Positions 1-64,000 of a stretch of 64,000 bases of DNA are shown here, piece after piece (within the stretch, counting starts at the first letter, position 1; every line of letters starts with the position of its first letter). The stretch spans positions 1,240,001-1,304,000 of the forward strand of contig NZ_CP054923.1 of assembly GCF_013364215.1 (NCBI RefSeq), given 5' to 3'. Under the pieces are notes generated by a model. It did no database searches. It saw only the letters and a program-made list of their open reading frames with translations, and was not told the DNA's origin. The position numbers and the translations under genes were made by a program. The stretch comes from Verrucosispora sp. NA02020 (GTDB lineage Bacteria > Actinomycetota > Actinomycetes > Mycobacteriales > Micromonosporaceae).

Positions 1-1
1 C

Positions 2-142
2 TGCGGCCTCGCCGACCGGGTCGGCCGGATCGCGCCGGGGTACGACGCCGACCTGCTCGCGGTGCACGGTGACCCGACCGTCGAGCCCGGTGCGCTGCGG
101 CGGGTGGCCGCCGTCCTCCGTGCCGGGCAACGGGTGCGGTGA
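2..142 (+). CDS. Amidohydrolase family protein, C-terminal end only
   Basis: Only the last 46 codons are in the window, ending at TGA 140-142; the gene enters from the left edge. The visible tail contains GRIAPGYDADLLAVHGDPT, the C-terminal signature of the amidohydrolase/imidazolonepropionase-type metal hydrolases, where the strand after the barrel returns to the composite domain. Substrate cannot be told from this fragment. It reads in the same direction as the aromatase/cyclase that follows 84 bp later, but nothing ties it to polyketide synthesis. Confidence 0.75.
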   Translation, partial: CGLADRVGRIAPGYDADLLAVHGDPTVEPGALRRVAAVLRAGQRVR

Positions 143-226
143 CTCTTCCAACGACTCTCCACCCGACGCCGATGGGCGCACGGGAGGCTCGACGGGTACC
201 CCGACCGAGCCGGCAGGAGGTCTCCC

Positions 227-1177
227 GTGTCCGATCCCACCGTCCACACCACACGGCACACCGTCGACGTGAACGCGCCCGTCGACGCGGTGTACCCGAT
301 CATCGCCGACGTCACCCGCTGGCCGTACACGTTCGCTCCCACCGTCCACGTCGACCTGCTCGACCGGGACGACGACGGGCCGCAGCAACGTGAACGGCTG
401 CGGCTCTGGGCCACCGCCAACGGGGTGGTGCGCTCCTGGATCTCTCGTCGGACACTGACACCGGCCGAGGGCCGGATCACGTTCCGGCAGGAGGTGTCGG
501 CGGCGCCGGTGGCTTCGATGGGCGGCGAGTGGCTGCTCGAACAACTCGACGGCGGCACCCGGGTCGTCCTGCTGCACGACTACTCCGTCGTGGACGACGA
601 TCCCGACGCCGCCGCCTGGGTGGCGCGGGCCGTCGAGCACAACAGCACCGCCGAGCTGGCGGCGCTGCGCGCGGCGGCGGAGTCCGCCGATGACGGCACC
701 CTGCTCTCCTTCGCCGACGAGGTGTACGTGGCCGCCCCGGCACCGGAGGTGTACGACTTCCTGTACCACGCCGACCGCTGGCGGGAGCGGTTGCCACACG
801 TGGCCCGGGTGGAGCTGACCGAGGACGAGCCCGGCGTGCAGATCCTGGAGATGGACACCGTCGCGCCGGACGACAGTGTGCACACCACCCGGTCGGTGCG
901 GGTCTGCTTCCCGTCCGACCGGATCGTCTACAAGCAGACGGTGCTGCCGCCGCTGCTCGCGGCGCACACCGGCACCTGGACGCTGCGCCCCGAGCGCGAC
1001 GGTGTGGTCGCCACGTCGCACCACACGGTCGTGCTGCGCCCGGACCGGGTCGGCGCGCTGCTCGGCGACTCGGCGACCCTCGCCGACGCCCGGGACCTGG
1101 TCCGCCGCTCGCTGGGCACCAACAGCCGTCGCACGTTGGAGCAGGCACGTCGCCACCTGCAACCGGTGGCCGACTGA
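227..1177 (+). CDS. Didomain polyketide aromatase/cyclase (SRPBCC fold)
   Basis: 316 residues with two START/SRPBCC (polyketide cyclase) domains, about residues 4-145 and 160-305. Each begins with the repeated pattern of a hydrophobic strand, then PxxVYxxxxDxxRWxxxxP (VDAVYPIIADVTRWPYTFAP and PEVYDFLYHADRWRERLP). Such enzymes fold and aromatise the first ring of the ACP-bound poly-beta-ketone. Didomain members of the ActVII/DpsF type usually serve C9-reducing systems, which fits the SDR at 13688. The GTG start is chosen because AGGAGG lies at 215-220. It converges on the ACP gene across a strong hairpin. Confidence 0.93.
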   Translation: MSDPTVHTTRHTVDVNAPVDAVYPIIADVTRWPYTFAPTVHVDLLDRDDDGPQQRERLRLWATANGVVRSWISRRTLTPAEGRITFRQEVSAAPVASMGGEWLLEQLDGGTRVVLLHDYSVVDDDPDAAAWVARAVEHNSTAELAALRAAAESADDGTLLSFADEVYVAAPAPEVYDFLYHADRWRERLPHVARVELTEDEPGVQILEMDTVAPDDSVHTTRSVRVCFPSDRIVYKQTVLPPLLAAHTGTWTLRPERDGVVATSHHTVVLRPDRVGALLGDSATLADARDLVRRSLGTNSRRTLEQARRHLQPVAD

Positions 1178-1198
1178 TCGCGAGCTTTGCCGCGCGGC

Positions 1199-1250
1199 GC
1201 AGCGTGACGGGCGCGGCGGGCCGACCGGCCCGCCGCGCCCGTCACGCTGC
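1199..1250. terminator. Bidirectional terminator hairpin between converging polyketide genes
   Basis: A perfect GC-rich inverted repeat with 23-bp arms (1199-1221 and 1228-1250) and a 6-nt loop fills the gap between the aromatase/cyclase stop at 1177 and the ACP stop at 1251. No T-run follows on either strand, as is common in actinomycete terminators. Confidence 0.8.
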
Positions 1251-1514
1251 TCAGACCCCGGTCGCCGTCCGGTTGACGTAGTCCAGCAGCGACCGTGGTG
1301 TGTCGCAGCTCTCGACCACCTCGTCCGGCAGCGTCACGGCGTACTCGCGGGAGATCCGGGAGACGGTCTCCAGCAGGGCGAGCGAGTCGAAACCCAGGTC
1401 GACGAAGGGGGTGTCCAGGATCTCGCGATCCAGGTCGACGGAGTCGTCCTCGCCGGCCGACGCGCGCAGGATGCGGCGCAGGTCGTCGAGGTGGAGCGGC
1501 TGGTCGGCGGTCAT
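1251..1514 (-). CDS. Type II polyketide acyl carrier protein
   Basis: 87 residues, the usual size of a stand-alone type II ACP. The phosphopantetheine site is DLGFDSLALLE, with the modified serine at residue 44. It tethers the growing poly-beta-ketone for the ketosynthase/chain-length-factor pair. It is the last gene of the leftward unit acyltransferase, KS-alpha, CLF, ACP. The ATG at 1514 leaves a 31-bp gap after the CLF stop, with a purine-rich stretch ahead of it. Confidence 0.95.
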   Translation of the reverse strand: MTADQPLHLDDLRRILRASAGEDDSVDLDREILDTPFVDLGFDSLALLETVSRISREYAVTLPDEVVESCDTPRSLLDYVNRTATGV

Positions 1515-1545
1515 GGGCGTCCTTTCGGGTCGGTGTCGGTGCGGG

Positions 1546-2757
1546 TCACGGGGCGACGCGGCGGAGCACGGCGGCGGCGTTGAAGCCGCCCCGGCCCCGG
1601 GCCACCACCAGCACGCGGTGCAGCGGCAGTGACCGGGGCTCGCCGGTGACCAGGTCGATCGGGCAGTCGGGGGCGGGTGCGTCCACCCCGACGGTGTGCG
1701 GCGCGACGCCGTCGCGGATGGCGAGCAGCGCGGTGGCGAGATCCAGTGCGGCGGCACCGGCCTGGAGCCGGCCGACCGTGCTCTTGGGCGCGGTGACCGG
1801 CACCCGTCGTGGCCCGAACACCTCCGCCAGGTCGGCCGCCTCGGTCCGGTCGGCCACGCGGTCCCCGGCGCCGTCGGCGAAGACCAGGTCCACGTCTGCG
1901 GGCGTGATGCCGGCGTCGCGCAACGCGCCGGTGATCGCGCGGCGCAGCCCGGTCGCGGGCACACCCGCCGGGTCGAACGTCGCCGCGTAGCCGGCCAGTT
2001 CGCCGTAGACCCGGGCGCCCCGGGCCCGCGCGGACTCCGCGTCCTCCAGCACCAGGTGCGCGCCCCCCTCGCCGGGCACGGCACCGTCGGCGTCCACGTC
2101 GAACGGCAGGTACGCCCGACTTGGGTCGTCGCGGGTGCTGAACCCGCCGGTGCTGAGCCAACCGGCGAGGCCGAGCGGGCAGAGTGCGCCGTCGACGCCG
2201 CCGGTGAGCACCACCGGGGTGCCCCTACGGATCTGCCGTCGCGCGTGCCCGACCGCGTCGAGCCCGCCCGCGTGGTCGGTCACCAGGGCGGCCCCGGGCC
2301 CCCGCAGATTGTGCCGGATCGAGATCTGGCCCGAGTTGACCGCATAGAACCAGGCGAAGGACTGGTAGGCGCTGACGTGGCTGCCGCCCTTGCTCCAGAG
2401 GTTCTCCAGTTCCCGCTGCCCGAACTCGAAGCCGCCCATCGAGGAGGCGGTGGCCACGCCGACGTCGTACCGGACGCCCTCGACCGCCGGCACCCCGGCG
2501 TCGGTCAGGGCCTGCTCGGCCGCGTACAGGCTCAGTCGGGTCATCCGGTCGGTCTGGGGCAGCAGCCGTCCCGGCAGGTGCTCCTCGGCGACGAAGTCGG
2601 GCACCTCACCGGCGAGCCGCAGCGGGTAGCCGGTGGCGTCGAAGCGGGTGATCGACCGGATGCCGCTGTGCCCCCGCACGGTGGCCTGCCAGTACGCCTC
2701 GACGTCGAGACCGGTGGGTGCGGCCACGCCGAGGCCGGTGACGACCGGGGCGTTCAC
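1546..2757 (-). CDS. Ketosynthase chain-length factor (KS-beta)
   Basis: 403 residues of the KS-beta/CLF family, which pairs with KS-alpha and sets polyketide chain length. It lacks the nucleophilic Cys. The segment [16 protein letters not shown] aligns with the CLF consensus in which Gln stands at this position; here His162 replaces that Gln, which is unusual. The GTG start at 2757 overlaps the KS-alpha stop by 4 bp, the coupled arrangement typical of this pair. Sequence alone does not predict the chain length made. Confidence 0.95.
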
Positions 2758-4022
2758 GCCGCCCGCCGATCGGGCCGGGCCAGCACCACCGCGCTCTGGA
2801 AGCCACCGAATCCGCTGCCGACGCTGAGCACCGTGTCGGTGCGGTGCTCGCGGGCGACGTTCGGCACGTAGTCGAGGTCGCACTCGGGGTCGGGTACGTG
2901 CAGGTTGGCCGTGGGCGGCACCAGGTGGTGCTCCATCGCCAGGGCGCAGGCCACCAGTTCCAACGCCCCGATCGCGCCGAGCGAGTGCCCGATCATGGAC
3001 TTGATCGAGCTGACCGGCACCCGGTGGGCGTGTGCGCCGAGGCTGCGTTTGAAGGCCGCCGTCTCGTGCCGGTCGTTCTGCTTGGTGCTGGACCCGTGGG
3101 CGTTGACGTAGTCGACCTGCTCGGGAGCCAGGTGCGCCTCGGCCAGCGCCACCCGGATCGCCTCGGCCATCTCCACGCCGTCGGCGCGCAGCCCGGTCAT
3201 GTGGTAGCCGTTGCAGCGGCTGCCGAAGCCGGCGACCTCGGCGTACACCGGGGCGCCCCGGCGGCGGGCGTGCTCCAGCTCCTCCAGGACCAGCACTCCG
3301 GCGCCCTCGCCGAGCACCAGGCCGTTGCGCGTCGAGTCGAAGGGACGCGACGCGTGTTCCGGGTCGTCGTTGCGCGGGCTGGTGGCCTTGATGGCGTCGA
3401 AGCAGGCCAGGGTGATCGGTGAGATCGGCGCGTCGGTGCCGCCGGTGACCACCACGTCGGCGCTGCCCTCACGGATCAGTTCGGCGCCGTGCCCGACCGC
3501 GTCGAGGCCGGAGGTGCAGCCGTCGGAGACCAGGGCGACGGGTCCCTGCGCGCCGACGACGTGTGCCACCTCGGCCGCCACCGCGCTGGGCACGAACCAG
3601 TCGTAGAGCTGCGGCACCGCGTACGTCGGGTCGACCAGCCAGGAGCGCCCGCCGTCGCTGAGCACGACGTACTCCCGCTCCATGCTGGTGGTGCAGCCGA
3701 CCGCGCAGCCCAGCGACACCGCCACCCGGTGGCCCTCCTCGCCCGGCAGGTCGAGCCCGCTGTCCGCGACCGCCTCCCGGGCGGCGACCACGGCGAACTG
3801 CGTGGCCCGGTCCATCCGCCGGGCCTCCTGTGGACCGAGCCCGGCCTCGACCGGGTCGAAGTCGCACTCGGCGGCGATGCGCGAGCGGTAGGGCGACGGG
3901 TCGAAGGCGGTGATGCCCCGGGTTGCGGTGCGGCCTGAGGAGAGCAGGTCCCAGAACTGCTTGACGGTGCTACCACCCGGGGCGACGGCCCCGAGTCCGG
4001 TGACGACCACGCGACGGCTCAT
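2754..4022 (-). CDS. Type II polyketide ketosynthase alpha subunit
   Basis: 422 residues, full length for a KS-alpha. The catalytic set is intact: Cys169 in [14 protein letters not shown], His309 in [12 protein letters not shown], Lys341 and His346 in [14 protein letters not shown]. It decarboxylates malonyl-ACP and condenses it onto the growing chain together with the CLF encoded immediately downstream (4-bp overlap). The acyltransferase gene lies 23 bp upstream. ATG 4022 begins the canonical [11 protein letters not shown]. Confidence 0.97.
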
Positions 4023-4045
4023 GCTCCGACGGTCGCAGCCGGTGC

Positions 4046-5050
4046 TCAAGCGACGGTCGAGCCCTCCTGGAAACGGAGGCCGCCCACGGCGGTGTGGGCC
4101 GTGGCGACGGCGACCAGGTCCGCGTCGCGGCTGCCGGCGTGTGCCGGGAGCGCGGCCAGTGCCACGCACCGGCCCTGCCGCACCGCCGGGTGGCGGCGGG
4201 CCAGCGCGGTGAGCCCGTGCGGCGCACCGGCCTCGACGAGCACCTGCGGCGCCGTGGCCAGCAGGGTGTCCAGCGCGGCGCCGAACTGGACCGGTGCGGC
4301 CGGTTGGGCGGCCCAGTAGGTCGGGTCGGTGGCCACCTCGGCGGTCATCAGGCGGCCGGTGTAGCAGGAGAACAGCGGCAGGCGCGGCGGGCGCAGCGGC
4401 AGCGTGCGCAGCAGCGGTTCGGCGCGCGCGGCGGCGACGGCGAGCGACGGACTGTGGAACGCGGTGGTCGACCTGGCCCGGCGGCAGGTCACGGCGTCGG
4501 CGCGCAGTCGCTGCTCGACGTGGGCCAGGGGCGTCTCCGGGCCGGCGAGCAGCAGTTGGCCCGGTCCGTTGACCGCGCCGACGACCACCCCGTCACCGAG
4601 GTACGGCCGCACCCGCTCGGGGGTGGCCGCGACGGCGAGCATGCCGCCGGGCGGGGCGTCGGCGAGGTGCCCGAGCCGGTCGCGGAGCACGCGTACCGCG
4701 TCGGGCAGGCTCAGCACGTCGGCGAGCGTCGCCGCCACCACCTCGCCGACGCTGTGGCCGAGCAGGGCCACCGGCTCCGGGCCGTCGTCGAGCAGCGTCC
4801 GCCCGAGTCCCCAGCCGATCGCGAAGAGCAGCGGCTGCGCGCGACGCAGGTCGTCCAGGGGCACGGCCGGGCGGTCGGTGAGCCAGTCGGCGCGGATCGC
4901 GTCGCCCTCCGGGCCCCAGAGCGCGAACACCTCGTCGACGTGGCGGCGGAAACCCGGGTGTCCGTGGTAGAGGCCGGTCGCCGTGCCGGGTCGTTGGGCG
5001 CCCTGGCCGGGGAAGAGCAGGGCCACGCGTCGGGTCGTGGGTGCAGACAT
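4046..5050 (-). CDS. Stand-alone acyltransferase of the polyketide synthase
   Basis: 334 residues of the FabD/AT family. It has the N-terminal FPGQGAQ, the nucleophile elbow GHSVGE with Ser100, and AFHS with His199. Most type II systems borrow the housekeeping malonyltransferase. A dedicated AT beside a KSIII-like protein recalls DpsD/DpsC of daunorubicin and starter-loading ATs elsewhere. The AFHS motif resembles malonyl-type rather than methylmalonyl-type ATs, but specificity is not secure from this. It heads the leftward core operon; the start at ATG 5050 faces a 262-bp divergent promoter region. Confidence 0.9.
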
Positions 5051-5099
5051 GTCCCGACCGTCGCACCCGTCCCTTGAGGGCGGCTGAAGGCGTACCCGC

Positions 5100-5128
5100 T
5101 CGACGGGTTCTCGAGTCCCGGCCGAGCA
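5100..5128 (+). promoter_or_regulatory. Candidate SARP operator, three heptamer repeats
   Basis: Three direct heptamers, TCGACGG (5100), TCGAGTC (5111) and CCGAGCA (5122), each separated by exactly 4 bp, give an 11-bp period. This is the arrangement described for SARP activators such as ActII-ORF4 and DnrI (consensus near TCGAGNN). They lie between the divergent AT and KSIII genes, oriented toward KSIII. Two SARPs are encoded in the same locus. No convincing -10 was identified. Confidence 0.55.
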
Positions 5129-5312
5129 CGCCGCGCGACCGTGGCGGTACGCGACGGCGGTGCCGAGGCGAACCCCCGGCGCGCTCCGCGCCATCGCCCG
5201 CCCCACGACCGGCCGGCGATCCGCCGCCGGACCGACGCCACGAGCGACGATCCGGCGGCGGTGGACGGCCGGAGCCCGTCGCGATCCGGTGATCCGAGGG
5301 AGCGGCAGACAG

Positions 5313-6344
5313 ATGCGATTCGACGGGGTCCGGGTGGCCGGCGTGGCCGCGTACGTGCCGGGGCGGACGCGGGTGGTCGACGCGGTGGCAGACGGCCGGT
5401 GCAGTCAACGGCTCGCGACGCAGACCGGCCTGCACGCGGTGAGCGTGTCGACCGAGGAGTCCGGTCCGGAACTGGCGGTACGCGCCGCCGAGCTGGCCGT
5501 GAAACGCTCCGGGCACACCCCGGACGAGGTGGCGCTGCTGTTGCACGCCACCGTCTACCACCAGGGACACGACGTGTGGGCGCCGGCGTCGTACATCCAG
5601 CGGATGGTGCTCGGCAACCGCTGCCCGGCGTTGGAGATCCGTCAGCTCTCCAACGGTGGACTCGCCGCCCTCGATCTGGCGGCGGCGTACCTCACCGCCG
5701 CGCCGCGACGTGCCGCGGCGCTGCTCACCACCGGGGACAGGTTCTGCGCGCCGGGCTTCGACCGGTGGAACAGCGACCCCGGCACGGTCTACGGCGACGC
5801 CGGTACGGCGCTGGTGCTCTCCCGGGACACCGGGTTCGCGCGTCTGCTGAGTCTGGTGACGGTCTCCGAGCCGGACCTGGAAGGGCTGCACCGTGGCGAC
5901 GACCCGTTCGGTGTCGCGCCGTTGGCGCAGCGGCAACCGGTGGACCTGGAGGCGGTCAAGAAGGCGTTCGTCGCCCGCACCGGCGTGTCGTACAGCATCA
6001 CCCGCGTGGTGGCGGGCCAGGCGGAGGCGGTGGACCGGGCGCTCGCCGAGGCCGGGCTGGCCTTCACCGACGTGGACCGGTACGTGTTGCCGCACTTCGG
6101 GTTGCGCCGGCTCACCTCGTCGTACCTGCGGCCGTGGCAGGTGGACCGGGCCGTCACCACCTGGGACTGGGCCAGCACGGTCGGCCACCTCGGGGCGGGC
6201 GACCAGTTCAGCGGCCTCGCGCATCTGGTGGAGACCGGGACGCTGCGCCCCGGCGAGCGGGTGCTGCTCGCCGGGGTCGGAGCGGGATACACGTGGACCT
6301 GTGCGGTGCTGGAGATCGACGAGGTGCCGGGATGGGCGGGGTGA
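5313..6344 (+). CDS. KSIII-like starter-unit enzyme with Ser in place of Cys (DpsC-like)
   Basis: 343 residues of the ketoacyl-ACP synthase III fold. The position of the KSIII nucleophilic Cys is Ser113 in EIRQLSNGGLAAL. A His261 (VLPHFG) is kept, and the usual Asn region reads STVGHLGAGDQ with His292 and Asp297. The DpsC starter enzyme of daunorubicin is known to use a serine nucleophile (Ser118) to load propionate. The resemblance suggests that this protein selects a non-acetate starter. ATG 5313 is the first start matching the family N-terminus; an AGGGAGC stretch lies upstream. It converges on the ABC binding protein with a 13-bp gap. Confidence 0.88.
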   Translation: MRFDGVRVAGVAAYVPGRTRVVDAVADGRCSQRLATQTGLHAVSVSTEESGPELAVRAAELAVKRSGHTPDEVALLLHATVYHQGHDVWAPASYIQRMVLGNRCPALEIRQLSNGGLAALDLAAAYLTAAPRRAAALLTTGDRFCAPGFDRWNSDPGTVYGDAGTALVLSRDTGFARLLSLVTVSEPDLEGLHRGDDPFGVAPLAQRQPVDLEAVKKAFVARTGVSYSITRVVAGQAEAVDRALAEAGLAFTDVDRYVLPHFGLRRLTSSYLRPWQVDRAVTTWDWASTVGHLGAGDQFSGLAHLVETGTLRPGERVLLAGVGAGYTWTCAVLEIDEVPGWAG

Positions 6345-6357
6345 GTCCCGGTGTGCC

Positions 6358-7281
6358 TCAGGCCGCCGGGTTCACCGTCGACCGTTCGACCCCGCTGGCC
6401 TCCAGATGCCACTTGGTCAGGATCCGGCGGTACGTGCCGTCGGCGATCAGCCGGTCCACCGCGGCCCGCAGCGGTTCGGCGAGACCGGCGCCCTTACTGG
6501 TGGCCAGGCCCACGTCGCGGCGGCCCAGCTCGCCGACGAAGCGCAGCCCGGGCTGCTGGCTCGCCGCGTAGCGCAGCACGCTGGAGGTGCTGACCAGGAT
6601 GTCGACGTGGCCCTCCCGCAGGGCGAGGAAGTGCGCGGCGGCGTCGCTGTAGGTGCTGATCTTGTAGGGCTTGCCGGCGTCGACGCAGACCCGCTCCCGC
6701 TGGCGCAGGTCCTGCTCGAAGGTGCTGCCCACGCCGGTGCCGATGGTCAGCCCGCACAGCTGCGACACGTCGGTGACCTCCCGCAACGAGCTGTCGTCGC
6801 GGACCATGAAGCCGGTGCCGTCGGTGAGGTAGACGGTGAAGTCCAGCACCTTCTTGCGTTCCTCGGTGACGGCGAAGTTGGCGGTGCCGACGTCGAACCG
6901 GCCGGCGGTCAGCCCGGTCAGCAGCGACGCGCCGCTGACCTGCTCGCGGCTGACGGTCAGGCCGAGGACCCGGGCCGCCGCGTCGGCGATGTCGATGTCG
7001 ACGCCGCGCGGCGGGCCGCCGTCCTGGGGGTGGAAGGCGATCGGCGGGGTACCCACCGCCGAGCCGACGGTCAACCGGCCCCGCTCACGGATCTCGGCCG
7101 GCAGCAGCGCCGCGATGTCGGGTGCGGCCTGCACCTGCGACACCACGTCCTGGGCGCCGAGGTCGGCGGGCGCCTCCCCGCCGGTGGGGGCCGGCGCGGC
7201 GTGGACGCACGCGGTCAGCAGGCCGAGCACGGCGGCCGCTGTCCCGGCGACCAGCCAGCGGGTGTGACGCGACAAGTACAC
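6358..7281 (-). CDS. Polar amino-acid ABC transporter, substrate-binding lipoprotein
   Basis: 307 residues. The N-terminus has a signal peptide and lipobox LLTAC (Cys25), so the protein is a membrane-anchored lipoprotein. The body is a SBP_bac_3 domain: GRLTVGSAVGTPPIAF opening, GVDIDIADAAARVLG, and a GxNFAVTEERKKVLDFT segment typical of cationic or polar amino-acid binders. The GTG 7281 start has AGGAGA 7 bp upstream. It is the last gene of a permease-ATPase-binding protein set 3' of the LLM gene. The ligand is not predictable. Confidence 0.9.
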   Translation of the reverse strand: MYLSRHTRWLVAGTAAAVLGLLTACVHAAPAPTGGEAPADLGAQDVVSQVQAAPDIAALLPAEIRERGRLTVGSAVGTPPIAFHPQDGGPPRGVDIDIADAAARVLGLTVSREQVSGASLLTGLTAGRFDVGTANFAVTEERKKVLDFTVYLTDGTGFMVRDDSSLREVTDVSQLCGLTIGTGVGSTFEQDLRQRERVCVDAGKPYKISTYSDAAAHFLALREGHVDILVSTSSVLRYAASQQPGLRFVGELGRRDVGLATSKGAGLAEPLRAAVDRLIADGTYRRILTKWHLEASGVERSTVNPAA

Positions 7282-7289
7282 GTTGTCTC

Positions 7290-8087
7290 CTAACGGTGGA
7301 GGATGGTGGCGAAGAACCGGGCGGTGCGCTCCTCGCGGGGGCGGTCGAGCATCTCGGCTGGTGGCCCCTGCTCGACGATGCGACCCCGGTCCATGAAGAC
7401 GATCTCGTCGGCGACCTCGGCGGCGAAGCGCAGCTCGTGGGTGACGATCAGCATCGTCATGCCGCCCGCGGCGAGGTCGCGGACCACCGCGAGCACCTCG
7501 CCGATGAGTTCCGGGTCCAGCGCGCTGGTCGGCTCGTCGAAGAGCATCACCTTGGGACGCAGCGCCAGGGCGCGGGCGATGGCGACGCGCTGCTGTTCGC
7601 CGCCGGAGAGCTCGCGCGGGTAGGAACGCTCCTTGTGTGCCAGGCCGACGCGGTCCAGCAACTCGCGGGCGCGGGCGACCGCCGCGTCACGCGGCAGCCG
7701 CTGCACCGCGATGGGCGCCTCGACGAGGTTCTGCACGACGGTCAGGTGCGGGAACAGGTTCAGCGCCTGGAACACCATCCCGACCTCGGTACGGTGCCGG
7801 GCCAGCAGCCGTGGTGACGCCTCGACCAGTCGGCCGCGCCGCAGCACGTGGCCGACCGGACGGCCGTCGACCAGGACCATGCCGGCGTCGGCCCGTTCGA
7901 GGCGGTTGACGCAGCGCAGCAGCGTGCTCTTGCCCGAGCCGGACGGGCCGACGACGCAGGTGACGGTCCCCCGGTCGACGGTGAGGTCCACGCCGTCGAG
8001 CACGGTGGTGGCGCCGAACGCCTTGCGGACGCCGACGAGCTGCACCATCGGCCGGAGCGGGTCGTCGTCGTGCACCGTGGCGCTCAC
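7290..8087 (-). CDS. Polar amino-acid ABC transporter ATPase
   Basis: 265 residues, GlnQ/HisP type. Walker A is GPSGSGKST, the Q-loop is [12 protein letters not shown], the signature is [15 protein letters not shown], and Walker B is [12 protein letters not shown], followed by the switch VTHE. The GTG at 8087 overlaps the permease stop by 4 bp. It powers uptake by the permease encoded upstream and the lipoprotein encoded 8 bp downstream. Confidence 0.95.
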
Positions 8088-9001
8088 CGTTCCACCCCCT
8101 CGGCGAGGGCGCGCAGGCGGGCGCGCAGCGGGAGACCGTTCCGGCCGCTGCCCCGCCCGAAGTAGCGTTCGAGGAGATATTGCAGTCCGCTGAGGATGGT
8201 GGTGAAGACCAGGTACCACAGCGTCGCCACGAGCAGCAGCGGAATCACCAGGTAGTTGCGGTTGTAGATCAGTTGGACCGAGAACAGCAGGTCCTGTCCG
8301 GCGATCACGCTCACCACCGAGGTGCCCTTGAGCAACGCGGCGGCCTGGTTCGCCGAGGGCGGCACGATGGCGCGCATCGCCGGTGGCAGCACGATCCGCC
8401 ACAGCGTCCGCGTCCGCGACAGTCCCAGCGCCTGGGCCGCCTCGGTCTGCGACTTGTCCACCGACAACAGCCCGGCCCGCACGATCTCGCTGGCGTGCGC
8501 CGCCTCGTGCAGGGTCAGGCCGATGACCGCGGCGAGGAAGCCGTTGATCAGACCTCGGGTCTGCACGTCCAGCAGGGTCGGGCCGAACGGCACCTCGACG
8601 GTGATGCGGGGGTAGAGCAGCGAGATGTTGTACCAGAACAGGAGCTGCACCAGGATCGGCACGGACCGGAACAGCCAGGTGTACCCCCAGCTCACCGACT
8701 GCAACAGCAGGCTGCCGGAGAGCCGCATGACCGCCAGCAGCGTACCCAGGGCGAAGCCGCCGACCAGCGCGATCGCGGTGAGCAGGAGGGTGATCCGGAG
8801 CCCGTCGAGGATGACGTCGGCGGTGAGGTACTGGGCCACCACGTCCCACTGGAGTGCGGGGTTGCGGGCCAGGTTCTGGAGTGCGAACAGCAGCACCACC
8901 AGTCCGGCCAGCGCGGCGACCCGGCGGCTGCGCCGGTACGCGGGTGGGGCGGGCGGGGCGGTGAGGTAGGTGTCGGTCGGTACGACCGTGTGGGTGGTCA
9001 C
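8084..9001 (-). CDS. Polar amino-acid ABC transporter permease
   Basis: 305 residues of the HisM/GlnP family with about five to six hydrophobic spans. The conserved cytoplasmic loop LSVDKSQTEAAQALGLSRTRTLWRIVLPPAMR carries the EAA motif that contacts the ATPase. One permease is present, so the channel is probably a homodimer. The GTG 9001 start follows the LLM stop by 9 bp, so it is co-transcribed with the monooxygenase and reductase genes. This hints that the carrier supplies, or exports with, something used by the polyketide locus. Confidence 0.93.
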   Translation of the reverse strand: MTTHTVVPTDTYLTAPPAPPAYRRSRRVAALAGLVVLLFALQNLARNPALQWDVVAQYLTADVILDGLRITLLLTAIALVGGFALGTLLAVMRLSGSLLLQSVSWGYTWLFRSVPILVQLLFWYNISLLYPRITVEVPFGPTLLDVQTRGLINGFLAAVIGLTLHEAAHASEIVRAGLLSVDKSQTEAAQALGLSRTRTLWRIVLPPAMRAIVPPSANQAAALLKGTSVVSVIAGQDLLFSVQLIYNRNYLVIPLLLVATLWYLVFTTILSGLQYLLERYFGRGSGRNGLPLRARLRALAEGVER

Positions 9002-9010
9002 CGGTGGCCG

Positions 9011-10063
9011 TCAGAACCGGGGCAGCACGTGCGTGGCGAACAGCCGCAGGGAGCGGGCGGCCTGCTCGTACGGGACGTTGCCGGAGACCACCTGCAGGCT
9101 CAGCGTCACGTCGCCGAACCACTCGCGGATGTTCTCCACCGCCGCGATCACCTGCTCCGGTGAGCCGACGAGAGCCTTGCCGGCGGCGACCTGCCGGTCG
9201 AAGTCGCCCTTTCCGACCCGCTCCACGATCTTCTCGTAGCCGGGGTAGTCGGCGCTGCGGGTGTGCGCCCAGGCCGAGACCGCGTCGGCGAGCGTCCGGT
9301 GGGACTGCTCGGAGTAGCCGCGCCCGAGCCTGCGGGCCTCGTCGGGATCCTCCGCCAGGAACGCGTTGTAGCTCATGTGGACGTCCTCGTCGGTCGGGGT
9401 GACACCGTTCGCCGCCGCGGCCTTGCGGTACAGCGCCAGCACGTCCTGCACCTGTTCACGGGAGTTGATCGAGGGCACCAGCATCACGCCGTGGCCGTTG
9501 CGTCCGGCGGCCTCGGCCGACTCCGGCGACTTGGCGGTGGCCACCAGGATCCGGGGGTGCGGCTGTTGCACCGGTCGGGGCAGCAGGGTGACCGGGCCGA
9601 AGCGGTGGAACCGGCCCTCCCACACCGCGTTCTCGGTGGTCCAGAGCAGTGTGCAGGCGGCCACCCCCTCGTCGAAGCGGGCCCGGCTCTCGTCCAGCGG
9701 AATCCCGAACGCGTGGAACTCGTCGGGCAGGAACGCCCGGCCGAAGCCGACGTCGAGCCGGCCGTCGGAGATGCCGTCGAGCATCGCGAGTTTGCCGGCG
9801 AGCTTCACCGGGTGGGTGAAGGCGGGCAGCACCGCGCCGGTGACCAGGCGGATCCGCCGGGTCCGGGCGGCCGCGGCGGCGAGGAACGTGACCGGGTCCG
9901 GGCTGTAGCCGCCGTACGGGGAGAAATAGTGCTCGACGGTCTTGACGTGGTGGAAGCCCAACTCGTCGGCCAGCTCCGCCAGCCGCAGGCTCTCGGAGAA
10001 GTACTGCCCGGCCGGTTTGTCCTGCGGGCCGACGGTCGGGAACAGGTTGATGCCGAACTTCAT
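9011..10063 (-). CDS. Luciferase-like flavin monooxygenase (LLM class)
   Basis: 350 residues of the bacterial luciferase-like TIM barrel. It starts MKFGINLFP and contains GFHHVKTVEHYFSPYG, RIRLVTGAVLP, GRLDVGFGRAF and RILVATAKSPESAEAAG. The start overlaps the stop of a flavin-reductase gene by 4 bp, indicating a two-component FMNH2-dependent monooxygenase. As part of the SARP-headed run it may oxidise the polyketide or a precursor. A role as an F420-dependent enzyme is less likely because of the adjacent reductase. Confidence 0.9.
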   Translation of the reverse strand: MKFGINLFPTVGPQDKPAGQYFSESLRLAELADELGFHHVKTVEHYFSPYGGYSPDPVTFLAAAAARTRRIRLVTGAVLPAFTHPVKLAGKLAMLDGISDGRLDVGFGRAFLPDEFHAFGIPLDESRARFDEGVAACTLLWTTENAVWEGRFHRFGPVTLLPRPVQQPHPRILVATAKSPESAEAAGRNGHGVMLVPSINSREQVQDVLALYRKAAAANGVTPTDEDVHMSYNAFLAEDPDEARRLGRGYSEQSHRTLADAVSAWAHTRSADYPGYEKIVERVGKGDFDRQVAAGKALVGSPEQVIAAVENIREWFGDVTLSLQVVSGNVPYEQAARSLRLFATHVLPRF

Positions 10064-10593
10064 GCCAGCTCCCTCGGGTTCGGACGGGCCACGACCGGTG
10101 CGACCGTGGCGGCGTCGGACCAGGCGCGGTACGTCCCGCGCCGGTACAGCAGTGGGGCGTGCCCGGTCACCGTGACCGCCTCGACCAGGCCGACGACCAC
10201 GGTGTGGTCACCGAGCGGCACCGCGTGCCGCACCGTGCACTCGGCGTGGGCGGCGGCCGCGTCGTCGAGCCGTGGCGCGCCCCGGGCGCCCGGAGACCCC
10301 GTCCAGGGGACGTCGGTGAACTTGTCCGCTCCGCTGCCGGCGAACCGGGCGGCGAGGTCGCGCCGGTGTCCGGCGAGGTAGTTGACCGTGAAGGCGCCGC
10401 TGCGCAGGATGCGCGGCAGGGTGCGGGACCGTTCGTCCAGGCACACCAGCAGCAGCGGCGGGTCCAGCGACACCTCGCACACCGCGCTGGTGGTCAGCCC
10501 GGCCGGTTCGTCGCCGTCCAGGGTGGTCACCACCGCCACGACGCCGGGTACCGTGCCGAACAGCGCCCGGAACGTGGACGCGTCGACCGCCAT
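10060..10593 (-). CDS. Flavin reductase, partner of the adjacent LLM monooxygenase
   Basis: 177 residues of the HpaC/FMN-binding split-barrel family (FRALFGTVPGVVAVVTT, LTTSAVCEVSLDPPLLLVCL, FTVNYLAGHRRDLAARFAG). It would supply reduced FMN to the monooxygenase encoded next. ATG 10593 is preferred over an upstream start at 10698 because GGAGGGG sits just ahead of it and the family begins here. It overlaps the LLM start by 4 bp. Confidence 0.92.
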   Translation of the reverse strand: MAVDASTFRALFGTVPGVVAVVTTLDGDEPAGLTTSAVCEVSLDPPLLLVCLDERSRTLPRILRSGAFTVNYLAGHRRDLAARFAGSGADKFTDVPWTGSPGARGAPRLDDAAAAHAECTVRHAVPLGDHTVVVGLVEAVTVTGHAPLLYRRGTYRAWSDAATVAPVVARPNPRELA

Positions 10594-10660
10594 GCGTACC
10601 CCTCCCACCCGCGCCTCGGTGCGCGGCCGGCCCGCGCTCCGCCGACACTGGCGGTCCTCG

Positions 10661-11734
10661 CTAGAGGCCAGGTACACCGGCGCTGGAGAGATCGACACCG
10701 GCCTCCGTGAGGCGGCGGCGCAGCAGGGCGGTCGCGTTTCGGTGCAGCGGGAAGTCCGATCCCGGCGGCAGGACTCCGCTGCCCTCCAGCAGCCGCACCA
10801 CCCGGGCGGTGACGACGCAGAACCGGAACGCCGCGTCGACCTCGTGGTACTCCAGGTGTTCCAGCGGGCGGCCCAGCAGCCGGGCGTAGTACGCCACCGT
10901 CTCGGCCCGGGTCGGCAGGCCGGGCAGGCGCGCGGCGCCGATGCCGGTGCTCAGGAAGCGGTCCATGTGCAGGAACCAGGCGAGGTCGCTCTCCGGGCGG
11001 CCGACGTCGACCAGTTCCCAGTCGAGCAGGGCGGCGGGCCGGTCCCCGGCGAAGACGATGTTGCCGAGCCGGGCGTCGCCCCACAGCGGTGTGGGCACGG
11101 CCGGTGCCGGTGGCCGGTGGGCGCGCAGCCACGCCACCGCCGCCGTGACGGCCGGGTTGTCGACGGCACCGAAGTGATCCAGGTGTCCGGCATAGAACTC
11201 CGGGTCGCCGGAGGGCGCGGCGGTGACCGGCAGGGTCGCCGGATCGAGACGGTGCAGCCGGCCCATCGCCGCGAGCGCCCGCCACCACACCGCCCGCTGC
11301 CGGGCCGGCGAGGCGTCGGCGAGCCATCCCTGCCGGTGGTACGACGGCAGGTCCGCCGGCACCTCCCCGGCGACGCGGGCCATCACCACGAACGGCGCGC
11401 CCAGCGGTTGCGGGTCGGGTTCGTGGCCGAGCACCGGTGCCACCGGTACGGCGGTGTCGGCGAGCGCCACCTGCACCGCGATCTGTTCCCGCCAGCGCAG
11501 GTCGGGGAAGATGCGGTGCCCGGTCGGGGCGACCCGTACCGCGAGGGGCACGGTGCGCTCCCGGCCGTGCTCGCGCCACCTGGCGTCACAGAGCAGGATC
11601 TCGGCGGAGAAGCCGGCGGTGGGAGGTACGGTCACCGGCCCCACCACCACGTCGCGCACGGGCAGGGCGTCCCGCAGCCACTGCGCGAGCCGGGTACGGG
11701 TCAGTTCGGAATCACGCTGCACGGGTATCGGCAC
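10661..11734 (-). CDS. APH-like phosphotransferase family protein
   Basis: 357 residues with the aminoglycoside-phosphotransferase/ACAD10 kinase fold. The catalytic loop is WGDARLGNIVF (Asp220, Asn225), followed by the metal-binding LLDWE (Asp238). Trp-Gly replaces the more usual His-Gly before the Asp. These kinases act on small hydroxylated molecules. Here it could phosphorylate a polyketide intermediate, a sugar or a resistance target. It lies 12 bp after SARP 1 and ahead of the flavin reductase, so it probably belongs to the same transcript. The start is GTG 11734. Confidence 0.8.
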   Translation of the reverse strand: MPIPVQRDSELTRTRLAQWLRDALPVRDVVVGPVTVPPTAGFSAEILLCDARWREHGRERTVPLAVRVAPTGHRIFPDLRWREQIAVQVALADTAVPVAPVLGHEPDPQPLGAPFVVMARVAGEVPADLPSYHRQGWLADASPARQRAVWWRALAAMGRLHRLDPATLPVTAAPSGDPEFYAGHLDHFGAVDNPAVTAAVAWLRAHRPPAPAVPTPLWGDARLGNIVFAGDRPAALLDWELVDVGRPESDLAWFLHMDRFLSTGIGAARLPGLPTRAETVAYYARLLGRPLEHLEYHEVDAAFRFCVVTARVVRLLEGSGVLPPGSDFPLHRNATALLRRRLTEAGVDLSSAGVPGL

Positions 11735-11746
11735 GGACGTCTCCGA

Positions 11747-12601
11747 TCAGGATGTGCCACCGGGTGGTGTGGGTACGAGGAAGGGCCGCCGACCGGCGTC
11801 GAGCGCGCAGAGCGCGTCCAGGCTGAGCACCGGCGCGGCGGGCGGGGGCGGATCGAGCCATCCGGCGCCGGTGCGGACGGCCTGGTGGAGTCGCCGGAGC
11901 GGTGCCGACGGCGGGACACCGAGGTCGCGGCGCAGTGCGGCGGCGAGTCGTTCGTAGACCCGTACCGCGTCGGCCTGCCGACCGCTGCGGTGCAACGCGG
12001 TGATCAGGCTGGCGTGGATCGGCTCGCTGAGGGGATGCCGACCGGCCAGGGCGGTGGCCGTGGGCACCACCTGCCGGTGCCGGCCGCAGCGCAGCTCCGC
12101 CTCCAGGTACCGCTCGACCAGCAGCAGCCGCCACTGGTCGAGGTGACCGGCGATCTGCTGGGCGACGGGACCGGTGCGGACGTCGGCGAGCACCGCGCCG
12201 CGCCACAGCGCGAGCGCCTCGCGCCACGATCGGGCGGCGCGGGTCGGGTCGCCGGCCGCGGCCCGCTCCTCCCCCTCCCGTACCCGCGTGTGGACCACGC
12301 CGAGGTCGGTGTCGAGCGGGTCGACGCGCAGGCGGTAGCCGTGCCCGCAGGTGACCACCCGCGCCGGCACGTCGGCGTGTGCCAGGACCCGGCGCAGGTG
12401 CATGACGTACGTCTGCAGGGTGGTCGCCGCGCTGCGCGGCGGATGGTCGTGCCACAGCTCCCGCATGCAGGTGGCGGCCGGCACCACCTGGTCGGCGCGC
12501 AGCACCAGCAGGCCGAGCAGTTGTCGTTGCTTGGGCGCGGTGGGGCCGGCGTCACCGTCGGGGCCACCGACCCGCAGGCCACCCAGGACGTCGATGGTCA
12601 T
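11747..12601 (-). CDS. SARP-family transcriptional activator (SARP 1)
   Basis: 284 residues: an OmpR-type winged helix (about 1-95, with PTAPKQRQLLGLLVL and TLQTYVMHLRRVL) and a bacterial transcriptional activation domain (about 100-250, ending LRRDLGVPPSAPLRRLHQAV). SARPs bind TCGAG-like direct repeats and activate antibiotic genes. It is divergent from the MBL gene and heads the leftward run of kinase, reductase, monooxygenase and ABC genes. No TTA codon was seen, in contrast to SARP 2. ATG 12601 matches the family N-terminus. Confidence 0.93.
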   Translation of the reverse strand: MTIDVLGGLRVGGPDGDAGPTAPKQRQLLGLLVLRADQVVPAATCMRELWHDHPPRSAATTLQTYVMHLRRVLAHADVPARVVTCGHGYRLRVDPLDTDLGVVHTRVREGEERAAAGDPTRAARSWREALALWRGAVLADVRTGPVAQQIAGHLDQWRLLLVERYLEAELRCGRHRQVVPTATALAGRHPLSEPIHASLITALHRSGRQADAVRVYERLAAALRRDLGVPPSAPLRRLHQAVRTGAGWLDPPPPAAPVLSLDALCALDAGRRPFLVPTPPGGTS

Positions 12602-12696
12602 CGCCGGACCTCCCGGTCGAGACGGCTTCTCCAGCCGGAACCGAGCCCGGTTGGGCTCACTGGGGGCGGTGACCCCGCGGTGCGACCGGAGGTGAG

Positions 12697-13608
12697 ATGA
12701 CGGACCAGCCAGGAGCCACGCTGGTGCCGGTGGCACCGGACGTGTACGCGTACGTCCAGCGGCCGGGCGGCTGGTGTGTCGGTAACGCCGGCATCGTCGT
12801 CGGCACCGACCGGGTCGTGGTGGTGGACACCGCCGCCACCCGCGATCGGGCCCGGGCACTGCTCGCGCAGGTACGCCGGGTCGCGCCGGACCGTCCGCAG
12901 GTGGTGGTGAACACCCACCATCACGGTGACCACGTCTTCGGCAACTGCGTCTTCCCGGCCGACGCCGAGATCGTGGCGCACGACCTGGCGCACGCCGAGA
13001 TGGCGCGGACCGGGCTGGCCATGCGCGAACTCTGGCCCGACGTGGACTGGTCCGGGATCCGGCTGCGCCTGCCCGACGTGACGCTGCGCGAGCAGCTCAC
13101 CCTGGACCCCGGCGGGGTACGCGTCGAGCTGATGCACGTGGGTCCCGCGCACACCACCAACGACGTGGTGGTGTGGCTGCCGCAGCGGCGGGTGCTGTTC
13201 GCCGGGGACGTCGTCTTCTCGGGACGGACGCCCTTCGTGCTGATGGGATCGGTGACCGGGTCGCTGGACGCGCTGGCACGGCTCCGGGCGCTGCGACCCC
13301 GGGTGGTGGTGTCCGGGCACGGTGAGGTCACCGGGCCGGAGGTCCTCGACGACACCGAGGCGTACCTGCGCTGGCTGCGGGGGCTGGCCCGGCGGGGCCT
13401 CGCCGACCGGCTGCCCGCGTTGGCGGCGGCCCGGAGCGCCACCGGGCATCCGTTCGCCCACCTGCCGGAGGCGGAGCGGCTCGTCGCCAACCTGCACCGG
13501 GCGTACGCGGAGGAACGCGGCGAGGTGCCCGGGGCGTACCTGCCGTCGCGGCCGGTCGTCCGGGAGATGGTCCACCTGCACGGCGGCCCGCTCGTCACGT
13601 CGGTGTAG
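12697..13608 (+). CDS. Metallo-beta-lactamase-fold hydrolase of the polyketide locus
   Basis: 303 residues with the zinc motif THHHGDH at 73-79, GPAHTTND, VLFAGDVVF and a late GHGEV. The fold covers many hydrolases and some polyketide cyclases or thioesterase-like proteins. Being between the SARP and ketoreductase genes, it may hydrolyse or cyclise an ACP- or CoA-bound intermediate. Nothing points to beta-lactams. ATG 12697 has GGAGG immediately upstream. Confidence 0.85.
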   Translation: MTDQPGATLVPVAPDVYAYVQRPGGWCVGNAGIVVGTDRVVVVDTAATRDRARALLAQVRRVAPDRPQVVVNTHHHGDHVFGNCVFPADAEIVAHDLAHAEMARTGLAMRELWPDVDWSGIRLRLPDVTLREQLTLDPGGVRVELMHVGPAHTTNDVVVWLPQRRVLFAGDVVFSGRTPFVLMGSVTGSLDALARLRALRPRVVVSGHGEVTGPEVLDDTEAYLRWLRGLARRGLADRLPALAAARSATGHPFAHLPEAERLVANLHRAYAEERGEVPGAYLPSRPVVREMVHLHGGPLVTSV

Positions 13609-13687
13609 CGGTGGACGACGGTCGGTGCGCTGCACCGGCCACGACAGGACCGGACCGGTGGTCCGGCAGACGCGGAAGGGAGTTCTC

Positions 13688-14395
13688 ATGGTCCTCAAGG
13701 GAAAGGTCGCGGTGGTCACCGGCGGCACGGCCGGCCTGGGCAGGGTCATCGCACGGGCACTCACCGACGCCGGCGCCACGGTGGTGTCCGCGTCGCGTGG
13801 CGCACCGGAGGACGGGGACCGGTTCCCGGTCGACGTGACCGACCGGGCCTCCGTCGACGCGCTGGTGGCCGGCGTGCAGGACCGGTACGGCGGGTTGGAC
13901 ATCCTGGTCGCCAACGCCGGGATCAGCCGACCCGGTCCGCTGGTCGGCCTGCCGGTGTCGCAGTGGGACGAGGTGCTCGCCACCAATCTCACCGGCGTGC
14001 TGCACTGCGTACAGGCCGCCGCGCCCCTGCTGCGGGCCTCCGGTGCCGGACGGGTCGTCACGGTCAGCTCGTTGCTGGCCCGGCGGCCGATCGTGGGGGC
14101 CGGCGCGTACAGCGTGTCGAAGGCGGCGATCGAGACGCTGACCCGGGTTCTCGCCGCCGAGTTGGGCGGCGACGGCGTCACCGTGAACGCCGTCGCACCC
14201 GGCGTCGTCGACGAGGGCATGGGTCGCCAGATCCTGGCCAACGAACGGCTCTGGGGTCGGCTGCGCGGATCGCTGGCGTCGGGCCGGGCCGCGACCGGTG
14301 ACGAGGTGGCCCGGGCGGTGCTCTTCCTCGCCTCGCCGGACAGCTCGTACGTCAACGGGCACGTGCTGCACGTCGACGGCGGTCTGGACTACTAG
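13688..14395 (+). CDS. Short-chain dehydrogenase, candidate polyketide ketoreductase
   Basis: 235 residues of the FabG-like SDR family. The nucleotide site is TGGTAGLG (near residues 11-18), then LVANAGIS, the catalytic SSLL with Ser, and YSVSK with Tyr and Lys. It is shorter than ActIII-type C9 ketoreductases (about 260 residues), so assignment as the C9 reductase is inferred from location and from the didomain aromatase/cyclase. A later tailoring reduction is the alternative. ATG 13688 follows GGAAGGGAG. Same strand as the MBL gene, 79 bp downstream. Confidence 0.9.
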   Translation: MVLKGKVAVVTGGTAGLGRVIARALTDAGATVVSASRGAPEDGDRFPVDVTDRASVDALVAGVQDRYGGLDILVANAGISRPGPLVGLPVSQWDEVLATNLTGVLHCVQAAAPLLRASGAGRVVTVSSLLARRPIVGAGAYSVSKAAIETLTRVLAAELGGDGVTVNAVAPGVVDEGMGRQILANERLWGRLRGSLASGRAATGDEVARAVLFLASPDSSYVNGHVLHVDGGLDY

Positions 14396-14409
14396 CCCGG
14401 ACGCCGTGC

Positions 14410-14436
14410 GGCGGCGGTCCGGACCGGACCGCCGCC
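14410..14436. terminator. Terminator hairpin between SDR and SnoaL-like genes
   Basis: A perfect 12-bp inverted repeat with a 3-nt loop (arms 14410-14421 and 14425-14436) sits between the converging stops at 14395 and 14442. Confidence 0.65.
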
Positions 14437-14441
14437 CCGGC

Positions 14442-14894
14442 TCAGGTCCCGTCATGGGCGACGTGGCGACGGCGGACGAACCAGCCGTCGCCGCGCCGTT
14501 CCAGGACGTCCTCGGCGGTGGTGCTGAGGTACACCCGCGCCTCGCCACCGCCGCGCGAGGTCTCGAACACCGTCGCGTAGTAGCGGGTCCGCACCGTGTC
14601 CTCGCCCGCCGGTTCGGCCGTCACGGCGCCGTACCAGTGCCGGCGGATGAGCCCACGCTCGGCGATGCTGTCCATTCCGCGGCGCATGGAGGCGGCGATC
14701 GCGGACCGGCCCCGGCGCGGTTCGGGCTTGACGTTCTGCGCGAACTCGCCGTCCTCGGTGAACTGGTCCGCCCACTCCTCCGCCCGACCCTCGTCGAGGA
14801 GCTGGAAGTGCCGGGCGTAGAACTGCAGGATCTCGGCGTACGTGCGGGCGTCGATGACGGGCGGGCGGGTGCGGGCGGGCTCGGTGACCGGCAT
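14442..14894 (-). CDS. SnoaL-like/NTF2-fold protein
   Basis: 150 residues of the NTF2-like superfamily: YAEILQFYARHFQLLDEGRAEEWADQFTEDGEF opening helix-loop, then strands ending FVRRRHVAHDGT. Members in aromatic polyketide clusters act as cyclases or hydroxylases, but the fold is too general to name a reaction. The gene follows SARP 2 by 29 bp and is probably co-transcribed with it. Start at ATG 14894 with AAGGAGG upstream. Confidence 0.78.
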   Translation of the reverse strand: MPVTEPARTRPPVIDARTYAEILQFYARHFQLLDEGRAEEWADQFTEDGEFAQNVKPEPRRGRSAIAASMRRGMDSIAERGLIRRHWYGAVTAEPAGEDTVRTRYYATVFETSRGGGEARVYLSTTAEDVLERRGDGWFVRRRHVAHDGT

Positions 14895-14923
14895 GGCTGC
14901 CTCCTTCGCGACGGTGACGGTGG

Positions 14924-15727
14924 TCAGTTGACGAGCAGGTGGTGCACACTGCGGTCGGCGGACGACCCGACGGGCAGGTCCAGGGCGGGTTCGGCGCGCA
15001 GCACGGCCCGTTCCAGGCGTTGTAGTCGCCGTGACGGCTCCAGCCCGAACCGCTCACCGAGCGTGGTGCGCAGGTGCCGCAGCTCGGCCAGCGCCTCGGT
15101 GGTACGGCCACTGCGGTACAGCGCCAGCACCAGTTGGGCGCAGAGGTTCTCGTGGGTGGGATGCCGGCGTACCAGTGTGCGCAGCTCGCCCAGCAGCTCG
15201 CGGTGCCGACCGATCCGCAGGTCGGCCTCGACCCGCTCCTCCTGCACCGCGAGGTGCACCTCGCGCAGGCCGTCGAGACGACCCCGCAGGATCGGACCGG
15301 CCTGCACGTCGACCAGGGCCGGGCCGCGCCACATGTCCAGCGCCGCGCGCAGCAGCCGGGCCGCCTCCGGGTACCGGCCGGCGGCGAGCGCCTCGCTGCC
15401 GTCGCCGGCCACCCGCTGGAAGTCCTCCAGGTCCAGCTCGCCCGGCTCCAGGTGCAGGGCGTAGCCGCGTTCCCGGGTGACGATGCGACCGCCGTGGCGC
15501 GGCTCCGCCTCCAGGCGCAGCACCCGGCGCAGGTTCATCACGTACGTCTGGAGTGTGGAGTGCGCGCTGTGCGGTGGTTGCTCACCCCACAGCTCGTCGA
15601 CACAGTCGTCGATGGTGACGACGGTGTTGGCGTGCAGGAGCAGGAGTGCGAGTAACTGCCGTTGCTTCGGCGCGCTGGGCAGTCGCCCCGGCATCATGGT
15701 CAACGGACCCAACACCTTGAACCGCAT
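14924..15727 (-). CDS. SARP-family transcriptional activator with an early TTA codon (SARP 2)
   Basis: 267 residues: winged helix (about 1-90; APKQRQLLALLLL, TLQTYVMNLRRVLRL) plus activation domain ending LGERFGLEPSRRLQRLERAV. Leu25, in the first helix of the DNA-binding domain, is encoded by TTA (15655-15653). TTA is very rare in this GC-rich DNA and typical of bldA-tRNA-controlled pathway regulators in streptomycetes. Same family as SARP 1 but clearly diverged from it. ATG 15727 has GGGGGAG upstream. It drives the SnoaL-like gene and perhaps the core genes. Confidence 0.93.
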   Translation of the reverse strand: MRFKVLGPLTMMPGRLPSAPKQRQLLALLLLHANTVVTIDDCVDELWGEQPPHSAHSTLQTYVMNLRRVLRLEAEPRHGGRIVTRERGYALHLEPGELDLEDFQRVAGDGSEALAAGRYPEAARLLRAALDMWRGPALVDVQAGPILRGRLDGLREVHLAVQEERVEADLRIGRHRELLGELRTLVRRHPTHENLCAQLVLALYRSGRTTEALAELRHLRTTLGERFGLEPSRRLQRLERAVLRAEPALDLPVGSSADRSVHHLLVN

Positions 15728-15861
15728 GTCTCCCCCTTGTCGCGCGATGTCGCAGCGACCAGGACTATGCCGAGGAGCCCTTTCGATCCCCTTACCGCCG
15801 GGCGCTCCCCAGTTCACTGACCTCCTAAAACCTACTGAAAAGATAGGCTTTCCCGAGGGGT

Positions 15862-15925
15862 CGGATGTAAGGAGGGGTCCCCTGCTATACACCAGGCGAT
15901 AGCAGGGGACCCCTCCTTACATCCG
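15862..15925. repeat. Perfect 27-bp-arm palindrome overlapping a gene end
   Basis: Arms 15862-15888 and 15899-15925 are exact inverted copies around a 10-nt loop. The outer part of each arm reads CGGATGTAAGGAGGGG. The right arm contains the last two codons and the TAA stop of the ABC ATPase gene, so the hairpin can end that leftward transcript. A degenerate relative lies at 53536-53597. Such elements look like a dispersed intergenic repeat family of this genus; that is my recollection, not tested here. Confidence 0.85.
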
Positions 15926-16672
15926 GGGGGCGGCGGCGAGCAGCGTGCGGGTGTACGGGTGGCGGGGCGCGGCGGTGACCTGCGCGGTCGCGCCCTGCTC
16001 GACGATGCGGCCCTGGTGCATGACCGCGATCCGGTCGGCGAGCTGCCGGACGACGGCGAGATCGTGGGAGATGAACAGGCAGGCCAGCCCCAGGTGGTCA
16101 CGAAGGTCGCAGATCAGGTTGAGGACCTTCGCCTGCACCGACACGTCGAGCGCGGTGACCGGTTCGTCGCAGACCAGCAGGCGGGGACCGAGCGCCAACG
16201 CCCGGGCGATCGCCACGCGTTGCCGCTGCCCGCCGGAGAGGTCGCGGGGTCGGCGGTCACCCGCCGGTGGGTCCAGCCCGACGAGGTCCAGCAGCTCGGC
16301 GACCCGCGCGGCCCGGGACCGGGCGTCGCCGATCCGGTGGATGTGCAGCGGCTCCGCCACCGCCTGCCGCGCCGTCTGGCGAGGGCTGAGGGTCAGGTAG
16401 GGGTCCTGGAAGACCATCTGGATCTGCCGCCGGTGCGCGCGCAGCTCCCGACCGCGCAGCCCGTGCACGTCCACCCCGCCGAACCGGACCACACCCGTGT
16501 GCGGCCGGTGCAGGCCGGTGATCACGCGGGCGAGTGTCGTCTTGCCGCATCCCGACTCGCCGACGAGTCCGACGATCTCCCCCGCGTCGACCCGGAGCGT
16601 GACCTCCTCGACCACCCGAGGGACTGCGCGGGAGCCGGAGTAGCCGGCGCTGACCTGGTCCACCCGCAGCAT
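15917..16672 (-). CDS. Oligopeptide/nickel-type ABC transporter ATPase (DppF/NikE-like)
   Basis: 251 residues. Walker A GESGCGKTT, Q-loop FQDPYLTLSPRQT, signature [15 protein letters not shown], Walker B LLVCDEPVTALDVS and switch ISHDLAVV are all intact. The C-terminus is short (ends PYTRTLLAAAPRM), lacking the Cys-rich tail of many DppF proteins. It is the last of four importer genes, beginning 3 bp after the fused permease-ATPase gene. Its stop lies inside the 15862-15925 palindrome. Confidence 0.92.
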   Translation of the reverse strand: MLRVDQVSAGYSGSRAVPRVVEEVTLRVDAGEIVGLVGESGCGKTTLARVITGLHRPHTGVVRFGGVDVHGLRGRELRAHRRQIQMVFQDPYLTLSPRQTARQAVAEPLHIHRIGDARSRAARVAELLDLVGLDPPAGDRRPRDLSGGQRQRVAIARALALGPRLLVCDEPVTALDVSVQAKVLNLICDLRDHLGLACLFISHDLAVVRQLADRIAVMHQGRIVEQGATAQVTAAPRHPYTRTLLAAAPRM

Positions 16673-16675
16673 CGG

Positions 16676-18802
16676 TCAGCCACCGTCCCGCTCACCGACG
16701 GCGGCCGGCAGCTCGGCGCGGCCGGGCGCCCGCAGGCACGCCGACCGGTGCCCGGTCCGTGGGTCCACCGTCACCGGTACGGGTGTCTCGTGGGCGCAGG
16801 CGGGCACCGCGATCGGGCACCGGGGCGCGAACGCACAGCCCGGCGCGTCGTCCGGGCCGGCACCGGAGCGCCCCGGCATGGTGCGGAAACGGGTGCCGGG
16901 TGCCGCTCCCGGTCGGGGCACGGCGTCGAGCAGACCACGGGTGTACGGGTGGGCGGGGTCACCGGTCACGGCGTCGAGCGGTCCGGACTCGACGATCCGG
17001 CCGGCGTAGACGACGGCGACCCGGTCGGCCAGCCGGGTCACCACGGCCAGGTCGTGACTGACGATGATCATGGACACGTCCAGCTCCTCGCGGAGGCGGG
17101 CCAGCAGGTCGAGCAGGTGGTACTGCACGGTGACGTCCAGGGCGGAGGTGGGTTCGTCGGCGACCAGCAGGGCGGGTCGCCCGGCGAGGGCGACAGCGAT
17201 CTGCGCGCGTTGCCGCATCCCACCGGAGAGCTGGTGCGGATGGCGCCGGGCGACGGTGGCCGGGTCGGTCAGGCCCGCCAGGCGCAGCAGGTCCTCGGTG
17301 ACGCGGCGGGTCGCCGCCCGGCCGCCACCGCGACCGGCGTTGCGGACGGCCTCGTCGACGTGCGCGCCGATGGTCCGCAACGGGTTGAGAGTGGCGAGGC
17401 TGTCCTGGAAGACCACGCCCACCCGGCGGCCGTGGAGTCGGCGGCGGGCGGACGGGGCGAGGCCGACGAGGTCGTGGACGTCGGGTCCGATCCGCAGCAT
17501 CGCCGAGCCGGAGACGGTCGCGCTCGGGTCCAGCAGGCCGAACGGGGCCAGCGCCGAGGTGGTCTTGCCGCTGCCGCTCTCGCCGACGATCGCCAGGATC
17601 TCGCCCCGGGCCACCTCGTAGTCGACTCCCGCGACGACCCGACGCCGCCCGCCGCCGGACGGATAGCTGACCACGAGGTCGCGAACCCGTAGTAGGCCAC
17701 CGTCCCGCACGCCGCGAACCGCGTCGTCGCCCGAAGCGGAAGGTCCGCCCGCAGCGTGAGGTCCGTCCGCAGCGGAAGGACCGCCCGCAGCGGAAGGACC
17801 GCCCGCAGCGTGAGGTCCGCCCGGAGCGGAAGGACCGCCGGCACCGGGAGAACCGCCGGCAGCCACGGCGTCACCGGGAGCGGGAGCCCCGGCGGGAACG
17901 GGAGGTCCGCCGGGAGCAGGGGACGCGTCGGCCGACGCCGGACGTCGGGCTCGCGGGCGCGTCGGGAGCACCCACCGCAGGATCGAGGGGCGTTCGTCGC
18001 CGGCCGCCAGGCGCTCGCCGAGCAGGTTGCTGGCGAGCACGATCGCGGTGATCGCGATGCCCGGCGGGTACGCCAGCCACCAGGCCGAGCCCAGATGCGG
18101 TCGCCCCTCGACGAGCATCTGGCCCCACTCGGCGTGCGGTGGCGGGATGCCCAGGCCGAGGAAGCTCAACGTGGCCACGCCGAGCACGATGGCGCCGACG
18201 TCGGTGCTGGCGTAGACCAGGCACGGGCCGAGCGCGGGCGGCAGCAGGTGCCGGCCGAGGATGCGGGCGGGTCCGGCGCCGAGCAGCCGCAGGGCGTCCA
18301 GGTGCGGGCTGTCGCGCAGACCGGCGACCCGGGCGCGGGCGATGCGGGCGTACGGGGACCAGGCCCACAACGACATCGCGATGACGAGATTCTCCATGCC
18401 CGCACCGCGTACGCCGACGACGGCCAGCGCCACCAGCATGCCGGGCAGCGAGACGGCCATGTCGACGATCCGGGCCACGATCCGGTCGACCCGGCCGCCC
18501 AGGTACCCGGCGATCGTGCCGACCACCACTCCGACGGTCACCGAGATCGCCAGGACCGCCGCGGTGACGGTGAGGGAGATCCGCGCGCCGTGCAGGATCC
18601 GGCTGAGCTGGTCGCGACCGAGCTGGTCGGTGCCGAGCAGGTGCTCGGTCGACGGGGGCAGCAGGCTCGCGGCCAGGTCGTTGGCGGTCGGGTCGGCCGG
18701 AGCGAGCAGCGGCGCCAGCAGTCCGACGACCGCGAACACCAGCAGCGGCAGCGCCACCATCGCGGTCCGCAGGTGTCCGGTGATCCTCGGGAGGCGGCTC
18801 AT
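16676..18802 (-). CDS. Fused ABC permease-ATPase (DppC-DppD type)
   Basis: 708 residues. Residues 1-285 are a DppC/NikC-like permease (LLGTDQLGRDQLSRILHGAR, EAA loop near 165-190, several membrane spans). Residues 286-366 are a Gly/Ala/Pro/Ser linker with a hexapeptide repeat. Residues 367-708 are a DppD/NikD ATPase (Walker A GESGSGKTT at 407-415, [28 protein letters not shown]) with the Cys-containing tail GCAFAPRCPIAVPAC. The frame is open throughout, so the fusion is real in this sequence. ATG 18802 overlaps the DppB-like stop by 4 bp. The substrate is probably a peptide, or nickel. Confidence 0.93.
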   Translation of the reverse strand: MSRLPRITGHLRTAMVALPLLVFAVVGLLAPLLAPADPTANDLAASLLPPSTEHLLGTDQLGRDQLSRILHGARISLTVTAAVLAISVTVGVVVGTIAGYLGGRVDRIVARIVDMAVSLPGMLVALAVVGVRGAGMENLVIAMSLWAWSPYARIARARVAGLRDSPHLDALRLLGAGPARILGRHLLPPALGPCLVYASTDVGAIVLGVATLSFLGLGIPPPHAEWGQMLVEGRPHLGSAWWLAYPPGIAITAIVLASNLLGERLAAGDERPSILRWVLPTRPRARRPASADASPAPGGPPVPAGAPAPGDAVAAGGSPGAGGPSAPGGPHAAGGPSAAGGPSAADGPHAAGGPSASGDDAVRGVRDGGLLRVRDLVVSYPSGGGRRRVVAGVDYEVARGEILAIVGESGSGKTTSALAPFGLLDPSATVSGSAMLRIGPDVHDLVGLAPSARRRLHGRRVGVVFQDSLATLNPLRTIGAHVDEAVRNAGRGGGRAATRRVTEDLLRLAGLTDPATVARRHPHQLSGGMRQRAQIAVALAGRPALLVADEPTSALDVTVQYHLLDLLARLREELDVSMIIVSHDLAVVTRLADRVAVVYAGRIVESGPLDAVTGDPAHPYTRGLLDAVPRPGAAPGTRFRTMPGRSGAGPDDAPGCAFAPRCPIAVPACAHETPVPVTVDPRTGHRSACLRAPGRAELPAAVGERDGG
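17742..17849. repeat. 18-bp tandem repeat inside the permease-ATPase linker
   Basis: Six 18-bp units such as GGACCGCCCGCAGCGGAA and GGTCCGCCCGCAGCGTGA follow one another with few changes and keep the reading frame, giving a hexapeptide repeat of the form GGPSAA/GGPHAA in the linker. Copy number is likely to vary between strains. Confidence 0.85.
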
Positions 18803-19809
18803 GTCGGCTCTCCCCGGACGGCCGGGACGCGACGGGTCCCGGGTGGGCCGACGGTGCGGCGCGATCGCGGGTCGACGAGCCCCTGCACCACGTCGGCGAG
18901 CCGGTTGGCCAGGATGAACCCGCCGCCGAGCAGGAGCGCGCTGGCCTGGAGTGCCGGTACGTCGCGGGCGGCGGCGGCCCGGACGAAGTAGGCGCCGAGG
19001 CCGGGCCAGCCGAAGATCTGTTCCACCACGACCGTGCCCACCAGCAGGGTGCCGATGGTGAAGCCGGCGACCGACAGGATCGGCCCGGCGGCGTTGGGCA
19101 GGCCGTCCCGGAACACGATGGACAGCGGTGAGCTTCCCCGGGCCTGTGCGGCCAGCACGTACGGCCGGTCGAGCGCCTCGCGCAGCGTCACGGCCACCAC
19201 CCGGCTGAGGACACCGGCCGCCGGCAGTCCGAGCACCGCCATCGGCATCACCCAGGTCGCCGGACCCGCCATGCCCGAGGTGGGCACCAGGCCCAGGCGG
19301 AGCGCCAGCAGCAGCACGAGCAGGTAGCTGAGCCAGAACGCCGGTACGGAGGTGGCCAGCAGCGCCCCGACGCGCAGAGTGCCGCGCAGTGGGCCGCGAC
19401 GCAGCACCGCCCCGGCGACACCGACCACCACCCCCACCGTCAGGGCGACCACCGTGGAGCCGGCCACCAGGCCGAGGGTCACGCCGATCCGGTCGGCGAT
19501 CTCGGGTCCGATCGGTGTGTCGGTGCGCAGCGACACACCGAAGTCCCCGGTGACGGCGTCGCGCAGCCACCGCGCGTACCGCACCGGCGCCGGGGCGTCC
19601 ATGCCCAGTTCGACGCGGACGGCCTCGACCTGTTCGGGGGTGGCCGGGCGGCCGGCCCGGGTCGCCGCGAGCATCGCCGCCGCGTCGCCCCGGGCCAGCA
19701 GGACGAGGGCGAAGGTGCCGGCGGAGAGCGCGAGGAGTACGCCGACGGTGTCGACGGTCCACCGTGCGACCCGACCGCCGACGCGGCGCAGCCACCCGGC
19801 CCCGGTCAC
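18799..19809 (-). CDS. Oligopeptide/nickel-type ABC permease (DppB/NikB-like)
   Basis: 336 residues with an N-terminal membrane helix, a periplasmic segment (VRVELGMDAPAPVRYARWL, GDFGVSLRT) and the EAA loop YVLAAQARGSSPLSIVFRDGLPNAAGP, then FGWPGLGAYFV. This is the standard DppB layout. The GTG at 19809 overlaps the binding-protein stop by 4 bp, and the 3' end overlaps the fused permease-ATPase start by 4 bp. Confidence 0.93.
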   Translation of the reverse strand: MTGAGWLRRVGGRVARWTVDTVGVLLALSAGTFALVLLARGDAAAMLAATRAGRPATPEQVEAVRVELGMDAPAPVRYARWLRDAVTGDFGVSLRTDTPIGPEIADRIGVTLGLVAGSTVVALTVGVVVGVAGAVLRRGPLRGTLRVGALLATSVPAFWLSYLLVLLLALRLGLVPTSGMAGPATWVMPMAVLGLPAAGVLSRVVAVTLREALDRPYVLAAQARGSSPLSIVFRDGLPNAAGPILSVAGFTIGTLLVGTVVVEQIFGWPGLGAYFVRAAAARDVPALQASALLLGGGFILANRLADVVQGLVDPRSRRTVGPPGTRRVPAVRGEPT

Positions 19810-21362
19810 CCGAGGCTGACCCCGGTCAGTTCGAGGTCCACGTCGCTGGGCGGCACGGCGAAGCCCCGCACCCGGTCGCGGACCGCCCACAGGCGCGGCC
19901 GGTACGCCAGCGGCACGAACCCGACGTCGGCGGCGACCGCGTCGTACAGGTTCTGGTGGGCCGCCGCGCGGGACGCGGGGTCGCGGGCGTACAGCGCCTT
20001 GTCCACCAGGTCCTCGGTCTGCGGGGTGACCCACAGCGGGGCCCTCGCACCGCTGGTGAACAGCGACACGATCGAGCTGGACGGGTCGTACGGTGCGCCG
20101 AGGGTCTCGAAGAACGTCAGGTCGTAGCGGCCCTCGGCCCGCTCGTCGTAGTAGGTGGCGGCGTCGACCGGGGCGATCTCCACGGTGATGCCCACCTCGG
20201 TGAGGGCGGCGGCGATCGCCGAGGCCATGGTGCGGGGGTCGAGTTGGCCCTCGGCGGGGGTGGCGGGGACGAGCAGCCGCAGGGCGAGCGGCGTGCCGTT
20301 CTTGGCGCGGGTGTCGCCGTCGCGGGCGTATCCGGCGGCGTCCAGGACCCGGTTCGCCGCCGCCTGGTCGAATCCGATCGGCAGGTCGGTGCCGGAGTCC
20401 GGCACGTCGGGCGGGAACACCCGCCGGGCCGGCTCGGCGTAGTCCAGCAGCAGTGTCCTCGCCAGGGAGGTGGTGTCGACGGCCCGGCTCACGGCCTCCC
20501 GGACGGCCCGGTCGCCGGCCGGACCGTCCGGGTTGAACCCGAGCATGATGGAGACGTCCGGCGCGCCGGTGAGCAGCGTGACGTCGTCGCGTTCACCGAG
20601 GGCCCTGGCCTCGATCGGGGTGATCGGCGCGAGGTAGGCGCCGCCGATCAGGTCGATCTCGCCGTTGGTGAGGGCGTCGGCGCGCGCCTGGGAGTCCGGG
20701 ATGACGCGGAACTCCAGCCGCTCCAACTCGGGTCGGCTGCCCCAGTAGTCGTCGTTGCGGGTCAGCACCGCACCGGTGGCGCTGGTCGAGTCCAGTTTCC
20801 ACGCGCCGGTGCCGACCGGCTGCCCGAACGTGCCGTCGGCGGCCAGCGACGCCGGGCTGAGCAGCCGGACGGGACGGACGATCGACAGTTCCTGGAGCAG
20901 TGGCTCGTACGGTTCGGCGAGGGTGAGACGGACGGTGTCCGGGTCGGGGGCCTCGACCGTGGTGATCACCCGGGACGCGCGGAAGAAGGAGAACCGTTCG
21001 TTGCCCACCCAGCGGTCGAAGTTCCACTTGACGGCGGCGGCGTCGACCGGCGTTCCGTCGGTGAAGCGGACGCCGTCGCGCAGGTCGAACGTGACCTGCC
21101 GGCCGTCCTCGGCGACGGTCCAGGACTGCGCCAGCCCCGGTTCCAACGCTCCGTCCCGGCCGTAGGTCACCAGCGGCTCGTAGAGGGCGTCGAGCAGCAG
21201 GAAGTTGCCGGTGAACGCGTGCGGGTCCAGCGCGCCGGACTCGGCGCTCAGTGCGATGCGCAGGGTGGTCGACGAGGCGGTGTCGTCGGCACCGGCACCG
21301 CAGGCGCTGGTCAGCGCCAGCGACACGGCAAGGGCGGCAACGAGCGGACGGGGTCGCGGCAC
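19806..21362 (-). CDS. ABC substrate-binding lipoprotein, SBP_bac_5 family
   Basis: 518 residues with signal peptide and lipobox LTSAC (Cys21). The body is a SBP_bac_5 (DppA/OppA/NikA) domain: SGALDPHAFTGNFLLLDALYEPLV, FDLRDGVRFTDGTPVDAAAVKWNFDR, VGTGAWKLDS. The overall pattern leans toward NikA-like binders, but nickel-ligand residues cannot be verified by eye. It opens the four-gene importer operon. GTG 21362 has GGGAG upstream. Confidence 0.9.
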   Translation of the reverse strand: MPRPRPLVAALAVSLALTSACGAGADDTASSTTLRIALSAESGALDPHAFTGNFLLLDALYEPLVTYGRDGALEPGLAQSWTVAEDGRQVTFDLRDGVRFTDGTPVDAAAVKWNFDRWVGNERFSFFRASRVITTVEAPDPDTVRLTLAEPYEPLLQELSIVRPVRLLSPASLAADGTFGQPVGTGAWKLDSTSATGAVLTRNDDYWGSRPELERLEFRVIPDSQARADALTNGEIDLIGGAYLAPITPIEARALGERDDVTLLTGAPDVSIMLGFNPDGPAGDRAVREAVSRAVDTTSLARTLLLDYAEPARRVFPPDVPDSGTDLPIGFDQAAANRVLDAAGYARDGDTRAKNGTPLALRLLVPATPAEGQLDPRTMASAIAAALTEVGITVEIAPVDAATYYDERAEGRYDLTFFETLGAPYDPSSSIVSLFTSGARAPLWVTPQTEDLVDKALYARDPASRAAAHQNLYDAVAADVGFVPLAYRPRLWAVRDRVRGFAVPPSDVDLELTGVSLG

Positions 21363-21451
21363 GAGTTCTCCCGGGGTGCGTCAGCCGGCGGCATTGCGGT
21401 GGCCGCTCGATAGGTCTAGTCGGCGAGGCGGCGTACCTGGTTCCCGCGACG

Positions 21452-22660
21452 TCACCGTGGACCGGCGGCTCGGGACCCGGCCGTCGCGTCCCGGCGACGC
21501 CGGACCAGCGCGCGTCCGCCCAGCAGGAGCGACGGAAGCAGTACGCACTGGGCCGCCACGGCCAGCCAGAACCCCGGCAGCAGCCCGGCCGCCTCGAAGG
21601 CCCCGTACGCGTTGCCGCCGACCACCCCGCTGAGGAAGGAGCCGACGCCGACGGCCAACCGCTGCTGGCCGAAGACCACCGTGGCGGACCGGCGCGACCG
21701 GGCCAGCGCCTCCAGGTCGTTCTTGAGGAACAGCACGGCGTTGCCGAGGCTGATCACGGTCACCCCGACCAGGAGGCTCGACCAGTGGCCGGCGGCGAAG
21801 GCGACCATCCCGACCGCCAGGCAGCCGAAGCCGACGGCCATCGCCGGCCGGTACGCCATCCGCCCGACCCGCTCGGCCACCAGCGGCTGGGCGAGGGCCA
21901 GGCCGAGGGAGTACCCCATCATGGCGGCCCCGAAGACCAGGGTGGCCACCCGTCCCTGCGCATAGCTGGAGAGGTACTGATAGAACTGCATGTAGAGATA
22001 AATGGAGAGCGCGGTCACGGCGAACGGCAACACCGCCACACCGGACAGCACCCGCCGGAACGGCTCCACCGGCACGACCGGCGCGCCCGACGGCTCGCGG
22101 GGCAGGAACAGGTGCCCGAGCGCCAGACCGGCGTAGAGCGCCGTGACGACGGTGAACATCGCCCCGGGGTACCGGATGAGCAGTGCTCCGACCACCGGTC
22201 CGAGGGCGATGCCGAGGTTCCCGGCGGCGTTGCCGGCGGAGACCAGGCGGGGCCGGGCCTCCGGGACGACGCCGTGCACCAGATATCCCCGGTACGCCGG
22301 TGAGTAGAGCGCGCCGCCGGCCGAGATCAGCACCAGACCGGCGACGGTGAGCCCCGGCCGCCCCTCCCCCGCCAGGAACCCGCATCCGCCCAGCGTGTAC
22401 AGCACCGTCGCGCCGCGCAGGCACCGTTGCAGGCCGATCCGCTCGGCCAGTGCGGCGGTGACCGGTGCGCTGGCGAACTGCACCAGGGTCGCCACCCCGA
22501 GCAGTACGCCGATCTGCCCCATGCCCAGACCCATCCGCTCGCGCAGCAGCACCGCGAGGTACGGATAGATCGAGAACGAGCCGACGTTGACCAGCAGGCC
22601 GCTCGCCAGCACCGCCCACTGAGCGCCGCTGAAGGACCGCGCCGCCCCGCTCCCGGGCAT
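21452..22660 (-). CDS. MFS transporter
   Basis: 402 residues and about 12 hydrophobic spans, with the loop LAERIGLQRCLRGATVLYTLG after the second span, as in drug-efflux major facilitators. It is the best candidate in this region for product export or self-resistance, by position only. ATG 22660 is preferred because GGGGGAG lies just upstream; an in-frame GTG at 22714 would add 18 Arg/Gly-rich residues. Confidence 0.87.
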   Translation of the reverse strand: MPGSGAARSFSGAQWAVLASGLLVNVGSFSIYPYLAVLLRERMGLGMGQIGVLLGVATLVQFASAPVTAALAERIGLQRCLRGATVLYTLGGCGFLAGEGRPGLTVAGLVLISAGGALYSPAYRGYLVHGVVPEARPRLVSAGNAAGNLGIALGPVVGALLIRYPGAMFTVVTALYAGLALGHLFLPREPSGAPVVPVEPFRRVLSGVAVLPFAVTALSIYLYMQFYQYLSSYAQGRVATLVFGAAMMGYSLGLALAQPLVAERVGRMAYRPAMAVGFGCLAVGMVAFAAGHWSSLLVGVTVISLGNAVLFLKNDLEALARSRRSATVVFGQQRLAVGVGSFLSGVVGGNAYGAFEAAGLLPGFWLAVAAQCVLLPSLLLGGRALVRRRRDATAGSRAAGPR

Positions 22661-22814
22661 CCCGCTCCCCCGCCTTCGCCGTCCGGCACCGCAACCGCTG
22701 TCGATCGCCTCCACGTACCGCGTCGTCCGACGGGCCGGTCGAGTTCCCGGCGTTCCGTCCGGTGACAGTTAAGCTCGGACGGTCCAGGTTGGTGGGATCG
22801 CAAGGAAGGCAGCG

Positions 22815-23633
22815 ATGCCGAAGGTCGTCGCGCTGCGGCGCTATCCGCTCAAGAGCGCACGGGCCGAGATCCTGCCGGAGGTCGACGTCGAACCGGCCGG
22901 CCTGCGGGGTGACCGGGTGTGGGCGTGCGTCGACGGACAGGACGCGACCATCGGCAGCGCCAAACACCCGCGACGGTGGGGACGCCTGCTCGACGTCGGT
23001 GCGACGCTGCGCGACGGCGATCCCGAACCGACGCTGACACTGCACGTCGACGGCCGCGAGGTGCGGGCCGGCACCGCCGAGGCGGAGGCGGCGCTCGGTC
23101 ATCATCTCGGCCGCCCGGTGCGACTGATCCGGGAGGTGCCGTCCGACCCGACACTGCACCGGACCCTGCCGCAGGACGCGGGCATGGTGCCGCAGTGGAT
23201 GGACGACGTACCTCCCGGCCAGGACACCGTCACGGCGCTCGCCGGAGCACAGCCGGGTGGACGCTTCGTCGACTTCGGTGCCGTACACCTGGTGACCACC
23301 GGCGCGTTGTCCACGTTGGGCGCACGCACCGGCGGAGCCGGCGCGGTCGCGGCACGTTTCCGACCGAACCTGGTGCTCGACGCGCCCGGTGATCCCGAGC
23401 CGGGTCAGGAACTTCGCCTCGGTGACGTCCTGCTCCGGGTGGTCGTGCCCACGCCCCGGTGCGTCGTCCCCGGGCTCGCCCAGGCGGACGTACCCGCCGA
23501 TCGCGGCGTCCTGAGCGCGCTGGCCCGGCACTACCGCGTCCCCGTGGCCGGGTTGGGCCAGGCGGCCTGCTTCGGTGTCTACGCCGAGGTGGTCGAGCCC
23601 GGACGGCTACGCACCGGCCAGCACGTGCACTGA
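22815..23633 (+). CDS. MOSC-domain protein
   Basis: 272 residues. The N-terminus LRRYPLKSARAEILPEVDVEPAGLRGDRVW is the MOSC N-terminal beta barrel. The MOSC domain follows with FRPNLVLD, LRLGDVLLRVVVPTPRCVVPGLA (the conserved Cys) and a GVYAEVVEPG ending. The family transfers sulfur or reduces N-hydroxylated compounds through a molybdenum cofactor (MARC/YiiM relatives). It stands alone between divergent and convergent neighbours. AAGGAAGG precedes ATG 22815. Confidence 0.9.
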   Translation: MPKVVALRRYPLKSARAEILPEVDVEPAGLRGDRVWACVDGQDATIGSAKHPRRWGRLLDVGATLRDGDPEPTLTLHVDGREVRAGTAEAEAALGHHLGRPVRLIREVPSDPTLHRTLPQDAGMVPQWMDDVPPGQDTVTALAGAQPGGRFVDFGAVHLVTTGALSTLGARTGGAGAVAARFRPNLVLDAPGDPEPGQELRLGDVLLRVVVPTPRCVVPGLAQADVPADRGVLSALARHYRVPVAGLGQAACFGVYAEVVEPGRLRTGQHVH

Positions 23634-23698
23634 CCTGCGCATCGCCGCAAGGGTGGTCTGCGGCCGGTCTGTGCCGCGCGGGCTCCGGTGGACGGCGG

Positions 23699-24034
23699 TC
23701 AGGCGAGGCGCTGGTAGACGACGAGCGGGTTGCCGCCCGGGTCGACGACGACCGCCCGTCGCTCGTGCGGGCCCACTACGACGTCGCCCGCCGTGCCGCC
23801 TGCGGCCGTCACCTGCGCGAGGCAGGCGTCCAGGTCGTCGACCTGGATACTGAGCAGGGTCCGGCCGGCGACGGGTTGCTGTGACGCGTCGGCCAGTCCG
23901 ACGGTCACCGTGCCGTCGGTGAGCGCGGCGTACCGGTCGCCGTCCCGGAAGCGGACGGTCAGCCCGAGACGGGTGTAGAAGTCGAGCTGGGCGTCCAGCT
24001 CGTCGGCGGGGACGATCACGTGTCCGATCTTCAT
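23699..24034 (-). CDS. VOC-superfamily protein, small
   Basis: 111 residues, one glyoxalase/VOC module (MKIGHVIVPADELDAQLDFYTRLGL, ending DPGGNPLVVYQRLA). It could be a metal-dependent lyase/epimerase or a non-catalytic binding protein. Last gene of the seven-gene leftward run that begins at 30646. It overlaps the preceding LLM stop by 4 bp. Confidence 0.87.
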   Translation of the reverse strand: MKIGHVIVPADELDAQLDFYTRLGLTVRFRDGDRYAALTDGTVTVGLADASQQPVAGRTLLSIQVDDLDACLAQVTAAGGTAGDVVVGPHERRAVVVDPGGNPLVVYQRLA

Positions 24035-25014
24035 GTGCGGAACCTCGGCATGACCTCGCGGGCGAAACGTTCGACGATCCGCATCGAGTCCTCGATGGGC
24101 TGGCCGAGCCACTGCGCGCGGAAGACGAAGTGGTTGAATCCGGCGTCGGCGAAGTCCTGCACCTTCGCGGCGATGTCGTCGGGGGACCCGAAGAAGAGTG
24201 CCCGCTCCTTGATGGCCTCCCACTGGGATTCGAAGAAGTCCATGCCGTACTGCACGTACTCGCCGTAGGAGCGACGGACCGCGTCACCGGCGAGGGCGTA
24301 CGCGTCGTCGAAGGAGTCGGCGACGCAGAGGTCACGGTGGATCGGGAAGACCGCGCCCTCCTCGCTGAAGCCGGCCGCCCGGCGCTGTTCGCGGTAGTCG
24401 GCGAGGTTGCCGACGGCCCAGTTGCGCCGGACGTTGGACGGGGCCAGCCAGGGCAGTCCCTGACGGGCGATCCGGGCGATGCCGGTGGGGCCGTTGGCAC
24501 CGACCCAGACCGGCGGGTGCGGCTGCTGGACGGGCAGCACGCTGCACCGTACGCCGTCGAGGGTGAAGTGCCGGCCCTCGTGGTGGACGGTCTCGCCGGT
24601 CCAGAGCCGCTGCATCACCGCGAGCGCCTCGTTCATCCGGGAGACCCGGGTGCGCCGGTCGATGCCGAACGAGTCGAACTCCACCTCGCGGTAACCGGCG
24701 CCGATGCCGAGGACGAAGCGGCCGCCGGACATCTGGTCGATGGTGGCGATCTCCTCGGCCCAGTGCACCGGGTGCCCCAACGGCAGGATGAGGATCCCGG
24801 TGCCCAGCTCCATCGTGCCGGAGTGGTCGATCAACCGGCTCAGCAGCGGCAACGGCTGGGGGGTCCGCAGCGACGACAGGTAGTGGTGGATGCCGTAGAC
24901 CGAGTCGTAGCCGAGGTCACGGATGTGCTGCACGTACTCGACGGTCTCGCCGAGGCGTCGACCCAGGTCGTCGTCGTACGCGTACTGGTGGTCGAGCAGG
25001 ACGCCGAACTTCAT
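24031..25014 (-). CDS. LLM-class flavin-dependent oxidoreductase
   Basis: 327 residues of the luciferase-like fold: MKFGVLLDHQYAYDDDLGRRLGETVEYVQHIRDLGYDSVYGIHHYLS, GTGILILPLGHPVHWAEEIATIDQMSGGRFVLGIGAGYREVEFDSFGI. The family uses FMN or F420. Second to last in a run of seven tightly packed genes containing four LLM proteins. It follows the crotonase gene by 7 bp. Confidence 0.92.
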   Translation of the reverse strand: MKFGVLLDHQYAYDDDLGRRLGETVEYVQHIRDLGYDSVYGIHHYLSSLRTPQPLPLLSRLIDHSGTMELGTGILILPLGHPVHWAEEIATIDQMSGGRFVLGIGAGYREVEFDSFGIDRRTRVSRMNEALAVMQRLWTGETVHHEGRHFTLDGVRCSVLPVQQPHPPVWVGANGPTGIARIARQGLPWLAPSNVRRNWAVGNLADYREQRRAAGFSEEGAVFPIHRDLCVADSFDDAYALAGDAVRRSYGEYVQYGMDFFESQWEAIKERALFFGSPDDIAAKVQDFADAGFNHFVFRAQWLGQPIEDSMRIVERFAREVMPRFRT

Positions 25015-25021
25015 CGTGCGC

Positions 25022-25993
25022 CTACTTCTCGCGGGCCCGGGAGTCGCTGAGCCGGAAGTACGGCGCGACGAGCCGGTCCCGGTCGGCCAACGCCTGCGCG
25101 ATGCCCTTCTCCCGCCGTTCCTTGAGGAAGTTCCAGTCGCCGTCGGCGAAGCTGACGTTGGTGGCCCAGCCGTGGCCGACCCACCCGGTCATCGCGCCCA
25201 GGCCCTTGCCCCGGGCCTCCATCACCACCTGCATCATCGACTTGCCCATCATCAGCGAGTCCAGCGGCATGACGGCGATCGCGTCGGCGTAGTCGTCCAC
25301 CCACCGCGACAGTTCCTCGCGCTCGACGACCTTGGTGACCAGGCCCTTGCGTTCGCCCTCCTCGGCGCCGATGGCCCGCATGGTCAGCATGACGTCCTTC
25401 ATCGTCGTCAGGCCGACCTTCTCGATCCAGTGGTACATGTCCTGCGGGGCCGGGCCGAGGTAGCGGAACGCCGGGTGGGTGAAGCGGGCGTCGGGGCTGG
25501 CGATGACGATGTCGGCGGAGAGCGCGATCTGGAAGTGCCCGCCGTAGCAGTAGCCCTGCACCTGGCAGATGGTGGCCTTCAACGACTCGATGATGGGCCG
25601 GGTGAAGCCGGAGCTGAGCACGTTGCGGTCGGGCAGGATGCGCTGCCGCTGCGCCGGGCGGCGGCGGGACGCCTTGTCGGTGCCGGTCTTGTAGCCGATG
25701 TAGTGGCCGAGTTCGGCGGCGTCGGCGCCGGTGCCGAAGTGGTCGCCCTCCCCCTTGAACACGATGACCTTCACACGGTCGTCGGTCTCCGCCTCGCGGA
25801 CCAGGTCACCGACGCGTTCGAAGGCGGCGACGGGGATGGCGTTGAGCCGGTCGGGGCGGTCGAAGGTGATCGTCGCGACGGACCGCTCCTCGTCCACGTC
25901 GTACCGGACGTACGTCGCGAGGACCTCGGGGTCGACCTCCATGTTCTCGACGTCCCACTGGTCTGCCAGCAGCTCGGCTTCGGTCTTCTTCAC
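25022..25993 (-). CDS. Crotonase-family protein lacking both canonical glutamates
   Basis: 323 residues of the enoyl-CoA hydratase/isomerase fold (ATITFDRPDRLNAI, oxyanion-hole segments GTGADAAEL and QGYCYGGHFQIALSADIVIA). Where hydratases carry two catalytic Glu, this protein has Gln (GGHFQIA) and Ala (THPAFRYLG). It therefore probably catalyses another crotonase reaction such as C-C hydrolysis, decarboxylation or ring opening, rather than simple hydration. GTG start at 25993. It lies between two LLM genes in one transcript. Confidence 0.88.
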   Translation of the reverse strand: MKKTEAELLADQWDVENMEVDPEVLATYVRYDVDEERSVATITFDRPDRLNAIPVAAFERVGDLVREAETDDRVKVIVFKGEGDHFGTGADAAELGHYIGYKTGTDKASRRRPAQRQRILPDRNVLSSGFTRPIIESLKATICQVQGYCYGGHFQIALSADIVIASPDARFTHPAFRYLGPAPQDMYHWIEKVGLTTMKDVMLTMRAIGAEEGERKGLVTKVVEREELSRWVDDYADAIAVMPLDSLMMGKSMMQVVMEARGKGLGAMTGWVGHGWATNVSFADGDWNFLKERREKGIAQALADRDRLVAPYFRLSDSRAREK

Positions 25994-26002
25994 GGCGGTT
26001 CC

Positions 26003-27001
26003 TTAGGGTCGGCTGGTGCGGAAGGCGGGGAACACCTCGGTGGCGAACAGTCGCAGCGAGGCGCGCAGTCGCTCGGTCGGCATGCCGAGCCATCCGGGAC
26101 GGAAGATGAGATGGTCGAAGCCGAGGTCCCGCAGGGCGGAGATGCGTTCGATCAGGAACTCCGGCGAGCCCAGCAGGAGGGTGTTGCGGACCAGGTCGTC
26201 GAAGCGGTCGCGCTGCCAGCGCAGCGCCGGGTACTCGGCGTAGGTGGAGTACTCCCGCCGGGCGTGCGGCAGGGCCTCCTCGACTGCCTGTTCGGTGGTG
26301 GGCGCGCAGTACAGTTCGACGCCGACCGGGCGCTGCACGGTGGCGGGGTCGCGGCCGTACTCGGCCAGCGCCTCGTTGTAGACGGCGAGGTGCTCGGGCA
26401 GGAACCGGCGGCTCGGTGAGTTGCCCGGCGCGTACCAGGCGTCGCCGAGGCGGGCGGCGCGGCGGACGGCCTTGCGACCGCCCGCGCCGATCCAGATCGG
26501 CGGGCCGCCCGGGGTCAGCGGTCGGATGCCGATGGTGGCGTCGACCTGCGGATAGAACTCGCCGTCGTGGGTGACCGGCGTGCCGCCCCAGAGGGCCCGG
26601 ATCAGCCGCAGGCTCTCGTCGAAGCGGCGGAACCGGGCCTGCGGGTCCAGGCCGAATGCGGCGAACTCGTTCTCCCGGTAGCCGGCGCCGACACCGAGGA
26701 CCACCCGTCCACCGGAGAGGTGGTCCAGGGTCGCGAACTCCTCGGCGACGTGCACCGGATGGAACATCGGCAGCAGCAGGATGCCGGTGCCGAGGGTCAT
26801 CTCACCGGAGCGCGGGATCAGGCTGGCCAGCATCGAGATGGGCTGCGGGGTGGCCAGGTTGGACTGGAAGTGGTTGATCGTCCAGACCGAGTCGTAGCCG
26901 AGTTCGGCGGCGAGTTCCACGGTGCCGAACAGGTCGCTCAGGTGCCGGCCGAGGTCGTCGCCGTGCGGATACTGGTGCGACGCCATGATGCCGAACTTCA
27001 T
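26003..27001 (-). CDS. LLM-class flavin-dependent oxidoreductase
   Basis: 332 residues, luciferase-like barrel: MKFGIMASHQYPHGDD, AAELGYDSVWTINHFQS, GTGILLLPMFHPVHVAEEFATLDHLSGGRVVLGVGAGYRENEFAAFGL, GGPPIWIGAGGRKAVRRAARLGDAWY. It resembles the LLM at 24031 closely enough to suggest an old duplication around the crotonase gene. The ATG shares one base with the stop of the upstream ligase gene (TGATG). Confidence 0.92.
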   Translation of the reverse strand: MKFGIMASHQYPHGDDLGRHLSDLFGTVELAAELGYDSVWTINHFQSNLATPQPISMLASLIPRSGEMTLGTGILLLPMFHPVHVAEEFATLDHLSGGRVVLGVGAGYRENEFAAFGLDPQARFRRFDESLRLIRALWGGTPVTHDGEFYPQVDATIGIRPLTPGGPPIWIGAGGRKAVRRAARLGDAWYAPGNSPSRRFLPEHLAVYNEALAEYGRDPATVQRPVGVELYCAPTTEQAVEEALPHARREYSTYAEYPALRWQRDRFDDLVRNTLLLGSPEFLIERISALRDLGFDHLIFRPGWLGMPTERLRASLRLFATEVFPAFRTSRP

Positions 27002-28548
27002 CAGCTCCGACCTCCCTCGGCGGCGGGTGCCGCGACCCGACTGGTCTTCCCGGTGGTGCTGCGTTCCAGGGCGGGTACGAACTCGACGCGTCGGGGTGCC
27101 TTGAAGTGCGCCAGCCGGTCGCGGGCGAACGCGACGATGCCGTCGGCGAGGACCGCGTCGGGGATCGAGTCGTCGGTCCGGCGGACCACGAGGGCCACCG
27201 GGATCTCGCCCAGCCGGTCGTCGGGGCGGCCGAGCACCCGGACGTCGTCGACCAGCGGGTGTTCGCGGAGTTCGTCCTCGATCTCCTCGGGCCACACCTG
27301 GAAGCCGCCGCACTTGATCATGTCTCGCTTCCGGCCGACCAGGAACAGCACGCCGTCGTCGTCGACGTAGCCGATGTCGCCGGTGTGCACCCAGCCGTCG
27401 CGGACCAGTTCGAGGGAGGCGGCCGGGTCGTCGACGTACCCCTTGGTCAACGCGGAGCGGACCACCACCTCGCCCTCCGCGCCGACCGGCAGCGCGGTGC
27501 CGGTCTCGTCGCGGATCTCCAGCTCCACCCCGGGATAGACCCGGCCGGCCGAGCCGGGCTTCCACCGACCGGCCTTCATGTCCCGGCCGTTCCACCCGGC
27601 GATGTGCCCGGCCTCGGTGGACCCGTAGTTGACCAGGATGGGTACGTGGTAGCGCTGCTCGAAGGCCCGCCGGACCGGCCAGGAGATGGCCTGTCCGGCG
27701 ACCAGGACCGACTTCACGCCCTCGAACGGCAGGTCCCGTTCGGTGTGCACGATGTCGAAGACCATGGTGGGCAGGAAGAAGAAGTTGTCGAAGGCGAATC
27801 GTCGCATCAGTCCGTCGAGCCGGTCGACGCCGAAGCGTTCCCAGACCACCGCGGCCCGGCCGACGAAGTACGCGAAGAGCAGCGAGTGCTGGCCTCCGCT
27901 GTGGAACAGCGGCAGGGCGATCAGGTTGGGCTTCGCGTCGGTCGCGGCGCTGCCCTCGGCGTCGGTGCCGGTGGCCACCCGCGCCATCCGCATCAGCGAC
28001 TCCCGTGAGCCGCCGTGGGTCACGCTGACCGCCTTGGGCCGGCCGGTGGTGCCGCCGGTGAACAGGATGCACGCCTCCGCGTCCGGTGCGACGTCGACGG
28101 CGGGTACCCGCGTCGGGCGTCGCCACGGCAGCGCCGGCGCCCCGGCGACCGGTTCGCTGACCGAGCGCACCGGCAGGTCGGTGCCGGCCAGGAACTCGGC
28201 GACGACCTCGGGCCGGCGGTCGTCGACGAGCAGCAGGCGCGGGGTGGTCTTGGCGACCGACTCGGCGAGTTCGGCGGCGTTGTAGAGGCTGCTGACCGTC
28301 ACCGGCACCGCGCCGATCTTCCAGGCGCCGAAGAGGAAGAACACGACCTCGGGGCCGTTGGTCAGATAGCAGGCGACCCGGTCACCGGCGCCGACGCCCT
28401 CGGCGCGCAGTGCGGCGGCGACGCCCCCGGCCAGCAGGTCGATCTCGTCGAAGGTCCACGAACGGCCGTCCTCGCCGTGCAGGCCCGGCACGTCGCCCCG
28501 GTCGGTGCCGCGCCCGTGCAGGATCAGGGCGAGATTCGCGCCGCTCAT
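27001..28548 (-). CDS. AMP-forming acyl-CoA ligase 1
   Basis: 515 residues of the ANL superfamily. The P-loop is LFTGGTTGRPKAVSVTHGG, motif A5 is YGSTEAGH, TGDIGYVDDDGVLFLVGRKRDMIKCGG is the hinge region, and TTGKTSR carries the C-terminal lysine. It activates a carboxylic acid with ATP and CoA. The acid is unknown. It overlaps the upstream LLM stop by 4 bp, inside the seven-gene run. Confidence 0.93.
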   Translation of the reverse strand: MSGANLALILHGRGTDRGDVPGLHGEDGRSWTFDEIDLLAGGVAAALRAEGVGAGDRVACYLTNGPEVVFFLFGAWKIGAVPVTVSSLYNAAELAESVAKTTPRLLLVDDRRPEVVAEFLAGTDLPVRSVSEPVAGAPALPWRRPTRVPAVDVAPDAEACILFTGGTTGRPKAVSVTHGGSRESLMRMARVATGTDAEGSAATDAKPNLIALPLFHSGGQHSLLFAYFVGRAAVVWERFGVDRLDGLMRRFAFDNFFFLPTMVFDIVHTERDLPFEGVKSVLVAGQAISWPVRRAFEQRYHVPILVNYGSTEAGHIAGWNGRDMKAGRWKPGSAGRVYPGVELEIRDETGTALPVGAEGEVVVRSALTKGYVDDPAASLELVRDGWVHTGDIGYVDDDGVLFLVGRKRDMIKCGGFQVWPEEIEDELREHPLVDDVRVLGRPDDRLGEIPVALVVRRTDDSIPDAVLADGIVAFARDRLAHFKAPRRVEFVPALERSTTGKTSRVAAPAAEGGRS

Positions 28549-29549
28549 CGCGTCGACTCCTCGGTGCTCGGGGTGGCGACCCGGCTGACGACCTCGGCGC
28601 CGAATCGGGCGAGCTGGTCCATCGCCTCCTCCTGACTGGCGCCGACGAACTGGTGCCGCAGGGACACCTCGGTGATGCCGAGGTCGTTCTCCCAGCGGCG
28701 GAGCTTGTCGACGATCTCGTCGGCCGACCCGACCAGACAGTCCTGGGCCAGGTAGCGGTCCAGGTCCAGCGACTGGGCCTCGTCCCACGACTTGTAGCCC
28801 GCGTACTGGCGTTGCAGGTGCGGGCGGACCGCCGCGACGGCGCTGCGGTAGCTGTCGCCGATGAACGCCTCGCGGCTCATCGGGTACTCGCGGACCGGGT
28901 CGAGGCCCCGTTCGGCGAGTTCGGCGCGGTAGATGCCGAGGAGTCGGGCGAGTTCGGCGTCGTCGCCCTTGGGGCCGATGAGCCAGGGGGCGTCGAGCCG
29001 GGCCGCGCGTCGGATGGCGGGTTCGGCGAACGCGCCGATCCAGATCGGCGGGCCGCCGGGCTGCACCGGGCGCAGCGGCAGGCTGGCCTGCGGCACCTCG
29101 CCCCAACTGCCGGCGGCGTCGATCGTCTCGCCGCGCCACAGGGCGCGCAGGAGCGGGACGTACTCGCGCAGGCGGCGCAGCCGGTCCTCCCACGCCACGC
29201 CGAAGGCGGTGGTCTCCCGGCGTCGGTAGCCGGCGCCGATGCCGACGGTCAGCCGACCACGGGTCAGCACGTCGAGGGAGGCCAGGTCCTCGGCGAGGGC
29301 GATCGGGTTCAGCAGGGGCGCCAGCAGGACGCCGAAGCCGATACGGATGCGGTTGGTGGCGTGTCCCAGGTGACCGGCGAGCGGGATCGGCTGCACGAAC
29401 GCCGACCGGGCCAGGTAGTGGTGTCCGAGGTAGACGCCGTGGAAGCCGGCAGCTTCGGCGGCGGCGGCCTGGGCGAGGACGCCGTCGATGCCCTCGGTGG
29501 GCGACGCCGCCGGGTCGAACTGGGCGCTGAGGAAGCAGCTGATCCTCAC
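28545..29549 (-). CDS. LLM-class flavin-dependent oxidoreductase
   Basis: 334 residues, luciferase-like family: AAGFHGVYLGHHYLARSAFVQPIPLAGHLGHAT, IGFGVLLAPLLNPIALAEDLASLDVLTRGRLTVGIGAGYRRRETTAFGV, GGPPIWIGAFAEPAIRRAARL. More divergent from the LLMs at 24031 and 26003 than those are from each other, so probably a separate reaction. GTG start at 29549, overlapping the upstream LLM stop by 4 bp. Confidence 0.92.
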   Translation of the reverse strand: MRISCFLSAQFDPAASPTEGIDGVLAQAAAAEAAGFHGVYLGHHYLARSAFVQPIPLAGHLGHATNRIRIGFGVLLAPLLNPIALAEDLASLDVLTRGRLTVGIGAGYRRRETTAFGVAWEDRLRRLREYVPLLRALWRGETIDAAGSWGEVPQASLPLRPVQPGGPPIWIGAFAEPAIRRAARLDAPWLIGPKGDDAELARLLGIYRAELAERGLDPVREYPMSREAFIGDSYRSAVAAVRPHLQRQYAGYKSWDEAQSLDLDRYLAQDCLVGSADEIVDKLRRWENDLGITEVSLRHQFVGASQEEAMDQLARFGAEVVSRVATPSTEESTR

Positions 29550-30646
29550 CCGACGACCGCCTCGGCGGCGGCCGGCGCGCTCACCGTGTCGTCCTTCGCG
29601 GCGGTGGCGCGGAAGTGCGGGATGACCTTCGCGGCGAACTCCTCCATCGACTTGAGCGCGGCCCTGCGGTCCAGCGACGGGATCCGCAGCCAGCCGATGT
29701 AGTGGTTGATGCCGAGCTGTTCGCGCAGCATCTCGATGGTCTCGATGACGCGGTCGGCGGAGCCGAAGTTGCCGCCGTGGGTCAGGGTCTGCTCCAGCGT
29801 CAGCAGCTCGATGTTCTTGGCGACCGCCGCGTAGTAGGCGCGCTCCTTGTCGATGGCCTCCTCCGAGCCGGGGATGACCTTGCCGACGGACTTGTAGTAG
29901 TTGAGGGCGGCCTGTGCGGCCGCGCGCAGTCCCTCGCTGCTGTCACCGCACCAGACCTGCTGCATGAAGGGCAGGTCGTAGGTGCTGATGTCGAATCCGT
30001 TCTCCCGCATGCTCTGCCGGTAGAGGTCGAAGTTGCGTTGCATCACGCCCAACGGGGTGAAGTTCGGCGAGGTGATGATCGACTCGCCGAGGGCGCCGCG
30101 TTCGCGGAAGCTGTCCGGGGAGACGGTGCCCTGGAGGATGGGCGGACCACCGGGGGTGTACGGCCGGGGGTAGGTCGTGACGTTGTCGTACTGGAAGATC
30201 TTGCCGTGGTAGGAGAAGTTCTCCTGCGACAACGCGAGCCGCAGCACCTCCAGCGTCTCCTGGTAGCGCTGCTTCGACTCCTCCAGCGGGATGCCGAAGC
30301 CGGCGAACTCGGCGGGCTGGTAGCCACGGCCGACGCCGATGGAGACCCGGCCTCCACTGAGTACGTCGAGGGCGGCGATGTCCTCGGCCAGCCGCAGCGG
30401 GTGGTGCAGCGGCAGCACGAGGACTGCGGTGCCGATGGTGATCTGTCGGGTCCGCTCGGCGACGGCCATGCCGAAGTTCACCGGGCTGCCGAGGATGCCG
30501 TACTTCGAGAAGTGGTGCTCGGCCAGCCAGATCGAGTCGAACCCGAGCTCGTCGGCCAGCTGGATCTCGTCGAGGGTCTCTCGCAGCACCTGGTGATCGG
30601 ATGTGCCGTCACTCACCGGGAACAGGTTCATGATTCCGAACTTCAC
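29546..30646 (-). CDS. LLM-class flavin-dependent monooxygenase, first gene of the run
   Basis: 366 residues, closest in pattern to alkanal-monooxygenase-like proteins: VKFGIMNLFPVSDGT, LGFDSIWLAEHHFSKYGILGSP, GRVSIGVGRGYQPAEFAGFGIPLEESKQRYQETLEVL. It is the promoter-proximal gene of the run 30646 to 23699. GTG 30646 is chosen because GAGGAG lies 7 bp upstream; the ORF extends to 30706 through the operator, which is unlikely to be translated. The operator-like 30663-30680 site overlaps the promoter region. Confidence 0.92.
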   Translation of the reverse strand: MKFGIMNLFPVSDGTSDHQVLRETLDEIQLADELGFDSIWLAEHHFSKYGILGSPVNFGMAVAERTRQITIGTAVLVLPLHHPLRLAEDIAALDVLSGGRVSIGVGRGYQPAEFAGFGIPLEESKQRYQETLEVLRLALSQENFSYHGKIFQYDNVTTYPRPYTPGGPPILQGTVSPDSFRERGALGESIITSPNFTPLGVMQRNFDLYRQSMRENGFDISTYDLPFMQQVWCGDSSEGLRAAAQAALNYYKSVGKVIPGSEEAIDKERAYYAAVAKNIELLTLEQTLTHGGNFGSADRVIETIEMLREQLGINHYIGWLRIPSLDRRAALKSMEEFAAKVIPHFRATAAKDDTVSAPAAAEAVVG

Positions 30647-30662
30647 GGCTTCTCCTCGTTTA

Positions 30663-30680
30663 TTCCGACCAGCCGGTATG
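30663..30680. promoter_or_regulatory. Shared operator motif, copy 1
   Basis: TTCCGACCAGCCGGTATG lies 17 bp upstream of the LLM start at 30646. It differs at a single position from copy 2 at 34509 and is closely related to the copies at 47676, 47771 and 50430. The core ACCG-N6-CGGT is palindromic, as for a TetR-type repressor site. No such regulator is encoded in this window. Confidence 0.7.
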
Positions 30681-30727
30681 TTACCGCTGTGGTCGTCGAC
30701 CTGCAAGGGTTTCGCAGGTCAGCGGGG

Positions 30728-31747
30728 TTACGACGAACGTCGAGAGGCGATGCGCAACTCGCCGGCACGGCGGCGGTGCCAGGAGCCGCGACCGAATCGG
30801 GCGTCGAGCACCAGGGCTCGGCGCAGGAACAGGTGCGGCACCGCCTCCATCGTGATGCCCATGCCGCCGTGCACCTGGATGCACCGCTCGGCGGCGAAGA
30901 CCGCCGCCGCCCCGGCCGCCGCCTTGGCCGCGTGCACCTGGATCTCCGCGTCCGGGCGTCCGTTGTCGACCGCCCAGGCGGCGTAGAGGGTCAGGTCCCA
31001 GGCGGCCTTGCGGGCCGTGGCGGCCTCGGCGAGCTGGAAGGCGACGCCCTGGAACGAGCCGATCACCCGACCGAACTGCTGACGGGTACGCGCCTGCTCG
31101 GCGGCCAGCTCGATCGCGCCCTGCGCGACACCGCAGAGTTCGGCGGCGACCACCAACGTGGCGCGGGCCGCCCCGGTGCCGGCCGGCACGATCTCCTGCG
31201 GATCGGGCAGCGTGACGTCCGACAGCGGCACCGACGGGTCGACCGACTCGCGCGCGGTCACCTCGACCGGCACGCTGGTCCACACGCCCTCGGCGGCGCC
31301 CAGGGCGACCACCGCGTCCGCCTGTGCCGCGTACGGCACCAGGGTGCGGACCGCCGAGCGGGGCGACACCTGGTCCGCCCGCGCGGTGGCCCCCGGCACG
31401 TCCACCGCCGGGGTCAGCACCCGGCTGCCGTCGAGCACCTCGTCCGGCAGCGGCGTACCGTGCCCGCTGCCGCAGAGCAGTTGCACCGCCGCCGCGTGCG
31501 CCGGGAACCGGCTCGCGACGAGCCGTTCGCCGAGCGCCTCGACGGCGACGAGCAGGTCGATCAGGCTCGACCCGATGCCGCCGACCTGCTCCGGCACACC
31601 GAGGAGCCCGAAGTCGCGCAACAGCGTCGCGTCACCGGCGGGGGCCTGCCAGTGCGTCGGCAGCCCGCCCGTGGCGCGTTCCGCGTCGGCCAGCGCGCCG
31701 ACGGTCTTGGCGATGTCCTGCTGTTCCTGGGTGAATGTTGCCCGCAC
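30728..31747 (-). CDS. Acyl-CoA dehydrogenase, second subunit of a pair
   Basis: 339 residues of the acyl-CoA dehydrogenase fold, short at the C-terminus (FTQEQQDIAKTVGALADAE, EARTRQQFGRVIGSFQ-like helix, CIQVHGGMGITMEAVPHLFLRRAL). It lacks a clear YEGT-type catalytic Glu. It follows another dehydrogenase gene by 13 bp, the arrangement of the mycobacterial FadE alpha2beta2 enzymes used on steroid side chains, in which two unlike half-active chains make one enzyme. GTG start at 31747. Confidence 0.9.
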   Translation of the reverse strand: MRATFTQEQQDIAKTVGALADAERATGGLPTHWQAPAGDATLLRDFGLLGVPEQVGGIGSSLIDLLVAVEALGERLVASRFPAHAAAVQLLCGSGHGTPLPDEVLDGSRVLTPAVDVPGATARADQVSPRSAVRTLVPYAAQADAVVALGAAEGVWTSVPVEVTARESVDPSVPLSDVTLPDPQEIVPAGTGAARATLVVAAELCGVAQGAIELAAEQARTRQQFGRVIGSFQGVAFQLAEAATARKAAWDLTLYAAWAVDNGRPDAEIQVHAAKAAAGAAAVFAAERCIQVHGGMGITMEAVPHLFLRRALVLDARFGRGSWHRRRAGELRIASRRSS

Positions 31748-31760
31748 GCGATGACTCCGC

Positions 31761-32912
31761 TCAGCGTGAGCGGGGCAGGTTCAGCACCCGCTCCGCCAGG
31801 ATCGATTTCTGGACCTCCTCCGTGCCGCCCTCGATGGTGTGGGCGCGGGCACGCAGGTAGCGGCGCATCCGGGCGGCGGCGCCGTCGCCGTCGAGCAACA
31901 CCCCGCCCCCGTCGTCGAGGTGCACGGCGAGCCGGTTGGCGCGCTGCACCACCCCGGCCCAGAGGCTCTTGAGGGCCGAGGTCTCCGGTCCGGGCACTCC
32001 CCCGGCGCGGCTCTCGCCGAGCATCCGCATCGACCCGATCCGCACCGCCTCGGCGTCGCACTGCAACGCGCCGACCGCGTCGACGAAGGCACTGTCGTCG
32101 GCCACCCCGCGCGCGATGCCGAGGTCGACGACCCGGTCCACCGCCTGGCGGGCCCACACCCAGAGGTTCAGCGCCATGCTGCCGCGCTCGAAGGCGAGCG
32201 TGGTCAGGGCCACCCGCCAGCCGTTGCCGACCCCGCCGAGCACGTCGGCGTCGGGGACGAAGACGTCGTCGAGGAACATCTCGTTGAACTCGGTGTCCCC
32301 GTTGATCATCGTCAGCGGCCGGACGGTGAACCCGTCCATCGGGGCGAGGAAGTAGGTGATCCCCTGGTGCTTGGGCGCGTCGGCGTCGGTGCGGGCGAGC
32401 AGCAGGCACCGGGAGGCGTTGTGCGCGTTCGACGTCCAGATCTTGGCGCCGTTGATCAGCCAGCCGCCGTCCACCTTCGTGGCGGCGGTCCGCAGACCGG
32501 CCAGGTCGGATCCGGCGCCGGGCTCGCTGAAGCCCTGACACCAGTACTCCTCGCCGCGCAGGATGCCGGGCAGGTGCCGGGCCTGCTGCTCGTCGGTGCC
32601 GTGCGCGATGACGGTCGGTCCGGCGAGCATCATGCCGACCCCGTTGAGCGGGTACGGCGCCCCGCGTACCGCGGCCTCCTCGTTGAAGATGGCCTGTGCC
32701 AGCGAGTCCAGACCCCGGCCACCGTGCGCGACCGGCCACGACAGCCCGGCCCAGTTGCCGGCGCAGAGCCGGTCCTGCCAGACCCGCGACCAGTTCTCGC
32801 GCTCGTCCTGCGACAACTCCTCCTGGTCGGGGACGTCGCTCAGCGCCTCGTCCAACCAGGCGCCGACCTCACGCCGGAACGCCAGGTCGGACGCGCTGTC
32901 ATCGAAGTCCAT
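31761..32912 (-). CDS. Acyl-CoA dehydrogenase, first subunit of a pair
   Basis: 383 residues with WCQGFSEPGAGSDLAGLRTAA (FAD/substrate loop), GAKIWTSNAH, and C-terminal RARAHTIEGGTEEVQKSILAERVL. At the position of the MCAD catalytic Glu (YEGT) this reads Gly (IEGGT), as in the heteromeric FadE26-type enzymes, where the base is elsewhere. Likely forms a heterotetramer with the product of the next gene and introduces a 2,3-double bond. Follows acyl-CoA ligase 2 by 30 bp. Confidence 0.92.
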   Translation of the reverse strand: MDFDDSASDLAFRREVGAWLDEALSDVPDQEELSQDERENWSRVWQDRLCAGNWAGLSWPVAHGGRGLDSLAQAIFNEEAAVRGAPYPLNGVGMMLAGPTVIAHGTDEQQARHLPGILRGEEYWCQGFSEPGAGSDLAGLRTAATKVDGGWLINGAKIWTSNAHNASRCLLLARTDADAPKHQGITYFLAPMDGFTVRPLTMINGDTEFNEMFLDDVFVPDADVLGGVGNGWRVALTTLAFERGSMALNLWVWARQAVDRVVDLGIARGVADDSAFVDAVGALQCDAEAVRIGSMRMLGESRAGGVPGPETSALKSLWAGVVQRANRLAVHLDDGGGVLLDGDGAAARMRRYLRARAHTIEGGTEEVQKSILAERVLNLPRSR

Positions 32913-32942
32913 CCGCCCCTCCCCTCGTGTCGTACCGTCCGG

Positions 32943-34490
32943 TCACGCCGTCACCTCGCGGGTACGCCGCAGCCGGGCCTTGTAGAGCTTGCCGTTCGGA
33001 TCGCGCGGCAGCGCGTCGCGCACCAGGTAGGACACCGGGCGCTTCGGCTTGGCCAGCCGGTCGGCGAGGTAGCGGCGCAGCCCGTCGACGGCGGCGTCGC
33101 CCTCGGGCGCGTCGTCGCGCAGGACGACGTGCGCCTGCGGCACCTCGCCGAACTCCGGGTCGGGTACGCCGATCACCCCGGCGTCGGCGACCCACTCGTG
33201 GGCCAGCAGCGCCGCCTCGATCTCGGCCGGGTAGACGTTCACGCCGCCGACCAGGATCAGCTCCGACGCCCGGCCGGTGATGTAGAGGAACCCGTCGGCG
33301 TCGACGTGGCCGACGTCCCAGACGGTCATCAGGCCGTCGCGGCGGGAGCCCTCGGTCTTGCCGGGATCGTTGTGGTACTCGACCCGGTCGTTGCCCTGCC
33401 GCATGTACACGATGCCGGTCTGCCCCACCGGCACCTCCTCGCCCTGCTCGTCGAGGATCCGCAGGGTGGAGATGGACGCCGGGCGGCCGACCGTGCCGGG
33501 GTGCGCGAGCCACTCGTGCGGGCGGGCGATCGTGGTGCCGACCTCGGTGGAGCCGTAGTACTCGTAGACCACCGGGCCGAACCAGTCCAGGATCCGCTGC
33601 TTCACCTCCAGCGGGCAGGGTGCCGCGCCGTGCAGCACGTAGCGCAGCGAGGAGACGTCGTAGTCGGCGCGTACCGACTCGGGCAGTTGCAGCAGCCGGT
33701 AGAAGTGCGTCGGCACCATGCTGGTGCCGGTGACCCGCTGCTCCTGGACGCGCCGCAGGAAGCCCTCCGGCGTCCAGCCGTCCATCAGCACCATCGTGCC
33801 GCCGGCGTGCAGCGCGCCCATCGCCGGGGTGATGTTGGCGGAGTGGTACATCGGCGCGGAGACCAGCCAGGACGCGAAGGCCGGGCGTTCCATGCCGAAC
33901 TCGGCGAACAGCCACCGGTAGGTCAGCGCCCCGGCGTCGGCGTCGATGCCGCTCAGCGGGCGCTTGACGCCCTTGGGGCGGCCGGTGGTGCCCGAGGTGT
34001 ACATCATCAGCGAACCCGCCGGGACCTGTTCCGGACTCACCGCCGGCATGTCGGCGGTGAGCGCCGACAGCGGCTGCGCCCGGTCGGTCTGCGGGGTGCC
34101 GTCGACGAAGACCTGGATGCCGGGTGCGGCCTCGGCGGCGGAGACGACGACCTGCTCGACGCGCGCCGAACCGACCACCACCTTGGCGCCGCTGTCGGCC
34201 AGGACGTACGCGATCTCCGGCTCGGTGAGGTGGTAGTTGAGCGTGACCAGGTACAGGCCGGACTGCATCGCCGCGAGGTACAACGCGATCATGCCGGCGC
34301 TGTTGGTCATGACCGCGGCCACCGTGTCGCCGACCTGGAGCCCGGCCCGGGTACGCAGACCGTGCGATATCCGGTTCACCTCGGCGAACAGTTCCCCGTA
34401 GGAGATCCGGCGGTCGTCGGGGGTGACCACCGCGCACAGGTCGGGTGCTGCGGTCGCCCACAGCCGAAAGCCGGTCCGCTCCTCGCTCAT
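32943..34490 (-). CDS. AMP-forming acyl-CoA ligase 2
   Basis: 515 residues, ANL superfamily. P-loop MMYTSGTTGRPKGVKRPLSG, A5 motif EYYGSTEVGT, hinge VGHVDADGFLYITGRASELILVGG, C-terminal Lys in PNGKLYKARL. First gene of the unit with the dehydrogenase pair, so it probably primes their substrate. ATG 34490 has AAGGAG 7 bp upstream; an upstream in-frame start at 34568 would read through the operator and is not used. Confidence 0.93.
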   Translation of the reverse strand: MSEERTGFRLWATAAPDLCAVVTPDDRRISYGELFAEVNRISHGLRTRAGLQVGDTVAAVMTNSAGMIALYLAAMQSGLYLVTLNYHLTEPEIAYVLADSGAKVVVGSARVEQVVVSAAEAAPGIQVFVDGTPQTDRAQPLSALTADMPAVSPEQVPAGSLMMYTSGTTGRPKGVKRPLSGIDADAGALTYRWLFAEFGMERPAFASWLVSAPMYHSANITPAMGALHAGGTMVLMDGWTPEGFLRRVQEQRVTGTSMVPTHFYRLLQLPESVRADYDVSSLRYVLHGAAPCPLEVKQRILDWFGPVVYEYYGSTEVGTTIARPHEWLAHPGTVGRPASISTLRILDEQGEEVPVGQTGIVYMRQGNDRVEYHNDPGKTEGSRRDGLMTVWDVGHVDADGFLYITGRASELILVGGVNVYPAEIEAALLAHEWVADAGVIGVPDPEFGEVPQAHVVLRDDAPEGDAAVDGLRRYLADRLAKPKRPVSYLVRDALPRDPNGKLYKARLRRTREVTA

Positions 34491-34508
34491 CGGACTCCTT
34501 GAGTTAGA

Positions 34509-34526
34509 TTCCGACCATCCGGTATG
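34509..34526. promoter_or_regulatory. Shared operator motif, copy 2
   Basis: TTCCGACCATCCGGTATG lies in the 70-bp gap between divergent starts at 34490 and 34561, so it can control both the ligase/dehydrogenase unit and the MBL gene. It has one mismatch to copy 1. Confidence 0.7.
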
Positions 34527-34560
34527 TTGTGTTGTCCCACCGTAAGGGAGCCGAGCGACG

Positions 34561-35544
34561 ATGTCCATACCCGCGATCGACGCCCACGCCGCCAGCTACC
34601 GCGCCCGTGAGGTGCCCGCACCCGCCCAGGTCGTGGACGGTGTCTGGGCCGTGCCCGTCCCCCTGCCCGGCAGCGCCCTGCGCTACGTCACCGTCTATCT
34701 CCTGGACACCGCCGACGGGCTCGTCCTCGTCGACGCCGGCTACGACCACCCGGCCTGCTGGCGCGCGTTCACGCAGTCCGTGGAGTCCCTCGGGCACCGG
34801 GTCGAGGCGATCGGCACCGTCCTGCTCACCCACAACCACCCCGACCACGTCGGCTTCGCCGCCCGGCTCCAGACGACCACCGGAGCCCGCATCGTGATCG
34901 GCCGCCCCGACGACTTCGCCACCATGCACCAAACCCGGGGCACGTTCCTCGCCCAACTGCGCGCCGCCCTCGACCTCACCGGAGCCCCCGCCGACGTGGT
35001 CGAGTCGATGTACGCCGACGCCGTCGACGTCGCCGTGCACCACGAGAGCCTGCGGCCGGACGTGACCGTCACCGACGAGACCGAGTTCCGCTTCGGCGAC
35101 GTGACCGTCCGCGCCGTCCCCACCCCGGGGCACACGTACGGCCACACCGTCTATCTCGACACCCGGGGTCTGGTCTTCACCGGCGACACCATGATGGCCG
35201 AGGGCCCCACCCAGCTCGCCATCGTCAGCCGCCCCGAGGACGACCCGGCCGCCGACCTGTTCCGCAGCCTGGCCCGCATCCGCGCCCTCGACGCCGCGGT
35301 GGCCTGCCCGGCCCACCAGTTCCCGTACCGGGACGTCGCCGCCCGGGTCGACGAGCTGACCGCGTACCACCGCGACGAGGTCGACGCGGTGCGGGACCTG
35401 ACCGTGGTCGACGACGACGCGTGGACGCTGGCCCGGCGGATGACCTGGCAGAAGCCGTGGGACGAGCTGGGTCGGGGCACCCGCCGCTTCCACCTCGTGC
35501 ACGCCCTCGCCCTGCTGCGGACGGCGACCGGCACCGACCGGTGA
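34561..35544 (+). CDS. Metallo-beta-lactamase-fold hydrolase
   Basis: 327 residues: zinc motif THNHPDH (Thr90-His96), PTPGHTYGHTVY, LVFTGDTMMAEGPT and CPAHQF. The pattern is that of MBL hydrolases acting on thioesters, lactones or glutathione adducts. In this context a CoA-thioester or lactone hydrolase is plausible. Divergent from ligase 2 and under operator copy 2. It converges on ligase 3 with a 3-bp gap. Confidence 0.88.
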   Translation: MSIPAIDAHAASYRAREVPAPAQVVDGVWAVPVPLPGSALRYVTVYLLDTADGLVLVDAGYDHPACWRAFTQSVESLGHRVEAIGTVLLTHNHPDHVGFAARLQTTTGARIVIGRPDDFATMHQTRGTFLAQLRAALDLTGAPADVVESMYADAVDVAVHHESLRPDVTVTDETEFRFGDVTVRAVPTPGHTYGHTVYLDTRGLVFTGDTMMAEGPTQLAIVSRPEDDPAADLFRSLARIRALDAAVACPAHQFPYRDVAARVDELTAYHRDEVDAVRDLTVVDDDAWTLARRMTWQKPWDELGRGTRRFHLVHALALLRTATGTDR

Positions 35545-35547
35545 CGC

Positions 35548-37104
35548 TCAGCCGGGCTGCTGGTCGCCGTACGTCCAGTCCGGCCGTAGTGTCGGCCGCA
35601 GGTCCCGCAGGCTGCGCTTGAGCACCTTGCCGGACGGGTTGGTGGGCAGCTCGGCCACCAGGTAGACCTCCTTGGGCACCTTGAAACCGCCGAGCCGCTC
35701 CCGGGCGTACGCGATCAGCTCCTCGGCGGCCAGCCCCGGGCGGCCCACCACGAACGCCACCGGCACCTCCACCCACACCGGGTGCGGCGCCGCCACCACC
35801 GAGACGGCCAGGACCAGCGGATGGCCGGCCAGGACGTTCTCGATCTCGGCGCTGGACATGTTCTCCCCGCCGCTGCGGATCATGTCCTTGAGGCGGTCCC
35901 GGATGTAGAGGTAGCCGTCGGCGTCGAAACAGCCCACGTCACCGGTGTGGAACCAGCCGTCGCGGAAGGCGGCACGGGTCGCCTCCGGGTCGTCGAGATA
36001 GCCGGGGCTCACCTTCGGCCCGCGCGCGATCACCTCGCCGTTCTCCCCCACCGGCACGTCGTCGCCGTTCGCGTCGACCACCCGCACCTGGACCCACGGC
36101 GCGGGGATGCCGACCGAGCCCTGCTTGCTCTGCGCGTGGGCGGCGTCCAGATAGGTCAACCCGCTGCACGTCTCGGTGAGACCGTAGCCCTCGATCAGCC
36201 GCGCGTTCGGGAACAGTGTGCGCGCCACCGCGTACAGGGCCGCGCTCACCTGGGAGTAGATCACCCAGCGCACCGAGGAGGGGTCGGCGTCCACCGTGTT
36301 CTCGCTCTCGCGCCGGAGCATGTCGAGCATCGTCGCGGCCATCACCATCCCGGTGATCCGCTCGGTGCCGATCGCCTCCAGCACGGCCGCCGGGGCGAAG
36401 CGTCGCTGGAGCACCATGCAGCCGCCGACGTGCCAGATGCCGTACCCGGGCAGGTCGGTGCCGCCGACGTGGTAGAGCGGCGCGAAGTTGAGGATCCGGT
36501 CGCCCGCCCGCAGCCCGAGTTCGACGATCTGGGCGTGCATGTTCATGTTCACGTTGCCGTGGGTGAGCAGCACGCCCTTGGGCAGGCTGGTGGTGCCGGA
36601 GGTGTAGACGATCCGTTGCAGCGCGTCCGGATCGAGGTCGGCGTCGGGCACCCGGGCGCCACGGTGGGCCTCGATCAGCGCCCGCAGGTCGGTCCAGCCG
36701 TCGCCGATCGGTTCCAGCGCGTACCGGCGTACCTGCGGCAGGCGGGCGGTGGCCAGGTCGGTCAGGTCGGCGAACTCGGGGACGGTCGCGACCGCGCACA
36801 CGTCGGCGTGTGCGAGCAGCCGCGCGATCTCGCCGGACGTCAGCCGGTAGTTCAGCGGCACGAAGACCGCGCCGAGCTTCGCCGCCGCCAGCGACAGGAT
36901 GAGGAACTCGGGCACGTTGTTCGCCACGATCGCGATCCGGTCGTCCCGGCCCAGCCCCTCGGCGGCGAGACCGGCCGCGAGCGCGTTGACGTCCTGGTCG
37001 AGCTGTCGGTGGGTCCACCGCCGGCCCTCGAACACCAGCGCGTCGTCGTCGCCGAAGCGCCGCGCGTTGCGGGCCAGCATGGCGGCCAGGTTGGCGGTGC
37101 TCAC
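35548..37104 (-). CDS. AMP-forming acyl-CoA ligase 3
   Basis: 518 residues, ANL superfamily: P-loop IVYTSGTTSLPKGVLLTHGN (Ser-Leu where Gly-Arg is commoner), A5 GYGLTETCSG, hinge TGDVGCFDADGYLYIRDRLKDMIRSGG and C-terminal Lys in PSGKVLKRSL. It shares the rare segment YLDAAHxQSK with the next upstream ligase, so the two are tandem paralogues. GTG 37104 overlaps that gene's stop by 4 bp. Last gene of the long unit that begins at 47607. Confidence 0.93.
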   Translation of the reverse strand: MSTANLAAMLARNARRFGDDDALVFEGRRWTHRQLDQDVNALAAGLAAEGLGRDDRIAIVANNVPEFLILSLAAAKLGAVFVPLNYRLTSGEIARLLAHADVCAVATVPEFADLTDLATARLPQVRRYALEPIGDGWTDLRALIEAHRGARVPDADLDPDALQRIVYTSGTTSLPKGVLLTHGNVNMNMHAQIVELGLRAGDRILNFAPLYHVGGTDLPGYGIWHVGGCMVLQRRFAPAAVLEAIGTERITGMVMAATMLDMLRRESENTVDADPSSVRWVIYSQVSAALYAVARTLFPNARLIEGYGLTETCSGLTYLDAAHAQSKQGSVGIPAPWVQVRVVDANGDDVPVGENGEVIARGPKVSPGYLDDPEATRAAFRDGWFHTGDVGCFDADGYLYIRDRLKDMIRSGGENMSSAEIENVLAGHPLVLAVSVVAAPHPVWVEVPVAFVVGRPGLAAEELIAYARERLGGFKVPKEVYLVAELPTNPSGKVLKRSLRDLRPTLRPDWTYGDQQPG

Positions 37105-38624
37105 CGGGCCGCCTCGATCTCGCGCAGCCCCTTCTTGAGCACCTTGCCGGAGTCGTTGCGCGGCAGCGTGGTGACCACCTCCACGTACTTCGGGACCTTG
37201 TACCGGGCCAGTTCGGCCCGGCAGTGCTCGCGCAGGTCCTCGCCGGTGACGGTGGCGCCGTCGCGCAGGATGACGAACGCCTTCGGCACCTCGTCCCAGG
37301 TCGGGTCCGGTACGCCGATGACGGCGACCTCGGCGACGTCCGGATGCTGCGCGAGAACCCTTTCGATCTCGGCGCTGGCGATGTTCTCCCCACCCGACTT
37401 GATCAGGTCGGCGCGCCGGTCGACGAACCACAGGTAGCCGTCGGCGTCGATCCGGCCCACGTCGCCGGTGAGGAACCAGCCGTCGCGGCGGGTCCGCCGG
37501 TTGGCCTCGTCGTCGTTCCAGTAGCCGGGCGACACCTTCTCGCCACGGACCACGATCTCCCCCTCCACCCCCGGTGGCACCGGCTGGAACCGCTCGTCGA
37601 CGATCTCGATCCGGACGCCCGGGAACGGTGCGCCGAGCGCGCCGAGCTTGCTCTGCTCGTGGGCGGCGTCGAGGTAGCAGGCGCCGTTGCACAGCTCGGT
37701 CATGCCGAACGTGTCGACCAGCCGGACGTGCGGCAGCCGCCGTTTCACCTCCTGCCGCACGCGCGGCGCGACCCCGGCGAACAGCAGGTAGCGCAGCGAC
37801 CGCAGGTCCGGCGGCTCGGCGAGGTCGAGCAGTCCGAAGAGGATCTGGGCGGCGAGGACCATGCCGGTGACGTGTTCCTCGGCGGCGACGCGGGCGATGT
37901 CGGCCGCCTTGAACGTCGGCGTCAACACCATCGTCGCGCCCGCGACGAAGGTGGCCAGGCCGGGTGCCTCCAGACCGCTGACGTGGAACAGCGGCGCGGA
38001 GACCAGGATCCGGTCCTGCGGGGTGAGTTCCAGTTCGAGCAGTTGGGCGAGGTGGTTGGCGGTCAGGTTGCCGTAGGTGTGGATCACACCCTTGGGGCGG
38101 GCCGTGGTGCCCGAGGTGTAGAGCAGGCGGTGCACGTCGCCGGGCTCCTTGGCCGCGTCCGGGACCCGGACGCCCGCCGGTTGGCCGGCCAGCAGGGCTG
38201 CCAGCCGCCGGGCGTCGCCGACCACCCGGTCGCCGTTGGCGACGGCGGTCCGCAGGCCGGTACCGGCCAGCAGCCGGCCCGCGTCGCCGGCGAAGTCGTC
38301 GTCGTAGAGCAGCGCGGTGATGCCGGCCTGGTCGATGACGTACGCCTGCTCGTTCGGGTGCAGCCGCCAGTTCAACGGCACCGAGATCGCGCCGATCCGG
38401 CTCAGGGCGAGCAGTTCGAGGACGTACGTGGCGGTGTTGCGCCCCAGTACGCCGACCAGTTCACCAGGGCCCAGCCCGGCCGCGAGCAGCGCCGCCGCGT
38501 GCCGGTCGACGTCGGCGTCCAGCTCGGCGTACGTCCACCGGGCCGCGCCGTCGACCAGGGCCTCCCGGTCGGCGCGGCGCAGGGCCTGCCGGCGCAGCGT
38601 CAGCGAGAAGTTGCTGCCCGCCAT
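37101..38624 (-). CDS. AMP-forming acyl-CoA ligase 4
   Basis: 507 residues, ANL superfamily: LLYTSGTTARPKGVIHTYGN, FGMTELCNG, TGDVGRIDADGYLWFVDRRADLIKSGG, Lys in DSGKVLKKGL. Paralogue of ligase 3 encoded directly downstream; the pair may handle an acid and its shortened product. The ATG shares one base with the VOC stop (TGATG), which fixes the start at 38624 rather than further upstream. Confidence 0.93.
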   Translation of the reverse strand: MAGSNFSLTLRRQALRRADREALVDGAARWTYAELDADVDRHAAALLAAGLGPGELVGVLGRNTATYVLELLALSRIGAISVPLNWRLHPNEQAYVIDQAGITALLYDDDFAGDAGRLLAGTGLRTAVANGDRVVGDARRLAALLAGQPAGVRVPDAAKEPGDVHRLLYTSGTTARPKGVIHTYGNLTANHLAQLLELELTPQDRILVSAPLFHVSGLEAPGLATFVAGATMVLTPTFKAADIARVAAEEHVTGMVLAAQILFGLLDLAEPPDLRSLRYLLFAGVAPRVRQEVKRRLPHVRLVDTFGMTELCNGACYLDAAHEQSKLGALGAPFPGVRIEIVDERFQPVPPGVEGEIVVRGEKVSPGYWNDDEANRRTRRDGWFLTGDVGRIDADGYLWFVDRRADLIKSGGENIASAEIERVLAQHPDVAEVAVIGVPDPTWDEVPKAFVILRDGATVTGEDLREHCRAELARYKVPKYVEVVTTLPRNDSGKVLKKGLREIEAAR

Positions 38625-39118
38625 CAGCCGTCCGCCTCCCGCCGCCGGGCGAGGATCTCCTCCCGCGACGGCAGCGACACGAACTCCAACAGGTTGCCGT
38701 CGAGGTCGCGGGCCGCGAACGCGGTGATGTACCCGTAGTTCTCCAGCAGCACCCGGTTCGGCGGGGTGAGGCACTCGGCGCCGAGCGACACCAGTCGGGC
38801 GTGCAGCTCGTCCATCTCGTCCACCGGCACCGCGAAGCTGAGCAGGAAGGGGCCCAGTTCCAGGTGCCCACCGGTGGCGGTCCGGGTCGGGGTGCCGTTC
38901 CACTCGATGAGTTCGAGCTGGCCGATCTGGCTAGGCCCCTGGAGGTACTGCACCCGGCCGGTGGTGCCGGCGGGCAGCCCCAGCGACACCTCGATGCCCG
39001 GCCCGCCGACGTCGGTACGCAGCGTGCGGCGGTAGCCCAGCGCCTGCTCGTAGAAGTCGGCGGCCCGGTCGACGTCGGAGACGGTCACCGCCACGTGGTG
39101 CACTTCGCTGACCGGCAT
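38624..39118 (-). CDS. VOC-superfamily protein
   Basis: 164 residues. Two beta-alpha-beta-beta-beta modules are visible (VHHVAVTVSDVDRAADFYEQALGYRR and PFLLSFAVPVDEMDELHARLVSLGAE, ending DLDGNLLEFVSLPS). His at 7-8 and the C-terminal Glu are in place for a metal site, as in glyoxalase I, methylmalonyl-CoA epimerase and ring-cleaving dioxygenases. It sits between the SDR and ligase genes. Confidence 0.88.
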   Translation of the reverse strand: MPVSEVHHVAVTVSDVDRAADFYEQALGYRRTLRTDVGGPGIEVSLGLPAGTTGRVQYLQGPSQIGQLELIEWNGTPTRTATGGHLELGPFLLSFAVPVDEMDELHARLVSLGAECLTPPNRVLLENYGYITAFAARDLDGNLLEFVSLPSREEILARRREADG

Positions 39119-39119
39119 G

Positions 39120-40043
39120 TCATTCGCCTTCCGTACGGTCCGACGGGCCGGACAGGGCCTGCTGGATCAGGGCGACCTCGTCGGCACCGCTCTCCGGCAC
39201 GATGAAGTCGTCCAGCCGGCAGATGTCGTCGATCGAGTCGAGGATGTCGTCGGGCGAGGCCGGTGCGACGCCGCCGTACCAACCGGGCGTGACGCCCAGG
39301 AAGATCCGCCCGACCCGGCCGCCGCCGACGGTGAGGATGTGCCGGTTGAGCTGGCACTGTTCGGAGGCGAGGAAGGTGGCCACCGACGCGACGTGCTGCG
39401 GGTCGAACCGCTCGGTCAGGTCGCCGAGGAGGTTCTCGGTCATCCGGGTCGCGGCGGTGGGGGCGATCGCGTTGACCAGGATGCCCCGGCGGGCGCCCTC
39501 CAGCGCGAGCACGTTCATCAGGCCGACCAGGCCGGCCTTGGCCGCGCCGTAGTTGGCCTGCCCGAAGTTGCCGAACAGCCCGGACGACGAGCTGGTCAGC
39601 ACGATCCGGCCGTAGCCCTGCCCGACGAGGTGCGGCCAGGCGGGCCGCAGCACGTGGAACGCGCCGGCCAGGTGCACGTCGAGGACGGCGGTGACGTCCT
39701 CCTCGGCCATCTTCGCCAGCGTCCGGTCGCGCAGGATGCCGGCGTTGTGGATGATCCCGTCCACCCGCCCGTAGGCGTCGATGGCGCGGCCGACCAGGTC
39801 CGCGCCGCCGGCTGCGGTGGCCACCGAGTCGGTGGACGCGACGGCGGTGCCGCCGGCCGCGCGGATCTCGTCGACCACGGTCTGCGCGGCACCGGAGGAG
39901 CCCGAGCCGTCGACCGCGCCGCCGAGGTCGTTGACGACCACCTTGGCGCCGCGCGCGGCGAGCGTGTGGGCGTGCGCCCGGCCGATGCCGTTGCCCGCGC
40001 CGGTGACGATGACGACCCGGCCGTCCAGGCTGACCCGGCTCAT
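39120..40043 (-). CDS. SDR-family (3R)-hydroxyacyl-CoA dehydrogenase-like protein
   Basis: 307 residues. TGAGNGIGRAHAHTLAARGAKVVVNDLGG is the N-terminal signature of MFE-2/17beta-HSD4-type (3R)-hydroxyacyl-CoA dehydrogenases. Then come IIHNAGILRD, Ser in LTSSSSGLFGNFGQ and the catalytic YGAAK. It would oxidise a 3-hydroxyacyl-CoA formed by the MaoC-type hydratase encoded at 49915. It overlaps the thiolase stop by 4 bp, matching the order of beta-oxidation steps. Confidence 0.9.
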   Translation of the reverse strand: MSRVSLDGRVVIVTGAGNGIGRAHAHTLAARGAKVVVNDLGGAVDGSGSSGAAQTVVDEIRAAGGTAVASTDSVATAAGGADLVGRAIDAYGRVDGIIHNAGILRDRTLAKMAEEDVTAVLDVHLAGAFHVLRPAWPHLVGQGYGRIVLTSSSSGLFGNFGQANYGAAKAGLVGLMNVLALEGARRGILVNAIAPTAATRMTENLLGDLTERFDPQHVASVATFLASEQCQLNRHILTVGGGRVGRIFLGVTPGWYGGVAPASPDDILDSIDDICRLDDFIVPESGADEVALIQQALSGPSDRTEGE

Positions 40044-41224
40044 CGCTCGCTCCCCAGGACCGCGACGAACGCGACGCAGGAACCCGGCTGGCCGCCCAGG
40101 TTCTGGGCCACCGCCACCCGGGCGTCGGGCACCTGCCGGGCGCCGGCCTCACCCCGCAGTTGGGTGAAGCACTCGAAGACCATCCGCAGCCCGGTGGCCC
40201 CGATCGGGTGGCCGAACGACTTCAGCCCGCCGTCGGTGTTGACCGGCAGCGCGCCACCGAGGTCGTACCGGCCGTCGAGGATGTCGCGCCATGCCTTTCC
40301 GCGCGCCGAGAATCCCAGGTCCTCCATCAACACCACCTCCGTCGGCGTGAAACAGTCGTGCACCTCGGCCAGCGAGATCTCGGTGGCCGGGTCGGTGATC
40401 CCCGCCTGCTCGTACGCCTGCCGCGCCGCCTCCACCACCTCGGGGAAGGTGGTGAAGTCGTAGCCGTCGGCGGCCAGCCCGGCACCGGACCCGGCGACGA
40501 AGCCCATCCCGCGCAGGAAGATCGGCTTGTCGGTGTACCGGTAGGCGTCCTCGGCGCGGACCAGCACAGCCGCCGCCGCGCCGTCGGAGACACCGGAACA
40601 GTCCAGCACGCCGAGGTCCCCGGCGATCCGGGGCGAGCGCTCCACGGCCTCGGCGGAGACCGCCTTACGGAACTGGGCGCGCTCGTTCAACGCGCCGTTC
40701 GCGTGGTTCTTCGTCGCGACCTTCGTCAGGGCGCTCCGCATGTCCCGGGCGTCGACCCCGTACGCGCGCTGGTAGGCGGGGGCGAGCAGGGAGAACCCGG
40801 CCGGCGCGGTCCAGTCCACGTCGGTGCCGTCGGCCGGTGGGAAGACCGCCGACAGGCCGGAGTACGACGAGTCCTTCAGCTTCTCCACGCCGGTCGCCAT
40901 CACCATGTCGTACGCGCCGGAGGCCACCGCGAACGCGGCGTTGCGCAACGCCTCCGAGCCGGTGGCGCAGTAGTTCTCCACCCGCGTGACGGGCTTGCCG
41001 ACCAGCCGCAACGGGCGGGCCAGCGTCTGCCCGGACATGCCGGAGCCCTGGGTGCCGACCCAGAACGCGTCGACGTCGTCGAGGGTCAGGCGGGGTTGGG
41101 ACGCCACGCACTCGCGGACCGCGTCGACCAGCAGGTCGTCGGCGGAGGAGTGCCAGTGGTCCCGGAACGGGGTGCAGCCCATCGCGACGATCGCGACGTC
41201 GTGGGCCAATCGCCTACTGGCCAT
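40040..41224 (-). CDS. Thiolase-family protein (SCP2-type), probable DUF35 partner
   Basis: 394 residues. The nucleophile region is ENYCATGSEALRNAA; later come AEVHDCFTPTEVV and FGHPIGATGLRM. The second thiolase Cys (CxGGGxG) reads QNLGGQPG, as in SCP2/lipid-transfer thiolases. Such proteins either cleave 3-ketoacyl-CoA or, with a DUF35 partner, act as retro-aldolases (Ltp2-ChsH2 of steroid degradation). The start overlaps the end of a DUF35 gene by 11 bp, which favours a complex. Confidence 0.92.
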   Translation of the reverse strand: MASRRLAHDVAIVAMGCTPFRDHWHSSADDLLVDAVRECVASQPRLTLDDVDAFWVGTQGSGMSGQTLARPLRLVGKPVTRVENYCATGSEALRNAAFAVASGAYDMVMATGVEKLKDSSYSGLSAVFPPADGTDVDWTAPAGFSLLAPAYQRAYGVDARDMRSALTKVATKNHANGALNERAQFRKAVSAEAVERSPRIAGDLGVLDCSGVSDGAAAAVLVRAEDAYRYTDKPIFLRGMGFVAGSGAGLAADGYDFTTFPEVVEAARQAYEQAGITDPATEISLAEVHDCFTPTEVVLMEDLGFSARGKAWRDILDGRYDLGGALPVNTDGGLKSFGHPIGATGLRMVFECFTQLRGEAGARQVPDARVAVAQNLGGQPGSCVAFVAVLGSER

Positions 41225-42617
41225 CGAGGGTGTCCTTCCTCGGGCGGAGTTTCCAGAAGTAGTTGTGGATCGCGTCGGTGGTCCACAACCGTCGGAAGGT
41301 GGGTGTCATCGACATCCCGACGACCACGTCGGCGGGGTCGACGTCGGTCGCGTACGCGCTGAGCCGACCACCGCCGTCCACGTCGGCGACGACGATCGCC
41401 ACCTCCGGTTCGGGCATGGTCGTCAGGTGGTCACGGGTCGACGAGACGACCTGGGCGGTGCGGTCGCGCAGCGAGACGGTGGTGGTGGGCTCCGCCGAGG
41501 CGGCGACGACGCCGCAGCGGGCGCAGACCCGGCTGGGCGGGGTGGTGACCGTGTCGCAGGCGGTGCAGCGGCTGCCCTCCAGCCGGTACTTCCAACCGGC
41601 GCGTCGGTGCATCGGCGGGGCGGCCGGTGCCGGTGCCGCCGGGCGGGCCGGGCCCTGCACGTCCAGCAGACCCCGCCAGCGCAGGTAGCGGCCGTAGCCG
41701 AGGCGGTGCCGCGGGTCGAGCTGGGCCCGGACGGACGGTCCGCCGCGCGCCGCGCGGACCTGGTCGCCCACCCGCAGGACGAACGCGTCGGCGCCCTCGG
41801 TGACCGACAGCAGCAGGATGTGCTGGCCGGGTTCGGCCTCGTCGAGCGTGGCGGCGAGCAGCAGGCCCGGGTGGGCGGCACCGGTGAAGCCGGTGAGCCG
41901 TTCGACCGCCGCGTCCTGACCCGTACCGCCGAGCGCGCGCCGCAGGGCCGCCGCGCACCGGGCGTTGGACGACGACACGACCACGTGGTCGACGCCGTCC
42001 CGGCCGGCCTCGGTCAGAGCCCGCCGGGCCACGTCGAGCCCCGCCTCGGCGAGGACCTCCGCGGTGAACCGCTCGTCCCAGACCCGGTCGTGCCGCTCCC
42101 CCGGCAACCGCCAGCGTTCCAGCAGCTCCACGGTCCGGCCGGTGCGGGCGAGCAGGACGGCGGCGCGGGTGCCGCCACCCACGTACGCGGCGGCGGCATC
42201 GCCCTGGGCCAGTTCGTCGGGCGCGCCCGGTCGGGTGGTCCGTACGTCGGCCAGGGCGGCCATCGCGCCGGTCCGCAGGACCGTGTCGAGCGCGACCGCG
42301 CCGGACCGGTGGCCGTGCAGGTCGACCGCGCTGATCCCGGGGTCCAGGCCGACGGCCTCGTGCACCACCGTGGCGGAGGTCTTCCCCTGGTAGGGGGCGC
42401 TCGTGGTGGCCAGCAGCAGGTGCCGGTCCGTCAAGGTGCCGGCGGCGATGTGCCGCAGCGCCTCGACGGCCATGGTGATGCTGTCCTCGTCGAAGGCGGC
42501 GACGCCGCGTACCGGTCCACCGGCGCGGGGCGGTCCGGTCGCGTCGATCCTGTTGTCGTCGAGCGCGTACGCCGGAAGGTACGCCGCGTACGCGTCGATG
42601 CCGTGCTGCTCGTGCAT
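41214..42617 (-). CDS. HMG-CoA-synthase-like/DUF35 (zinc ribbon-OB fold) protein
   Basis: 467 residues in two parts. Residues 1-310 have a thiolase/HMG-CoA-synthase-like fold without an obvious catalytic Cys (KTSATVVHEAVGL, SSSNARCAAALRRALGG). Residues about 325-460 are DUF35: a zinc ribbon CTAC...CARC followed by an OB fold (VVSSTRDHLTTMP). DUF35 proteins bind acyl-CoA and complete the active sites of partner thiolases or aldolases. ATG 42617 has AAGGAG upstream, at somewhat long spacing. It is co-transcribed with the thiolase and, 17 bp upstream, the ABC importer. Confidence 0.85.
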   Translation of the reverse strand: MHEQHGIDAYAAYLPAYALDDNRIDATGPPRAGGPVRGVAAFDEDSITMAVEALRHIAAGTLTDRHLLLATTSAPYQGKTSATVVHEAVGLDPGISAVDLHGHRSGAVALDTVLRTGAMAALADVRTTRPGAPDELAQGDAAAAYVGGGTRAAVLLARTGRTVELLERWRLPGERHDRVWDERFTAEVLAEAGLDVARRALTEAGRDGVDHVVVSSSNARCAAALRRALGGTGQDAAVERLTGFTGAAHPGLLLAATLDEAEPGQHILLLSVTEGADAFVLRVGDQVRAARGGPSVRAQLDPRHRLGYGRYLRWRGLLDVQGPARPAAPAPAAPPMHRRAGWKYRLEGSRCTACDTVTTPPSRVCARCGVVAASAEPTTTVSLRDRTAQVVSSTRDHLTTMPEPEVAIVVADVDGGGRLSAYATDVDPADVVVGMSMTPTFRRLWTTDAIHNYFWKLRPRKDTLDGQ

Positions 42618-42634
42618 GGGTGCCGGGTTCTCCT

Positions 42635-43426
42635 TCAGCTCCACGAGGGAATGGCGGCGAGCAGTCGCCGCGTGTAGTCCTGCTCCGGCCGGTCCAGTAC
42701 GCGTTCGGCGTCCCCCTCCTCGACGACGCGTCCCCCGCTCATCACCGCGATGCGGTCGCACAGGTCGCTGGCGAGCATCAGGTCGTGGGTGACGAAGAGC
42801 AGGCCGATGCCGAGTTCGTCGACCAGGGTGCGGAACAGCTCGACGACCTTGGTCTGGGTGGTCACGTCGAGGGCGGTGGTGCACTCGTCGGCGATCACCA
42901 GCGAGGGGCGGGTGACGACGGCGAGGCCGATGGCGACCCGCTGCTTCAACCCGCCGGAGAGCTGGTGGGGGTAGCTGTCCAGCACCCGGGTCGGGTCGGT
43001 GATGCGCATCTGCTCCAGCACCTGCACCGAGCGACGTTCGATCTCGGCCCGGGTGATGCCGGGAACGTGTCGTCGCAGCACCTCGGCGAGGTGGACACGG
43101 ACCTTCATCAGCGGGTTCAGCGAGCGCGACGCGTCCTGGAACACCATGCCCACGGCGCTGCCACGGACCCGTCCGGTGCGGTCCACCCCGGGGGCCACCA
43201 CCACGTCACCGGCGAGCGTGACCGAACCCTGCTCCACCCGGACGTTGCGTTCCAGCAGCCCGACGACGCAGCGGGCCAGGGTGGTCTTGCCGCTGCCGGA
43301 CTCGCCGACCACCCCGACGATCTGGCCGCCCCGCACCTCGAGGTCGACGGTGTCGAGCAGCCGCAGGTCGTCGGTGGCGAGCCGGGCGGTGACGGAGAGA
43401 CCGCTGATGGTCAGCAGGTCGGTCAT
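42635..43426 (-). CDS. Oligopeptide-type ABC transporter ATPase
   Basis: 263 residues, DppD/OppD type: Walker A GESGSGKTT, Q-loop FQDASRSLNPLMKV, signature LSGGLKQRVAIGLAV (Leu-Lys for the usual Gln/Met-Arg), Walker B LVIADECTTALDVT with Cys after Glu, switch VTHD. The start overlaps the permease stop by 4 bp. Part of a five-gene importer inside the catabolic operon. Confidence 0.92.
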   Translation of the reverse strand: MTDLLTISGLSVTARLATDDLRLLDTVDLEVRGGQIVGVVGESGSGKTTLARCVVGLLERNVRVEQGSVTLAGDVVVAPGVDRTGRVRGSAVGMVFQDASRSLNPLMKVRVHLAEVLRRHVPGITRAEIERRSVQVLEQMRITDPTRVLDSYPHQLSGGLKQRVAIGLAVVTRPSLVIADECTTALDVTTQTKVVELFRTLVDELGIGLLFVTHDLMLASDLCDRIAVMSGGRVVEEGDAERVLDRPEQDYTRRLLAAIPSWS

Positions 43427-44319
43427 CGGCGCCTCTTCCGTGGGTCGTGGTGGGTGAGCAGCGCGTCGCCGAGCAGGTTGACCAGCAGCACCAGCAGGGT
43501 GATGGCGAGGCCGGGGAAGAACGCGAGCCACCAGGCCTGGCTCAACTCGTCCTGACCGGAGGCGAGCATCGAGCCCCAGCTCGCCCGCGCGGGTCCGACC
43601 CCCAGGCCGAGGAAGCTCAACGCGCTCTCGATCAGGATCGCGGTGCCGACCTGGAGCGTGCCGAGCGCGACGATGGTCCCGGCGAGGTTGGGCAGGACGT
43701 GCCGGAAGACGATCCGGGCCTCGGAGGCGCCGGCGGCGCGCAGCCCGATCACGAACTGGCGTTCGCGTACGGCCAGGGTGGCCGCGCGGGTGACCCGGGC
43801 GCAGACCGCCCAGCCGGTGAGCGCCAGCACCAGGAACAGCACCGGCAGCGAGCTGCCCCGGTTCGAGATGATCGCGAGGGCGACCAGGATGAACGGCAGG
43901 GCGAGCTGGGCGTCGATGAGGATCGAGATGACCCGGTCGACCCAGCCCCGGAAATAGCCGGCCAGCACGCCCAGCAGCGTGCCGGGGCCGATGGCGACCA
44001 GCGCGCCGACCAGGCCGATCATGATGGTGAGCTGGCCGGCGGAGACGAACTGGGTCAGCAGGTCCTGGCCGAGCTTGTCGGTGCCGAGCGGGTGTGCCCA
44101 GCTCCCGCCGTCGAGGAAGCCGGGCGGCTGGCGGGTCGCGTCCAGGTTCTGCCCGCGCTCGGGCAGCAGCCCGGTGAACGGCAGGACGAACACCAGGACG
44201 GCGACCACGGCCAGCGGCAGGGACAGCCAGAACACCGAGGTACGCGCGCGTCGGGCGGTGCGTGCCGGCGGCACCGGCGCGGTGACCGGGTCAAGTTCGA
44301 GTTGGCTCACGGCACTCAC
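43423..44319 (-). CDS. Oligopeptide-type ABC permease (DppC-like)
   Basis: 298 residues, with HPLGTDKLGQDLLTQFVSAGQ and the EAA loop FVIGLRAAGASEARIVFRHVLPN, then SFLGLGVGPARASWGSMLA. This is the standard DppC layout with six membrane spans. GTG 44319 overlaps the DppB-like stop by 4 bp. Confidence 0.93.
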   Translation of the reverse strand: MSAVSQLELDPVTAPVPPARTARRARTSVFWLSLPLAVVAVLVFVLPFTGLLPERGQNLDATRQPPGFLDGGSWAHPLGTDKLGQDLLTQFVSAGQLTIMIGLVGALVAIGPGTLLGVLAGYFRGWVDRVISILIDAQLALPFILVALAIISNRGSSLPVLFLVLALTGWAVCARVTRAATLAVRERQFVIGLRAAGASEARIVFRHVLPNLAGTIVALGTLQVGTAILIESALSFLGLGVGPARASWGSMLASGQDELSQAWWLAFFPGLAITLLVLLVNLLGDALLTHHDPRKRRR

Positions 44320-45239
44320 CTCACCCTCGGGTCGACGATCGAGTGGATGACGTCCACGAGCAGGTTGAGCAGGACGAAGACCAGGGCGCCGAACACCACG
44401 ATCGCCTGCACCAGCGGGAAGTCACGGAACTGGATGGCCTGCAACGCGAGCTGCCCGAGGCCGGGCCAGGAGTAGACGTACTCGACGGCGACGGCACCGG
44501 AGAGCAGGATGCCGGTCTGTAGGACGACGATGGTCAGGATCGGCATCATGGCGTTCTTGAACGCGTGCCGCCACACCACCCGGCGACCGGCGATGCCCCG
44601 GGCCCGCGCCGCGTCGACGTACGGCTCGGCCAGTGCCTCGCTCATCGAGGCCCGGGTCAGCCGGGCGATGTGCGCCATCGGATAGACCGACATGGTGAGG
44701 GCGGGCAGGATCAGGTGCCGGAGACTGCCGGACTGCCCGGCGGGTAGCCAGCCGAGGTTCACCGCGAAGAGCACCACCAGCATCATCCCGAACCAGAAGA
44801 CCGGCACGGACTGGCCGAGCAGGGCCAGCGTGGAGGCGGCCCGGTCCCACCAGGTGCCTTCCCGGGTGGCCGCGAGCACGCCCAGCGGGACGCCGACGAG
44901 CAGGGCGAGGAGCATGCCGGCAGCGACCAGTTGCAGGGTGTACGGCAGCCGATCGGCGATCATGCTGGTGTTCGCCTGGTAGAACTGCAGCGACTGCCCG
45001 AGGTCGCCGGTGAGGACGCCCTTGAGGTAGTTCAGGTACTGCACCACGAGCGGCTGGTCGAGCCCGAGTTCGGTGCGCAGCGCCTCGCGTTGTTCGGGCG
45101 GCGCCATGGGCCCCAGGATCATCGTGGTCGGGTCGCCGGAGAGTCGGCCGAGGGCGAACGCCAGGCTGAGCGCGATGAGCAGCGACGCGAACAGCGACGC
45201 GAGGCGAACGCCGATCCGGCGTACGGTGCTGGCCTTCAT
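44316..45239 (-). CDS. Oligopeptide-type ABC permease (DppB-like)
   Basis: 307 residues, with an N-terminal span, LRTELGLDQPLVVQYLNYLKGVLTGDLGQSL, the EAA loop YVDAARARGIAGRRVVWRHAFKN and YSWPGLGQLALQAI. ATG 45239 is preferred to an upstream in-frame start because it overlaps the ATPase stop by exactly 4 bp, as do its neighbours. Confidence 0.93.
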   Translation of the reverse strand: MKASTVRRIGVRLASLFASLLIALSLAFALGRLSGDPTTMILGPMAPPEQREALRTELGLDQPLVVQYLNYLKGVLTGDLGQSLQFYQANTSMIADRLPYTLQLVAAGMLLALLVGVPLGVLAATREGTWWDRAASTLALLGQSVPVFWFGMMLVVLFAVNLGWLPAGQSGSLRHLILPALTMSVYPMAHIARLTRASMSEALAEPYVDAARARGIAGRRVVWRHAFKNAMMPILTIVVLQTGILLSGAVAVEYVYSWPGLGQLALQAIQFRDFPLVQAIVVFGALVFVLLNLLVDVIHSIVDPRVR

Positions 45240-46078
45240 CGGCGGTTCCTCCATCGCGCGCCGGGCATCGCGGCCAGCAGTTCGCGCGTGTAGTCGTGGC
45301 GCGGCGTCACGAAGACCGTCTCGCAGGGGCCCGCCTCGACCACCTGTCCGCGGTACATGACGTGCACGGTGTCGCAGACGGCGCGGACCACGGCCAGGTC
45401 GTGGCTGATCATCAACAGCGCGGCACCGGTGGTCGTCCGGATCTCCCGGAGCAGGTCCAGCACGTCGGCCTGGACGGAGACGTCGAGACCGGAGGTCGGC
45501 TCGTCGGCGACGATGAGTCGGGGACGCATGAGCAGCGCGCGGGCGACGCAGACCCGCTGCGCCTGGCCGCCGGAGAGCTGGTGCGGGAACCGGTCGAGGA
45601 TCTCCGGCGCGAGCCGGACCCGACCGAGCAGGTCGGCGTCGGTGATCCAGGAGGTGCGCCGGGGTTGCAGGGTACGCAGTTCCCGCAGCCCGGAGCGGAC
45701 GGACTGGCGGGGGTCGAGGGAGCCGTGCGGGTCCTGGAAGACCACCTGCACCTCGGGGCGCAGTCGGCGCAGTTGCCCGCGCCCGATCGAGGAGAGGGAG
45801 TGGCCGAGCAGCCGGATGTCGCCCGTGCCGCGTGGCCCGAGCCCGGTCGCGGCCATCGCCAGCGTCGTCTTGCCGGAGCCGGACTCGCCGACGACGGCGA
45901 CGCTCTCTCCGGCCGCGATGCGCAGCGACACCTGGTCCACCGCACGGAACACCTCCCCCGTGCTGCGGTTGCGGTGCTCGACGACGAGGTCGTCGACCGC
46001 CAGTACGGGCACGTCCGCCTCCGGGGTGCGGGGATGCCGGGTGTCGCCCGGCATCCCCGTCTCCACTGCCTCGGACAT
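45236..46078 (-). CDS. Oligopeptide-type ABC transporter ATPase
   Basis: 280 residues, DppF/OppF type: Walker A GESGSGKTT, Q-loop FQDPHGSLDPRQS, signature LSGGQAQRVCVARAL, Walker B LIVADEPTSGLDVS, switch ISHDLAVV. The C-terminal tail is short. It follows the binding-protein gene by 2 bp. With the other ATPase it makes the heterodimeric motor of this importer. Confidence 0.93.
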   Translation of the reverse strand: MSEAVETGMPGDTRHPRTPEADVPVLAVDDLVVEHRNRSTGEVFRAVDQVSLRIAAGESVAVVGESGSGKTTLAMAATGLGPRGTGDIRLLGHSLSSIGRGQLRRLRPEVQVVFQDPHGSLDPRQSVRSGLRELRTLQPRRTSWITDADLLGRVRLAPEILDRFPHQLSGGQAQRVCVARALLMRPRLIVADEPTSGLDVSVQADVLDLLREIRTTTGAALLMISHDLAVVRAVCDTVHVMYRGQVVEAGPCETVFVTPRHDYTRELLAAMPGARWRNRR

Positions 46079-46080
46079 CG

Positions 46081-47607
46081 TCAGCGGGTCGTCTTCGTGA
46101 AGTCCACGGTGTTCAGGGGACCGAACTCGACGCCGGTGACACCGGGTGCGGTCGCGTAGTTGAACACCTGCCGGTACAGCGGCACGTAGCAGTGCTTCTC
46201 CACCACGCCCATCGTGTTGAGCTGCTCGTAGATCGGAGCGGCCTGATCGGCGTCGTCCTGCTCCAGCGCCTCCTGGGCCATCTCGTCGAAGCGCGGGTCG
46301 GGGCAGTTGCCGGTGATGGACTGGGTCTTCATGAAGCCACTGGCGAAGAAGTCCGGCACGGCGACGTTCGGCACCCCGGCGAAGATCGCGATGCCGGGCA
46401 CCTGGCGGCCGATGACGCGCTTGACGAGCGTGCCGTAGTCGAGCGGCTCGTAGTTGACCTTGAAACCGGCCTGCTCCAGGCTGCCGCCCACGGCCTGCGC
46501 GACCTCCTCGATGTTGGTGTACTGCGCGGCCGGATAGGTGATCTGGACCGTCGGGCCACCGGAACCGACCAGTTGCTTGGCCCGGTCCAGGTTCGGGGTC
46601 ACGCTCTGCGCCGGCTGCTCACCGGGCCGGACGTTGAGCAGTCCGGCGTCGGCGACCGCCTGGCCGTCGAAGATGCCGCGCACGATCGCGTCGCGGTCGA
46701 TGGACAGGGCCGCCGCCTCGCGCAGTTCGGGCTTGTCGAACGGGGCCTTGGTCGAGTCCAGGAAGGCGATGATCTTCATGGCGGTCTCGGTGCTGACCAC
46801 CTCGACGTTGGCCGCCTTGGCCGCGGAGGCCTGGGCCGGCGGGAGGTCGAAGGCGACGTCGACGCTCTTGCTCTGGATCAGGGCGAGCCGCTGGGCGGCC
46901 TCGTTGGCCCAGGTGAAGGTGATGCCCTGGTTGCTGGGCGCCGTTCCCCAGTACTCGGGGTTGGGCTTCACCGACATGTCGCGCCCGGCGTTGCCGCCCG
47001 CCCACACGTACGGGCCGGTGCCGACGGGGGCGGCGGCGAAGCCGTCCGAGCCCTTCTCCTCGTAGTACTTCGGGGGCACGAGGTAGACCGTGGTGAGCAG
47101 GTCCGGAATGTTGTACTGCGGGGCCTTGGTCTTGAGCACGACCGTGCCGGCGTCCGGGGCCTCGATCGAGGTGACGTTGCCGAAGTATGACTTCAGCTGC
47201 GACGCCTCGCTGTCCCGGGTGAGGGTGATGGTGTTCGCGACCGCCGCCGCGTCGGCCTTCTCGCCGTTGCTGAAGCTGACGTCGGGCCGGACGGTGAAGG
47301 TCCAGGTGGTCGCGTCGGTGCGGGTCCAGCTGGTGAGCAGGCTGGTGTCGGCCGGGCCGAGGTTGTCGTCGGTGCCGATCAGCGTTTCGAGCATGGTGGC
47401 CCAGACGATCTGGCCGGACCGTGCGCCGACGATGGGGTCGAGGGTCGCGGGCTGGGCCGCGAGCAGCGCCCGGATGGGCGTGGAGTCCGACGCGCCGGAA
47501 TCCGACGAGTCGGAGTCGCCGCAGGCGGTGAGGCCGATGCCGGCGAGCGTCAGTGCCGTAGCGAGCGCCAGTGTGCGCCGTGAGTGCGAGGATTTCATGA
47601 TCATCAT
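46081..47607 (-). CDS. ABC substrate-binding lipoprotein of the catabolic operon, SBP_bac_5 family
   Basis: 508 residues, with signal peptide and lipobox GLTAC (Cys29), then a Ser/Asp-rich spacer and a SBP_bac_5 domain (LAAQPATLDPIVGARSGQIVWATMLETLIG, VGTGPYVWAGGNAGRDMSVKPNPEYWG). As first gene of the operon ending in ligase 3, it suggests that the importer brings in the compound degraded. SBP_bac_5 proteins bind peptides but also sugars, opines and other solutes. ATG 47607 has AAGGAC upstream; 47604 and 47598 are alternative starts. Confidence 0.9.
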   Translation of the reverse strand: MMIMKSSHSRRTLALATALTLAGIGLTACGDSDSSDSGASDSTPIRALLAAQPATLDPIVGARSGQIVWATMLETLIGTDDNLGPADTSLLTSWTRTDATTWTFTVRPDVSFSNGEKADAAAVANTITLTRDSEASQLKSYFGNVTSIEAPDAGTVVLKTKAPQYNIPDLLTTVYLVPPKYYEEKGSDGFAAAPVGTGPYVWAGGNAGRDMSVKPNPEYWGTAPSNQGITFTWANEAAQRLALIQSKSVDVAFDLPPAQASAAKAANVEVVSTETAMKIIAFLDSTKAPFDKPELREAAALSIDRDAIVRGIFDGQAVADAGLLNVRPGEQPAQSVTPNLDRAKQLVGSGGPTVQITYPAAQYTNIEEVAQAVGGSLEQAGFKVNYEPLDYGTLVKRVIGRQVPGIAIFAGVPNVAVPDFFASGFMKTQSITGNCPDPRFDEMAQEALEQDDADQAAPIYEQLNTMGVVEKHCYVPLYRQVFNYATAPGVTGVEFGPLNTVDFTKTTR

Positions 47608-47675
47608 GGCTGTCCTTCACAGGGGATGGACCCGTCGTACCCCCGCGTGACGCGGCGGTGACGTTCGCCACAAAG

Positions 47676-47693
47676 TACCGACCAGCCGGTATC
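47676..47693. promoter_or_regulatory. Shared operator motif, copy 3
   Basis: TACCGACCAGCCGGTATC lies 68 bp upstream of the importer/catabolic operon start at 47607. A second right half-site, AGCCGGTATC, lies at 47708-47717. The core is shared with copies 1 and 2. Confidence 0.7.
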
Positions 47694-47770
47694 AAGTCAA
47701 CGGGTCGAGCCGGTATCTCGTCCATGACAATCAGATCACATGAGCAGGTCAGGCCCGGACATTGCCTTCA

Positions 47771-47788
47771 TACCGACCGGTACGTATT
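47771..47788. promoter_or_regulatory. Shared operator motif, copy 5
   Basis: TACCGACCGGTACGTATT ends at the base immediately before the ATG chosen for the crotonase at 47789. The left half matches copy 4 exactly (TACCGACCGG). Bound here, a repressor would block transcription directly. Confidence 0.6.
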
Positions 47789-48535
47789 ATGCCGAGGGTG
47801 ACTCCCACACTCACCCACGAACGCGACGGCCACGTCGCCCGGGTGCGATTCGACAACAGCGCCCGTGGCAACTGTCTCGACGACACGACGCTTCGCGAAC
47901 TCGTGGACACCCTGGAGACCGCGGCGGCCGACGAGGCGTGCGCCGTCATCCACCTCGACATGGCCGGCCGGCACTTCTGCGGCGGCTGGGACACCTCGGC
48001 GTTCGGCCGACTGCGCGGTGCGACCGCCGCGACGGTCGCCGCCGGACTACGGGACAGCGACGCCGCCCTGCACCGCGTCCGGCACCTCCCGGTACCCGTG
48101 GTCGCCGCCGTCCGGGGTCAGGTCGTCGGCTTCGGCGCCGGCCTGCTCGGCGCGATCCACCTGCCGGTCGCCGGCGAGGGCGTCCGGCTCTCCCTCCCGG
48201 AGGCCCGGTTCGGCTTCGCCCCCGCCGGGGTCGGCCACACCATCGCCCGGTCCGTGCCCCGCCCACACGCCTACCACCTGCTGACCGGTGCCGCGACGGC
48301 GACCGCCCGGGACCTGCTCGCCTGGGGCTTGGTCGCCCAGGTGGTACCCGACGACGACGTCGACCGCGCGGTGGACGCCCTCGTCGACACGCTGCTCGCC
48401 GTGCCGTCCCGGACGCTGCGCGCGGTGGTCCAGGTCGTCGAGTCGAGCCTGGAGTCCGGCACCGCCGACCGGGCCTACGAGATCTCCGCCGGCACCATCG
48501 TGGCGGGGCTGAGCACCCGGGAGGTCTCCGGATGA
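47789..48535 (+). CDS. Crotonase-family enoyl-CoA hydratase/isomerase
   Basis: 248 residues: ARVRFDNSARGNCLDD, oxyanion segment MAGRHFCGGWDTSAF, VRGQVVGFGAGLLGAIHL and LPEARFGFAP. The second catalytic Glu (LPEARFG) is kept, but the first Glu position appears to be Gly (GFGAGLL), a pattern more like isomerases and other crotonases than hydratases. No ribosome-binding site precedes ATG 47789, so the mRNA may be leaderless; GTG 47798 is an alternative. First of three genes with 4-bp overlaps, divergent from the importer. Confidence 0.82.
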   Translation: MPRVTPTLTHERDGHVARVRFDNSARGNCLDDTTLRELVDTLETAAADEACAVIHLDMAGRHFCGGWDTSAFGRLRGATAATVAAGLRDSDAALHRVRHLPVPVVAAVRGQVVGFGAGLLGAIHLPVAGEGVRLSLPEARFGFAPAGVGHTIARSVPRPHAYHLLTGAATATARDLLAWGLVAQVVPDDDVDRAVDALVDTLLAVPSRTLRAVVQVVESSLESGTADRAYEISAGTIVAGLSTREVSG

Positions 48536-49350
48536 GTCAACCGTTCCGGCCCGGTGAGGCCGTCTGGGTGGAGTTGTGCACCCCACGGCCGGAGCAGGCC
48601 GAGGAGTTCTATCGCACGCTGTTCGGCTGGACCGTACGCACCGAGCGGCTCGGCACCACCACGTACCGGATGTGCAGCCTGGACGGCCGCGACGTGGCCG
48701 GCATCTCCGACGCCACCGCGCTGCACGGCGGCCGGCCCCGGGGCTGGATCGCCTACTTCGCGGTCCACGACATCCACCGCTCCGCCGCGCAGGCGGTCGC
48801 ACTCGGCGGCGAGTTGGTGACCCCGCCGCGTTACCTGCCCGCCGCCGGGACCGGTGCCGCCGTCATCGACCCGTTCGGCGCCGCGTTCGGCCTCTATCAG
48901 GGCGAGTCACGAGCCGGTGTCCAGATGCTCAACTCGGTCGGCGCGCTCTGCTGGAACGAGCTGGACACCGGGGAGCCGGACCGCGCGGTGGCCTACTACC
49001 GGTCGCTGTTCGGATACACCACCCGGCAACACGGGGACTCCCCCACCGCCCGTCCCTACAGCCTGCTGATGCTCGGCGACGTCCCGGTCGCCGGCGTGCT
49101 GGCCCTGGACAACGACTGGCCGAACCTGATCCCGTCGAAATGGATCACCTACTTCGCGGTCGCCTCGCTGGACGACGCGCTGCGCCGGGTCGTCGCGCTG
49201 GGCGGGACGCCCACCGTCGGTCCGGTCGACAGCCCGCACGGGCGGCTTCACCTGGTGAAGGATCCCGGCGGGCACACCCTCTGCCTGATCCAGCTGGAAG
49301 ACGGACTACGCCCGCACCATCCCTCCTCCGACCCGGCGGTGACCCGATGA
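48532..49350 (+). CDS. Two-domain VOC-superfamily protein
   Basis: 272 residues with two full VOC modules (about 8-125: VWVELCTPRPEQAEEFYRTLFGWTV; about 138-255: CWNELDTGEPDRAVAYYRSLFGYTT). Two-module proteins of this kind include actinobacterial glyoxalase-like and hydroxylase proteins; the reaction is unknown. ATG overlaps the crotonase stop by 4 bp, and its own stop overlaps the flavin reductase start. Confidence 0.88.
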   Translation: MSQPFRPGEAVWVELCTPRPEQAEEFYRTLFGWTVRTERLGTTTYRMCSLDGRDVAGISDATALHGGRPRGWIAYFAVHDIHRSAAQAVALGGELVTPPRYLPAAGTGAAVIDPFGAAFGLYQGESRAGVQMLNSVGALCWNELDTGEPDRAVAYYRSLFGYTTRQHGDSPTARPYSLLMLGDVPVAGVLALDNDWPNLIPSKWITYFAVASLDDALRRVVALGGTPTVGPVDSPHGRLHLVKDPGGHTLCLIQLEDGLRPHHPSSDPAVTR

Positions 49351-49862
49351 CGGCCGAGCCCCTGTTCGACTCCGCCGAGTTCCGTCAGGTGTGCGGACAC
49401 TTCCCCACCGGTGTCACGGCGGTGACCGCGGTGACCGGTGACGGCACCGTCGCCGCGCTGACGGTGAACTCCTTCACCTCGGTGTCGCTGCGCCCCCCGA
49501 AGGTGCTGTTCTGCGTCACCAGCTCCTCGTCGAGCTTCCCGGTGCTGATGGACTCGGCCCGGATCGCCGTGCACATCCTCAGCCAGGACCAGGAGGACGT
49601 GGCGCGCCGGTTCGCCACCTCCGGGCTGTCCGGGGCGGACAAGCTCGACGGCGTCTCCTGGGTGCCCGGGCCGGACGGCGTCCCGCTGCTGCCCGGCACG
49701 CCCGCGGTCCTGGCCGGGCGCCGCGACACGGCGATCACCAGCGGCGACCACGTGATCATCCTGATCGACGTGGACCACGTGCACCTGAAGCCGACGAGCG
49801 TCCCGGCCCTGTCGTTCTATCGGGGGCGGTTCGTCGCGCCGTCGAGCACGCCGGGAGAGTGA
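49347..49862 (+). CDS. Flavin reductase, likely reductase for the island's LLM monooxygenases
   Basis: 171 residues, FMN-binding split barrel (FRQVCGHFPTGVTAVTAVTGDG, LTVNSFTSVSLRPPKVLFCV, IAVHILSQDQEDVARRFA). It has the size and motifs of HpaC-like reductases of two-component monooxygenases. No oxygenase is adjacent, so it may serve the LLM genes of the unit at 23.7-30.6 kb, which share its operator. ATG overlaps the VOC stop by 4 bp. Confidence 0.9.
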   Translation: MTAEPLFDSAEFRQVCGHFPTGVTAVTAVTGDGTVAALTVNSFTSVSLRPPKVLFCVTSSSSSFPVLMDSARIAVHILSQDQEDVARRFATSGLSGADKLDGVSWVPGPDGVPLLPGTPAVLAGRRDTAITSGDHVIILIDVDHVHLKPTSVPALSFYRGRFVAPSSTPGE

Positions 49863-49914
49863 CCCGCCGAGACGGCGGGGAGGTGACCGCCGGTATGCCC
49901 GGCGGCCACCGCCG

Positions 49915-50391
49915 TCACGGCAGGTAGCGGAAGAGGATCTCCGCCACGCAGCAGGTGGTGGAGTCCTCGGCGAACTCCACCACCACCGACGCCTTGGCCT
50001 GCACGCCGCCCGGCACCCCGGCGATCGGCTCGGCGGCGAGCAGCGTCGCGGTGCCCTGGATCGGCACGCCCGGCGGCAGCGGCTTGACGAACCGGACCCG
50101 GTCCAGCCCGTAGTTGACGCCCATCGAGAACGTCGTGACCTCCAGGATGTCCGCGAGCAGACGCGGCACCAGAGCCAGGGTGAGGAACCCGTGCACGATC
50201 GTCGTGCCGAACGGGCCGGATCGGGCCCGTTCCACGTCGACGTGGATCCACTGGTGGTCCTTGGTCACGTCGGCGAAGCGGTCGACCTCGTCCTGGGTGA
50301 CCACCTGCGGCTCACTGGCACCCAGCTCCCGGCCGACGAGGTCGAGCAGGTCGGCCGGGGTGGGCGCGATGGTGCGGGAGGCGGTACGCAT
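49915..50391 (-). CDS. MaoC-like (R)-specific enoyl-CoA hydratase
   Basis: 158 residues, hot-dog fold with the hydratase-2 motif FADVTKDHQWIHVDVERARSGPFGTTIVHGFLTL. The catalytic Asp45 and His50 are at the right spacing. It would hydrate a trans-2-enoyl-CoA to the (3R)-hydroxy product, matching the (3R)-type SDR at 39120. Divergent from the acyl-CoA dehydrogenase gene across operator copy 4. Confidence 0.92.
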   Translation of the reverse strand: MRTASRTIAPTPADLLDLVGRELGASEPQVVTQDEVDRFADVTKDHQWIHVDVERARSGPFGTTIVHGFLTLALVPRLLADILEVTTFSMGVNYGLDRVRFVKPLPPGVPIQGTATLLAAEPIAGVPGGVQAKASVVVEFAEDSTTCCVAEILFRYLP

Positions 50392-50429
50392 CGGGCGACT
50401 CCATTCGTGGGATCAGGGAGGATGAAGCA

Positions 50430-50447
50430 TACCGACCGGATGGTATG
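50430..50447. promoter_or_regulatory. Shared operator motif, copy 4
   Basis: TACCGACCGGATGGTATG sits between divergent starts at 50391 and 50481. It lies within a wider palindrome, GCATACC (50427-50433) and GGTATGC (50442-50448), with an 8-nt spacer. It can control both the MaoC and the acyl-CoA dehydrogenase genes. Confidence 0.7.
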
Positions 50448-50480
50448 CTCCCGCCAGGGTTCAGGACGAGGAGGTTCTCC

Positions 50481-51821
50481 GTGGCGTTTTCCGCGTACCA
50501 ACTGCCCGAGGAGCATGAGGCCGTTCGCGAGGCCGTTCGGGCGGTCTGCGACCACCGGGTCGCCCCGCACGCCGCCGCCGCCGACGAGAACGCCGAGTTC
50601 CCGCAGGCCTCCTACGACGCCCTGCGCGCGGCCGACTTCCACGCCCCGCACATCCCCGAGGAGTACGGCGGCGCCGGTGCCGACGCGCTGGCCACCGCGA
50701 TCGTCATCGAAGAGGTCGCCCGGGCCTGCGCCACGTCGTCGCTGATCCCGGCCGGCAACAAGCTCGGCACCATGCCGTTGCTGCTCGCCGCCGACGACCG
50801 GCTCAAGCAGCGGTACCTGCCACCGGTCGCCCGGGGCGAGGCGATGTTCTCGTACTGCCTCTCCGAGCCGGAGGCCGGCAGCGACGCTGCCGGTATGCGG
50901 ACCCGCGCCGAGCGCGACGGCGACACCTGGGTGCTCAACGGCGTGAAGCGGTGGATCACCAACGCCGGGCTGAGCGAGTACTACACGGTTTTCGCGGTGA
51001 CCGACCCGACCGCGCGGTCGCGGGGCATCTCCGCCTTCGTGGTCGAGAAGTCCGATCCGGGGGTCAGTTTCGGTGCTCCGGAGAAGAAGTTGGGCATCAA
51101 GGGCTCGCCGACCCGCGAGGTCTACCTGGACAACGTCCGGATCCCGGCCGACCGGATCATCGGCGCCGAGGGCACCGGGTTCGGCACCGCGATGAAGACC
51201 CTGGACCACACCCGGGTCACCATCGCCGCGCAGGCGCTCGGCATCGCGCAGGGTGCGCTGGACTACGCCAAGGGGTACGTGGCCGAGCGTAAGCAGTTCG
51301 GCAAGGCGATCGCCGAGTTCCAGGGTGTGCAGTTCATGCTCGCCGACATGGGCATGAAGCTGGAGGCGGCGCGGCAGCTCACGTACGCGGCGGCCGGCAA
51401 GTCGGAGCGGGGTGACGCCGACCTGACGTACTTCGGTGCGGCGGCGAAGTGCTTCGCCTCGGACGCCGCGATGGAGATCACCACCGACGCGGTGCAGTTG
51501 CTCGGCGGCTACGGCTACACCCGGGACTACCCGGTCGAGCGGATGATGCGGGACGCCAAGATCACGCAGATCTACGAGGGCACCAACCAGGTGCAGCGCA
51601 TCGTGATGGCCCGCCAGCTGCTCAAACCGACCCGACCGCGCGGTCGCGGGGCATCTCCGCCTTCGTGGTCGAGAAGTCCGATCCGGGGGTCAGTTTCGGT
51701 GCTCCGGAGAAGAAGTTGGGCATCAAGGGCTCGCCGACCCGCGAGGTCTACCTGGACAACGTCCGGATCCCGGCCGACCGGATCATCGGCGCCGAGGGCA
51801 CCGGGTTCGGCACCGCGATGA
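50481..51821 (+). CDS. Acyl-CoA dehydrogenase with a duplication-derived foreign tail
   Basis: Residues 1-382 are a complete short-chain-type acyl-CoA dehydrogenase: YCLSEPEAGSDAAGMRTRA, VLNGVKRWITNAG, RKQFGKAIAEFQGVQF, LLGGYGYTRDYPVERMMRDAK and the catalytic Glu in QIYEGTNQVQ. The gene should end LLKD at residue 383. Instead, a 626-bp tandem duplication shifts the frame after Lys382 and adds 64 unrelated residues before a stop at 51821. The core may still be active. GTG 50481 has GAGGAGG upstream. Removing one copy restores a normal 383-residue protein. Confidence 0.85.
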   Translation: MAFSAYQLPEEHEAVREAVRAVCDHRVAPHAAAADENAEFPQASYDALRAADFHAPHIPEEYGGAGADALATAIVIEEVARACATSSLIPAGNKLGTMPLLLAADDRLKQRYLPPVARGEAMFSYCLSEPEAGSDAAGMRTRAERDGDTWVLNGVKRWITNAGLSEYYTVFAVTDPTARSRGISAFVVEKSDPGVSFGAPEKKLGIKGSPTREVYLDNVRIPADRIIGAEGTGFGTAMKTLDHTRVTIAAQALGIAQGALDYAKGYVAERKQFGKAIAEFQGVQFMLADMGMKLEAARQLTYAAAGKSERGDADLTYFGAAAKCFASDAAMEITTDAVQLLGGYGYTRDYPVERMMRDAKITQIYEGTNQVQRIVMARQLLKPTRPRGRGASPPSWSRSPIRGSVSVLRRRSWASRARRPARSTWTTSGSRPTGSSAPRAPGSAPR

Positions 51822-52251
51822 AGACCCTGGACCACACCCGGGTCACCATCGCCGCGCAGGCGCTCGGCATCGCGCAGGGTGCGCTGGACTACGCCAAGGG
51901 GTACGTGGCCGAGCGTAAGCAGTTCGGCAAGGCGATCGCCGAGTTCCAGGGTGTGCAGTTCATGCTCGCCGACATGGGCATGAAGCTGGAGGCGGCGCGG
52001 CAGCTCACGTACGCGGCGGCCGGCAAGTCGGAGCGGGGTGACGCCGACCTGACGTACTTCGGTGCGGCGGCGAAGTGCTTCGCCTCGGACGCCGCGATGG
52101 AGATCACCACCGACGCGGTGCAGTTGCTCGGCGGCTACGGCTACACCCGGGACTACCCGGTCGAGCGGATGATGCGGGACGCCAAGATCACGCAGATCTA
52201 CGAGGGCACCAACCAGGTGCAGCGCATCGTGATGGCCCGCCAGCTGCTCAA
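51000..52251 (+). repeat. Exact 626-bp tandem duplication within the acyl-CoA dehydrogenase gene
   Basis: 51000-51625 and 51626-52251 look identical base for base, including third codon positions. The junction reads CTCAA|ACCGACCC with essentially no homology at the breakpoint. 626 is not a multiple of three, so the frame is broken. It is either a very recent duplication or an assembly error. Confidence 0.9.
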
Positions 52252-52258
52252 GGACTGA
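51626..52258 (+). pseudogene. Truncated second copy of the acyl-CoA dehydrogenase 3' part
   Basis: Encodes roughly residues 173-383 of the dehydrogenase in its proper frame, ending LLKD and TGA at 52258, but has no start codon or ribosome-binding site of its own. An open frame from 51449 reads into it only by passing through the first copy out of frame. It is the displaced original 3' end of the gene. Confidence 0.85.
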
Positions 52259-52262
52259 CGAC

Positions 52263-52307
52263 GGAGGGCTCCGCCCGGTGGCACACGACCACCGGGCGGA
52301 GCCCTCC
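52263..52307. terminator. Bidirectional terminator hairpin
   Basis: Perfect inverted repeat with 19-bp arms (52263-52281 and 52289-52307) and a 7-nt loop, between the converging acyl-CoA dehydrogenase and membrane-protein genes. Confidence 0.85.
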
Positions 52308-52318
52308 TCTCCGTTCGA

Positions 52319-52969
52319 TCAGTTGCGCGCGTCGTCCTGTCGCGGCAGGCCGCCGGGCGGTGCCGACCAGGGCGACGTCCCACTGGTACGCCGGGGCAGC
52401 GGCTCGGTCGGCGTGTCGTCCGGGTCCGGGTAGCCGAGGCTCAGCGGCTCGGTGTCCCGTTCCGCCGACTGCGGCGGCGGCCACTCGGTCACCGGCAGGT
52501 CCTGGGTCGTCGCCTCGGCCGGCGGCGGCACCACCGGTGCGGGCCTCGGCCAGCGCCGCCACCGCTGCCCGCTGAACGTCGCCATCAGCAGCAGCAGGCC
52601 GATCAGGAACAGGGTGCCGTTCTGCACCGGCAGCCGCAGCGGCAGCGGGTCGCCGAGGAACTCCCAGTCGGCCGGGATGCGCTCGCGGACCCGGAAGGGC
52701 GCGACGAACAGCCCGACGTACGGGGTGATCAGCAGCAGCCCGGCCACCAGCGGGCCGAGCGGTGAGATGCGCAGTGTGCCGAGCAGGCCCAACACGATGC
52801 CGCCGACGGCGAGATAGACGGCCGGTTCGATCAGGTTGGCCGTGTTCGAGGTGCCGATCTCCACCCACCGGTCGACTGTGCCGGCCGACCCGTCCTGCCC
52901 CAGGGTGACCAGCACCCAGGTGACCGGTGCCACCACCAGCCCGGCGAGGAAGCTCCACAGATGTCGCAT
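52319..52969 (-). CDS. Small membrane protein of unknown function
   Basis: 216 residues. Four hydrophobic spans are visible at about 4-24, 44-64, 72-97 and 114-132, followed by a Pro/Thr/Glu-rich, probably cytoplasmic tail of about 80 residues. I do not recognise the family. ATG 52969 is chosen over the upstream ORF start because it begins the first span directly and leaves a 23-bp gap to the divergent thioesterase start, which implies a shared promoter region or leaderless transcripts. Confidence 0.75.
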   Translation of the reverse strand: MRHLWSFLAGLVVAPVTWVLVTLGQDGSAGTVDRWVEIGTSNTANLIEPAVYLAVGGIVLGLLGTLRISPLGPLVAGLLLITPYVGLFVAPFRVRERIPADWEFLGDPLPLRLPVQNGTLFLIGLLLLMATFSGQRWRRWPRPAPVVPPPAEATTQDLPVTEWPPPQSAERDTEPLSLGYPDPDDTPTEPLPRRTSGTSPWSAPPGGLPRQDDARN

Positions 52970-52992
52970 CCGCGCACCGTACCGTTTCCGCC

Positions 52993-53517
52993 ATGACCGA
53001 GCACCCCTCCGCCGCGCCACCGGGCAAGCCGACGTCGTACTCCCGCGTGACCCTCAGCCGAATCATGACGGCGGTGGACGTGAACCTCTACGGCACCGTG
53101 CACGGCGGGGTGCTGATGAAGTTCGTGGACGACGTCGCCGGTGCCGCCGCGGCCCGGCACAGCGGGGGTACGGCGGTCACCGCCGCGATCGACGAGATCG
53201 TCTTCTCCGAGCCGGTCCGGGTCGGTGACCTGATCCACGCGTACGCCCAGATCAACTGGACCGGGTCGACGTCGATGGAGGTCGGCGTACGGGTGATGGC
53301 CGAGCGCTGGGACTCGGCCGAGGCGGAGCCGGTGCGGGTGGCCACCGCGTACCTCGTCTTCGTCGGCGTGGAGGTGGGCGGCGCGCCACGGGCGGTGCGG
53401 CCGGTGCTGCCGGAGACGGCGGAGGACAGCCGTCGCTGGCGTGAGGCGGAGATCCGCCGGGCGCACCGGCTCGCCCGCCGCCGCGCCATCCAGCACGCGC
53501 GGCGCGAGTCCGGCTGA
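52993..53517 (+). CDS. Hot-dog acyl-CoA thioesterase
   Basis: 174 residues of the acyl-CoA hydrolase (YciA/BACH) family: VTLSRIMTAVDVNLYGTVHGGVLMKFVDDVAGAAAARH with the catalytic Asp in the DVNLYGTVHGG...MKFVDD helix, then IDEIVFSEPVRVGDLIHAYAQIN. It hydrolyses acyl-CoA to the free acid and CoA. ATG 52993 matches the family start. It lies between the membrane-protein gene and acetoacetyl-CoA synthetase. Confidence 0.9.
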   Translation: MTEHPSAAPPGKPTSYSRVTLSRIMTAVDVNLYGTVHGGVLMKFVDDVAGAAAARHSGGTAVTAAIDEIVFSEPVRVGDLIHAYAQINWTGSTSMEVGVRVMAERWDSAEAEPVRVATAYLVFVGVEVGGAPRAVRPVLPETAEDSRRWREAEIRRAHRLARRRAIQHARRESG

Positions 53518-53535
53518 GCGGTTGTCGTGGCCTGC

Positions 53536-53597
53536 TGCGTTAGCAGGGGACCCTGGTACTACCGCAGGCGTTAACAAGGTGCCCTTCCTTACATCCG
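53536..53597. repeat. Degenerate relative of the 15.9-kb palindrome
   Basis: Read on the minus strand this begins CCGGATGTAAGGAAGGG and, after an imperfect hairpin, ends with CCCTGCTAAC, matching the layout of the perfect palindrome at 15862-15925 (CGGATGTAAGGAGGGG, CCCTGCTAT). It follows the thioesterase stop and could act as its terminator. Confidence 0.7.
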
Positions 53598-53694
53598 GGC
53601 GCACCGGTGACGGCAACGGATGCGCGACGGTAGGGCAGGATGACGCCACGGCCCACCGCACAGCGTCGTGCCGGGCCAGGGGAGGAGTGGACCA

Positions 53695-55665
53695 GTGACG
53701 GACGTGCTGTGGACGCCGCCGGCGGACGTGCTCCAGCGCTCACGCATCGGGACGTACCTGCGGTGGCTCGCCGAGAACCGGGGGCTCGATTTCGCCGACT
53801 ACGACGCGCTGTGGCGGTGGTCGGTCACCGACCTGGACGCCTTCTGGCGCTCGATCTGGGACCACTTCGAGGTCGTCGCGCACACCCCGCCGACCGCCAC
53901 CCTGGGCGCCCGCGACATGCCGGGGGCCCGGTGGTTCCCCGACGCCACGCTCAACTACGCCGAGAACGTGCTGCGCATGCCCGGCCGCGCCGACGACGAC
54001 CCGGTGGTGATCGCGCACTCGCAGACCCGTGCCCCGGTCACCCTGACCGCCGCCGAACTGCGCGACCAGGTCCGCCGGGTGGCCGCCGGGCTGCGCCGGC
54101 TCGGCGTGGGCACCGGCGACCGGGTGGCCGCGTACGCACCGAACATCCCCGAGACGTACGTGCTGCTGCTGGCGACGGCCAGCCTCGGGGCGATCTTCTC
54201 CTCGTGCGCGCCGGAGTTCGGCACCCGCAGTGTCACCGACCGCTGGCAGCAGATCGAGCCGACCGTACTGGTCGCGGTGGACGGCTACCGCTACGGCGAC
54301 AAGCCGGTGGACCGGCGTACCGAGGTGGCCGCGATCCGCGCCGCACTGCCGTCGCTGCGGCACACGGTGAGCATCGCCTACCTCGACCCGGCGGCCCCGG
54401 CCCCGGCCGGCGCGCTCTCCTGGGCCGAGCTGGCGGCGGAGACCGACGAACCGGCGACGTTCACCCCGGTCCCGTTCGACCATCCGCTGTACGTGCTCTA
54501 CTCCTCGGGCACCACCGGGTTGCCCAAGCCGATCGTGCACGGGCACGGCGGCATCCTGCTGGAACACCTCAAGATGCTCGCCCTGCACCACGACCTCGGT
54601 CCCGCCGACCGGTTCTTCTGGTTCACCACCACCGGCTGGATGATGTGGAACTTCCTGGTCTCCGGCCCGGCGGTGGGCACGACGATCGTGCTGTTCGACG
54701 GCAACCCGGGCCACCCGGACCTGGGCGGGCTGTGGCGGCTCGCCGAGGAGACCGGCACCACCTACTTCGGCACCTCGGCGCCGTACCTGCTGGCCTGTCG
54801 CAAGGCGGGCCTGGCCCCGCGTGAGATCGCCGACCTGTCCGCGCTGCGCGGGCTGGGTTCGACCGGTGCGCCGCTGCCCGCCGAGGGCTTCACCTGGGTG
54901 TACGAGACGGTCGGCACCGACCTGCAACTCCAGTCGCTGTCCGGTGGCACCGACGTGTGCACCGGCTTCGTCGGCGGCGTGCCGCTGCTGCCGGTGCACG
55001 CCGGTGAGATCACCTGCCGGGCGCTCGGCGCCAGGGTGGAGGCCCGCTCGGCCGACGGCACCCCGGTCATCGGCGAACTGGGCGAACTGGTCATCACCGC
55101 GCCGATGCCGAGCATGCCGGTGGGCTTCTGGAACGACCCCGACGGGACCCGCTACCGGGAGGCGTACTTCGACGTCTACCCCGGAGTCTGGCGGCACGGC
55201 GACTGGATCACCATCAACGCGCGCGGTGGTTGCGTGATCACCGGTCGATCCGACGCCACCCTGAACCGGGGCGGCGTACGCCTGGGCACCGCCGAGTTCT
55301 ACTCCGTGGTGGAGGGGCTGGACGAGGTCGTCGACTCGGTGGTCGTACACCTGGAGGACGACGAGGGCGGCGCCGGTGAGCTGCTGCTCTTCGTGGTCCT
55401 CGCCGACGGCCTCACCCTCGACGACGATCTGCGCGCGACGATCTGCCGCGAGCTGCGCACCGCCCTCTCACCCCGGCACGTCCCCGACGAGATCCACCAG
55501 GTGCGCGCGGTGCCCCGGACCCTGTCGGCGAAGAAGCTGGAGGTACCGGTCAAGAAGATCCTCACCGGTACCCCGGTCGACCAGGCCGCCGCCAAGGGCG
55601 CCCTGGCCAACCCCGACTCCCTGACCGCCTTCGCCACCCTCGCCCAATCCCGCCCCACCCCCTAA
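53695..55665 (+). CDS. Acetoacetyl-CoA synthetase
   Basis: 656 residues, the typical length of acetoacetate-CoA ligases. The ACS-type N-terminus (YLRWLAENRGLDFADYDALWRWSVTDLDAFWRSIWDHF) leads to the P-loop VLYSSGTTGLPKPIVHGHGG, TTTGWMMWNFLVSG, LSGGTDVCTGFVGG and a C-terminal VRAVPRTLSAKKLEVPVKKIL with the catalytic Lys. It converts acetoacetate to acetoacetyl-CoA. GTG 53695 has GGAGGAG upstream. Probably a core gene rather than part of the catabolic island. Confidence 0.93.
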   Translation: MTDVLWTPPADVLQRSRIGTYLRWLAENRGLDFADYDALWRWSVTDLDAFWRSIWDHFEVVAHTPPTATLGARDMPGARWFPDATLNYAENVLRMPGRADDDPVVIAHSQTRAPVTLTAAELRDQVRRVAAGLRRLGVGTGDRVAAYAPNIPETYVLLLATASLGAIFSSCAPEFGTRSVTDRWQQIEPTVLVAVDGYRYGDKPVDRRTEVAAIRAALPSLRHTVSIAYLDPAAPAPAGALSWAELAAETDEPATFTPVPFDHPLYVLYSSGTTGLPKPIVHGHGGILLEHLKMLALHHDLGPADRFFWFTTTGWMMWNFLVSGPAVGTTIVLFDGNPGHPDLGGLWRLAEETGTTYFGTSAPYLLACRKAGLAPREIADLSALRGLGSTGAPLPAEGFTWVYETVGTDLQLQSLSGGTDVCTGFVGGVPLLPVHAGEITCRALGARVEARSADGTPVIGELGELVITAPMPSMPVGFWNDPDGTRYREAYFDVYPGVWRHGDWITINARGGCVITGRSDATLNRGGVRLGTAEFYSVVEGLDEVVDSVVVHLEDDEGGAGELLLFVVLADGLTLDDDLRATICRELRTALSPRHVPDEIHQVRAVPRTLSAKKLEVPVKKILTGTPVDQAAAKGALANPDSLTAFATLAQSRPTP

Positions 55666-55761
55666 CCACCCCACCCCACCCCAGCCGCCGCCCTCCCCGC
55701 CCTCCCCGCCGCCCCGCCCTCCCCGCCGCCCCGCCCCGCCCCGCCGCCCGCCCCTCCCCGC

Positions 55762-55828
55762 CGCGTTGATCAAGAGGTTTGCGTCCAAAATCCCGCCCGT
55801 CCCCGATGCAAACCTCTTGATCAACGCG
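55762..55828. repeat. Inverted repeat, 21-bp perfect arms
   Basis: Arms 55762-55782 and 55808-55828 are exact inverted copies (CGCGTTGATCAAGAGGTTTG plus C) around a 25-nt loop. It lies about 97 bp past the acetoacetyl-CoA synthetase stop and may terminate both flanking genes. I recall similar GATCAAGAGG palindromes between genes in Micromonospora; not verified here. Confidence 0.8.
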
Positions 55829-55879
55829 CCCCCCACACCTGCCGCGCGCCGCTCGCCCCGCCTCGCCCTGACTGCCCCA

Positions 55880-55951
55880 TCGATCATGGACTTGGGGTGA
55901 GGGCGAAAGGGGTGAATGTGGGCGGAACGTCAGCCACAGCTCCATGATCGA
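55880..55951. repeat. Inverted repeat, 11-bp arms around a 50-nt loop
   Basis: TCGATCATGGA at 55880-55890 is matched by TCCATGATCGA at 55941-55951. It shares the GATCA core with the neighbouring palindrome. Confidence 0.6.
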
Positions 55952-56083
55952 CGGAGGAGGGGAAGACGTGCGGAGTGCCGGGACGGTCTCCGGCGCGGCG
56001 CGGCACGGCGCGGCACGGTGGGCGGGGGCAGGGCGGCGGGGGCGGGTGCGGGGCGGGGAAGGCGGGGAGCGGGGGGAAGGGGC

Positions 56084-56773
56084 TCAGGGGAGGGTTCGGG
56101 TGGCTTTTTCGGTGGTGGCTCGGGTGGGTAGTCGGGTGTGGTCGGGGTGGGCGCAGAGGACGGTCGACGCGCGGGCGGTGAGCGGGGCGAGCAGCCAGTC
56201 GACCGGGTCGGGCAGGGCGTCCACGTCGATCAGGACCCGCTCGCCCGGGGAGATGCCCAACTCGGTCGCGCGGGCGGTCGCCCGCTCACGCAGCGTGACG
56301 TGGCCCGGTCCGCCGGGCGGGTACGCGCCGAAGTGGTCGCCGTGGGCGCGTACCTCGGTCACGTAGTCGGCGAAGCCGGACGGCACCTCCCGCAGCGGCA
56401 GCGCGAACGGGTGCAGGGCGAGCGCGTACCGGTCGGCGGCCGACCAGGCGTCCGCCTCGGCGGCCCGGTCGGCGGTGGCGAACAGGACGTCCACGGCACC
56501 CGGTCGATCGGCCACGGTCAGGCCGGCCGACCAGCAGCCGAGCAGCACGGCGGCGGTCTGCCAGTGTGGTGGCAGCAGCACCGCCGCAGTGTCACCGGGC
56601 CCGAGCGACAGTTCGTCGACGAGCAGGTTGGCGGTCTTGGCCACCCAGTTCGTCAACGTGGCGCCGGAGAGTTCGGTGCGTTCACCGGTCGCGTCGTCGT
56701 ACCAGGTGAGCAGCGGTCGGGTCGGGTCGGTCGCGATCGCGTCGGGCAGGACGCGGGCAATGTTGTCGGCCAT
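56084..56773 (-). CDS. TIGR03089 family protein (adenylate-forming-enzyme-like fragment)
   Basis: 229 residues resembling the N-terminal part of AMP-forming ligases (RPLLTWYDDATGERTELSGATLTNWVAKTANLLVDELSLGPGDTAAVLLPPHWQTAAVLLGCWSAG) but lacking the P-loop and C-terminal domain. This matches the actinobacterial TIGR03089 family of unknown function. ATG 56773. It is divergent from the glycosyltransferase gene, and its 3' end runs into the G-rich tract. Confidence 0.85.
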   Translation of the reverse strand: MADNIARVLPDAIATDPTRPLLTWYDDATGERTELSGATLTNWVAKTANLLVDELSLGPGDTAAVLLPPHWQTAAVLLGCWSAGLTVADRPGAVDVLFATADRAAEADAWSAADRYALALHPFALPLREVPSGFADYVTEVRAHGDHFGAYPPGGPGHVTLRERATARATELGISPGERVLIDVDALPDPVDWLLAPLTARASTVLCAHPDHTRLPTRATTEKATRTLP

Positions 56774-56924
56774 CGGCGCGAACGATACGCCGCCGCCGCG
56801 CGTACTCGATGACAGTCACAAGTCGGCGAACCGTCGGGTCGGAGTCAGCGTCCGTACTCGGCACCGGCGTAGGCTTGCCCGAAGTGTTGTTCCCCACAGT
56901 CCCGCCACCACAAGGAGTCGCCCC

Positions 56925-58070
56925 GTGACCGCCGGTCGCCCGCCCCGCGTGCTCATCGACGCCACGAGTGTCCCCGCCGACCGCGGGGGCGTCGGTAGAT
57001 ACGTCGACGGTCTGCTCGGCGCCCTCGGCAAGGTGTGCGGGTCGGCGGTGGAACTGGTCGTGGTCAGTCTCCGCACCGACCTGGACCGCTATCGCCGGAT
57101 GCTGCCCGGAGCCGAGATCGTCCCCGCTCCCGCCGCCGTCGCGCACCGTCCCGCCCGGCTCGCCTGGGAGCAGACCGGCCTGCCCCTGCTCGCGCAGCAG
57201 GTCGGTGCCGAGGTGCTGCACTCGCCCTTCTACACCTGCCCGTTGCGGGCCGGCTGCCCGGTCACGGTGACCCTGCACGACGCGACCTTCTTCACCGAGC
57301 CGGAGCACTACGACAAGTCCCGCCGGACGTTCTTCCGCAGCGCGATCAAGACCTCGCTGCGCCGCGCCAACCGGGTGATCGTGCCGAGCAAGGCCACCCG
57401 GGACGAGCTGATCCGGCTGCTGGACGCCGATCCGACCCGGATCGACGTGGCCTACCACGGTGTCGACCAGGACGCCTTCCACGCCCCCGGCGACGAGGAG
57501 AAGGCCCGGGTACGCGCCCGGCTGGGCCTGGGCGGCAGCAGCTACGTGGCCTTCCACGGCGCGAAGGAGCCGCGTAAGAACGTGCCGAACCTGATCCGTG
57601 GGTGGGCCCGGGCGGTCACCGACCGGGAGGACCCGCCGGCCCTGGTGATCGCCGGTGGTCAGGGGCACGACGACGACATCGACCGGGCCGCCGCCGAGGT
57701 GCCGTCGCACCTGCGGCTGCTGCGCCCCGGTTATCTGCGGTACGCCGACCTGCCCGGCTTCCTCGGCGGTGCCCTGGTGGCCGCGTATCCGTCCTACGGG
57801 GAGGGTTTCGGTCTGCCGGTGCTGGAGGCGATGGCGTGCGCCGCACCGGTGCTCACCACGCCCCGGCTCTCCCTGCCCGAGGTGGGCGGTGAGGCGGTGG
57901 CGTATACCAGTGAGGACCCGGACCAGATCGCCACCGACCTGGTCGCGCTGCTCGACGACGAGCCGCGTCGGTTGTCGCTGGCCAAGGCCGGACTCGACCG
58001 GGCCAAGGAGTTCACCTGGGAGTCGAGCGCCGAGGTGCACATCGCCGCCTGGTCACGAGTACGCGCCTGA
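56925..58070 (+). CDS. Glycosyltransferase, GT-B fold (GT4-like)
   Basis: 381 residues: RVLIDATSVPADRGGVGRYVDGLL N-terminus, then VAFHGAKEPRKNVPNLIRGW and the donor-site motif SYGEGFGLPVLEAMACAAPVL (EX7E-type), typical of retaining mannosyl/glucosyltransferases. GTG 56925 has AAGGAG 7 bp upstream; the open frame to 56475 is an antisense shadow of the TIGR03089 gene. It lies next to GDP-mannose synthesis, so GDP-mannose is a likely donor. Confidence 0.92.
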   Translation: MTAGRPPRVLIDATSVPADRGGVGRYVDGLLGALGKVCGSAVELVVVSLRTDLDRYRRMLPGAEIVPAPAAVAHRPARLAWEQTGLPLLAQQVGAEVLHSPFYTCPLRAGCPVTVTLHDATFFTEPEHYDKSRRTFFRSAIKTSLRRANRVIVPSKATRDELIRLLDADPTRIDVAYHGVDQDAFHAPGDEEKARVRARLGLGGSSYVAFHGAKEPRKNVPNLIRGWARAVTDREDPPALVIAGGQGHDDDIDRAAAEVPSHLRLLRPGYLRYADLPGFLGGALVAAYPSYGEGFGLPVLEAMACAAPVLTTPRLSLPEVGGEAVAYTSEDPDQIATDLVALLDDEPRRLSLAKAGLDRAKEFTWESSAEVHIAAWSRVRA

Positions 58071-58118
58071 CGGTGGCAACCCGGCACCCGGAGCGGGCGG
58101 TTCGGGCATGATGTCCTG

Positions 58119-59210
58119 GTGATCTATGTCGTCATTCCGGCGGGTGGCAGTGGCACAAGGTTGTGGCCGTTGTCCCGCTCCGGCCATCCCAAGTTCCTCC
58201 ACCCGTTCACCGGCACCCCGGCCTCGTTGCTCCAGGCGACGGTGGAGCGGGCGGCGCCGCTGACCACTCCGGAGCGGACCATGGTGGTCACCGGAGCCGC
58301 GCACGCGGCGGCGGTGGCCCGCCAGTTGACCGGGCTCCCCGAGGAGAACATCCTCATCGAACCGTCGCCGCGGGACTCCTGCGCGGCCATCGCGCTGGCC
58401 GCGGCGGTGATCGCGGTGCGGGACCCGGACGCGGTGATGGGGTCGTTCGCGGCGGACCACCTCATCGGTCAGCCCGAGCGGTGGGTGGAGACGGTCGAGG
58501 CAGCGGTCCGGGGCGCGGACCAGGGTCTGCTGATGACCGTCGGGATCACCCCGACCCGGGCGGAGACCGGCTACGGGTACCTCCAGACCGGTGATCCGGT
58601 GGGTGACGGTCCGATGCGTCCGGTCGTCGAGTTCAAGGAGAAGCCGAACGCCGAGGTCGCCGAGGCGTACGTCCGGTCCGGTCGGTATCTGTGGAACGCC
58701 GGCATGTTCGTCTGGCGGGTGTCGGCGTTCCTCGCCGAGCTGGCCCGCCAGCAGCCCGCCCTGCACACCGGCGTGACCGCGATCGCGGCGGTGTGGGGCA
58801 CCCCCGAGCAGGACGACGTGCTCGGCGCGGTCTGGCCGACGCTGCCGAAGATCTCGGTCGACTACGCGGTGATGGAGGGCGCGGCGAGCGCCGGTCGGGT
58901 CGCCACGGTGCCGGGCGACTTCCGCTGGAACGACGTGGGCGACTTCCACACCCTCGGTGAGGTGTTGCCGACCGACGACGCCGGCAACGTGGTGATCGGT
59001 GGCGACGTCAAGGCCGAGGTGCTGTTGCGCGACAGCAGCGGGTGTGTGGTGGTGCCGCAGTCCGGGCGGATGGTGGCCGGCGTCGGCGTGCGCGACCTGA
59101 TCGTGGTCGACACGCCGGACGCGTTGCTGGTCTGCCCGCGCGATCGCGCCCAGGACGTCAAGGCGATCGTGGACGAACTCAAGGCGCGAGGTGAGGACCG
59201 GCTCGTCTGA
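58119..59210 (+). CDS. manC: Mannose-1-phosphate guanylyltransferase
   Basis: 363 residues: the nucleotidyltransferase signature PAGGSGTRLWPLSRSGHPKF, EPSPRDSCAAIALAA, FKEKPNAEVAEAYV, WNAGMFVWRVSAFL, DYAVMEGA and DFRWNDVGDF. It makes GDP-mannose from mannose-1-phosphate and GTP. It lacks the isomerase domain of bifunctional enzymes. GTG 58119 begins the canonical IYVVIPAGG. Its last 32 bp overlap the convergent NUDIX gene. Confidence 0.93.
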   Translation: MIYVVIPAGGSGTRLWPLSRSGHPKFLHPFTGTPASLLQATVERAAPLTTPERTMVVTGAAHAAAVARQLTGLPEENILIEPSPRDSCAAIALAAAVIAVRDPDAVMGSFAADHLIGQPERWVETVEAAVRGADQGLLMTVGITPTRAETGYGYLQTGDPVGDGPMRPVVEFKEKPNAEVAEAYVRSGRYLWNAGMFVWRVSAFLAELARQQPALHTGVTAIAAVWGTPEQDDVLGAVWPTLPKISVDYAVMEGAASAGRVATVPGDFRWNDVGDFHTLGEVLPTDDAGNVVIGGDVKAEVLLRDSSGCVVVPQSGRMVAGVGVRDLIVVDTPDALLVCPRDRAQDVKAIVDELKARGEDRLV

Positions 59211-59793
59211 ACGCGGCCAGTCCGGGTGGCATGAGCCGTGCGGTCCCGCCGGCCAGCGGTTGCGGCAGTTGGTCCGGCGGGAACCAGCCGAGCGCCTCGG
59301 ACTCCGCGCTGACCGTCTCGACCGCGCCGGGCGGGGCGATGACGGCGAAGCGTACGTCGTGGTGCAGGGAACCGCCCTGGCAGCCGACCTCGTGCACGTC
59401 CACGTCGATCGGCACCGGGTCCACCCGCAGGCCGGTGATGCCGGACTCCTCGGTCGCCTCGCGGAGCGCGGCCCCGGCCAGTGTCCGGTCGCCCGACTCG
59501 CAGTGCCCGCCGAGCTGCACCCAGCGGTGGAACTTGCGGTGCAGGCAGAGCAGCACGCGGGTGCCGGTCGAGTCGAACAGCAGGGCGCTGGCGGTGACGT
59601 GTCCGGCCCGGTGCTCGCGGCTCATCGCGACCGGTCCGGCGGTCAGCAGGTCGAGGGTGCGGTCCCGGGCGGTCGCGGCGTCCGGGCTGGTCGGCGTCCA
59701 TCCGGTGAGGACCGCCGACGCGTCGGTGTGCAGTGCGGCCCAACCGTGCTCCGGGGCCTGCGGGTGCTCCTCGGTCGCGTGAGGCGTCGACAC
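59179..59793 (-). CDS. NUDIX hydrolase
   Basis: 204 residues, with the NUDIX box at about 95-118 (GGHCESGDRTLAGAALREATEESG: the invariant G, E, REXXEE and G are present). It hydrolyses a nucleoside diphosphate linked to another moiety; the substrate is unknown. GTG 59793 is chosen for the CCCCTCCTT complement (AAGGAGGGG) just upstream; a longer frame to 59994 has no such site. It converges on manC with a 32-bp overlap of coding ends. Confidence 0.9.
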   Translation of the reverse strand: MSTPHATEEHPQAPEHGWAALHTDASAVLTGWTPTSPDAATARDRTLDLLTAGPVAMSREHRAGHVTASALLFDSTGTRVLLCLHRKFHRWVQLGGHCESGDRTLAGAALREATEESGITGLRVDPVPIDVDVHEVGCQGGSLHHDVRFAVIAPPGAVETVSAESEALGWFPPDQLPQPLAGGTARLMPPGLAAFRRAGPHLAP

Positions 59794-60118
59794 GGCCCCT
59801 CCTTCCGTCCCGCACAGCGTACGGGCGGGTGGGAGGGGAGTTGCGGGGCGGGACGGTGCACGACCGGGCGGCACCCCTGCGGAAGCGTGAGCCGCAGACC
59901 CTCGTGCGGTGCCACCCGGTCGAGCCGTCCTGCGGCCCCCGGACTCCGCAGTGGCGGCACGCGATGCGTGCTGTCCCTGCGGCACGCAGAGCATGGCGGA
60001 CCCGGGCGGCGCGAGTCGAGGTCTTTTAGCCCACGCTTAACAGACCAAGGCGATGTGTCCCAGGTAAAGTGCCTAGCGTCGCCGGGCGTCCCTCGGTCGG
60101 GTGACGGGGAGCCGTTCC
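59794..60118. other. Intergenic region between NUDIX and ArsR-type genes
   Basis: 325 bp without a credible gene. It must hold the two divergent promoters. The stretch 60024-60070 is relatively AT-rich (TTTTAGCC, CTTAACAG, GGTAAAGT) and is the most likely promoter area for the rightward regulator gene, but no -35/-10 pair at normal spacing was found. Confidence 0.5.
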
Positions 60119-61108
60119 ATGCTGAAGATCCACTTCTCCGGCGAGGACATCCTCCGGACCAGAGTCGCTCCGGCTGCGGACCCGATCTGGGAAGTGGTGC
60201 TGAGCCTGCACCTGCTGCCCGGACGCAGCCGGGACCCACTGCTCGCCGGTTGGCGACGTGAGGTCATGCGCGGCCTGCGCCGGCAGGATGACGCCGACGG
60301 GCTGCGGCTGCTGCTGGCGTTGAACCCGCCGCGTGGCTACTTCCCGGACTTCCTCACCCCGCACGAGAGCGTGGGCGGGTTCGAGGCCGGGATGGAGGCG
60401 CTGCGGCGTACCCCTGCCACCCTGCTGCACCGCGACCTGAGCCGGCTGGCCAGCGGTCGGAGCCTGCCCACCGGGGCCGACGCCGTGGCCCGGGGCGAGC
60501 CGCGGGCGCTGGAAGACCTGACCGATGCCATGAGCCGGTACCGCGACCTGGCGCTCGGTCCCTACTGGGAGCGGGTGCAGGCGGCGGTGGACGCCGACCG
60601 GAACCGGCGGGCGCGGGCCATGCTCGACGGCGGGATCGAGGGTCTGCTGACCTCCCTGCGGCCCGGTGTGCGCTGGGAGTCCGGCGTGCTGCACATCCCC
60701 GACTATCCGAACAGCCGTGAACTGCACCTGCTGGGGCGGGGGCTGCTGCTGGTGCCGTCGTTCTTCTGCGCGAAGACACCGGTGGCGCTGGTCGACCCGG
60801 AGCTGCCGCCGGTGCTGGTCTATCCGGTGGACCGGCTGGGTGGACTCGTCGTCGACGGGGCCGACGGCGCCGGCACCGGCCGTACGGCGCTGGCGGCGCT
60901 GCTCGGCCGGACCCGGGCGGCGGTCCTGGCCGCCACCGACGGCGGGTGCAGCACGGGCGAGCTGGCCCGCCGGTTGCGGATCTCGGCGGCGGCGGCCAGC
61001 CAGCACACCACCGTGCTGCGCAACGCCGGCCTGCTGGTGAGCCACCGCGACCGCAACACCGTCCTGCACACCCCCACCCCGCTGGGCCGCGCCCTGCTCA
61101 ACCCCTGA
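60119..61108 (+). CDS. ArsR-type winged-helix transcriptional regulator
   Basis: 329 residues. The first 250 form an uncharacterised domain found in large actinomycete ArsR-like regulators (MLKIHFSGEDILRTRVAPAADPIWEVVLSLHLL). The C-terminal 65 hold the winged helix (RAAVLAATDGGCSTGELARRLRISAAAASQHTTVLRNAGLLVS). ATG 60119 is preferred over GTG 60101 because the family begins here. The target is unknown; it is not part of an operon with the F420 genes. Confidence 0.9.
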   Translation: MLKIHFSGEDILRTRVAPAADPIWEVVLSLHLLPGRSRDPLLAGWRREVMRGLRRQDDADGLRLLLALNPPRGYFPDFLTPHESVGGFEAGMEALRRTPATLLHRDLSRLASGRSLPTGADAVARGEPRALEDLTDAMSRYRDLALGPYWERVQAAVDADRNRRARAMLDGGIEGLLTSLRPGVRWESGVLHIPDYPNSRELHLLGRGLLLVPSFFCAKTPVALVDPELPPVLVYPVDRLGGLVVDGADGAGTGRTALAALLGRTRAAVLAATDGGCSTGELARRLRISAAAASQHTTVLRNAGLLVSHRDRNTVLHTPTPLGRALLNP

Positions 61109-61160
61109 TCGACCGGCACCGGCGGTCGGCTCTCGACCGGGCGGGCCCGATGGCGGGTCC

Positions 61161-62249
61161 TCAGAGGGCCAGGGAGGCGGCGGCGGTGGTGGCCGGCGGT
61201 GGGGGGAGGAGTTGGGAGGGGACGTGGTGGGCCGCGAGGGCGGTCCGCAGCTTCTGCACGTCGGTGCCGAACCGGACCAGCTGCACCGGGCCGACCGGGG
61301 TGGGCGGGGAGCACAGCACCAGTCCGGTGGCGCGGCCCGGCCAGCCGGGCACGGTGTTGACCAGTCCGGCGCGTACGTCGTCGTCGACGACCTGGGTGAA
61401 CACGGTGCCGGGGGCGACGACGTCGATGACCGAGGCGATCGCCGCGGCGACCACCGCCGGATCGGGGCGGGACTCGCCGGGGCGGTCCGGCAGGTGTGCG
61501 GCGTCGGCCAGCCCGGCCGCCCGGGCCTCGGCGGTGCCGAGCGAGAAGAGGTCCATCGAGGCGTCCCGCACCAGCACCCGGGCGCCGTCGCCGTCGTCGT
61601 CCTGCCCCGCGGTGAGGTAGCCCCGGACCACCGCGACCGGCATCTGGTCGCACTTGCCCTTGATCAGTTCGCCCGCGCCGGCCAACTCGTCGACCACGGC
61701 CATCTGGGTCAGCACCAGCTCGTTGCCGTACGGGTCGACCTCGCCCCGGTGGTCCCGGATCGCGTCCATCCCGGCCACGCCGAGGGCCACGTCGGTGAGC
61801 CCGTTGCGCCACGGCCGACCCATGGTGTCGCTGATGATCACGGCGACGTTCACGCCGCTGTGGGCCCGCAGGCCGGCGCGGAGTGCGCGGGCCGAGGCGT
61901 CCGGGTCCTCCGGGAGCAGCACCAGCCGGGTCTTGTCGACGTTCGAGGCGTCGATGCCGGCCGCCGCCATCACGAAGCCGTGCCGGGTCTGCACGATCCG
62001 GGTCGGGCCGCGTGACGCCACCACCCGGACCGTCTCCGAGGCCAGCACCTCGTCGCGGGCGGCCTGCCGGTCCGGGCCGTCGGCGGGTACGTCCACCAGC
62101 CGCCCCTCCGCCTTCGAGACGATCTTGCTGGTCACCACCAGCACGTCGCCGTCGCGCAGCCAGGGTGCCGCGCCTCCGATCAGTGCCGCCAGGTCGTCGC
62201 CCTCGGTCACGTGGCCGATGCCCGGCACCGGCAGGATCTCCAGTCTCAC
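61161..62249 (-). CDS. fbiB: Coenzyme F420-0:L-glutamate ligase
   Basis: 362 residues. The CofE-type ligase domain fills about 1-240 ([85 protein letters not shown]). A C-terminal region of about 120 residues replaces the nitroreductase-like domain of mycobacterial FbiB and is short, so dehydro-F420 reduction may be done elsewhere. It adds glutamates to F420-0. GTG 62249 overlaps the fbiA stop by 4 bp. Confidence 0.9.
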
Positions 62250-63214
62250 GTCAACTCCACCGCGGCGCGGACCATCGCCGCCGTCGCCGCCTCGTCGGTC
62301 ATCCGTAGCGGCACCGCGCGTACCGTCACGTCCGGCACCACCGTGTCCGCATCCTCCTCGGCGACCAGCCATCCGTCGAGCAGGCCGCCGTAGGCCCGGC
62401 TCCCGTACAGCCCGCCGACCCCGGCGGCGGTGCACGGCACACCGACCACCGAGAGGCACCGGTCCGCCATGCCGCGTACCGGCGCGCCACCGATGATCGG
62501 CGACACCCCGACCACCGGGGCCGGACCGCCGGTCAGCGCCGCCCGCACGCCCGGTACGGCGAGGATCGGCGCGATGCTGACCACCGGGTTGCTCGGTGCC
62601 ACCAGCACCACGTCGGCGTCGGCGATCGCCTCCGTCACGCCGGGCGCCGGCTTCGCGGCCTCCGCACCGACGAAGACGAACCGGTGCGTCGGCACCTGGG
62701 CGCGGTACCGGATCCACCACTCCTGGAAGTGGATCGCCCGCTGCCCGTCGGTGCCGTCGCCGGCCTCGTCGGGCGGGGTCACCACGACGTGCGTCTCCAG
62801 GCGGTCGTCGGTCGCCGGCAGCAGGCGTACGCCGGGCTGCCAGCGGGTCGCCAACGCGTCGGTCACCTGGTGCAGCGGGTACCCGGCGTCGAGCATGGTG
62901 GTGCGTACCAGATGGGTGGCCAGGTCCTTGTCGCCGAGCCCGAACCAGCTCGGCTCGGCACCGTACGCGGCCAACTCGGTCTTGACCGTCCAGCTCTCGC
63001 CGGTACGACCCCAGCCGCGCTCGGGGTCCGCCCCGCCGCCGAGGGTGTACATGACGCTGTCCAGGTCCGGGCAGACCCGGAGCCCGTGCAGGCGAAGATC
63101 GTCGCCGACGTTGACCACGGCGGTCACCTCGGCACCCACCTCACGGGCGTACGCACGCACCCCGAGCAGGAACCGGGCACCCCCGATTCCGCCGGTCAGA
63201 ACCACGACACGCAT
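62246..63214 (-). CDS. fbiA: 2-phospho-L-lactate transferase (F420 biosynthesis)
   Basis: 322 residues: [73 protein letters not shown] and [20 protein letters not shown] are diagnostic for CofD/FbiA. It joins the phosphoenolpyruvyl/lactyl moiety to Fo to make (dehydro)F420-0. First gene of the fbiA-fbiB pair. F420 made here could serve LLM enzymes in the window. Confidence 0.95.
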
Positions 63215-63312
63215 CAGCCCATCCTCGCCTACGTGACGCCTCCGTCGGCCAGTCGTCCGGGGAGACTAGGCTCACGTCGGCACCTGTCCGCTTTCGCCCC
63301 CAGGGAGAGTCC

Positions 63313-64000
63313 GTGACCAGCCCCGTGGAGCAACCGCCCACCGAACCGACCCCGGCCCGTCAGGTGACCGGGCCGCTTCGGGAACTCGTCGCCCTCGTGC
63401 TCCTGGGCGCGAACGCCGTCTTCCTCTTCGTCGCGCTGATCCGGTTGGTCACCCCGCAGGGTGCCTACAGCACGGTGACCGGCCGGGCGGGCAGCGCGTT
63501 CTTCGCCTTCGTCGGGCTGGAGGCGATCGTCCTGCCGCTGCTGGCGGTGCTGCTCGCAACCCACCTCGCCCCGGTGGTCGGCAAGGCGAAGCTGATCACG
63601 CAGGTGGCCCTGGTCGAGTACGCGGTCAGCGTCGTGCTCGGCGGCCTGACGCTGCTGATCTGGACGGTCGGCCGGCTGGCCGAGGCACAGATCTTCGACG
63701 CCCTGACCGGCGTCCTCGTCCGGGCGGCCTGGGTGGCGTTGTTCGGTGCGGCGGCGTACGTGGTCTGGACCGTCTGGCGGCGGCTCTACCACGTGCCCAA
63801 GCCCAAGCAGGAGCCCGGACTGTACGGCAGCCCGCAGCAGGGCTGGGCCCCGCAGGGCAACCCGGGGCAGCCCGGTGGCTACCCGGGTGGGTGGCAGCAG
63901 CAGCCCGGTCCGGGTGGCGGTTGGTCCGGTGGCGAGCAGTCCGGCGGATACCCCGGCCAGGTCGGCTACCCGGGCGCGGGTCAGCCCGGCGGTTACCCCG
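63313..64000 (+). CDS. Membrane protein with Pro/Gly/Gln-rich tail, truncated by the window edge
   Basis: The frame opens at GTG 63313 (VTSPVEQPPTEPTPARQVTG, AGGGAGAG upstream) and is still open at 64000, 229 codons visible. Four hydrophobic spans occur at about 25-45, 60-85, 95-118 and 130-152, then a tail rich in GYPG, QQP and GGW. The family is not recognised. Tails of this kind are common in actinomycete membrane proteins. Divergent from fbiA by 98 bp. Confidence 0.75.
   Translation, partial: MTSPVEQPPTEPTPARQVTGPLRELVALVLLGANAVFLFVALIRLVTPQGAYSTVTGRAGSAFFAFVGLEAIVLPLLAVLLATHLAPVVGKAKLITQVALVEYAVSVVLGGLTLLIWTVGRLAEAQIFDALTGVLVRAAWVALFGAAAYVVWTVWRRLYHVPKPKQEPGLYGSPQQGWAPQGNPGQPGGYPGGWQQQPGPGGGWSGGEQSGGYPGQVGYPGAGQPGGYP

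Follow-up and report, generated by a model that had tools for sequence, protein, structure and literature searches.

Predicted palindromic operators and a candidate TetR-type repressor of a CoA-dependent catabolic island in Verrucosispora sp. NA02020

KstR2 responds to a steroid-derived CoA thioester, and its operator is unlike the one described below. For AibR, the title of the PDB entry 5k7h names isovaleryl-CoA as the effector. The operator of PfmR (TTHB023) of Thermus thermophilus HB8 (PDB 3vpr) is TACCGACCGNTNGGTN (PMC7022988). MbdR of Azoarcus sp. CIB, in the available part of its description, represses from operators that lie over the -10, -35 and +1 positions (PMC4424350), and mycobacterial BkaR appears in the accessible portion of its report as an autoregulated TetR protein of an acyl-CoA operon with several palindromic operators (PMC3920632).

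The present study concerns a stretch of 64,000 nucleotides (the window, C1:1240001-1304000), which carries a catabolic island with five copies of one motif, S1 to S5. These sites are, with high probability, the operators of a single autoregulated TetR repressor, designated tetR, which would control 27 genes and would be released by a CoA thioester.

Operator sites and the units downstream

The exact pattern TWCCGACCNNNNNGTAT occurs five times in the 64-kb window, against a mean of 0.01 in 100 dinucleotide shuffles, and six times in the whole genome (7,278,285 bases), five of these matches being inside the window, while the reversed control gave none. The shuffles, the genome-wide count and the counts across 160 genomes given below exclude a chance origin of the sites. 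The initial annotation had placed five sites in four intergenic regions, three of them between divergent genes, and all five are present there; g33/g34, g45/g46 and g49/g50 are divergent and the fourth region, g30/g31, is tandem. The unit, described there as 18 bp, is instead a 20-bp palindrome, CATACCGACC-GGTCGGTATG (matrix consensus and alignment of the sites), beginning 2 bases before each start position given in that annotation. Its sequences for the five sites were accurate, but the site it placed at 47771 (S4) deviates from its consensus on the right arm.

A matrix was built from 84 sites of the genus, comprising the relatives' sites above 18.5 bits and six of the own genome (the tetR site being counted twice). 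The five window sites score 24-29 bits in this final matrix, and a scan of the window with it yielded only these five at 17 bits or above. The sixth genome match, C1:6343445, was rejected as an operator at 7.3 bits, lying at the start of an open frame (context judged by eye); C1:732397, with 10.0 bits in the final matrix and its gene context likewise judged by eye, was also rejected.

Table 1. Operators and predicted transcription units of the island (window positions). Genes are from a simple codon-composition caller and families from Pfam.
Feature	Position	Strand	Description
Operator S1, TATTCCGACCAGCCGGTATG	30661..30680		upstream of the luciferase-like (LLM) run g30-g24
Operator S2, GATTCCGACCATCCGGTATG	34507..34526		between divergent g33 (CoA ligase) and g34 (MBL)
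Operator S3, AGTACCGACCAGCCGGTATC	47674..47693		upstream of importer operon g45-g35
Operator S4, CATACCGACCGGTACGTATT	47769..47788		upstream of g46-g48
Operator S5, CATACCGACCGGATGGTATG	50428..50447		between divergent g49 (MaoC) and g50 (acyl-CoA dehydrogenase)
Unit g30-g24	23699..30646	-	four luciferase-like oxidoreductases, CoA ligase, crotonase, VOC protein
Unit g33-g31	30728..34490	-	CoA ligase and two acyl-CoA dehydrogenase proteins
g34	34561..35544	+	metallo-beta-lactamase-fold hydrolase
Unit g45-g35	35548..47607	-	ABC importer through CoA ligases
Unit g46-g48	47789..49862	+	crotonase, VOC protein, flavin reductase
g49	49915..50391	-	MaoC-like dehydratase
g50	50481..51821	+	acyl-CoA dehydrogenase

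The seven units downstream of the sites, whose probable limits were drawn from spacing and strand, hold 27 predicted genes (g24-g50) rather than the 24 counted earlier (Table 1). In the longest unit, g45-g41 form an ABC importer with a family 5 solute-binding protein, g40 is an HMG-CoA-synthase-like/ChsH2 fusion, g39 a thiolase, g38 an SDR, g37 a VOC protein, and g36 and g35 are two CoA ligases. As to the substrate, sequence searches of Pfam, NCBIfam and PDB returned broad families only.

The candidate regulator gene and its linkage to the island

The gene tetR encodes a 211-aa TetR protein at C1:3321276-3321908, 2.03 Mb from the island and outside the window. Its product matches the TetR_N helix-turn-helix (PF00440) with 68.1 bits, above the cut-off, and has the all-helical fold of nine helices of the TetR family. 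The operator CCTTCCGACCGGGCGGTAGG lies 40 bp upstream of the tetR start and is the weakest of six, with 19.1 bits against 24-29 for the others in the final matrix. A looser genome search gave TTCCGACCGGGCGGTAGG at C1:3321217, upstream of one TetR_N-matching gene, which is tetR. At least 64 TetR_N matches occur in the genome (150 of 256 first-look candidates scored), and among those listed none lies in the window. This agrees with the earlier statement that the regulator is absent from the window, and the search suggested there for a TetR gene preceded by the motif leads to C1:3321276 with its own operator copy.

The distribution of tetR follows that of the island. In 160 Micromonospora genomes, for each of which 10 (g40) and 19 (tetR) first-look candidates were scored, the island marker g40 has matches in 14, of which 13 are orthologs and the 14th (G084) is 37% identical; tetR has matches in 13, exactly those with the island marker. 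All five sites are kept in 12/12 genus relatives, so the orthologous clusters do not lack them. Where the island is split, S5 of G061 and G089 and S1/S2 of G083 were taken from the 160-genome pattern search and the others from the matrix scan of the island; S5 of G061 is also seen in alignments cut at gene ends. The relatives' tetR is preceded by a like palindrome in 12/12 cases, as it is here, and is the convergent neighbour of g50 in 11 of the 12 (in G061 and G089 its contig carries part of g50 only), lying 11 kb from g50 in G181. An extra operator stands 56-57 bp from S5 in 10 of the 11 relatives read (G089 being left out) and is missing from G121. Each genome with the island has 4-7 pattern matches. 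Among the 147 without it the number is 0-3, and 36 of them contribute 44 matches in total (1-3 each); the reversed control gave 9 in all 160.

In the relative G006, the tetR ortholog adjoins the g50 ortholog and has a like site upstream, which indicates that tetR belongs to the island and has been displaced in the present strain. Among the 13 genus genomes with the island, only this strain has tetR outside the island neighbourhood. Behind tetR lies an end piece (~630 bp) of a g50-type dehydrogenase gene, 99.7-99.8% identical to the window, where g50 carries this segment twice as an exact 626-bp tandem (51000-51625 and 51626-52251); the starting points of the three copies lie only a few bases apart. 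The simple reading is that a recent rearrangement moved tetR together with the dehydrogenase piece; an assembly fault could also account for the displaced gene or the tandem repeat.

The island was read in 20 genomes, 13 of Micromonospora and 7 of other genera. With the g40 alignment as query, named genomes gave 526 places, of which the best 80 were kept; 14 of these 80 (L164-L177) were mapped: four in Micromonospora, eight others with the island and two without, Frankia and Streptomyces himalayensis having no island within the stretch examined. S2, S3 and S4 occupy the same intergenic regions in seven of the eight clusters of other genera (Virgisporangium ochraceum, Dactylosporangium sucinum, three Nocardioides, Thermomonospora echinospora and Actinomadura sp.), and a Patulibacter MAG has a rearranged island. 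In Thermomonospora, N. daejeonensis and Dactylosporangium, g30 is also preceded by a site corresponding to S1. Six of the eight clusters have tetR (49-62% identical) within the island; the stretches examined of Virgisporangium and Dactylosporangium lack it. A second pattern gave 48 matches in nine whole genomes (one palindrome scored on both strands being included), 42 of them on the island's contig, and a control count of 1. A tetR search of a sample of 397 genomes of the order gave 18 matches, 11 at 33-40% identity and seven at 85% or more. Two of the latter belong to a different genus of the family, where the operator, g49 and g50 stand next to tetR.

In other Micromonospora, 8 of 9 stretches retrieved for this comparison have the same palindrome close to genes for TetR proteins 30-35% identical to tetR, and these genes lie beside other acyl-CoA operons; a Thermomonospora TetR, 36% identical, is also found near this palindrome. 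The operator is therefore the mark of a class and is not private to tetR, and its assignment to tetR is based on linkage and co-occurrence and not on the motif alone. The prediction that one TetR-type repressor joins the island genes into one regulon is supported by this linkage, the co-occurrence and the conserved sites.

Promoter layout and proposed mode of control

Conservation of the sites was measured in alignments cut at the neighbouring gene ends, in which a few rows repeat one place. Identity of at least 90% is reached by 16-20 of the 20 operator columns, as against 34-45% of the remaining ones, with 15-22 rows per alignment. The counts are 19/20 against 55/123 for S1 (15 rows), 16/20 against 43/112 for S2 (22 rows, three repeating the same place), and 20/20 for S3 and 19/20 for S4 against 69/203 in the rest of their common region (17 rows, one repeated); S5 was aligned with 11 other genomes. 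These alignments replace a first footprint (for S1-S4, 80-100% of the columns in the site and 3-33% of those in the flanks), the rows of which had been chosen by operator score and window likeness and thus favoured the sites, and which had no other row for S5. The contrast is smaller than in the first footprint, yet clear.

The best predicted -10 overlaps the right arm of the operator in five of eight promoters. Upstream of g34, g45, g46, g50 and tetR, the best sigma-70-like promoter has its -10 at position 15-16 of the operator and its -35 on the operator start or just before it. S3 stands between a predicted -35 TTGACT and -10 TACTTT, and S4 between TTGCCT and TATTAT, both with a spacer of 17. 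The predicted -10 of g30 overlaps the left end of its operator, the best predicted promoters of g33 and g49 are in other registers, and the best promoter of tetR itself has a low score (5.7). As a -10 match is partly built into the GGTATG arm, the promoter overlap is taken as supporting evidence only. The layout of operators and promoters fits repression by blocking RNA polymerase, and the g46 message is likely leaderless, its predicted -10 being so near the start.

On the proposed mechanism, a TetR dimer would bind the 20-bp palindrome over the promoters of the seven units and would keep the 27 genes off until a pathway intermediate released it. This intermediate would most likely be a CoA thioester from one of the island's own ligases, as suggested by the related regulators and by the four CoA ligases of the island, g28, g33, g35 and g36.

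Some TetR proteins act as activators, and activation by tetR at these sites would be a second mode of control, but it is very unlikely, as in most promoters the site and a predicted -10 box share bases. MbdR, which has the same ATAC-N10-GTAT frame, also argues against it, being a repressor in the available part of its description (PMC4424350). That another TetR of the genome binds the sites is scarcely credible. The best candidates are a pair of TetR genes, C1:185537 and C1:334871, both with CCTACGCACCAGTAGGTATG in front of them. Besides the tetR operator, only their sites (17.5 bits) exceed 17 bits in the 66 own-genome loci outside the window that were scanned (L037-L102, 202,942 bases in all), which surround the 64 TetR matches listed from 150 of 256 candidates scored. 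The inner half-site of the pair, however, differs (TACGCACC), and the island-bearing relatives carry a different tetR at the island, the distribution of which is that of the island; the pair was rejected on distribution and half-site. Hardly tenable at all is the view of the motif as a promoter element with the GGTATG arm as a -10 box, for although five of eight predicted promoters take their -10 from the right arm, both arms and the centre are conserved in the matrix and the alignments, the same motif sits between divergent genes, and island and tetR co-occur exactly.

Meaning of the predicted regulon and comparison with described regulators

Among the matches listed in a search of the open-access literature, no earlier description of the regulon was found. 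It is an evenly balanced proposition that the island stands for a CoA-dependent catabolic pathway not described before, in which luciferase-like oxidoreductases are combined with an ABC importer dedicated to it and with an HMG-CoA-synthase-like/ChsH2 fusion and its partner thiolase, and that this block, together with its repressor and almost unaltered operators, has passed between actinobacterial lineages, the repressor gene having recently escaped here to control it from 2 Mb away. The analysis joins 27 genes into one predicted regulon with an identified candidate repressor that can be tested. As the effector of the repressor should be a pathway intermediate, a binding screen could reveal the substrate, and the natural relocation of tetR in one strain offers a small test case of regulon evolution.

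By fold, tetR ranks closest to PfmR, with an uncharacterised TetR (3him) at equal Z; by sequence profile PfmR comes sixth. S5 agrees with the PfmR operator at 12 of the 13 specified letters, and the consensus here, CATACCGACCGGTCGGTATG, is close to it but not identical. tetR is, however, 28% identical to PfmR over 184 residues and is not its ortholog, the enzyme set is another one, and the present operator is longer. MbdR (PDB 4uds) shares the operator frame ATAC-N10-GTAT with the present sites, as far as its available description goes (PMC4424350). BkaR resembles tetR in being an autoregulated TetR of an acyl-CoA operon with multiple palindromic operators, but the operator core given in the accessible portion of its report, GTTA(N)T(N4)A(N)TAAC, does not resemble the consensus here, and BkaR was rejected as the regulator type on its operator (PMC3920632). 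KstR2 (PDB 4w97, 4w1u) and AibR (PDB 5k7h) are near tetR by sequence and fold, but they are 26-28% identical to it and serve other pathways. The predicted regulon is conserved and would be that of a PfmR/KstR2-like TetR repressor, and the type of switch is one already known.

Acyl-CoA dehydrogenase gene and the displaced tetR

The acyl-CoA dehydrogenase gene of the island, g50, contains an exact tandem duplication with a repeat unit of 626 bp. The dehydrogenase is completed by the first copy; beyond it the open frame continues into the second copy in a different register and reaches a stop at 51821 in the window. Beside the displaced tetR, the proposed repressor of the island, lies one end of an acyl-CoA dehydrogenase gene, a fragment of ∼630 bp with 99.7-99.8% identity to the window copies.

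Coordinates of the features described
Feature	Genome	Stretch	Genome position
g50 with tandem duplication	G000 (own strain)	window 51000-52251	
Neighbouring gene group	G000	window 1546-15727	
Displaced tetR and dehydrogenase end fragment	G000	L102 11216-12595	C1:3321215-3322594
Additional genes, g49-g50	G006	L113 9879-11575	
Additional DNA, tetR-g50	G181	L148 2552-13554	
TetR gene	G000	L045	C1:185537
TetR gene	G000	L046	C1:334871
Three palindromes	G117	L257	
Three palindromes	G173	L258	

Gene spacing among relatives and beside the island

The interval between g50 and the MaoC-like dehydratase gene g49 is at least 1.8 kb in seven of ten relatives, while no such extra DNA occurs there in the own strain, G012, G121 and G181. 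A crotonase-like and a quinone-oxidoreductase-like gene, both identified by eye, occupy this interval in G006. About 11 kb of additional DNA separates tetR from g50 in G181, which makes this a second relative in which the regulator gene has moved away from the island.

The gene group beside the island looks like a natural-product cluster, comprising a ketosynthase-like pair (identity read by eye), two BTAD (SARP-type) regulators, a luciferase-like oxidoreductase and a flavin reductase.

Other TetR genes with similar operators

Two further TetR genes of the own strain have equal HTH scores and an identical operator-like site upstream, which suggests a duplicated segment in this genome. The near-perfect copies of the operator palindrome in G117 and G173, three in each, surround a TetR gene whose product is ∼31% identical to that of tetR, together with acyl-CoA and importer genes (named by eye), and likely represent another TetR regulon.
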